Virus record (IMG/VR): IMGVR_UViG_3300037189_002469
Location: 1-27,310 of that record
Length of the DNA stretch: 27,310 bases
Origin: a virus
Reading direction: 5' to 3' (one strand)
Below are positions 1-27,310 of this stretch, piece by piece; position 1 is the first letter of the stretch; each line of letters opens with the position of its first letter. The translations under genes were made by a program, and so were the position numbers. Under the pieces are notes generated by a model. It saw only the letters and a program-made list of their open reading frames with translations, did no database searches and was not told the origin of the DNA.

Positions 1-1498
1 AACCAGGCATGATTCCAAAGCTCGTTGAAATTTGATTTCCTAATAAATTATGAACGCCTTGTAAACCACTTGAAGCAATAGTTAAATCACCACTACCCAA
101 AACTGAGGATCCGTTGATTGTTTTAATATTTGTACCGCTAACCAATGCAGCTTGTTTTCCATTGAATGTATTCCAATCGGTTGAGGTCAATGCTCCGGTT
201 GTTGTGGTATTTGCCGTTGCAATACTTATTGCCGGTGTTGCTCCTCCACTTGATGAGATTGGAGCCGTACCCGTTACGCTTGTAACACCAACCGATACAT
301 TGCCACTACCTAATAACGAAGTTGAATTAACCGTTTTAATATTTGAGCCACTAAACAACATATCCTGTTTAGCATTAAACGTGCTAAAATCCAAAGAACT
401 TAAATAGCCATCGTTTATTGTGCTTGCTTGGCTTATTGATAAAGTCGGGGTTGATCCTCCCGTTGAGGCAAGAGGTGAAGATGCACTAACCGATGAAACG
501 CCTCCACTTATTGTCAAATTACCGCTACCCAATACCGATGATCCGTTGATGGTCTTAATATTGGTACCGCTAACCAAAGTTGGTTGCACCGATACATCAC
601 CACTACCCAACAATGAGGTTGAGTTGACTGTTTTGATTGATGTACCACTCACCAATGTCGGTTGAATACCGGCCGTTGAAAGGGATTCATTTTTCCATAA
701 TGATGTAGCCGAATCGTATTGGATGATATCATTATTGGCAACCGATGTGATTGCAACATCATGTATTTCATTTAGCTCATATCCATTTTGGATACGGTAC
801 ACGATTGTGCCATTAGTTGGTGATGTTCTCACAACCTTTCCGATATACACCAGGTGATAAGGTGCGGATGGCTTCACATTAGTAATGTATCCGGCAACCA
901 ATGGTGAGAGATATATTGTATCTCCATCGGCCAATGTATCAATGGTGAATGGATGTGTTGCGGATGTTCTCGTGTCGAGATTGTTAATGGTCCCAATCGT
1001 TACGCAATTCCCATCCGAGTTGTTTGGGATATCCGCCTCAATGACTCCAAATGTTCCGGCCGATGTTGCCTCCGAATTCGCTTGAGCTTTGACAAAGTTA
1101 GGCCGATTGCCGGTGCTCCCGGATATGTATACAATTGTCCCTTTGTACAATGTGGATCCGGTTGAATTCCTTCCAACTGTGACCATCTTATCCGCTGATG
1201 CGAATGTCGGGAATGTTGTTGGTGTTCCGGCTCCATCCAAGTATTGAGTTGTATTTCCGGTTGGTACATTGAATTTATTATCGAGTACACCTTGCAAATC
1301 GGTTTGTGCGGATAATACTCCGGTAATATCTCCCCATTGTGTTGATGGTGGAGTTGCCGAATCAATTATCTCTTGACCGGTGATTGATCGAGTGACGTAT
1401 CCACTCCCATCAAACTCGGATATCTCGAGCAAGTCGGTTGGCTCAAGGTTGGCTCCCTTTGGAGTTAATTGTGATATTTTTATTCTTTCGTTTGCCAT
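1..1498 (-). CDS. Tail fibre/receptor-binding protein, N-terminal 499 codons (partial)
   Basis: The start codon is at 1498 and the frame stays open to the left edge, so the C-terminus is missing. The N-terminus (MANERIKISQLTPKG) resembles virion-attachment ends of phage fibre and appendage proteins. The first ~270 residues are rich in Gly, Thr, Ser and Asn. From about residue 278 there are four copies of a SGTNIKTINGSSVLGSG-type repeat, separated by two copies of a Ser/Thr/Gly module ending in TFN-x-KQ. Such repeats are typical of trimeric beta-structured fibre shafts, so a host-recognition role at the virion tail is inferred. A chaperone or knob domain may lie beyond the window. GCAATATA sits 4 nt before the ATG. 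Codon use changes in the distal part (more TTA and ACG), which may mark a mosaic join. Confidence 0.8.
   Translation of the reverse strand, partial: MANERIKISQLTPKGANLEPTDLLEISEFDGSGYVTRSITGQEIIDSATPPSTQWGDITGVLSAQTDLQGVLDNKFNVPTGNTTQYLDGAGTPTTFPTFASADKMVTVGRNSTGSTLYKGTIVYISGSTGNRPNFVKAQANSEATSAGTFGVIEADIPNNSDGNCVTIGTINNLDTRTSATHPFTIDTLADGDTIYLSPLVAGYITNVKPSAPYHLVYIGKVVRTSPTNGTIVYRIQNGYELNEIHDVAITSVANNDIIQYDSATSLWKNESLSTAGIQPTLVSGTSIKTVNSTSLLGSGDVSVQPTLVSGTNIKTINGSSVLGSGNLTISGGVSSVSASSPLASTGGSTPTLSISQASTINDGYLSSLDFSTFNAKQDMLFSGSNIKTVNSTSLLGSGNVSVGVTSVTGTAPISSSGGATPAISIATANTTTTGALTSTDWNTFNGKQAALVSGTNIKTINGSSVLGSGDLTIASSGLQGVHNLLGNQISTSFGIMPG
76..665 (-). repeat. Tandem fibre-shaft repeats inside the tail fibre gene
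   Basis: Four copies encode variants of LVSGTNIKTINGSSVLGSG, at about 590-665, 508-588, 291-366 and 76-155. Two longer spacer modules encoding a Ser/Gly-rich stretch ending in TFN-x-KQ lie at about 368-507 and 156-290. The copies alternate between an NSTSLLGSG-VSV type and an NGSSVLGSG-LTI type. DNA identity between copies is high enough to allow recombination. Confidence 0.85.
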
Positions 1499-1502
1499 AT
1501 CT

Positions 1503-1510
1503 TATATTGC
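1503..1510 (-). promoter_or_regulatory. GCAATATA pre-start motif (tail fibre gene)
   Basis: GCAATATA on the minus strand is followed by AGAT and then the ATG at 1498. The same octamer at the same 4-nt spacing precedes three other structural genes. It may be the -10 element of a late promoter giving a nearly leaderless mRNA. Confidence 0.45.
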
Positions 1511-1528
1511 CATTTATTATCCAAGTGT

Positions 1529-2680
1529 TTAGAACGCAAAGTATGAATCATCGGTATAGTATTCTTTGCGGATATAAGTCCCGGCATATCGGACCGCATC
1601 CATGGCATCATCGAAGAGCTTCACCGGCTCATCGGTAATGAAGTCACCAACTTTCTTCCACTTATAATTCTCGTATTCCTTTTTGATTTTCGCATCATCC
1701 TCACAAAAGACACCAAACGTTTTGATGTTGTCGATTCCTTTCTTGACAACCTTGTTTGCATTTTGCACATCGTATCCGGCGTTGTTCATTTCGGCAATGA
1801 TCTCCGGCCTGGCATAATCCGCCACGATGGTGATATGTTTCTCAATCCCGAGTTGATCCATCCTTTCAATGAGGTTGGTTGTGGTGAGGTAGCTCTCATA
1901 TATCACCGGCTCAATATATATATCATCCTCGCACCAATACACTCGCATGAGTGCGGTCGGATGATTGTACCCGAAGTCACATCCATATACATAGTTGACG
2001 AACCGAGCCGGGCGATGCTTGACAAAGGTCCAATTGGAATATATGTTTGACTTGCTGATTGCCTTCTCCCCGAGTGCGTAGATTTGATACAATGCTTCAT
2101 CCGTTCTCTTGAGGTCCTCGATTTGTCTACGGATGGAATCCGGAAGGAATGGATTGTCACGATACGTTGACTTGATGAGGATGCTCTCCTCTTTCGGTAG
2201 ATCATACAACCATGATGTTGATTCACTTGGATTGTAGTCAAAGATCAACTTCCATTCGGTCCTCATGTTGAGTTGAGTGAAGTCATCATAAAAGAGCTCA
2301 TTGGCTTCATTACACCATGCGAGATCCCTCTTGCGACCTCGAATCTTTTGCTCATCATCCACCGAGAAAAATTCAACGATGCTCCCATTCGGGAAGGTGT
2401 ATATGTGTTCACTCTTATTGTGAGCATTGACATCATACAAATCCATTTCCTTCATGATCTCAAGGAAGTCCCTCATCACCGTTGCTCTCAATGCCGGGAA
2501 AGTTTTTCGGATAATACTCGTTACCTTCCCTCTATTTTGCAATGAGTAGACAATGATCATTTGACAAAGGGAATAAGTCTTTGATGACCTTGATCCTCCC
2601 TCATTAATTATAAACCGTATATCCTTATCCTGGAGAGCTGAATAATTTTTCTCAAAGATTACGGTGCTATTTATCTCCAT
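1529..2680 (-). CDS. terL: Terminase large subunit (packaging ATPase-nuclease)
   Basis: This is the motor that translocates phage DNA into proheads and cuts it. The N-terminal ATPase has a Walker A motif, GGSRSSKT, at residues 28-35. A Walker B-like LAWCNEAN at 120-127 carries the catalytic Glu, and a coupling motif DYNPS lies near 149-153. The C-terminal RNase H-like nuclease shows the expected acidic residues: CDFGYNHPT (D235), VADYARPE (D288) and FDDAMDAVRYA (D357-D361). The length of 383 aa is slightly short but typical for the PBSX/Terminase_3 type in Bacteroidota phages. It overlaps the 3' end of the small-subunit gene by 14 nt, so the two are probably translationally coupled. Confidence 0.95.
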   Translation of the reverse strand: MEINSTVIFEKNYSALQDKDIRFIINEGGSRSSKTYSLCQMIIVYSLQNRGKVTSIIRKTFPALRATVMRDFLEIMKEMDLYDVNAHNKSEHIYTFPNGSIVEFFSVDDEQKIRGRKRDLAWCNEANELFYDDFTQLNMRTEWKLIFDYNPSESTSWLYDLPKEESILIKSTYRDNPFLPDSIRRQIEDLKRTDEALYQIYALGEKAISKSNIYSNWTFVKHRPARFVNYVYGCDFGYNHPTALMRVYWCEDDIYIEPVIYESYLTTTNLIERMDQLGIEKHITIVADYARPEIIAEMNNAGYDVQNANKVVKKGIDNIKTFGVFCEDDAKIKKEYENYKWKKVGDFITDEPVKLFDDAMDAVRYAGTYIRKEYYTDDSYFAF

Positions 2681-3095
2681 CCGGTTTGATGATGTTCACC
2701 TTGATTTCGTTGATGTCCTTTCCGTTGGTTGTGATATCCGCCTTCTCGGTTAGGCCATTCAAACGTTGAGTGATGGATGCGTTGTATTGTCCAACCATCC
2801 CTCCCATGATTTGATCATTGCGGATTTCATCGCTTATGCGTGAACAGATTGTAGAGAATGCCGAATAATTCCCCCCACTATTCGCAAAGTAATCATTGAC
2901 AACCAATCCATGATCATGACAAAACACTCTAAATCCACTCAATGTCAATGGGACCTCCAATGGAATCGGTACCGCCTCTCCGGTTTTGTTACTCAATGAG
3001 TATTGATACCGAGGATTCTCCTTAACGTGCTTTCGATACTTCTCGAATAGCTCATATAAATCCTCCGGTGTTTCAAAGTTGCGTGGTCTTCCCAT
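2667..3095 (-). CDS. terS: Terminase small subunit
   Basis: The 142-aa protein begins MGRPRNFETPEDLYELFEKY and lies directly upstream of terL, overlapping it by 14 nt, the usual place for the DNA-recognition subunit. The N-terminal helical part, an LSGFRVFCHDHGL segment near residues 72-84 and a polar C-terminal tail match the small terminases (gp3-like) of Bacteroidota phages as I remember them. The expected role is to bind the packaging site on concatemeric DNA and regulate TerL. The start is chosen at the first Met, which leaves a 1-nt gap after the upstream HAD gene. The assignment rests on both family resemblance and position. Confidence 0.8.
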   Translation of the reverse strand: MGRPRNFETPEDLYELFEKYRKHVKENPRYQYSLSNKTGEAVPIPLEVPLTLSGFRVFCHDHGLVVNDYFANSGGNYSAFSTICSRISDEIRNDQIMGGMVGQYNASITQRLNGLTEKADITTNGKDINEIKVNIIKPDGDK

Positions 3096-3096
3096 A

Positions 3097-3564
3097 TTAT
3101 TTATTTATCCACAACTCCCCATGTACACCAATTTGCTTGATGACATCCGGATTGTTGTCATAGTGTTTATTAATCTTCAATTTCTGAATTATCTCAATCT
3201 TGCTCTTATTGCTCCCCGTTGCATATACTCTCGATGCCGGTATCCCAAGATCCTTTGCGGTTTGAAGCATTGGCCCTTTGTCATTCCTTGCCGAAATGAT
3301 ATATACTTCCGCTCCCTTTGCTATCCATCTTCTCGCAATCTCTTTTGCTTGAGTGAGTGTTTCATCGTAATCGAATGAGATGCGTTTTGGATCCGCAAAT
3401 GACTTCCGATATTTCTCAATGACACTCATCTTTGACTCCTCCCATTTAGATTCGCACACCGCATATCGTTGAGCTTCATCCGGAAAACTACTTTGACTCT
3501 CCGGATCCTTCATGCACCTTTGTAGGTACTCGTTTTTTTGTTCGTCTTGCTTTGGGTTTGGCAT
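3097..3564 (-). CDS. HAD-superfamily phosphatase fused to a phage Cys motif
   Basis: The reading frame is open to 3678, but I place the start at 3564 (MPNPKQ), because from there the protein begins with a recognisable phage N-terminal motif. That motif is P-x-P..E..YLQRCM..FPDEAQRYAVC-x-S-x-W (residues 2-41, Cys17 and Cys37), which I associate with prohead protease or other head proteins. Residues 60-145 carry a complete HAD set: FDYDETL with D65 and D67, Ser91 in YIISAR, a Lys at 120-122 and YDNNPD (D136, D140). A phosphatase or phosphotransferase with unknown substrate is inferred. The 77-nt overlap with the upstream gene is unusually long. If the start is wrong, Met18 (3513) is the next choice. 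Confidence 0.65.
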   Translation of the reverse strand: MPNPKQDEQKNEYLQRCMKDPESQSSFPDEAQRYAVCESKWEESKMSVIEKYRKSFADPKRISFDYDETLTQAKEIARRWIAKGAEVYIISARNDKGPMLQTAKDLGIPASRVYATGSNKSKIEIIQKLKINKHYDNNPDVIKQIGVHGELWINK

Positions 3565-3790
3565 CTTGTATTGTTTTTTCCTCCTCTTGATCAATGCCAT
3601 CGTATTGAATGCATTTCTCCGGTGCGGATGTTGTTTCGTTTTCCTCTTCAAAGATATATCCGAGTCCAATGGACACATAATATTGATACCTCTTTATATC
3701 TATATTGTCAATAACAACGGTTATGTTCCCGAGTGATGTCTTTTTGATAATTGTTTTTCCGATGTATTCAGTTTTGATCTTGATTTTCAT
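3488..3790 (-). CDS. Small phage protein of unknown function, basic C-terminus
   Basis: The 100-aa protein has a beta-rich first half (MKIKIKTEYIGKTI, then VSIGLGYIFEEE). A charged low-complexity second half follows, with KPKARRTKKR near residues 78-87. I do not recognise a family beyond small proteins next to terminase genes in Bacteroidota phages. It overlaps the sigma-like gene by 23 nt upstream and the HAD gene by 77 nt downstream, so it belongs to a tightly packed unit leading into terS and terL. The ordered part probably ends near residue 50. Confidence 0.6.
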   Translation of the reverse strand: MKIKIKTEYIGKTIIKKTSLGNITVVIDNIDIKRYQYYVSIGLGYIFEEENETTSAPEKCIQYDGIDQEEEKTIQDAKPKARRTKKRVPTKVHEGSGESK

Positions 3791-4307
3791 GGTGTATTCG
3801 TTTTAAATTACGTTTAATTTCAGCGATTAAATAGTGAGCGGATGTATTTGTGATATTGAAATACTTAGCCATTGATCGTGCGGTGTTGTATCCCTTGACA
3901 ATGTATGCATCCAATACGGTGATCTTGACATTGTCGGTGAGAGAATCTCGGTATATATCCACGCATGACTTCCATTGATGATATTTTTGCTCAATTTCAA
4001 TCTTTCGATTGATATCATGATTATCCTCCGGACCATCCGGTATTGTCAACTCACTTGAGATCAACCTCTCTTGCTTATTAGTATCGAGGTTTTGCCAAAG
4101 TATTTGCTTTTTAATTGAATTGAGGAGATAGCTCTTGACCTTATTCTCATCGATTGTATTCTCTTCAATTGTTAAGCAATGGAGATATGCATTGTTGATC
4201 ACCAAGTCGATTGACAATCTCGGATTGTATTTCGCACAAAAGTACCTGGTGTATCGAAACACCTCCTCATAATGAGTTGATATGTACCGATCAAGAATTC
4301 GCTTCAT
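3768..4307 (-). CDS. Sigma-70-like or HTH transcription regulator
   Basis: The 179-aa protein has the outline of a small sigma factor. An N-terminal helical, aromatic-rich part (YEEVFRYTRYFCAKYNPRL) has the feel of region 2. A linker and then a C-terminal helix-turn-helix at about residues 141-170 (NTARSMAKYFNITNTSAHYL) are like region 4. Its place just upstream of the terminase genes is where late-gene activators often sit. I infer that it directs transcription of structural genes, perhaps through the GCAATATA motif found in front of four of them; nothing here proves that link. It overlaps the upstream gene by 17 nt. Confidence 0.55.
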   Translation of the reverse strand: MKRILDRYISTHYEEVFRYTRYFCAKYNPRLSIDLVINNAYLHCLTIEENTIDENKVKSYLLNSIKKQILWQNLDTNKQERLISSELTIPDGPEDNHDINRKIEIEQKYHQWKSCVDIYRDSLTDNVKITVLDAYIVKGYNTARSMAKYFNITNTSAHYLIAEIKRNLKRIHHENQDQN

Positions 4308-4503
4308 ACCAATTTATGAAATCTTTGTACCATATCCTCCTCCTAATTGATGAGCAAAAGCATTCCCGGTCAATTGTACCGGTTACTCTTTCTTTTATTT
4401 TCTTGAGAGGAATCAATATCTTTTTTGTGCATATATCATCACCAACCATTTGAATGATTGACTCGATGTATTGAGCATCCTCTTTTGTTATTCCTCGATC
4501 CAT
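4291..4503 (-). CDS. Small phage protein, unknown
   Basis: The reading frame extends upstream to 4599, but that part lies wholly inside the membrane-protein gene. The Met at 4503 (MDRGITKEDAQYIESII) gives a 16-nt overlap and a normal soluble 70-aa protein. It ends with several aromatic and Arg residues (RRRIWYKDFINWYEANS). Two Cys sit close together (CFC). No family is recognised. It is coupled to the sigma-like gene downstream by a 17-nt overlap. Confidence 0.55.
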   Translation of the reverse strand: MDRGITKEDAQYIESIIQMVGDDICTKKILIPLKKIKERVTGTIDRECFCSSIRRRIWYKDFINWYEANS

Positions 4504-4733
4504 TGACTTAATATATAGGCAACCATTGATACAATCGCTGCCGTTACTATATTGCCGGAAATAAGCAAAGTGGTCCAAAATGAGGTACATTTCCAACATC
4601 CGAATGATGCATGAATGTATTCAAGGAATTTTGATTGAGGCAATACATTGATGAATATGTAATCAACTACCCAATGCAATGGCTCAAATTTAGCAATCAA
4701 CCAACCGATTGCGAGTCCGCTTAGATATATCAT
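4488..4733 (-). CDS. Small membrane protein with C-W-K-C-T-S-F-W motif
   Basis: The 81-aa protein has an N-terminal hydrophobic helix (about residues 2-14), a central FGCWKCTSFW motif (residues 44-53) and a strong C-terminal membrane segment (TLLISGNIVTAAIVSMVAYI). The paired Cys with an aromatic run between two membrane helices resembles the DUF1360-type layout, but the family match is only a guess. It starts in an ATGA overlap with the upstream gene. It probably sits in the inner membrane; its function is unknown. Confidence 0.6.
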   Translation of the reverse strand: MIYLSGLAIGWLIAKFEPLHWVVDYIFINVLPQSKFLEYIHASFGCWKCTSFWTTLLISGNIVTAAIVSMVAYILSQWIEE

Positions 4734-4927
4734 ATCTCTTGTTTTAGTTTCTCAATATAAAGTGTGGCATCCATCAATTCCTCCTGGAGATGATTCAACC
4801 ATTCCATCAAAGGTAAGGAATTATTTTCCAATGTGGTGCCATATTTTTTGATACCTACCTCGGACCGGTCAAAATACTTCATTGCCACCTTGGTCACGAT
4901 GATATCCTCGGGTGTTTTCTTTTCCAT
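4730..4927 (-). CDS. Short helical protein, MazG-like signature
   Basis: The 65-aa protein carries KKYGTTLENNSLPLMEWLNH followed by LQEELMDATLYIEKL. This pattern recurs in short phage proteins and resembles one half of the all-alpha NTP pyrophosphohydrolase (MazG/dUTPase-like) fold, in which E-E-x-x-D residues bind Mg. It is too short for a complete enzyme unless it oligomerises. It is coupled by ATGA to the membrane-protein gene downstream and follows the previous gene with a 1-nt gap. The function is a weak inference. Confidence 0.55.
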   Translation of the reverse strand: MEKKTPEDIIVTKVAMKYFDRSEVGIKKYGTTLENNSLPLMEWLNHLQEELMDATLYIEKLKQEI

Positions 4928-4928
4928 A

Positions 4929-5123
4929 TTAATTCATTTGACATTGTACATCCATAAAAACCGCACGATCAACCTCCTCGATATACACCTCATCATCTTC
5001 CATGGTCAATACGATGGCATAGTTGACTCGCATTCCTTCAAAGACATCTTGAAATCGAGTGATGATCATGTGCGGATTCTCGTTTTTTGTGCCAACATAG
5101 GCAATGAAATACCTATTTCGCAT
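4929..5123 (-). CDS. Small phage protein, unknown
   Basis: I start this gene at 5123 (MRNRYFIAYVGTKN), not at the upstream Met at 5156, because 5123 gives an 11-nt ATG...TAG overlap, an arrangement seen four times in this window. The 64-aa product is probably an alpha/beta domain: an N-terminal strand, a FQDVFEGMRVNYAIVL segment and an acidic EDDEVYIEEVD stretch. It resembles small Bacteroidota phage proteins, but I cannot name a function. Confidence 0.55.
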   Translation of the reverse strand: MRNRYFIAYVGTKNENPHMIITRFQDVFEGMRVNYAIVLTMEDDEVYIEEVDRAVFMDVQCQMN

Positions 5124-5322
5124 AATACTTAAAAAATTTGATGTAGAATTCCTCATTCACCGATGATCCCTTGAGGAATCTCCACAATTGAAGGTATGTG
5201 ATTCCCATATCTTCCGCAATATGGGATAGTTTGTATCTCTTGGATACTCGTGACCTCACCTCTTTCTCGATGAAGTCACGAATTGTATCCGAATCAGAAA
5301 GGTGAATCGTCAAAGCTCTCAT
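5113..5322 (-). CDS. Small helix-turn-helix DNA-binding protein
   Basis: The 69-aa protein has a probable Cro/CI-like helix-turn-helix at residues 32-52 (LSHIAEDMGITYLQLWRFLK). Basic residues just upstream (RSRVSKRYK) fit DNA binding. It may act as a small transcriptional regulator inside the replication block. It overlaps the DUF3127 gene by 29 nt; a later non-ATG start is possible. No dimerisation domain is visible apart from the short aromatic C-terminus. Confidence 0.55.
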   Translation of the reverse strand: MRALTIHLSDSDTIRDFIEKEVRSRVSKRYKLSHIAEDMGITYLQLWRFLKGSSVNEEFYIKFFKYYAK

Positions 5323-5596
5323 CGACCATTGGTGTTGATTTCACATCCCATACATCCAAAGTATTGTAATACCTCCCATTGTACTCACGACCTCTCAAAT
5401 TGAATTTGACGGTGATGTCAATCCCTGGTTTATAATTATCCAAGAATGCACATCGCACTTGAGACAATTGAAATGCCACATCTTGAGGATACTCTCCATT
5501 GGGGATTGTTAAAACGAATTCTCTCACCGAGAATTTATCACTTACTTGTTTTGTTGGCTCAATCACTTTGATTTTGCCGGTTACTGATAATTCCAT
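5294..5596 (-). CDS. DUF3127 protein with SSB-like acidic tip
   Basis: The protein (100 aa) matches the DUF3127 family as I know it: MEL-x-x-TGKIKVIEPTKQVSDKF, REFVLTIPNGEYPQDVAFQL, and ITVKFNLRGREYNGRYYNTL. This is an OB-fold-like beta domain typical of Bacteroidota and their phages. The C-terminus, DESFDDSPF, closely resembles the acidic DDIPF tip with which bacterial SSB recruits partner proteins. I infer that it coats single-stranded DNA and recruits replication or recombination proteins. It lies downstream of the ERF and exonuclease genes in the same transcription direction, which supports that role. Confidence 0.75.
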   Translation of the reverse strand: MELSVTGKIKVIEPTKQVSDKFSVREFVLTIPNGEYPQDVAFQLSQVRCAFLDNYKPGIDITVKFNLRGREYNGRYYNTLDVWDVKSTPMVDESFDDSPF

Positions 5597-5606
5597 TGTA
5601 TTTGAT

Positions 5607-5711
5607 TTAAAATGTTCCTTTGAATATTTGCGATGTGATCGCCGTACCTACCAAAAATATCATTGCCATGATGAGAATCAATGTGATGATTGCGAGGATT
5701 TTGTTTTTCAT
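5607..5711 (-). CDS. 34-aa single-pass membrane peptide
   Basis: A short open frame begins MKNKILAIITLILIMAMIFL and ends QIFKGTF. It is almost entirely one hydrophobic helix preceded by two Lys. Its ATG overlaps the TGA of the upstream gene (ATGA), the coupling used throughout this region, which makes it likely to be real. The function is unknown; it could be an inner-membrane modulator. Confidence 0.55.
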   Translation of the reverse strand: MKNKILAIITLILIMAMIFLVGTAITSQIFKGTF

Positions 5712-6019
5712 CTTATCTTGATTAATCCCCACAAAATTGATATCGATCTCCTTTGTTGATTTCGATGCTCAATTGATGGCTTGGTTTTCACTTTGTTTGT
5801 TTTCTTATTGCCAATGTACATCCATGACCTTCCACATTCAAATGACCAATCCGGATGATTTGAAAGTGTTGATTTCAATGATCCGTTGTTATTTGCCGGA
5901 TGATTTTGCAATCCAATGATTTGAGATATTTCCCTCGTGGAATATATCCGGCTCTTGAATTTGCGTTCATTTAATTTGTCATTGATTAATTCTTGATTTG
6001 TTTTCATTTTACTTTTCAT
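5708..6019 (-). CDS. Basic small phage protein, unknown
   Basis: The 103-aa product is Lys/Arg/Asn-rich. A possible DNA-binding segment lies near residues 27-60 (STREISQIIGLQNHPANNNG) with a following DWSFECGRSWMYIG. The C-terminus is basic. The first Met (6019) overlaps the exonuclease stop by 11 nt, matching other joins here; Met5 (6007) is the alternative. The N-terminal TREISQIIGL suggests a winged-helix or HTH, but I would not assign a function. Confidence 0.5.
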   Translation of the reverse strand: MKSKMKTNQELINDKLNERKFKSRIYSTREISQIIGLQNHPANNNGSLKSTLSNHPDWSFECGRSWMYIGNKKTNKVKTKPSIEHRNQQRRSISILWGLIKIR

Positions 6020-6626
6020 TTAGTAGTGAATAATACTCGTTATATATTTCGGTTGACTTTTTCAATCTCTCGATGATTTGATTCTCAACCTCCTCATCTC
6101 TTTCAAAATACAATGCGGTGATTCTCTTCTCCGGATCAATATGGTCAACTCGATGGATTGAAAGATTCTCCCATTCATTGAGGAGCTCATTCGATGTTGT
6201 TACCATGCAATGGATCACCTCGCTCGATGGTTTATCATACAACATCATATATGCTCTCATTTGCCACTCATAATGAGAATTGTATGCATCCTCAATAAAT
6301 GCCGGGAATGTATCCAATGACCATGATGTTTTGACATCGATGATTGAATTCTCGGTGATGATATCGCATTCACCGGTCAACCATTCATTTTCAACTCGAA
6401 TCTCATTCTTGATGTAGTTGGTGAATCTCACCGAGTTGAGTAGGTCAATCGAATCTTGCTCTTGCTCTTTCCCTTTGATTATTTGCTTTGTGTTGAGCTC
6501 GGTTTTGTATCCGTAGAAATTCTCCTTTGCTACCTTTTTGATATATGATATTGCGGTTGCACCGATATCATTCTTTCCCCGACCATTGGTCATGAGGTTA
6601 CCGATTTGAGATGGATGCCACTTCAT
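6009..6626 (-). CDS. YqaJ-like/PD-(D/E)XK exonuclease
   Basis: With the start at 6626 (MKWHPSQIGNLMTNGRG), which makes a perfect ATGA overlap with the ERF gene, the protein has 205 aa. Catalytic residues of the lambda-exonuclease/YqaJ fold are visible: Glu in GKEQEQDS (residues 52-58), GECD (D88), IIDVK (D97, K99) and WQMRAY (Q122, Y126). Such enzymes resect double-stranded ends and hand single strands to an annealing protein. The neighbouring ERF gene makes a Red-like recombination pair, and the DUF3127 protein nearby may coat the strands. A longer frame reaches 6665, but the extra 13 residues lie in the ERF gene. Confidence 0.8.
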   Translation of the reverse strand: MKWHPSQIGNLMTNGRGKNDIGATAISYIKKVAKENFYGYKTELNTKQIIKGKEQEQDSIDLLNSVRFTNYIKNEIRVENEWLTGECDIITENSIIDVKTSWSLDTFPAFIEDAYNSHYEWQMRAYMMLYDKPSSEVIHCMVTTSNELLNEWENLSIHRVDHIDPEKRITALYFERDEEVENQIIERLKKSTEIYNEYYSLLNEK

Positions 6627-7141
6627 ACTTCCAATGCTTTGATTTGTAACTCGGTTAATGTCCATTTCTCAATCAATTGCTCTTTGGTATACTTACCGGC
6701 TTGAATTGATGCGATTGCTTGCTCAAATCTTTTATTATCCAATCCCGGCTTGCTTGGTGTCGATGCCGATGCCGTATTGCCATCATCATCCACCGCTTGG
6801 AGTGACAAAAGTGATTGCAATGTGCCTCTTCGGAAATATGTAACCGCACTCAATACCTTTTGCGGATCCGTAATCATTGGCAATGTCATGAATGATTCAA
6901 CCATCTCTCCCGAATCGATGTCAATGATGCGAGTCACTACATCGGTACCGATCACCGGTTGCAATAAAATTAAACCATTCTCTAAAAGAATTGGCTCAAC
7001 CGCACTCAATAGAGCATTGATATCGGCATATGAGTTCTTGAAATGTGGATTCGTTGCGTTTTTCGCTACCTTTCCGATTTGCTGCTTAGCAAGGTGCAAC
7101 TTTTGATACAATGTTGCGATTGTTTTTGTGTTCTTTTCCAT
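6623..7141 (-). CDS. erf: ERF-family single-strand annealing protein
   Basis: The 172-aa protein has the hallmarks of the ERF family: KNATNPHFKNSYADINALL (residues 28-46), then VEPILLENGLILLQP, then TYFRRGTLQSLLSLQAVDDD (residues 101-120) followed by GNTAS. These proteins anneal complementary single strands during recombination-dependent replication. A flexible Ser/Pro linker and a C-terminal helical domain (from about residue 135) follow. A 35-bp gap upstream and a CA-rich leader (AACACACACAAAAATG) suggest a separate strong translation start. TATCTTTA nearby is one base off the Bacteroidota -7 box. Confidence 0.85.
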   Translation of the reverse strand: MEKNTKTIATLYQKLHLAKQQIGKVAKNATNPHFKNSYADINALLSAVEPILLENGLILLQPVIGTDVVTRIIDIDSGEMVESFMTLPMITDPQKVLSAVTYFRRGTLQSLLSLQAVDDDGNTASASTPSKPGLDNKRFEQAIASIQAGKYTKEQLIEKWTLTELQIKALEV

Positions 7142-7176
7142 TTTTGTGTGTGTTAAATTTCGTTAAAGATAATAAA

Positions 7177-7635
7177 CTATTTTAGATTAGCAATGAAATC
7201 ATCATAAAATTCAATGAAATCATCAAAAGTCCTTGAGATAATGTACACCCCACCGGCATCCTCAATCATTTTTTGATATGTCTTTTGAGCTTCGGATTGT
7301 CGATCCTTCCCATACTTGACCTCAATCTTAACCGAGCGACCTCGAATTGTTGCCGATATATCCGCACTCCCTGGTGTACCGGTTCCTTTGGTCCACGTTC
7401 CTCCCATCTCCACTCCATCGGTACGGTATTTCTTGCGATATACTCCCATTGTGTTGATTCTTTCCGCTTGACATCCACTCATTTGCAAGAATCCAATGAT
7501 TGACTTGGTGAGTGCGTTCGCTGAATTATCTTGCCAATTGGTGAGGAATGAATCCACATATGGCAACTTTGGATATTTTGCCCTGGTGAGAGCTCTTTCG
7601 AGGTCCTTGAGGCGTTCTTTGTTTGCTTTGGTCAT
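7177..7635 (-). CDS. VRR-NUC-type nuclease
   Basis: The 152-aa protein carries a compact PD-(D/E)XK core: TPGSADISATIRGRSVKIEVKY, with D92, E105 and K107. The downstream QSEAQKTYQKMIEDAGG (residues 113-129) supplies Gln residues, then comes YIIS. This matches the phage stand-alone VRR-NUC family, which cuts branched or double-stranded DNA. The N-terminal 80 residues are helical and basic. It sits between primase-helicase and ERF in the replication block, so processing of replication or recombination intermediates is likely. It is joined by an ATGA overlap to the small gene upstream. Confidence 0.8.
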   Translation of the reverse strand: MTKANKERLKDLERALTRAKYPKLPYVDSFLTNWQDNSANALTKSIIGFLQMSGCQAERINTMGVYRKKYRTDGVEMGGTWTKGTGTPGSADISATIRGRSVKIEVKYGKDRQSEAQKTYQKMIEDAGGVYIISRTFDDFIEFYDDFIANLK

Positions 7636-7853
7636 TGTTCTTTATTAAATGTTTTTAAATATATTTCTTCAAATCCATATTGACAACCAGAATACAAATG
7701 ACCTTTATCAAAAAAGAATTTGATTTGTTGCTTTTCCATCTCTTTGGCTTTTGGTATTAATTCCTTTATCCATATATCAAGTTCTGAATTCGGTTCAAAC
7801 CAAACTTGTTTTTGAAATTCAGTTAAAAACCATTCGATTGCGGTTTCTTTCAT
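7632..7853 (-). CDS. Small phage protein, GAA-rich codon use
   Basis: The start at 7853 (MKETAIEWFLTEFQKQ) makes an ATGA overlap with the upstream gene, so I prefer it over the Met at 7883. The 73-aa protein contains KAKEMEKQQIKFFFDKGH, a pattern common to short Bacteroidota phage proteins of unknown role (helix, then an aromatic loop). Glu is coded almost only by GAA, whereas the primase and other neighbours use GAG heavily, so this gene may have arrived separately. Confidence 0.6.
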   Translation of the reverse strand: MKETAIEWFLTEFQKQVWFEPNSELDIWIKELIPKAKEMEKQQIKFFFDKGHLYSGCQYGFEEIYLKTFNKEQ

Positions 7854-8059
7854 ATCTTTTTTTCTTTTGTTATATACCACCACATTGGCTCAATTACTTT
7901 ACCGATATAGTCATCATCTTTTTCATCTACTCCGGACCAAACTACTCGTGTGACCTGGTATGTTTTTACACCGCCAAAAGTATTCAATTGAGTTACCTTT
8001 CCTTCAAAGTAGCAATCACCATCTTCGACATCTTGTATTGTATCTCCAATTTGTATCAT
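7850..8059 (-). CDS. Small beta-rich protein, unknown
   Basis: The 69-aa protein starts MIQIGDTIQDVEDGDCYFEG and continues VTQLNTFGGVKTYQVTRVV, ending in MWWYITKEKKI. The alternation of polar and hydrophobic residues suggests a small beta-barrel (SH3- or Tudor-like). It has ATGA overlaps with both the primase gene and the following gene, so it is part of the same mRNA. No function is recognised. Confidence 0.6.
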   Translation of the reverse strand: MIQIGDTIQDVEDGDCYFEGKVTQLNTFGGVKTYQVTRVVWSGVDEKDDDYIGKVIEPMWWYITKEKKI

Positions 8060-10458
8060 ATCTTTTTTGCTTTTTCGTTTAACTCATCCCATACATCATC
8101 CGAGTCTTTCACCGGAGGAGCTCCGGGAATGCTCAACTCAAAGTATCTCCCATTGTGATTCCTTCCCTTGGTCATGGTGTATCCTTTATAATTTGCGTAT
8201 TCGGATACCCACTTGAGGAATCTTCTCGATTCAAGATCCTTCCATCCATTGAATTCGGATGTGAATTGTTGCATCACTCCACTATTGTAATGGTATACAT
8301 TGAGTGCAAGGTTGCCCTCTTCGGTCCAATCATAAAAGTCTTTCGATGTGGATTGAATAAATCGCTTCGCATCCGCATTGATTGAGATTGATTTTGTCAA
8401 TCCATTTGCAAGGAATAATTGAAGATTCTTGATCATGTAGTTGTCGAATCGAATCCAATCATCATCATTCCATGAATCAAATAACAATCGGCCGTACTCA
8501 TCGAGCGGTGATCTCCTCGAATGGAAGTATTGAAAGAATTCAAGCTCATGCCTCCTCCGATCATGTGAGCTCCCGGCACCGCTTATCACATAATTGGTTG
8601 TGATTACAATCTTCGGTGATCGGTCAAATGGGATGAATATCTCATCCTTATTTTTTCGGTTGACCGTTATTCCTTCCGAGATGATTGAGAACAATTGTTC
8701 AAAATCAAAGTTGCGTTTGACATCATCAAATGCCAGGATTTGAGAATCGAGATTCACGCGTTGATATACGAAATCACTTTTCCCAGGATTGAATGCTTTT
8801 CCATCAATCTTGACTACTCTCCGGAAATATCCAAGAGCTGCCAACATCAATGACTTTCCACTTCCTCCATTTGGATTGTCATCGATTTCCTGGTCATTGA
8901 ATATGATTGCCTTTTGATCCGTTTTATCCTTGAATGAATGGATGAGGTATCCGAGTGTTGACTCAAGGGAAAGAATTCTCTCCTCATCATCCGCTGATAC
9001 CTTTGATACGAAATCTTGAAAGTCATTGGTTGATTCCTTGATGAATGTGAAATCTCGTGGGATGATTTGATTTTCCCAAATGTATCCATCCACATCGATG
9101 TAACTCATGACCTTTACATCCTTGGATGATACTTTGACCACTCCATTCTTGAATGGGATATATGATGTATCTTTTGTGTCCTGGAGCATATGGATATCAA
9201 TCGAGTCAATCATGTTGAGGTGATTCTCATTGAAGAGATACGGTGATCGTGAACAGTAATTCCACACCGCAACCTCATTTTTGTCGAGGAGATAGTTGAG
9301 AACATAGTCTTTGATTTGTTCCGTTGAGCTCAATCGGACCTTGTTTTCTTTCACTCGGACAAAAGTAGGCCTTTCCGCATTTTCCGGATAGTATTTGTTG
9401 AATCCACTTTTCACCAAGAATTCGGAGTATTTTATTGGCTCGATTTGAATTCCTTTTTTCGAGTCAACCATCCAAAAAACATCATCACCGGATGCAATCT
9501 CCTCTTTGATATCATCAATGATGTCATCAGCAACTCCCAATTGTTTCTTGATATCATCCTTTGCGATACCGCTCTTGAGTTTTTGCTTTACTTTATGAAA
9601 TGTATCCTTATCTTCAAAGTATTTAGTGGAGAAATTTGCTTTTTTATATGCCGAATTGATGGATGTCAACATCTCACCATGTTCGAATCCGCTCCCTTGA
9701 CAATACTTGGTCCAAATATATTGCTCGGTTGTTCCTTTGTCGATGCCATATTCACACATCACACACGCCAATTTGAACACAAAATGATTTCGGCTCCCCT
9801 CCTCGAATTGACATCCATGGTCAAAGCGTTCAATCAATGAGATTATTTTATCCTCATCATTCAATACGCAAATGGGAGTACGTTCCGTATATTGATATCC
9901 CTCATCGGTTTCAATTCCTTCCCATTCCTGGCAAAACTCATTGAAATATATCTTTGGATCATACGATTCAAAACAAACTCGAGATACATTTGAATTCTTT
10001 ACATCAAAATAATCGGATTGGAAGTATTTCCCAAATGCGGTGAATCTCCTTTTGTGCTCGAGCTTATCCGATTTCGGTATTCTTATCACCGCCTTGAGTC
10101 CATTTCCTCCAGGAGATGTGAATACCATCATCACATGAGGATCATCAATCAATCGAGCTCTCTCCTCTTCCATTTTCTTTCTCGATGGATATTGATCAAA
10201 GTCCAATACGCACAATCCGGAGTGCTCAATGAGTGAATTGTCATTGCGTTCCGAAAAGATACCATTGAACATAATTGCATTGAGTGATGCTTTCAACCGG
10301 TCATGCTCCGGATCACTCTTATCAAGGGAACGAATTTTGTTAATTTTGTTAATCAATTCAAGACTTCCAACTTTTATGCGTTGGTAAATTTCATGAATTG
10401 TGAGCTCATATGGCGTGTCCTTTGAGCTGAAAAGATTCTTAAATACTGATACTTTCAT
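8056..10458 (-). CDS. Primase-helicase (BT4734/VirE-N primase + SF3 helicase)
   Basis: The 800-aa replication protein has three parts. Residues 1-175 match the BT4734-like/VirE N-terminal AEP primase: LNAIMFNGIFSE, LCVLDFDQY with the catalytic DFD at 86-88, and SPGGNGLKAVIRIP. Residues 220-280 look like a primase C-terminal helical domain. Residues 430-660 are a D5/SF3-type helicase: YIPFKNGVVKV, Walker A NGGSGKS (530-536), Walker B ILAFDDV (574-580), sensor IVITTNY (617-623) and an Arg-rich HDRRRHELEF near 632-641. Priming and unwinding at the phage fork are expected. The gene follows a gap with direct and inverted repeats and a -7 box, and has a CA-rich leader. Confidence 0.9.
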   Translation of the reverse strand: MKVSVFKNLFSSKDTPYELTIHEIYQRIKVGSLELINKINKIRSLDKSDPEHDRLKASLNAIMFNGIFSERNDNSLIEHSGLCVLDFDQYPSRKKMEEERARLIDDPHVMMVFTSPGGNGLKAVIRIPKSDKLEHKRRFTAFGKYFQSDYFDVKNSNVSRVCFESYDPKIYFNEFCQEWEGIETDEGYQYTERTPICVLNDEDKIISLIERFDHGCQFEEGSRNHFVFKLACVMCEYGIDKGTTEQYIWTKYCQGSGFEHGEMLTSINSAYKKANFSTKYFEDKDTFHKVKQKLKSGIAKDDIKKQLGVADDIIDDIKEEIASGDDVFWMVDSKKGIQIEPIKYSEFLVKSGFNKYYPENAERPTFVRVKENKVRLSSTEQIKDYVLNYLLDKNEVAVWNYCSRSPYLFNENHLNMIDSIDIHMLQDTKDTSYIPFKNGVVKVSSKDVKVMSYIDVDGYIWENQIIPRDFTFIKESTNDFQDFVSKVSADDEERILSLESTLGYLIHSFKDKTDQKAIIFNDQEIDDNPNGGSGKSLMLAALGYFRRVVKIDGKAFNPGKSDFVYQRVNLDSQILAFDDVKRNFDFEQLFSIISEGITVNRKNKDEIFIPFDRSPKIVITTNYVISGAGSSHDRRRHELEFFQYFHSRRSPLDEYGRLLFDSWNDDDWIRFDNYMIKNLQLFLANGLTKSISINADAKRFIQSTSKDFYDWTEEGNLALNVYHYNSGVMQQFTSEFNGWKDLESRRFLKWVSEYANYKGYTMTKGRNHNGRYFELSIPGAPPVKDSDDVWDELNEKAKKI

Positions 10459-10481
10459 TGTGTTTGTGTGTTTATTTGTGA

Positions 10482-10489
10482 CAAATATA
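10482..10489 (-). promoter_or_regulatory. Candidate promoter -7 box for primase gene
   Basis: TATATTTG on the minus strand fits the Bacteroidota -7 consensus TAnnTTTG and lies 23 nt upstream of the primase ATG. No clear TTTG -33 box is present at the usual distance; the nearest TTGACA is closer. The predicted mRNA start is near 10474. Confidence 0.4.
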
Positions 10490-10506
10490 TGAAAAAAATG
10501 TCAATT

Positions 10507-10667
10507 CGTGACGATGTTGAAATGTTATCGTCACGCCTATATCCTAATGTGGTATTGACTTTGAGCAAAAGCGTGACGATGTGACGATAAAAAAACGCGA
10601 TGCCCATTTGAAAAAAATGACTCTTTCTATATAGTAGGTATATAAGAGCATTGTCACATCGTCACGC
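10507..10667. other. GTGACGAT repeat cluster: candidate origin or operator
   Basis: Five copies of GTGACGAT lie within 160 bp. Forward copies are at 10508-10515, 10573-10580 and 10581-10588 (a perfect tandem); reverse copies are at 10527-10534 and 10658-10665. Two inverted repeats result: CGTGACGAT arms at 10507-10515/10527-10535, and 15-bp arms GCGTGACGATGTGAC at 10571-10585/10653-10667. An AT-rich stretch lies between the latter arms. The position between a DnaA-domain-IV-like gene and the primase-helicase gene suits an origin; an operator controlling the primase is the alternative. Confidence 0.5.
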
Positions 10668-11066
10668 CTCATCAACATTGAGCTCTTCATATTCCCCTCT
10701 CAACACTCTCCTTTTGATTGATTTGATTTGGTTGTATGATGTGCATCGGAGGATATCATTTCGCAATGACCGTTGATATTTTGACTCCGGAGGTGATTCG
10801 AGCTCATCAACGCATTCCTTGATGATGGTGAGATAATATTTGTCCTTTGCATCAATTGAATTGTGATGTTGTCGAATGTTGTGAATTGCGGTTGCATGAT
10901 CTCGATTGAACATCTCCCCAATTTTATGAAATGGGATGCCAAATGATCTAAGCATTGACATTAAGTATCTCCTTTTCATTGTCAATATTTGTGATCGATT
11001 TGGTGTATCAAGTCCATCTCGAATGATGATTGATTCAATTGCTTTTATTTTATCCTCTTTGTTCAT
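10662..11066 (-). CDS. DnaA domain IV-like DNA-binding protein
   Basis: The 134-aa protein contains a stretch close to the DNA-binding domain IV of bacterial DnaA: MKRRYLMSMLRSFGIPFHKI (residues 30-49), then GEMFNRDHATAIHNIRQHH (50-68). RDHATAIHNI corresponds to the DnaA signature helix that reads DnaA boxes. No AAA+ domain is present, so it cannot act alone as a full initiator. It may bind the adjacent GTGACGAT repeats to recruit the primase-helicase or to regulate it. The C-terminal 50 residues are charged and of unknown role. Its 3' end overlaps the last repeat by a few bases. It is coupled by ATGA to the gene upstream. Confidence 0.7.
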   Translation of the reverse strand: MNKEDKIKAIESIIIRDGLDTPNRSQILTMKRRYLMSMLRSFGIPFHKIGEMFNRDHATAIHNIRQHHNSIDAKDKYYLTIIKECVDELESPPESKYQRSLRNDILRCTSYNQIKSIKRRVLRGEYEELNVDEA

Positions 11067-11242
11067 TTTATTGCCTCCTCAAATTCCTCTTTTGTTACTG
11101 ATTTCACATCAAATTGATCTTTATTTAAGGTCATATTTACACTAAAATAATCACCATTTTTTTGAAGCAATTTGCAATACTCATATGCCAACTCATACAA
11201 ATCAACCTGGCAATCAATCAATATATATTTTCTATCTTTCAT
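11063..11242 (-). CDS. 59-aa small protein, unknown
   Basis: The open frame begins MKDRKYILIDCQVDLYELAY and continues to EEFEEAIK. It is a mixed alpha/beta acidic protein. The stop overlaps the DnaA-like gene start as ATGA, and the start overlaps the upstream stop by 11 nt, both standard joins in this phage, which supports it as a real gene. No function is recognised. Confidence 0.6.
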   Translation of the reverse strand: MKDRKYILIDCQVDLYELAYEYCKLLQKNGDYFSVNMTLNKDQFDVKSVTKEEFEEAIK

Positions 11243-11480
11243 TTTCCGCTTGTTTTAACCATTGTCTGAATGCCATTTGAATATCCATTTGTTGATTCCA
11301 TATATCTTCACCGGCATCACCGATGAGTCGTTGATCACTCCTCCGAATTTCATCGAGTAACATATTCGCCTTTTGTTTGATTGACCTGGTGAAAATCTTC
11401 TCATCATTCATGTCCTCGATGAAATCACCAATGACCGGAAGGATTCCCACAATTGCGAGTAATTTGGTTGATGGTTTCAT
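11232..11480 (-). CDS. Small protein with N-terminal membrane segment
   Basis: The 82-aa protein begins MKPSTKLLAIVGILPVIGDF, a hydrophobic segment that may anchor it or serve as a signal. A helical charged region follows (FTRSIKQKANMLLDEIRRSD) and then a Gln-rich end. The ATGA overlap upstream and 11-nt overlap downstream place it in the early operon. The function is unknown. Confidence 0.6.
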   Translation of the reverse strand: MKPSTKLLAIVGILPVIGDFIEDMNDEKIFTRSIKQKANMLLDEIRRSDQRLIGDAGEDIWNQQMDIQMAFRQWLKQAENER

Positions 11481-11665
11481 TTTATAAAGTATTTTTTATT
11501 AATATCCTTTTCCACCTGGTGCCCGAGTTTATCATACATCTTAAGATATCGATATACTGATCTCTCACTTATTTGAAGATATCTTGCCATCGTGTGGATG
11601 TATCGAGGTTTTTCTTTCAAAAATTCAATGAGCTTAATCACTCTCATGATTCGATGCTGATTCAT
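11477..11665 (-). CDS. Winged-helix/HTH regulator
   Basis: The 62-aa protein is essentially one helix-turn-helix domain of the HTH_11/DeoR type: VIKLIEFLKEKPRYIHTMAR, then YLQISERSVYRYLKMYDKLG (residues 29-48) with a basic wing (VEKDINKKYFIK). It is probably a small early transcription regulator, and could bind the ATACC palindromes or the GTGACGAT repeats; neither is shown by the sequence. ATGA overlaps are present at both ends. Confidence 0.65.
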   Translation of the reverse strand: MNQHRIMRVIKLIEFLKEKPRYIHTMARYLQISERSVYRYLKMYDKLGHQVEKDINKKYFIK

Positions 11666-11808
11666 ATCTCCTCAACTTTAAATTTTCCCATGTCATAACC
11701 TCCTTTGATTAGGAGCTCCGATTTCATCCAATAAGCAAGTGACTTGGAATGGAAATACCATTCTTGCACCGTTCTTTTTCCGATTGTGTATGTTAATTTG
11801 TAGTTCAT
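11662..11808 (-). CDS. 48-aa small protein, unknown
   Basis: The start at 11808 (MNYKLTYTIGKRTVQEWYFH) creates an ATGA overlap with the upstream membrane peptide; an ATG two codons earlier (11814) is the alternative. The protein continues with SLAYWMKSELLIKGGYDMGK and looks like a small alpha/beta domain. No function is recognised. The stop overlaps the HTH gene start as ATGA. Confidence 0.55.
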   Translation of the reverse strand: MNYKLTYTIGKRTVQEWYFHSKSLAYWMKSELLIKGGYDMGKFKVEEI

Positions 11809-11915
11809 ATCCATTTTTTATAGTTAATAATAATCAAAATAAACATCCATATGTACATAGGCAGCACGATGTAAACATGGACAAACTCAACAAATTTCCT
11901 TTCATTCTTTTTCAT
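11805..11915 (-). CDS. 36-aa single-pass membrane peptide
   Basis: A short frame begins MKKNERKFVEFVHVYIVLPM and then has a hydrophobic helix (YIWMFILIIINY) and a KKWI end. ATGA overlaps at both ends place it firmly in the operon. It is predicted to span the inner membrane once; its role is unknown. Confidence 0.5.
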   Translation of the reverse strand: MKKNERKFVEFVHVYIVLPMYIWMFILIIINYKKWI

Positions 11916-12202
11916 TTCGTTAATCTTTTTTTGATGTATTTTGCCATTGAACGTACTTCAATAGTCATGTCATTTACCCCTTTTTCATATGCACCTTGAA
12001 TATCGCAATCACAATTTTTCATTTGCATCACTCTTTCAATAAATAGTTGTTGAGTTGGTGACAATGATTCAATCATATCATACAAGACAAATCGATGAAG
12101 CATCTCAATTGGTTTCATTTTTTGCCTATATCCTTTCTCAATCATATCCGCAACCTCTTGTTGATGGTTGATTGCCTTCTCGAATTTCACATCTATTTTC
12201 AT
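11912..12202 (-). CDS. Helical small protein, unknown
   Basis: The 96-aa protein is predicted to be mostly helical and charged: VADMIEKGYRQKMKPIEMLH, then LSPTQQLFIERVMQMKNCDC. Two Cys lie close together (CDC). It may be a small regulatory or anti-host protein, as is usual for early phage genes, but there is no specific evidence. ATGA overlaps are present on both sides. Confidence 0.55.
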   Translation of the reverse strand: MKIDVKFEKAINHQQEVADMIEKGYRQKMKPIEMLHRFVLYDMIESLSPTQQLFIERVMQMKNCDCDIQGAYEKGVNDMTIEVRSMAKYIKKRLTK

Positions 12203-12423
12203 AACTTTTTTATTTCATTACTAACATCAATACAAAATGCAAGTTCTTTCACATTTTTTGCTGGTGATTCATATAGTATTTCAAGCATTTCACCAACTGC
12301 AATCAAAGCACATTTTTTTGCGTGATATTCGCTATCATAAGCAACTTCTTTTATTTTATCCCATTCAACCGTATGCTCCATAAACCGGTCAACTAATTCA
12401 AATGCTTTTTCTTTTGGTGTCAT
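12199..12423 (-). CDS. Small phage protein (MTPKEKAFELV type), unknown
   Basis: The 74-aa protein begins MTPKEKAFELVDRFMEHTVE and contains YHAKKCALIAVGEMLEILYE, a pattern I recall from many short Bacteroidota prophage and phage proteins with no known role. Codon choice is strongly GAA- and AAA-biased, unlike the GAG-rich large genes, suggesting a separate origin. Translation is coupled by ATGA to neighbours on both sides. Confidence 0.6.
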   Translation of the reverse strand: MTPKEKAFELVDRFMEHTVEWDKIKEVAYDSEYHAKKCALIAVGEMLEILYESPAKNVKELAFCIDVSNEIKKL

Positions 12424-12548
12424 AACTTTTGATTCATTTTGATTTCACATATTCGGAGATACAACTCAAGGTTGAAGCTGCCTCCCTTATCTTCATTTGA
12501 TGATTTCGTTGTCCAAAACTTGATCATCCGTTGTAAATTAAATGCCAT
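12420..12548 (-). CDS. 42-aa small protein, unknown
   Basis: The frame is open to 12602, but I choose the Met at 12548 (MAFNLQRMIKFWTTKSSNED), because it overlaps the upstream stop by 11 nt (ATGGCATTTAA), an arrangement repeated in this phage. The product is short, polar and basic, with LELYLRICEIK near the end. The function is unknown, and its being expressed is less certain than for its neighbours. Confidence 0.45.
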   Translation of the reverse strand: MAFNLQRMIKFWTTKSSNEDKGGSFNLELYLRICEIKMNQKL

Positions 12549-12894
12549 ATAAACTCCATTCATCAAAGTCAAAAAAATCACCATCTCCCCATGTGAATTC
12601 ACTCAAGAATTCATGCTCATCCATACAATGCTCAACCATTGAAAGCATCCAATCTTTATATGATGGCTCAAATTCCATTGGATAATATTCATCCTCTCCT
12701 ATCTTGGACCATTTGCCTTCCTTGATTTCGATGTCAATTGCCCATTTGCCATCTTCATGATCAAACACCGTTTTATCATATTCGATTTCAACAAAGAATT
12801 CAATCTCACCAATGTAATAATTGGCCGAAAAATGATTGAATGTCACGTTTGAAAAATCTAATTCAATTCTTTGTACCTCCTTTTTCCAATTCAT
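12538..12894 (-). CDS. Highly acidic small protein, unknown
   Basis: The 118-aa protein is rich in Asp, Glu, Trp and Phe, for example WKKEVQRIELDFSNVTF at the start, KWAIDIEIKEGKWSKIGEDE, and WGDGDFFDFDEWSLYG at the end. Such a strongly negative small protein could mimic DNA, as some phage anti-restriction proteins do, but no motif confirms this. It is ATGA-coupled upstream. Confidence 0.6.
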   Translation of the reverse strand: MNWKKEVQRIELDFSNVTFNHFSANYYIGEIEFFVEIEYDKTVFDHEDGKWAIDIEIKEGKWSKIGEDEYYPMEFEPSYKDWMLSMVEHCMDEHEFLSEFTWGDGDFFDFDEWSLYGI

Positions 12895-13094
12895 CTTGCT
12901 TGTTTTTTAGTGAATAACTCTCCATATGCATTCAATACCTCCGATTGAACGTGCTTAGATTCGATTTGCGGAGCTTTTTCGTTTTCCGCATAGTTTGGTT
13001 GCGTTACGGTAAAATAACCGATTACGGTAAAAAATAAGGACAATGCAAAGATTGTTCCGATGATGTCCTTTTGCGTGTCGTTTAGTGTTTTCAT
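12891..13094 (-). CDS. Small single-pass membrane protein
   Basis: The 67-aa protein has one clear membrane helix at about residues 12-30 (IIGTIFALSLFFTVIGYFTV). A charged N-terminal segment precedes it and a soluble tail follows (ENEKAPQIESKHVQSEVLNA). It is likely an early inner-membrane protein with a soluble tail on the periplasmic or cytoplasmic side. The function is unknown. ATGA overlaps are present on both sides. Confidence 0.6.
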   Translation of the reverse strand: MKTLNDTQKDIIGTIFALSLFFTVIGYFTVTQPNYAENEKAPQIESKHVQSEVLNAYGELFTKKQAR

Positions 13095-13258
13095 TTTAAT
13101 TCAAGTTTATCCATTAAAAAAGAGATGGTTGCCCATCGTGTTGTTGCTGATTCGGTTGCTTTGTCGTTAACTCCAAATGCCTCAAGCATATCTTGGAGCT
13201 CCTCCCACAATTGTTTTTCCTCTTGTTTGATTACATCAATCATTTGTTGTTTTGTCAT
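13091..13258 (-). CDS. First gene of the early operon, small helical protein
   Basis: The frame is open to 13306, but the upstream Met lies inside the promoter. The start at 13258 (MTKQQMIDVIKQEEKQLWEE) leaves a normal leader and gives a 55-aa helical protein of a kind common in Bacteroidota phages (E-E-K-x-L-W-E-E-L). The leader upstream is CA-rich (AAAACAACACACATG). The role is unknown. It is the promoter-proximal gene and so probably the earliest expressed of this operon. Confidence 0.6.
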   Translation of the reverse strand: MTKQQMIDVIKQEEKQLWEELQDMLEAFGVNDKATESATTRWATISFLMDKLELK

Positions 13259-13285
13259 GTGTGTTGTTTTAAGTGTTATACCGGA

Positions 13286-13315
13286 CAAAGATACAAAAGG
13301 TTTCATTTATGCAAA
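13286..13315 (-). promoter_or_regulatory. Early promoter (TTTG-N18-TATCTTTG)
   Basis: On the minus strand TTTG (13312-13315) is followed after 18 nt by TATCTTTG (13286-13293), close to the Bacteroidota consensus TTTG ... TAnnTTTG. mRNA should begin near 13279, about 20 nt upstream of the first early ATG. This is the best promoter in the window. Confidence 0.7.
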
Positions 13316-13364
13316 ACTTTTTTAACTTTTTTTTCACTTTTGAACAAAATATTTTGTGAATCCT

Positions 13365-13420
13365 ATACCCGATAAGGTATTCATGTAAGGAAATAAAGGT
13401 TATTTATACCCGAATGGGTA
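13365..13420. promoter_or_regulatory. ATACC palindromes, candidate operators
   Basis: ATACCCGATAAGGTAT (13365-13380) and ATACCCGAATGGGTAC (13406-13421) are similar interrupted palindromes spaced about 41 bp centre to centre, roughly four helical turns. Both begin with ATACCCGA. They lie upstream of the early promoter and could bind a phage regulator. The function is inferred. Confidence 0.45.
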
Positions 13421-13421
13421 C

Positions 13422-13451
13422 AAAAAAAAGGGATACCATTGCTGATACCCC
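13422..13451 (-). terminator. Rho-independent terminator after the metallophosphoesterase gene
   Basis: On the minus strand GGGGTATC and GGTATCCC form an 8-bp stem (two wobble pairs) with a 6-nt loop, followed directly by eight T residues. It would close the structural/lysis transcript before the early promoter. Confidence 0.7.
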
Positions 13452-13487
13452 CCTAAACACACGCTAATGATTGAAAAGTCCTCTAAA

Positions 13488-14363
13488 TTACAAAGGAAAT
13501 TTGATACTATCGATATTTTTTTGCATTTTTCTTATCCCATTATTGGAAAAAATACGACATTCAATGTTTAATATCCTTCCTCCGGTTGGTTTGATTGGTG
13601 CTCCTCGCTCAATATGCCATCCTTTTGATCCATCACCGTACTCCTCTTTATATGTACCGGTGAGCATGAGGTGGATGTTTTTGTGATAATGCATATAACC
13701 ATGCTTCGGTGAGTGAATAACCGTATCCCTCACATCATTTCGGCACGCATTCTCATGGATGTGGCCCATTGTGAAGATATCAAAATCCTCATACATCTCC
13801 AATGCCCTTGTCAAATTCAATGCTCCCTTGGTTACAACTCCTCCTCCTCCGGATCCATGGAAGTATTTGATTTTGGATGTACTTATTGAATTGTGATCAT
13901 ATGATTGACGTATGATCAACCATCCACCATATCCCCCGGTCATCACATTGCTCCCGTTTTTGTAGTTAAGTAGATCAACAAATCTTTGGAGGATGTCGGT
14001 TTCCTGGTATTTGATGATTGCCGTTTCATGATTTCCGTATCCGATTACGGTGAGAATATGTGCATATGGTGAGAACCATTCAACCGCGGTTTCAACGATG
14101 GAATCAAGATACTTTGCATTGTTATGCTCCTGGCGGATGTCGGATTTGTTACCTCGCTTATCACCTTTTCCTTGCATCAAGCAAAAGAAATCACCATTGA
14201 CCATAATCTTGATGTCATTCTCAAGGCAATAGTCGAAATCTCTTTTGAGTAGGTCCCAATCACATTTGGGATTGTCCCAATGGAGGTCACTCATCATGGC
14301 AATTTGAACATTCTTTCCGGTGAGTTGTAACTCGTGAATGTTTTTAGAGTGCTTTATTAGCAT
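13488..14363 (-). CDS. Calcineurin-like metallophosphoesterase
   Basis: The complete metal-binding set is visible (numbered from the longer frame at 14405): SDLH (39-42), NGDFF (GD 71-72), GNHE (124-127), FHG near 182 and GHIH (214-217). These are the ligands of a two-metal phosphodiesterase or phosphatase (Metallophos family). The frame extends to 14405, giving 305 aa, but that start overlaps the upstream gene by 62 nt; 14363 (MLIKHSKNIHEL) gives 291 aa and a 20-nt overlap, so I prefer it. The substrate is unknown: DNA ends, cyclic nucleotides or other phosphodiesters are all possible. It is the last gene before a terminator, beside the lysis cassette. Confidence 0.85.
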   Translation of the reverse strand: MLIKHSKNIHELQLTGKNVQIAMMSDLHWDNPKCDWDLLKRDFDYCLENDIKIMVNGDFFCLMQGKGDKRGNKSDIRQEHNNAKYLDSIVETAVEWFSPYAHILTVIGYGNHETAIIKYQETDILQRFVDLLNYKNGSNVMTGGYGGWLIIRQSYDHNSISTSKIKYFHGSGGGGVVTKGALNLTRALEMYEDFDIFTMGHIHENACRNDVRDTVIHSPKHGYMHYHKNIHLMLTGTYKEEYGDGSKGWHIERGAPIKPTGGRILNIECRIFSNNGIRKMQKNIDSIKFPL

Positions 14364-14769
14364 ATTTGAATAGGTATTTGGTAACAAGTCCAAGAACGAA
14401 TCCAATCACAAACAACCAAATGTTTGCTTTTGATTTTTTCTCGCTTTTATATTTAGCGACCTCCACCTTTTGAATTTGGCGGATGGTATCTCGCTTCAAT
14501 TTATATTCGATTTTTTTCTCCCATTTGGTTTTGGGAATATAGTGATTTTTAAAAATTACAACGGTATCCTTCTCGGTGATATATTTCTCCCAAACAATTT
14601 CATTGTTCACAATCACCGGAAATGAATCAACCGAAGTGATCCGAATCGTATCGGATACCTCCTCACATTTGTATCCTTTTTTTATTGCCTTGTTGAGATG
14701 GTGCTCAAGGGAGCAACTTGTCGCAAATATAGTAGAAATTAGCGACAGAATAATTATCGAAACTCTCAT
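14344..14769 (-). CDS. Lipoprotein with C-terminal membrane anchor: possible u-spanin
   Basis: The 141-aa protein starts with a signal peptide (MRVSIIILSLISTIFATSC) whose Cys19 looks like a lipidation site, and ends with a membrane helix at about residues 117-134 (IWLFVIGFVLGLVTKYLF). The middle is a charged periplasmic domain with KKIEYKLKRDTIRQIQKVEV. This layout is that of a unimolecular spanin, which links outer and inner membranes and fuses them in the last step of lysis. It lies 3 nt downstream of the amidase and near the holin, as expected. Only topology and position support this; spanins have little sequence conservation. Confidence 0.6.
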   Translation of the reverse strand: MRVSIIILSLISTIFATSCSLEHHLNKAIKKGYKCEEVSDTIRITSVDSFPVIVNNEIVWEKYITEKDTVVIFKNHYIPKTKWEKKIEYKLKRDTIRQIQKVEVAKYKSEKKSKANIWLFVIGFVLGLVTKYLFKYANKAL

Positions 14770-14772
14770 CTA

Positions 14773-15423
14773 TTATAGGTTTTCGAGCATTTCAATCACT
14801 CGGGGGCATGGGTACATATCGGATTTGTCCTTTCTCACCGAGTTGTGTGTGAAAATTCCATTGATTCCTTTAAATGCATCCTTATCAATATCCCAAATTG
14901 ACTCATTGTATTCCTTTGATATATTATAAGTATCGCATAAATATACAACTAATTGGCGAAGTGATTCGATTTGAGCATCACTATATTTATACCAATACTT
15001 ATATCCCTTAAATGGTTGGTCCAATGTAGTCACATATGATGGATTGACCACACCTCCGGCATAGTTATAAAATTTATCACCTTTTTTCTTGAGGTATCCC
15101 CAATTGCACACCTCGATTCCAACCGATAATTTGTTGAGATTGGAATACTTCGCACCATTACGAACAAAATCCTCTTGATCAATACCAAGATGCCATGCCC
15201 AATGCTTTGAAGAGAAACATTGCACTATGGTACCATTCTCACCAATGATGAATGCCGTTGCGATTCGAGAATCATTCCCATTCCAATACCTTGAAACACC
15301 TTCCGCATTGCCATTCCCGGCCGTATGGTGAAGATATATTTGTGATTTTGGTGATGATTCCTCAAAATATTGGTTGGATTTCAACCTCACTTGCTTAATC
15401 TCTTGGATATCCAATTTTTTCAT
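14773..15423 (-). CDS. N-acetylmuramoyl-L-alanine amidase endolysin
   Basis: The 216-aa protein is an amidase_2 (T7-lysozyme/PGRP-like) domain that cuts the glycan-to-peptide bond of peptidoglycan. Motifs seen are YLHHTAG (H32, H33), HWAWHLG (74-80), VGIEVCNWG (101-109) and GIFTHNSVRKDKSDMYPCP (189-207), with H193 and C206 as likely zinc ligands. No signal peptide is seen, so release depends on the holin encoded just upstream, 5 nt away. The spanin-like gene follows. Confidence 0.9.
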   Translation of the reverse strand: MKKLDIQEIKQVRLKSNQYFEESSPKSQIYLHHTAGNGNAEGVSRYWNGNDSRIATAFIIGENGTIVQCFSSKHWAWHLGIDQEDFVRNGAKYSNLNKLSVGIEVCNWGYLKKKGDKFYNYAGGVVNPSYVTTLDQPFKGYKYWYKYSDAQIESLRQLVVYLCDTYNISKEYNESIWDIDKDAFKGINGIFTHNSVRKDKSDMYPCPRVIEMLENL

Positions 15424-15428
15424 GGTGA

Positions 15429-15854
15429 TTATCTTAGTTCATCAATATCTTGCTTGGTGCGTGTAACAAATTTACGCAATGCAGCGAGTACATTTTTCCC
15501 GGTCACATCCTCATATGATTCGTTGATTGATTTCACCTCAACCATCACACAAAAGAATGCGAATACTTTGGTCATTATGAGCTCAACGGAAATGAAATTC
15601 GATATGATATCACCGGCAATATACTTTTCAATTAAGTATATGAACATGATTGCACCTCCATAAAGGAGTGATTTGCTTATTGTGTTGGACAATCTTCTCG
15701 ATTTGAATGCTTTCCAACCTCCTTTTTTTACACTTCTCCAAATACCAAAGCAAGTATCAATTGCGATGGCTAACATTGCGATATATATCATCGGCATAAC
15801 CGGTGAAATAACCGCCCAAAATGATGCGAATAATATCATAACATTTTGCCTCAT
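15429..15854 (-). CDS. Holin (phage holin family 4-like)
   Basis: The 141-aa membrane protein has hydrophobic segments near residues 5-20 and 21-37 (MIYIAMLAIAIDTCFGIW). A basic cytoplasmic loop follows (RSVKKGGWKAFKSRRLSNTI), then helices SKSLLYGGAIMFIYLIEKY and TKVFAFFCVMVEVKSI. DTCFGIWRSVKKG is the pattern of the Bhl/TcdE-type holin family. It would make pores in the inner membrane and release the amidase encoded next. It overlaps the connector gene by ATGA, so lysis genes are continuous with head genes. Confidence 0.8.
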   Translation of the reverse strand: MRQNVMILFASFWAVISPVMPMIYIAMLAIAIDTCFGIWRSVKKGGWKAFKSRRLSNTISKSLLYGGAIMFIYLIEKYIAGDIISNFISVELIMTKVFAFFCVMVEVKSINESYEDVTGKNVLAALRKFVTRTKQDIDELR

Positions 15855-16417
15855 AAAACAAGGATTGAGTTGTTGTATCCATTATCCTTCGGATATCCGC
15901 ATCTCCACTCTCCACTCATGTAACAATCCCCCACACAACTCAAGCATTCGATTTGAGGTCTTAAATCGGTATCCCTATTTGCTTGACTGATAAATATCGG
16001 ATACAATTCTTTGTTTTTTACCAGGTACTTGATCAACCTCATCTCAAAGAAAGATGCCTTTTGTGCATAGTGCTCCATGCCGAATGCAACTTCCGATCGT
16101 GTAACCGGTTGAGAATAATCTCCACTTTGTTGTTGCAATCCTTTATTTTTCAATTGGTAAGTCAAACCGAATACCGCATCCTCAGCTGATCTCCATGCAA
16201 TCACCGGTTGAATGAATGCAACCAACAACTCCTCCTCCGGTGTTAATGTTTGGTCATTGTACGCCTCAAGCAAATGATTGTAAAATACGGTACCAAGAAT
16301 TGGCATCACTCTCAATTGTGATTGAGTAGCTACATATGGAAATACATCAGTCACATCCACATTGGCGGTGATCGGTGTATTGGTTTTTAGGTATGTTTCG
16401 GTGATAAAATACAACAT
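15851..16417 (-). CDS. Head-tail connector-like protein (DUF6712-type)
   Basis: The 188-aa protein begins MLYFITETYLKTNTPITANV and contains LRVMPILGTVFYNHLLEAYN, then QPVIAWRSAEDAVFGLTYQL and GLQQQSGDYSQPVTRSEVAF. I recognise this as the DUF6712 family of Bacteroidota phages and prophages, placed next to portal genes and thought to be a gp6-like connector. The C-terminal 40 residues carry four Cys (IECLSCVGDCYMSGEWRCG), possibly metal-binding or disulphide-linked, which is unusual. It follows the portal gene with a 1-nt overlap. Confidence 0.7.
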   Translation of the reverse strand: MLYFITETYLKTNTPITANVDVTDVFPYVATQSQLRVMPILGTVFYNHLLEAYNDQTLTPEEELLVAFIQPVIAWRSAEDAVFGLTYQLKNKGLQQQSGDYSQPVTRSEVAFGMEHYAQKASFFEMRLIKYLVKNKELYPIFISQANRDTDLRPQIECLSCVGDCYMSGEWRCGYPKDNGYNNSILVL

Positions 16418-17739
16418 TATGCTTGAGGTATTGATGGTTGTTGACTTGGAATAATATCTCCCCCTTCAATTGGAGGTAGTGATGCAAGAGCTCTCACCTC
16501 ATTTTGAGTCATGGTATCCAATACCTTGGTTGCAACCAATGGACTCATGGCATTCAAAGCATCTTGAGTTTTGGATGCATCTCCCTCCACCTCAACAATT
16601 GTTTCGTTGATGATTTGGAAATTGTTCACCTTGAATTCGGCAATGCTTAATTTTGCGATGTGAAGTATCTCATTGAATATATCTTGCACTTGCTCTCTCA
16701 ATGGCATCACAACATTCTTTTCAAATATCACATATGCTTGTTTGATATCAGATCCACTTCCAAGTGATCCGGTAGTGCGTACCCCCATGAGGATTGGATC
16801 AATCGTGTGGGCAAAACAAATTTGCTCGGTATTCAATCCGGATGCCTCTTGAAAAAGTTTGTCATTCGAATTGGTTGGAAGAGATTCGATTTTCGGCAAT
16901 TGATCTTGAGAGTTAGCAAAAAATGCAACCGCTTTCCCGGCATTGGCAGCTCCTTTCATCTTGTCGATTGTGGATCTCAAAACGTTTTTTTCCTCCTCAC
17001 TTTGTGGCCTTTTTGGGAACATCATTGCGAATGAAGGGAATACCGAGTTTTGAATATTTGATTTTGCAAAATATGAAAGCTCGCCACTCAAAAATGCAAA
17101 ATTTAATGCACTCGAATATTTCGGAAGAGGATACCAATCCTGGCCCAAACACTCAACCTCATATACAAATAATTGGCATTTATCGGTGCAAGTTGGATGG
17201 TATTTTTTTATCTCATATACATCAATCCTTGATGACCAATCATCACAAATGAAGTAATCATTGTGATTGCGACCTCTTCTCACTTTGTCCGGTGAAACAT
17301 TTTCCGCCCGAGTCATTTTCATTTTATCATCAAAATACAATTTAAAGTACACTCGATTGTGGACAATCAATTGCTCGGTTGTGATTCGGACCGTTTTCTT
17401 GAGCTTAATTTTTTTCTCGAATGTATACAAATCGAGTAGGTCTTTTGGTGTTGTATTTTCGGTTTTGAGTTCAAACCCTCCACCGATCACCGCATTTGTT
17501 TTATAATCCACAATGGAACCATGCAAAGGTGATGAGTATACCAATTGATTTAGAAGAGAAGGAAAAAGATTTCCCTCACCGAATGGAATCCATCCGCTCG
17601 TTTGGTGCCTTCCGTTAACGTATGGGAGTGAAAGATTCCCACCAAGTACCTTGAGAAATGGAGTGGAAAAGGATTGATATCCCTCCACCACTTCGGTTGA
17701 TTGCTCTTTTTGTGCCTTAAATATATTGTACCAAGCCAT
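16417..17739 (-). CDS. Portal protein
   Basis: The 440-aa protein has the portal signature of this phage type: WIPFGEGNLFPSLLNQLVYS, then SPLHGSIVDYKTNAVIGGGF (about residues 70-89). A helical stem/wing region follows, with GVRTTGSLGSGSDIKQAYVI and a C-terminal domain ending in NEVRALASLPP. The portal forms the ring at one vertex of the capsid through which TerL pumps DNA, and to which the connector binds. The Gly/Ser stretch near residue 325 precedes the long helix. The gene order (portal, connector) fits. It is shorter than SPP1-type portals but normal for PBSX/HK97-like ones. Confidence 0.85.
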   Translation of the reverse strand: MAWYNIFKAQKEQSTEVVEGYQSFSTPFLKVLGGNLSLPYVNGRHQTSGWIPFGEGNLFPSLLNQLVYSSPLHGSIVDYKTNAVIGGGFELKTENTTPKDLLDLYTFEKKIKLKKTVRITTEQLIVHNRVYFKLYFDDKMKMTRAENVSPDKVRRGRNHNDYFICDDWSSRIDVYEIKKYHPTCTDKCQLFVYEVECLGQDWYPLPKYSSALNFAFLSGELSYFAKSNIQNSVFPSFAMMFPKRPQSEEEKNVLRSTIDKMKGAANAGKAVAFFANSQDQLPKIESLPTNSNDKLFQEASGLNTEQICFAHTIDPILMGVRTTGSLGSGSDIKQAYVIFEKNVVMPLREQVQDIFNEILHIAKLSIAEFKVNNFQIINETIVEVEGDASKTQDALNAMSPLVATKVLDTMTQNEVRALASLPPIEGGDIIPSQQPSIPQA

Positions 17740-17742
17740 GTA

Positions 17743-18084
17743 TTAATCGTATATTGATGAAGTCGATGCACCGCTCACAACCATTCTACCCTCCTCAATC
17801 ACGATACCGGTTGTATCATCGATTTCAGTTGGTGGAGTTGTGCTCTCATACACCGAGTATGAGTATTGTCCTTTCATTAGTGTAACGTCAACCGGCTCAT
17901 CCAAATAAAAAAGGTTGAATCTTTCCGGATATGGTGACTCATCGGTTGTTGTGAATAAAATTGGATCGGATGTTGGATTCATTTCGTTTTGAAATACGAA
18001 TAAATAGTAAGGTGATGACAATGAACTCACTTCATTTAATGTCAACACGATTGAATTTACCTCCCCTTTGTTAATATATATCAT
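17743..18084 (-). CDS. Small structural candidate upstream of portal
   Basis: The 113-aa protein is beta-rich (YINKGEVNSIVLTLNEVSSL, then SPYYLFVFQNEMNPTSDPIL) and ends in IVIEEGRMVVSGASTSSIYD. The pattern resembles small decoration or tail-associated proteins of Bacteroidota phages, but I cannot place the family. It is the first gene after a terminator and carries the GCAATATA motif 4 nt before its ATG, so it probably leads the portal-to-lysis transcript. Confidence 0.6.
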   Translation of the reverse strand: MIYINKGEVNSIVLTLNEVSSLSSPYYLFVFQNEMNPTSDPILFTTTDESPYPERFNLFYLDEPVDVTLMKGQYSYSVYESTTPPTEIDDTTGIVIEEGRMVVSGASTSSIYD

Positions 18085-18088
18085 TACT

Positions 18089-18096
18089 TATATTGC
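18089..18096 (-). promoter_or_regulatory. GCAATATA pre-start motif (portal operon)
   Basis: GCAATATA is followed by AGTA and the ATG at 18084. It lies 27 nt below a terminator stem, where a new transcript would be expected to begin. Confidence 0.5.
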
Positions 18097-18122
18097 ATTT
18101 GCATCTTTAAATGTTCACAAAT

Positions 18123-18149
18123 AAAAAAAGCCACCCGGATGGGATGGCT
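18123..18149 (-). terminator. Rho-independent terminator after the tail-tube gene
   Basis: On the minus strand AGCCATCCC, loop ATCC, GGGTGGCT form a stem with one bulged T, followed by seven T residues. It starts about 20 nt downstream of the major tail gene stop. Confidence 0.8.
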
Positions 18150-18170
18150 CTCTTATAAGGATTTTATATA

Positions 18171-18695
18171 TTATAATGCCGGAACAACCGCGGATACCGC
18201 TGCCTCTTCGATTTCATAACATAAATAATCATTTTCACTCATTAAGGAAATGGAATATTTCGAACCATCAGCACGAGTTGTTCCGGATCCTTCGGTTACC
18301 GTATTCAATTGTAAATATGGGAAATACCAATATTTTCCATTCATGTCTTTTACAATTGCATTCAAGTATTGTTGACCAGCTCCCAAGATTTTGATTGCTT
18401 GAGATTTGTCTTGATCTCTTCGGTGGAATAGCAAGGTGATTGTCGCGGTCACATAGGATGATCCATTTACTAAATCAATTGCTGCCTCTTCGGTGTAACT
18501 TCCGGTATTTCTACGGATCTCAAATGGAGTGTAGTCCGGTGCTAATGCTGCCAAAGTGATTGCATCAATTGTCCATGTATTTGTTGCATCCAAAGTGAAT
18601 GATGCGATATTATCTTGCTGATTAATCCACACTTTTTCAATCCCGCCACTATTGTTGTCGCAAGATTTGACGATTGTTTCTAATGCTTCGCACAT
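18171..18695 (-). CDS. Major tail (tube) protein
   Basis: The 174-aa protein lies directly downstream of the major capsid gene and is a plausible tail-tube monomer. It has IASFTLDATNTWTIDAITLA, RRNTGSYTEEAAIDLVNGSS and a C-terminal beta strand SKYSISLMSENDYLCYEIEE. Conserved features such as FHRRDQDKSQAIKILGAGQQ and IVKDMNGKYWYFPY are typical of the tail proteins of Bacteroidota siphoviruses as I recall them. Its codon use and its own terminator suggest high expression. The start follows an A-rich context (CAACAAAAATG) rather than the GCAATATA motif. Confidence 0.75.
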   Translation of the reverse strand: MCEALETIVKSCDNNSGGIEKVWINQQDNIASFTLDATNTWTIDAITLAALAPDYTPFEIRRNTGSYTEEAAIDLVNGSSYVTATITLLFHRRDQDKSQAIKILGAGQQYLNAIVKDMNGKYWYFPYLQLNTVTEGSGTTRADGSKYSISLMSENDYLCYEIEEAAVSAVVPAL

Positions 18696-18716
18696 TTTTG
18701 TTGAATTTTATCAGTT

Positions 18717-18746
18717 AAAAAATAGAGGGGAGTTTTTCATCCCCTC
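18717..18746 (-). terminator. Hairpin after the major capsid gene
   Basis: GAGGGGA and TCCCCTC form a perfect 7-bp stem with an 8-nt loop on the minus strand, followed by TATTTTTT. It lies between the capsid stop and the tail-tube start, so it may terminate some transcripts or protect the 3' end of the capsid mRNA. Confidence 0.65.
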
Positions 18747-18762
18747 AAGAATATTAAATCTA

Positions 18763-19695
18763 TTAATCGAAACAAACGTTATATGCAACAATTTGCTCTG
18801 GATTAACAAGGTAGAAACCGATTTTCATGTTTGCACGAGTACGGATTAATGGCTCAGCAACTGTATCGGATAAGTTAACCGCTTTCAATGCTTTGTCATC
18901 ACCTTCAGCATCGAATGCATAAATTAACGAATCCTTAAGTGCCAACACCATTGTGTTATTTGACATACCTTCACAAACAACAACTTGAATTCCTAAGAAT
19001 GTCAACGCCAATGGAGTTGTCACATAGGTCATTGTGTTACCTTGAGCAGCCGCAAGCTCGTATGCATTTGCTACATTAGTAGAAACATATAAACGAAGAT
19101 CAGCTTTTTTGCGTACAATTGCAGCTGGAGCAGCGTTCACCATTGTTGAAAGGCGATCGATTACATTTGATGTTGTGATTGCACCATTGTATTGTCCGAT
19201 GATACCTGGAGTGCTACAAAGTTTTTTCTCGTAACCATCACACAAAGCTAAAGTTTCGTTTAATGATTCCGTATCACCTTGCCATCTGATCAACTCGATA
19301 TCTTGAGCAATTACTTTCGCCATTTCTCCCCAGTAGAAGTCCATGAATGAAGCAACTGAGAAATCACCGTTTGATCCTTTTGTCATTTGTAATGATACGA
19401 ATGACTGCTCCAAATCAAATTGACAGATCTGGGCGAGGGCCGATACGGCACATACATCGATTTCAACCGCTGATAATTCATCCGTATCAGCTGAGAATGA
19501 GCAACTTGATGCTTTCAAAATGTTACCAAACACTGTGGTAGCAAGTTTCGTTTTTGATTTCACTCCCGGTACAGTACGGAAATTGTTCGTGATATCCTCT
19601 GAAGAGATGTATGCACGAGAATAGAATGCTTCCGGATTCGCAGCCAATAACGCTGATGGATCCACATCCAAGTCGAATTTTAATTTTCTTGACAT
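18763..19695 (-). CDS. Major capsid protein
   Basis: The 310-aa protein is the expected HK97-fold shell subunit. An N-arm-like start (MSRKLKFDLDVDPSALLAAN) is followed by ALAQICQFDLEQSFVSLQ, a central helix-rich P-domain-like part (FSVASFMDFYWGEMAKVIAQ) and a C-terminal strand region ending KIGFYLVNPEQIVAYNVC. It has the expected neighbours: prohead protease/scaffold upstream and tail tube downstream. The A-rich leader (AAAAAACAAAAATG) and flanking hairpin point to heavy expression. Assignment rests on position, length and general resemblance to Bacteroidota phage capsids. Confidence 0.8.
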   Translation of the reverse strand: MSRKLKFDLDVDPSALLAANPEAFYSRAYISSEDITNNFRTVPGVKSKTKLATTVFGNILKASSCSFSADTDELSAVEIDVCAVSALAQICQFDLEQSFVSLQMTKGSNGDFSVASFMDFYWGEMAKVIAQDIELIRWQGDTESLNETLALCDGYEKKLCSTPGIIGQYNGAITTSNVIDRLSTMVNAAPAAIVRKKADLRLYVSTNVANAYELAAAQGNTMTYVTTPLALTFLGIQVVVCEGMSNNTMVLALKDSLIYAFDAEGDDKALKAVNLSDTVAEPLIRTRANMKIGFYLVNPEQIVAYNVCFD

Positions 19696-19706
19696 TTTTG
19701 TTTTTT

Positions 19707-20690
19707 TTATTGATTACTAAATTGTTTGAATTTTGCAAATTTTTCACTCAAAGAAAGTGCGGTCATTTGCGTTTGACCTTCCTCAGTTTTTTGCTCCTCA
19801 GCAAACATCTCCTCCATTTGATTGCGAAGATCAGCGATCATCGAAATGATTGCTTTCTCTCTTTCCTCAATAATTGGAAGGACAATTGCTGCAATTGCTT
19901 CAGCATCCATTGTTGGATCAATAGCCATTTCCTCCTCGGTAGTGGTTGACTCTTCAGTTGTGGTATCTTCCTCAACCGTTGTATCTTCCATCTTTACCTC
20001 ATCGGTTGACATCTCTTCCTCAACAACTTCCTCTTTGGGCTCTTTTTCCACCTCTTTAATCTCAACAACTTCTCCGTCTTTTACAACATAGATTTTGTCC
20101 TCGATTAGGTGCTCTCCATCGGGTAACTTCATTTTATATTTGTTTAATTGTTCCGATAATTTCAATCCAAGGAATCCCTCGATTGAGAATCCAACTTGAT
20201 CATTGGCAACCAATTCGGCATAATATTCCGGATCGGTTACTTGAGCGGTCACCATCAACGTACCTTTTGGTACCTCAATGCCAAATGTCGAATATGATTT
20301 ATCAAGTGTTGGTTGGTCCACGATCCAAGTCTCAAGGATATATGCCGGTACCGTTTTAGATGTATCATGCTCAAGGTTGAAAAGGTCACGATTGCGAAGA
20401 TCACTCATGAATTTCTCATGAATCTTTGCGATGGTTTGCTCATCAAATTGAACATAGTATTCACCTTGCTCATCATCCTTGCGATATATATCCATAGGAA
20501 TCATTGCCGGTGCGGTGATGCGATACTTAACATCATCAGCGAATATCATTCTTTGAGCTTGATTGAATGCAAGGCCACGAATCTTAATGGCCGGCTTTGA
20601 TGTGAATGCAATTTGTTCAATTCCTAAATCCTCACCATCCGAATACTCCGGATCAATAGTAATTTTGTAAATTGGCATATCTTTATTCAT
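19707..20690 (-). CDS. Prohead serine protease (XkdF/S78_2-like) fused to scaffold
   Basis: The 327-aa protein has an N-terminal protease domain with RITAPAMIPMDIYRKDDEQG, the catalytic-type His108 in FNLEHDTSKTVPAYILETWI, and Ser169 in VGFSIEGFLGL, as in the XkdF-like prohead proteases. After residue 205 comes a very acidic Glu/Thr-rich stretch (about 205-260), then a coiled-coil-like part (IIEEREKAIISMIADLRNQM) and a C-terminal tail, typical of a scaffold. Such fusions build the prohead and then cleave it. It lies just before the capsid gene and is divergent from the plus-strand pair, so it needs its own promoter; GCAATATA lies 4 nt before its ATG. Confidence 0.8.
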   Translation of the reverse strand: MNKDMPIYKITIDPEYSDGEDLGIEQIAFTSKPAIKIRGLAFNQAQRMIFADDVKYRITAPAMIPMDIYRKDDEQGEYYVQFDEQTIAKIHEKFMSDLRNRDLFNLEHDTSKTVPAYILETWIVDQPTLDKSYSTFGIEVPKGTLMVTAQVTDPEYYAELVANDQVGFSIEGFLGLKLSEQLNKYKMKLPDGEHLIEDKIYVVKDGEVVEIKEVEKEPKEEVVEEEMSTDEVKMEDTTVEEDTTTEESTTTEEEMAIDPTMDAEAIAAIVLPIIEEREKAIISMIADLRNQMEEMFAEEQKTEEGQTQMTALSLSEKFAKFKQFSNQ

Positions 20691-20694
20691 ACAC

Positions 20695-20702
20695 TATATT
20701 GC
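20695..20702 (-). promoter_or_regulatory. GCAATATA pre-start motif (protease-capsid operon)
   Basis: GCAATATA is followed by GTGT and the ATG at 20690. The upstream neighbour is on the other strand, so a promoter must lie in this 42-bp gap. A TTTG on the minus strand (20721-20724) lies 18 nt upstream of the octamer. Confidence 0.5.
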
Positions 20703-20710
20703 ATTATTTG

Positions 20711-20718
20711 TATATTTG
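20711..20718 (+). promoter_or_regulatory. Candidate -7 box for the plus-strand pair
   Basis: TATATTTG matches TAnnTTTG and lies 14 nt upstream of the ATG at 20733. No good TTTG is found at the -33 distance. It overlaps the divergent minus-strand promoter region. Confidence 0.4.
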
Positions 20719-20732
20719 TTCAAAAAAAAGAT

Positions 20733-21281
20733 ATGATCACTATTTTTGAAAAGGAAATTCCCAACAAAATGGAGGAATTGACCATCGAACAATTCGAGAA
20801 AATCAGTCAAATTCTAAACGATAAGGAGCTTGACAACATCGAGAAGTATATGAACGTATTCAAATTCCTTGGAATCGAGGAGAAGATGTGGGATGATTAT
20901 CCATTCTCACAATTCATTGAGTTGGTGAAAGAATTCAATTTGAATTCATACACTCCGGGAGAGGCACAACTTGAGATTGAATTAGATGGATATCAATACA
21001 AGGCCGAATTGAGATTATCGGTAAAAGAAACAAAGCTCATTGAGAAGATCATCAACCATAAGCCATATAATTACATTAGTGATATCCTTGCGGTGATGTT
21101 CAAACGTGTTGACCTTTCAAACGTTGAGCACTTTGATGATGCACATTTAAAGCACAAAGCAAAACTTTTCCGCACTCAAAAGGCGGAATTTTGTGTACCA
21201 TTTATTGTATTCGTAACCGAGAAAATATCAGAGTATGCAAAAGCCAACTCTCCCGAAGGGATGGAATCAAGTATCTCTTGA
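20733..21281 (+). CDS. Tail-assembly chaperone-like protein 1 (paralogue A)
   Basis: The 182-aa protein begins MITIFEKEIPNKMEELTIEQ and has FEKISQILNDKELDNIEKYM, then FLGIEEKMWDDYPFSQFIEL. The N-terminal 75 residues resemble the start of the next protein (P-x-x-x-x-x-LTIEQF-x-x-I), suggesting duplication. It lies between head genes and the tape measure gene, where tail-assembly chaperones (G/GT type) are found, and overlaps its partner by 47 nt in another frame. I see no direct chaperone motif, so position and overlap carry the assignment. It is one of two genes on the plus strand in an otherwise minus-strand window. Confidence 0.5.
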   Translation: MITIFEKEIPNKMEELTIEQFEKISQILNDKELDNIEKYMNVFKFLGIEEKMWDDYPFSQFIELVKEFNLNSYTPGEAQLEIELDGYQYKAELRLSVKETKLIEKIINHKPYNYISDILAVMFKRVDLSNVEHFDDAHLKHKAKLFRTQKAEFCVPFIVFVTEKISEYAKANSPEGMESSIS

Positions 21282-21999
21282 GCAATTCATTGAATTAAGG
21301 AAATTAAAAGGTGAGGATGGAGCATTCAATCATAAGATTGATATCATGTGCATCCTCACCGATACATATGCGGATGATTGGGATGATGTTGAAATACTTG
21401 AATTGAATGAATGGCTCAAGGATTTGAAATGGTTGTACACCGAGCCATCAAAGAGAGCATCCCAAACAATTGCCAGGACCAAGATTGATGCATCAATGGA
21501 GGAGATGTATCTCAAGCCAATGAATGAGTTGACTCTTGGTGAGTTCATTGATCTTGAATACTATTTCACCAATGACTATATTGACAATCTTCCAAAGATA
21601 TGTGCGATATTGTACCAAGTACCATCCACATTCATTGATGATCAACCAATTTTCAAGGGAGTAAATATGGCAAAGGCATCACAATTGGCACATCGATTCC
21701 TTGATCAACCAATCACATCGGTATATGGTGTGCTCACCGATTACATCAAGTTCCGGGATCAATTCATCAATAAACATCACAACTTAATGAATGAGGATAT
21801 GGATGATGATCTCGAGGATATCGATGATCCGGAGGAAAGAAAAGAGGCGGAAAAGAAAAAGTCATCCAACAAATGGGGATGGGAGCAAATGATTTGGTCA
21901 ATGTGCAATGGTGATATCACCAAGTATGATGATGTAATCAATATGAAATTGGTGTTGATATTTAACTTTCTCGCAATGAGAAAAGAGCTTGACATTTAG
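21235..21999 (+). CDS. Tail-assembly chaperone-like protein 2 (paralogue B)
   Basis: The 254-aa frame begins MQKPTLPKGWNQVSLEQFIE inside the 3' end of the previous gene, shifted by +1. Early residues repeat the partner's pattern (P-K-x-W-x-x-V-S-L-E-Q-F-I-E-L). A middle part (YLKPMNELTLGEFIDLEYYF) repeats LTLGEF, perhaps a second copy. An acidic/Lys-rich stretch (MDDDLEDIDDPEERKEAEKK) and SSNKWGWEQMIWSMCNGDIT follow. It could be made by its own ATG or by ribosome frameshifting from the first gene. Its 3' end overlaps the convergent minus-strand gene by 4 nt. The role is inferred from position. Confidence 0.5.
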   Translation: MQKPTLPKGWNQVSLEQFIELRKLKGEDGAFNHKIDIMCILTDTYADDWDDVEILELNEWLKDLKWLYTEPSKRASQTIARTKIDASMEEMYLKPMNELTLGEFIDLEYYFTNDYIDNLPKICAILYQVPSTFIDDQPIFKGVNMAKASQLAHRFLDQPITSVYGVLTDYIKFRDQFINKHHNLMNEDMDDDLEDIDDPEERKEAEKKKSSNKWGWEQMIWSMCNGDITKYDDVINMKLVLIFNFLAMRKELDI

Positions 22000-22418
22000 T
22001 AATCAAGTGCATAATTGAAATCCCCAAATAACGGTTGAAAGTCGTATATCACTTTTGGTTTTTTACGCAATAAATTTCCGAGCTCGAGGATTGGGAATTT
22101 TTGTGCGAGATCTTGCACATACATTCCATACATTTCCGCGATCAATCCATTTTGCTCAAGTGCATCATTGAATTTTCGAACCAAATGGAATGGTGCAATT
22201 GTACCGGTACCATTATTCAAGAATCCAAAATAATATGCAGCAAGAATCTCAATGCGAAGATTTCCCTCGGTAGTTACTTTGGCATTGATACGCACCGAAT
22301 CATACAATGTACCGGTATCCACGAGTGCCTCATCCTTGATCACCTTTTTCAAGGTATTCGCTACCCTTCTACGGAGTGCGTACTTATAATTAAACTCACC
22401 GGTGTTTTTATATGCCAT
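21996..22418 (-). CDS. Tail completion-like protein (HK97 gp10-like)
   Basis: The 140-aa protein has EALVDTGTLYDSVRINAKV (about residues 30-48), the D-T-G-x-L-x-x-S pattern of HK97 gp10-like tail proteins, then EILAAYYFGFLNNGTG and a helix. Such proteins sit at the head-tail joint or help end the tail. It is separated from the gene upstream by 14 nt holding the GCAATATA motif. It converges with the plus-strand pair. Family assignment is moderate. Confidence 0.6.
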   Translation of the reverse strand: MAYKNTGEFNYKYALRRRVANTLKKVIKDEALVDTGTLYDSVRINAKVTTEGNLRIEILAAYYFGFLNNGTGTIAPFHLVRKFNDALEQNGLIAEMYGMYVQDLAQKFPILELGNLLRKKPKVIYDFQPLFGDFNYALDY

Positions 22419-22422
22419 TACT

Positions 22423-22430
22423 TATATTGC
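22423..22430 (-). promoter_or_regulatory. GCAATATA pre-start motif (gp10-like gene)
   Basis: GCAATATA is followed by AGTA and the ATG at 22418. It almost fills the short gap after the stop of the gene upstream. Confidence 0.45.
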
Positions 22431-22432
22431 AA

Positions 22433-22882
22433 TTAATCTCCAATTTGTTTTGGAATTTGGCAATCGGTCCATGATGGCAATGTGAATGTAATGGTCATGA
22501 GCCATCCGGCAGCATAATCAAGCAAGTCATTGTTGAGCGGTACAAATGATGGAAATCCTTCCACATCGAAATCGGTATCAGTCAATGACAATGTGTAATT
22601 GAGATATAAGTCGGTGAGGATTTGATGGCAATCACTCAAGATGGTTGTGATATTTGCTCGGTCCTTTTGGATGATATCAAAGCAATATATTTCCAAGGTG
22701 AACATGGTAACATTTTCTTGAGGTATCGCATCCACCGGTACGATATACACGATTGGATACTTCTCATCCTTGGTTGCGAAATTGAACAATTGTTCCTTGA
22801 AATCGCATCCAACTTTTTTGACTTGCAAATGGTTGTTGTAAAATGCGATGATCTCATCGGTTAATGCTTGATATGATATCAT
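22433..22882 (-). CDS. Tail terminator-like or minor tail protein
   Basis: The 149-aa protein runs from MISYQALTDEIIAFYNNHLQ through KYPIVYIVPVDAIPQENVTM to LLDYAAGWLMTITFTLPSWT and ends DCQIPKQIGD. The order (helix, strands, a conserved DYAAGW ending in PSWTDC) is shared with many Bacteroidota phage tail genes next to tape measure genes, and fits a gpU/tail-terminator-like fold. The assignment is from position and general shape. It starts in an ATGA overlap with the tape measure stop. Confidence 0.55.
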   Translation of the reverse strand: MISYQALTDEIIAFYNNHLQVKKVGCDFKEQLFNFATKDEKYPIVYIVPVDAIPQENVTMFTLEIYCFDIIQKDRANITTILSDCHQILTDLYLNYTLSLTDTDFDVEGFPSFVPLNNDLLDYAAGWLMTITFTLPSWTDCQIPKQIGD

Positions 22883-25011
22883 AATTCTGAATTCTTAATT
22901 ATCTTATTTACTTTGTTTTGTACCGATGTGATTTCCGTTTCGGATACAACCGCTTGCACGACCATTGGTCCACCTTGAGATTCCATTCCTTGAGATCCGG
23001 TCATGTTGTTTGCGTTGTTACCTCCACCATATAAATTGCCAGGGACAAATGATGGTACCGATGATTCACTTCCACCTCCTCCGGTTGATGCGGTTGGTAT
23101 TGTTCCACCTCCTCCGGCTGATGCTCCTCCACCGTTCATGAATTTACCAATGGATGATGCGACAATGGTCCCGATGGATGTCGCTGCCCTTAGTTTTGCC
23201 GCTGCAATCATTGGTACTTTAATCGATGCACCTCCATCCGGCATCAATGACCATGTTGGATTGGCAGCATATGATGCGATTTCTTTTTGCGTATTGATTA
23301 CAACCTCACCAATTGCGAGTGCCTTATCAACCATGAACAATGCATTTGCCACTTTTTTATTCTCACCGGCCAATTGACCAATCATCTCAAGTCCACCTTT
23401 CAATGCACCATATTTTGCAGCGGCAAGATCTTGTTGAGCTTTTATGATCAAATCATTGTACTCTTTTTCTTTCTCAAGTGCTTTGTCTTTATCCTCTTTG
23501 TCGATTAAATTCAAATCACTTTGAAGTTTCAAGATCAATGCCTTTTGAAGTTCCGCATTGTTTTCGGCCGTTAACATTTCGGCATCGAATTGTTGTTGCA
23601 ATTGAAGTTTTTTGTATTCGTTTTGACTCAATGTGAGCTCTTGCAATTTCATCCATTGTTGATCCTGGAGTGCGAATTTCTTATCATTCTCCTCTTTTAC
23701 TTTTGCTGCCTCCGCTTTTGCTTTTTCCTCTTCCGCATCTTTTGCTGCCTTGTTGATATTGTCAATCTCAAGTTGTTCCGCCTTTTTTAAGGCAACGGTA
23801 TCTTGCTTATATTTTTCCGCCTCTTTGATTAATGTAGCATATTTCTCTTTGACATCATCAACCTCTTTTTGTTGTTGTGTTTTGGTTGAATCGGTGAGCA
23901 ACTTATTCGCGGTTGCAATTTCTTTTTGGATGTCCTCGGTTGCTTTCTTGATGGCATCTCTTTTTTCTTTCCATCTTGCCGCTGCCTCTCTTGCTGCATC
24001 CGCCGCCGCTTGAGCATCCGCCTTTGCTTCATCTTCCGCTGCCTTTTTGGCTGCCTCTCTTTGTTTACGATACTCCTCTCTCTTCGATGCGGTTTCACGT
24101 TGCAAGATCAACATCCTTTCACGAGATCCTTGACGAATTGTGACATTTTCTTGACGAATCGAATCCCTTAATTTTTTTCTTTCCTCTTTGTTTGAATCAT
24201 CCGCAATGGCATTCAATGCTTTGAGCTCCATCATTTGGCGATTCCTTCTCAACTTCGCCTCATTGGTGAGTGCTTTTGATTTTTGCAACTCAAGTTTTGT
24301 GGTATCCTTTCCATTGATCTTTGCCTTCTCGATTTCATAATCGTATGCAGCACCTTGATCTTCGGCTCTTTGTTTGGATGATGCAATGATTTCCTCATTC
24401 GCTGCCTTGATTCTTTCTGCATTCTCTTCCGCTGCAAATGAAGTCAATCCGAGTGTATCGGTCAACCATTTGAATGCATCGATTACGGCATTGATTGGAG
24501 CCATGACAAAATCCATGACCTTTCCAAGTACACCGATTTTGTTGAGGAAGATACCAATTGCCACCACGATTGCGGTGATTACGGCAACCAATAAGAACAT
24601 TGGATTCATGAGGATTTGAATTCCTAACTTAACGAATGTACTCCCCAATGTCATCACCGTTTTACCAAGGCCCTTGATTGAGTTGGATATATCCGCCTTA
24701 CCAAGTGATCCAACAACGGTGCTGAATGTTTTTGCTTTTTCCGATGCCTCCTCAAAATCCAAATTCATGATTGAATCCTTGATGCCACCAAGTGAGTTGG
24801 ATACTTGTTCGAATTTAGATCCGGATGCGAATACATTCACCGCATCATTTGCATCTCGTATTTTGTCGGTGAGTACACCGGCTTGAGCTGATAAGGCAGC
24901 CATTTGAGCCGGATCGGTTGCGGATGCAATCTCCCCTTTTAAGGCACGCAATTCGGCCTTCATCTCATTGATGCCGGTTATTTTTAAAGGAACCTCAACT
25001 TCATTACTCAT
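22879..25011 (-). CDS. Tail tape measure protein
   Basis: The 710-aa protein has the layout of a tape measure. A helical N-terminus (INEMKAELRALKGEIASATD) precedes membrane-like hydrophobic helices at about residues 130-160 (LMNPMFLLVAVITAIVVAIG). A long Ala/Lys/Glu coiled-coil follows from about 200 to 530, then a second hydrophobic part (VANALFMVDKALAIGEVVIN) and a Gly-rich tail (GGGNNANNMTGSQG). At about 1.5 angstrom per residue it predicts a tail near 105 nm. It forms the core of the tail tube and can help inject DNA. The start overlaps the upstream gene by 8 nt. Confidence 0.9.
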   Translation of the reverse strand: MSNEVEVPLKITGINEMKAELRALKGEIASATDPAQMAALSAQAGVLTDKIRDANDAVNVFASGSKFEQVSNSLGGIKDSIMNLDFEEASEKAKTFSTVVGSLGKADISNSIKGLGKTVMTLGSTFVKLGIQILMNPMFLLVAVITAIVVAIGIFLNKIGVLGKVMDFVMAPINAVIDAFKWLTDTLGLTSFAAEENAERIKAANEEIIASSKQRAEDQGAAYDYEIEKAKINGKDTTKLELQKSKALTNEAKLRRNRQMMELKALNAIADDSNKEERKKLRDSIRQENVTIRQGSRERMLILQRETASKREEYRKQREAAKKAAEDEAKADAQAAADAAREAAARWKEKRDAIKKATEDIQKEIATANKLLTDSTKTQQQKEVDDVKEKYATLIKEAEKYKQDTVALKKAEQLEIDNINKAAKDAEEEKAKAEAAKVKEENDKKFALQDQQWMKLQELTLSQNEYKKLQLQQQFDAEMLTAENNAELQKALILKLQSDLNLIDKEDKDKALEKEKEYNDLIIKAQQDLAAAKYGALKGGLEMIGQLAGENKKVANALFMVDKALAIGEVVINTQKEIASYAANPTWSLMPDGGASIKVPMIAAAKLRAATSIGTIVASSIGKFMNGGGASAGGGGTIPTASTGGGGSESSVPSFVPGNLYGGGNNANNMTGSQGMESQGGPMVVQAVVSETEITSVQNKVNKIIKNSEL

Positions 25012-27310
25012 ATACTCGTATTTCGATTGGTGAATTATTCAAAGCAATATCAACCAATTCCAATCCGTCAACCTGGTATGTTTTCACAACAATATTCCCA
25101 TCGGTGTTGACGTATGCGGATGTGATGATGCTCTCATATACATTGCCAATTGTGACAAATGTGTTTGTGACATCGAATGGTGTGGATGGTGTACCAAGAT
25201 ACTCACCGATTGCGGTGCGTGTCCATGTGATTTCATCCATTGAATTCTCGAATATCAATGCGGTTGGATCATCCGTACTTGTTTGACTCAAGTTCGCAAC
25301 ATATTTATTGTATTGAATCAATATATCATTGACCGATTTTCCATTGATTTGAGGTGTGATGATTCCATCCTCATTCAATGTTTTATCATCACCAATGATC
25401 ACACCTTTCACATTTTGTGCAATCATGTTTCGAGTACCATATACGGCCACATTTGCTCCGGATAAGATTACGTTATTCGTTTGCATTGCACTTGACATCA
25501 CCGATTGCAATGCCGTTGTTGTTGTTGTGCTTGATGTTGGTTTCCCTGGCTTTGTTTTGAATGGTGCGAAATCAATCTCCGAATCAACCGAAATCAATTC
25601 AACCTTTGTGGGCACTTGATCATTGGCATTGTAATCAATGACCTTATTGATATTCCACCATGAATTGTCGATGCGTATCTTATCATTGAGTTTCAATGTT
25701 TGGATATCTCCCTCCTCCAAAAAGAAATATGCGGTGAGCATTTTGCCCACATTGATTTGGTTGACTGTTCTCCTCCAATATAGATTGTACAAATTGTTTG
25801 CGGTCAATGTTGGTACCTCATAAAAATAATAATCACAAGTGCCGAAATTCAAGTCAAACGTTGGAATCAATGGATTGTCAAAGTGACCAATTGCCGGATA
25901 TGTTGTGATATTGAATGTACCGATGGTACCATGTGATACCAAATTCCAAGATCCGCATGATTGCTCTCCTCCATCATATAAGATACGGATGTTTGTTTTG
26001 GGAGCTTGACCATCAATCATTGGCACAATGGCATCAAATATCGTTTGTGTCATTGGTGTTGGTGAGAATATCAATTCCTTTGTATCGGTATCCTTCACAT
26101 ATTCATTGTCAAATGTGTATTCAACTTGACCATATATCTCATTGGTCATTTGAGTGTACACCTCATTGGGAGAATCGGTATCCTCTTTATATGTGAGCTT
26201 GAGTTTTTTGTTTGTGACATCCGGAAGGAATAAAAGATTTTGATCCTTATCCTTCATCAATTTGGATGTCCAATTCTTTTCCGCACCCGAATCATAAAAT
26301 TCGTCACGATGCTTGAATATCAATTTGTTTGGTTGATTCTCATCCACCTCGATATACAAATTGTACATCTGAAATACTGACTTAACAAAATCCGATTGCT
26401 TGATCTTGAGAGGTACATATTCATTCATATTCAAGAATCCACTAATCACCGCGGTATTGCTATTTGGTGCGATCTCAATTCTAATATCCAAGATATCAAT
26501 ATTGATATCCACTTGATGGAATGCTCCGGATGAATCTCTCCAATAAGTAAAGAACAATGACCACGTTGAATTGATTCCCGTTCTCATTGTTAACAAATCA
26601 CCGGTTGATACATAGCTACTCGGTGATAATGTTGTTGAATTAATATAGGTACCAAATGTATTCAATCCCGGAGATAAATCACTATTGATTGTAATTGGCG
26701 TGAGATTGGATTGGCCGGTATTTATGCCGTTGTTTCTCACTTGCAAAATCGGTGTGAACGTTACCGTATCCGGCACATACAATCCGGATGTTGAATCCAA
26801 TACATATGGTTGCACCGGATTCGATGAGGTGTTGTTGAATGTTACCTCATATGTTATACTAACATTGAATTCATACGATTGAGATGCGAGTGGATCGGTA
26901 TTGGTTGGTGCGGTATATACACCGGTAGTTGGATTGAATATGTTTTGATCATCAAGTGTTTCGGTCCAATTATCAAGCAAATTGGTGAATGCCACAAAAC
27001 TTCCATTTGATGGTTGTGTTTGCGTAGTGGCAATTGTGTTCCTTGCTTTGACTTTATAATCATTCCAATCAATTACATTCTCATCACCATTGTATGGGAT
27101 GAGGAGCTTATCAAATCTCGCATCGGTTAATCCGGCCCATTCATATGTGAATCCGGCATTCGAGAATATGCGGTCAAAATAAAGTTTGGCATATATAGCC
27201 GGCTTCATTTTTCTGATGTGATAATTGTTCGTATTTGTAGTTGAATAAGATAATAGATATTTATATCCATCCACAATTGTATTGTTGAATGTCGATACAA
27301 TATCCCCGCT
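25004..27310 (-). CDS. Large tail/baseplate protein (5' end beyond the window)
   Basis: The frame is open to the right edge, so at least 768 residues are visible and the start lies outside. A GTG at 27274 is only an internal codon, because the frame continues upstream of it. The sequence is Thr/Asn/Ser-rich and beta-rich, with KPAIYAKLYFDRIFSNAGFT near the visible start, then FLNMNEYVPLKIKQSDFVKS and YIEVDENQPNKLIFKHRDEF. The middle part resembles distal-tail or hub proteins of Bacteroidota phages in size and position (immediately upstream of the tape measure gene). The final domain (SMDEITWTRTAIGEYLGTPS) may bind the next tail protein. Confidence 0.7.
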   Translation of the reverse strand, partial: SGDIVSTFNNTIVDGYKYLLSYSTTNTNNYHIRKMKPAIYAKLYFDRIFSNAGFTYEWAGLTDARFDKLLIPYNGDENVIDWNDYKVKARNTIATTQTQPSNGSFVAFTNLLDNWTETLDDQNIFNPTTGVYTAPTNTDPLASQSYEFNVSITYEVTFNNTSSNPVQPYVLDSTSGLYVPDTVTFTPILQVRNNGINTGQSNLTPITINSDLSPGLNTFGTYINSTTLSPSSYVSTGDLLTMRTGINSTWSLFFTYWRDSSGAFHQVDINIDILDIRIEIAPNSNTAVISGFLNMNEYVPLKIKQSDFVKSVFQMYNLYIEVDENQPNKLIFKHRDEFYDSGAEKNWTSKLMKDKDQNLLFLPDVTNKKLKLTYKEDTDSPNEVYTQMTNEIYGQVEYTFDNEYVKDTDTKELIFSPTPMTQTIFDAIVPMIDGQAPKTNIRILYDGGEQSCGSWNLVSHGTIGTFNITTYPAIGHFDNPLIPTFDLNFGTCDYYFYEVPTLTANNLYNLYWRRTVNQINVGKMLTAYFFLEEGDIQTLKLNDKIRIDNSWWNINKVIDYNANDQVPTKVELISVDSEIDFAPFKTKPGKPTSSTTTTTALQSVMSSAMQTNNVILSGANVAVYGTRNMIAQNVKGVIIGDDKTLNEDGIITPQINGKSVNDILIQYNKYVANLSQTSTDDPTALIFENSMDEITWTRTAIGEYLGTPSTPFDVTNTFVTIGNVYESIITSAYVNTDGNIVVKTYQVDGLELVDIALNNSPIEIRVYE

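Follow-up and report, generated by a model that had tools for sequence, protein, structure and literature searches.

Putative two-box late promoters at four virion gene starts of an uncultivated phage and a candidate phage sigma factor to read them

The stretch of DNA analyzed here (the window, 27,310 nucleotides of IMG/VR record IMGVR_UViG_3300037189_002469) belongs to an uncultivated phage whose host, by inference, is probably a member of the Bacteroidota. On its minus strand, copies of the octamer GCAATATA lie 4 nt ahead of the ATGs at 1498, 18084, 20690, and 22418, which raises the question of whether a sequence so close to four start codons is a promoter and, if so, what reads it. The original prediction, made from the sequence alone, was that these are late promoters recognized by a sigma-like phage protein, with mRNA beginning at or near the ATG. 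The four octamers held exactly as described, and the remainder is supported as the main idea, the transcription starts being inferred. No close relatives were found among named phages, in which portal matches fell below 26% identity; terminase matches, at about 33%, were to Flavobacterium phages. A terL scan of genome contigs found no prophage that would reveal the host, and a portal scan of genome contigs yielded a single phage contig, which is binned in an unclassified pond MAG. The literature searched contained no account of late promoters in phages of Bacteroidota.

Table 1. Coordinates of the features discussed; promoter and sigma functions are inferred.
Feature	Coordinates (strand)	Composition or evidence	Associated genes
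Putative late promoter P1498	1503..1531 (-)	TAAACA 1531-1526, N15, GCAATATA 1510-1503, 4 nt (AGAT), ATG 1498	Tail/fibre-like gene
Putative late promoter P18084	18089..18117 (-)	TGAACA 18117-18112, N15, GCAATATA 18096-18089, 4 nt (AGTA), ATG 18084	113-aa gene, then portal
Terminator-like hairpin with T run	18124..18154 (-)		Adjoins P18084 on its upstream side
Putative late promoter P20690	20695..20722 (-)	TGAACA 20722-20717, N14, GCAATATA 20702-20695, 4 nt (GTGT), ATG 20690	327-aa gene, then 310-aa virion structural protein
Putative late promoter P22418	22423..22451 (-)	AAAACA 22451-22446, N15, GCAATATA 22430-22423, 4 nt (AGTA), ATG 22418	Neck/tail-completion-like gene
Host-type box (TAnnTTTG)	20711..20718 (+)	TATATTTG; overlaps -35-like box of P20690	Divergent gene 20733-21281
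Host-type box, candidate early promoter	10482..10489 (-)	TATATTTG; 24-31 nt before ATG 10458	Primase-like gene
Possible fifth, weaker internal site	3701..3731 (-)	CGGGAACA-N15-ACAATATA; inside coding sequence	Before terminase genes
179-aa sigma-like protein, proposed late-promoter reader	3768..4307 (-)	AlphaFold/Foldseek; covariation with promoter class	

The octamer forms the downstream part of a two-box element, (T/A)(G/A)AACA-N14/15-GCAATATA. An AACA lies upstream of all four start-site octamers, 15 nt away (14 nt at 20690), and the original reading of TATA alone as the -10 element, which overlooked this box, is refined accordingly. The octamer occurs eight times in the window against 1.14 expected, a count reached in none of 100 dinucleotide shuffles, and the other four copies (4548, 9717, 15616, and 22682) lie away from starts and lack an upstream AACA box. 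When fixed-offset octamers were sought in 43 upstream regions, none of 2000 Markov-1 replicas gave four recurrences, the maximum being three, in 20 replicas. Across 24 viral records (the window and 23 relatives), the bipartite element was found at 93 sites against 3.6 expected, 83 of them within 15 nt of an ORF start, and the start-abutting elements precede the same four genes nearly every time. Equal octamer frequency at non-start positions, which would have refuted the promoter hypothesis, was not borne out, the element being strongly enriched at starts in relatives and rare elsewhere. Among distinct site-plus-ATG sequences, spacer lengths peak only at 14 (n = 30) and 15 (n = 142), with zero to three at nearly all remaining lengths and one exception, length 9 with 16. 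A control with the boxes reversed gave 6 against 162. The P1498 spacer is exactly 15 in all 105 loci that passed the site filter, and that of the 20690 gene is 14 in every relative where the element was found. When the window was scanned with a matrix, the four sites scored 23-31 bits and the next independent site 16.6.

These counts bear on the objection that the recurrence reflects chance or shared ancestry of neighboring sequence without function. In its favor, the stop codon of terL (TAA) falls within the upstream box of P1498 and the AAAACA box of P22418 lies within the coding sequence of the upstream gene, and conservation of these two of the four AACA boxes could be partly coding. The objection is nonetheless contradicted by enrichment far over chance, a specific spacer, and concerted change at four separate places, and can be set aside almost entirely. 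At the two intergenic promoters the spacer diverges and the AACA box is retained. One of these, P18084, stands immediately after a terminator-like hairpin, which is present with its T tract in most relatives. The bipartite structure, the fixed spacing, and the confinement to four orthologous starts are thus observed directly, and promoter function is a strong inference from them.

In the window, the octamer occupies positions -12..-5 relative to the ATG. The TAnnTTTG box of the Bacteroidota primary sigma factor (sigma-ABfr) occupies -12..-5 relative to the transcription start in F. johnsoniae, with a gap of 4-5 nt (PMC6847099), and boxes in F. psychrophilum are likewise at -12..-5 (PMC9723704). 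Because the geometry is the same, initiation is predicted on, or no more than about 2 nt from, the A of the start codon, which would yield leaderless or near-leaderless late mRNAs. This prediction rests on box position only, without transcript data, and both the exact start sites and the late timing are inferred. In flavobacteria only a minority of mRNAs is leaderless (5.5% in F. psychrophilum; PMC9723704). Shine-Dalgarno sites are not used by Bacteroidota (PMC6847099), and these starts may allow leaderless translation to be tested naturally in such a phylum. The fixed distance of 4 nt held for the window lineage only; it is 3-6 nt in relatives and 9-12 nt in a few, and because of the latter leaderlessness is not universal in the group.

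A constant 4-nt gap in this genome, in a phylum that does without Shine-Dalgarno sequences, could also suggest that the octamer is a translation signal, that is, a motif by which the ribosome recognizes the mRNA, and no promoter at all. Against this, the gap before the ATG ranges from 3 to 12 nt among relatives whereas the distance to the AACA box remains constant at 14-15, the element is found at four genes only, and one copy follows a terminator-like hairpin. Moreover, translation initiation in flavobacteria is known to be signaled by A at -3 and -6 (PMC6847099), and these are absent from the four window sites. We consider a translation signal highly improbable.

Boxes of the sigma-ABfr type are also present in the window (Table 1), but their sequence is unrelated to that of the late elements. 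The one ahead of the divergent gene at 20733 occurs in every one of 19 genomes, at 14-17 nt from the ATG of that gene. The original statement that no TAnnTTTG box is present at the four starts held on their own strand; on the opposite strand, this box overlaps the upstream box of P20690. At the 1498 gene there is no same-strand box in the window, and a TAnnTTTG box is present in 5 of 13 orthologs. A further alternative is that the element serves a phage repressor or activator as a bipartite operator, overlapping an unseen promoter, as might be argued from a two-part site conserved at late genes and a proposed reader with a helix-turn-helix-like region. The site is, however, asymmetric, with -35/-10 spacing, a single orientation, and a narrow range of distances to the ATG; there is no space for a second promoter between element and ATG; and a same-strand TAnnTTTG is absent at P18084, P20690, and P22418 in every genome examined. 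An operator is accordingly very hard to sustain.

The candidate reader is the 179-aa protein encoded at 3768-4307, for which models predict a sigma2-like helical domain (residues 2-73), a flexible linker (about 74-95), and a sigma4-like helical domain with a helix-turn-helix (96-177). AlphaFold models of this protein and of a 40%-identical homologue gave Foldseek hits in the PDB that were nearly all sigma factors at the top, ECF factors being prominent, and the function-named BFVD hits were mostly sigma-70/RpoE-like. Structural scores are weak (PDB E-values of 0.006 or worse, low TM-scores, and pTM of about 0.4), and within these limits the helix pattern and Foldseek ranks of the two homologues fit a sigma2-linker-sigma4 arrangement without sigma3. 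The interdomain orientation is uncertain in the models. No sigma family match was found in Pfam-A (Sigma70_r2/r4, PF04542) or PHROGs, hmmsearch against PDB sequences returned nothing, the hhalign comparison with E. coli RpoE plus gp47 of phage 7-11 fell short of significance, and no match was found in named phages. The original sigma-like call is therefore backed by structure prediction and by phylogenetic covariation with the promoters, and has no support from sequence searches; that the protein is a sigma factor, binds core RNA polymerase, and reads the late promoters is inferred. An ortholog is present in 20 of the 24 records, the remaining four being fragments, and one scan alone returned 384 sigma-encoding stretches, relatives in environmental data numbering in the hundreds.

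The covariation is seen in the downstream box, which by clade is GCAATATA, GCAACATA, or (T/A)TAATATA. Each genome carries one class at all found sites, with the exception of G023, which mixes GCAATATA and GCAACATA; the box thus switches together at all four genes, and the AACA box is unchanged. When mapped on trees, promoter class follows sigma class across related phages, the GC versus TA distinction costing a single change on the sigma tree (80 rows; branch support 100) as opposed to two on that of terL. Most other neighboring genes require two or three, and rus also requires only one (46 rows); the small gene 4291-4599 beside the sigma gene is left out of this comparison. In the window lineage terL is TA-like (95% identity), yet sigma and promoters are GC-type. 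The decoupling of terL from sigma rests on a single recombinant lineage. Between closely related phages, a small protein and its four short putative sites have changed together. Intermediates in such a joint change of specificity, of a regulator and all its sites, should fail, which makes the process hard to catch. The hundreds of sequenced relatives allow candidate residues for -10 specificity to be listed and tested, one example being N73-L/V74 versus T73-S74.

The promoters could instead depend on an alternative sigma factor of the host, or on host RNA polymerase aided by a phage activator; the 179-aa protein would then be a co-activator or a helical DNA-binding protein of an unrelated kind. 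The absence of a sequence-level sigma match favors this, flavobacteria have several ECF sigma factors (seven in F. psychrophilum; PMC9723704), and AAC is common in ECF -35 boxes. On the other hand, the -10 box changed at all four promoters in step with the phage protein tree, and two homologues match sigma factors structurally; we regard a host sigma factor as unlikely. The preferred reading, to which we assign a probability of roughly 0.76, is that the octamer is the -10 box and AACA the -35 box of late promoters read by the phage protein. The protein would join the host core RNA polymerase, its C-terminal domain reading AACA and its N-terminal domain the octamer, and one bipartite promoter would drive each of four virion-gene transcription units, with the TAnnTTTG-box genes (primase-like and 20733) read by the host primary sigma factor.

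Bipartite promoters read by late sigma factors of phages have been described before. The pattern seen in phages 7-11 and phiEco32, a conserved element repeated at -10 (and -35) distance before late or structural genes, is present here. In Salmonella phage 7-11, SaPh711_gp47 (186 codons including the stop, NC_015938) is similar in size to the window protein, has a region-4-like C-terminus of the kind predicted for it, and reads bipartite promoters (GTAAtg-16-aCTA) repeated ahead of late genes, transcription starting 6-9 bp from the element (PMC8948821). The box sequences and host phylum differ, the two proteins have no detectable sequence homology, and the 7-11 promoters are shown experimentally whereas those of the window are inferred; a leaderless arrangement is not reported in the parts of PMC8948821 searched. 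In phiEco32, gp36 similarly reads an AT-rich middle/late box (tAATGTAtA) with a start 6-8 bp downstream, but that promoter is a single box without a -35 and the sigma factor lacks region 4 (PMC8948821), whereas here every element has the second box and the protein is predicted to contain a sigma4-like domain. ECF sigma factors (SigL, SigK, AlgU, and RpoE) share the two-domain sigma2-sigma4 fold predicted here, but the window protein lacks their Pfam Sigma70_r2/r4 match, and the box sequences and AT-rich -10 differ. The RpoE -35 box GGAACTT has an AAC core, which it shares with the AACA box. What is new is a sigma factor inferred from structure only, promoters set close against start codons, and a -10 box that has switched in concert. 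That additional sigma/promoter pairs or hybrids would turn up was predicted in the 7-11 study (PMC8948821).

A bolder reading, toward which the evidence tips by a modest margin, combines these points in one claim. A widespread, uncultivated phage group would possess a highly diverged two-domain sigma factor unseen by sequence libraries; four start-abutting promoters would yield leaderless main virion transcripts; -10 specificity would have switched with matching change at all four promoters between the three box classes; and phage holoenzyme on the late promoter that overlaps the host-type promoter of the divergent gene could turn that gene off. The compact promoter and candidate sigma factor might serve as an orthogonal pair for expression in Bacteroidota.

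A reader resembling T7 or mitochondrial RNA polymerase was considered, ATATAAGTA being similar to a yeast mitochondrial promoter, and was dropped, the one large ORF near the middle (8056-10458) being a BT4734-type primase and the fixed second box better suiting a sigma factor. The internal site before the terminase genes is only a tentative fifth promoter and is confounded by coding constraint; at the second position of its box, GC-class genomes have C and TA-class genomes T. In more diverged relatives (sigma about 40% identical), the element with the same spacing was not found; one of them, L387, carries TAATATAG ahead of an ATG with a shorter spacer. Some relatives (L028 and L047) have an additional conserved antisense GCAATATA in a noncoding control region with no structural gene after it.

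According to the original prediction, the octamer GCAATATA stands exactly 4 nt before the start codons of four structural genes, and this held at all four positions (see table). Eight copies of the octamer are present in the window against 1.14 expected, four of them at starts, and a fixed-offset octamer seen four times was produced by none of 2000 Markov-1 replicas in which 43 upstream regions were simulated. Each of the four is preceded by AACA (TAAACA, TGAACA, TGAACA, and AAAACA at 1498, 18084, 20690, and 22418, respectively) with an intervening gap of 14 nt at the 20690 gene and 15 nt at the other three, the octamer being one half of a two-box element; the four non-start copies in the window lack AACA at the right distance. 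A portal search provided 80 related viral contigs (portal identity 74–97%), and 24 records (the window plus 23 relatives) contain 93 occurrences of the pattern AACA-N14/15-(GCAA[TC]ATA or [TA]TAATAT), where Markov-1 sequence would give 3.6. As many as 83 of these 93 sites lie ≤15 nt from an ORF start, showing that the element is also enriched at starts in relatives. The fetched relatives together yield 162 distinct sequences of site plus start, versus 6 for a reversed-box control; tallied by spacer length, such sequences peak at 14 and 15 only. When the window was scanned with a weight matrix, whose training set contained the window's own four sites, these scored 23–31 bits and the next independent site 16.6. 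On comparative grounds, the two-box element is very likely a promoter (probability roughly 0.93), and its four copies are termed P1498, P18084, P20690, and P22418.

Features of the window and of related viral records (G and L numbers denote related records)
Feature	Position or records	Strand	Remark
Octamer GCAATATA	1503-1510	-	4 nt from ATG at 1498
Octamer GCAATATA	18089-18096	-	4 nt from ATG at 18084
Octamer GCAATATA	20695-20702	-	4 nt from ATG at 20690
Octamer GCAATATA	22423-22430	-	4 nt from ATG at 22418
Terminator-like hairpin	18154-18124	-	directly upstream of P18084
Divergent gene	20733-21281	+	opposite to neighbouring late genes
Second plus-strand gene	21235-21999	+	47 nt overlap with 20733-21281
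Sigma-like gene	3768-4307	-	179-aa product
Possible co-factor gene	4291-4599		outside tree comparison
Possible fifth promoter	3701-3731	-	in coding sequence
Downstream box GCAATATA	window, G008-G010, G012, G014-G016, G019, G020, G022, G024
Downstream box GCAACATA	G007, G011, G013
Downstream box (T/A)TAATATA	G001-G006, G018, G021
L387 TAATATAG site	about 2331 bases downstream of L387 sigma-like gene
Noncoding stretch, L028	about 14300-14450		after late operon
Noncoding stretch, L047	about 14430-14560		after late operon

The element is found at the same four genes in most near-complete relatives, namely the gene after terL, a 113-aa gene before the portal gene, a 327-aa gene before a capsid-like gene, and a neck-like gene. 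Across clades, the spacer is kept at 14 at the 20690 site and at 15 at the other three; at the gene after terL it is 15 in all 105 loci passing the site filter, and the terL stop codon falls within the −35-like box. The AACA box is constant across genome sets while the downstream, −10-like box varies between them and defines a GC and a TA class. Relative G023 mixes GCAATATA and GCAACATA boxes; in other genomes, the sites found agree with one another. Such concerted change is expected if the binding specificity of a common reader shifts. In a more distant relative, L387 (sigma identity ~40%), an ATG is preceded by TAATATAG, whose spacer to AACA is shorter, a hint that the TA class could be the older state. 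G015 (L049, L051, L228, and L229), a 38,240-base contig, carries two diverged copies of the portal/late-promoter block, one near each end, which may reflect a two-strain assembly or a partial duplication.

The original prediction also proposed the sigma-like protein as candidate reader of these promoters, which we consider likely on the support of structure and tree, without support from sequence searches. Of the 24 records, 20 have an ortholog; the other four are fragments. The protein was not identified by Pfam, PHROGs, or PDB sequence searches, nor by hhalign against RpoE plus gp47, the sigma of Salmonella phage 7-11. In an AlphaFold model built from a 28-sequence alignment (mean pLDDT 77, pTM 0.40), a block of three helices at the N terminus is joined by a disordered linker to a helical block at the C terminus that contains a helix-turn-helix. 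The top places in a Foldseek search of the PDB are essentially all sigma factors, the ECF sigmas SigL, SigK, AlgU, and CnrH being prominent; probabilities are 0.87–1.00 for these and the first match, with E-values of only 0.01–0.2. In a viral structure library, most matches that carry a function name are sigma-70/ECF proteins; the nearest match (63% identical) is uncharacterised. A second model, built for a homologue of 40% identity, agrees with this; its matches include the −35-binding domain from a crystal structure with anti-sigma factor RslA (TMt up to 0.57). By sequence, the protein does not qualify strictly as an ECF sigma; by structure, resting on predicted models, the evidence is suggestive. 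By analogy, the working principle would be that of a phage-sigma late-promoter system, for which phage 7-11 gp47 with its GTAAtg-16-aCTA promoters is the nearest working analogue, followed by phiEco32 gp36 (PMC8948821); the window's protein shows no detectable sequence kinship to gp47.

For 80 non-redundant loci having both sigma and P1498, the sigma tree accounts for promoter class with one change, on a branch of support 100, and the terL tree requires two, because the window lineage pairs a terL 95% identical to that of TA-class phages with GC-class sigma and promoters. Other neighbouring genes need 2–3 changes, except rus with one (46 rows), and a small co-factor encoded by gene 4291-4599 is conceivable. 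Among the sigma positions at which the two classes share no residue are 73–75 (N, L/V, D/N versus T, S, I/V/Q), which the AlphaFold model places where the third helix of the sigma2-like block ends; their participation in −10 reading is no more than a hypothesis.

A Bacteroidota host is likely, as suggested by a BT4734-type primase domain, a terminase similar to those of Flavobacterium phages, and TAnnTTTG boxes; the host search found no prophage and no named host. A portal gene of 72% identity lies on L394 (JAIXRY010000011.1), a contig of 29.6 kb that was assigned to an unclassified pond MAG but is probably a free phage contig.

Of 84 distinct sequences from GC-class relatives, 71 have a box-to-ATG distance of 3–6 and the other 13 one of 9–12; where it is longer at P1498, the sequence is GCAATATAAAGAAAAACA(A)ATG, a short, A-rich leader such as flavobacteria favour (PMC6847099). 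Since this distance varies, the promoter is anchored to its second box rather than to the start codon, and this speaks against the alternative that the octamer is a translation signal. As a promoter box, the window octamer lies at −12 to −5, counted from the A of the ATG; the Flavobacterium sigma-A box is positioned at −12 to −5 from the transcription start, with 4–5 nt from box to start in F. johnsoniae. A phage holoenzyme with this geometry would start the mRNA at the AUG or within about 2 nt of it. That mRNA begins at or near the ATG, as originally predicted, is judged likely, the late mRNA being leaderless or near-leaderless, although this is inferred from box position.

Minus-strand genes from 1498 run around the record, taking in the tail genes and the tape measure, as far as the neck gene; the next units begin at P22418, P20690, and P18084. 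The record is likely incomplete and circularly permuted; against relative G022 (30,518 bases), it seems ~2.4 kb short between P1498 and P22418. A plus-strand gene pair, conserved in relatives, sits within this otherwise minus-strand structural cluster. Neither gene has a match in Pfam or PHROGs; the product of the first resembles, by eye, a tail-assembly-chaperone-type protein. Upstream of this first gene, all 19 genomes compared have a host-type TAnnTTTG box; the window's copy overlaps the P20690 AACA box, so the two promoters are probably mutually exclusive, an inferred arrangement that could work as a switch. The possible fifth promoter reads AACA-N15-ACAATATA, and TA-class genomes have ATAATATA at the equivalent position via a synonymous change. 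The noncoding stretch in relatives L028 and L047 contains repeated motifs (GTACCTTTTTGGGTAC, TTTGTCAC, and CCTTTTCGGGTA) together with a conserved antisense GCAATATA, and might be an early control region or an origin.
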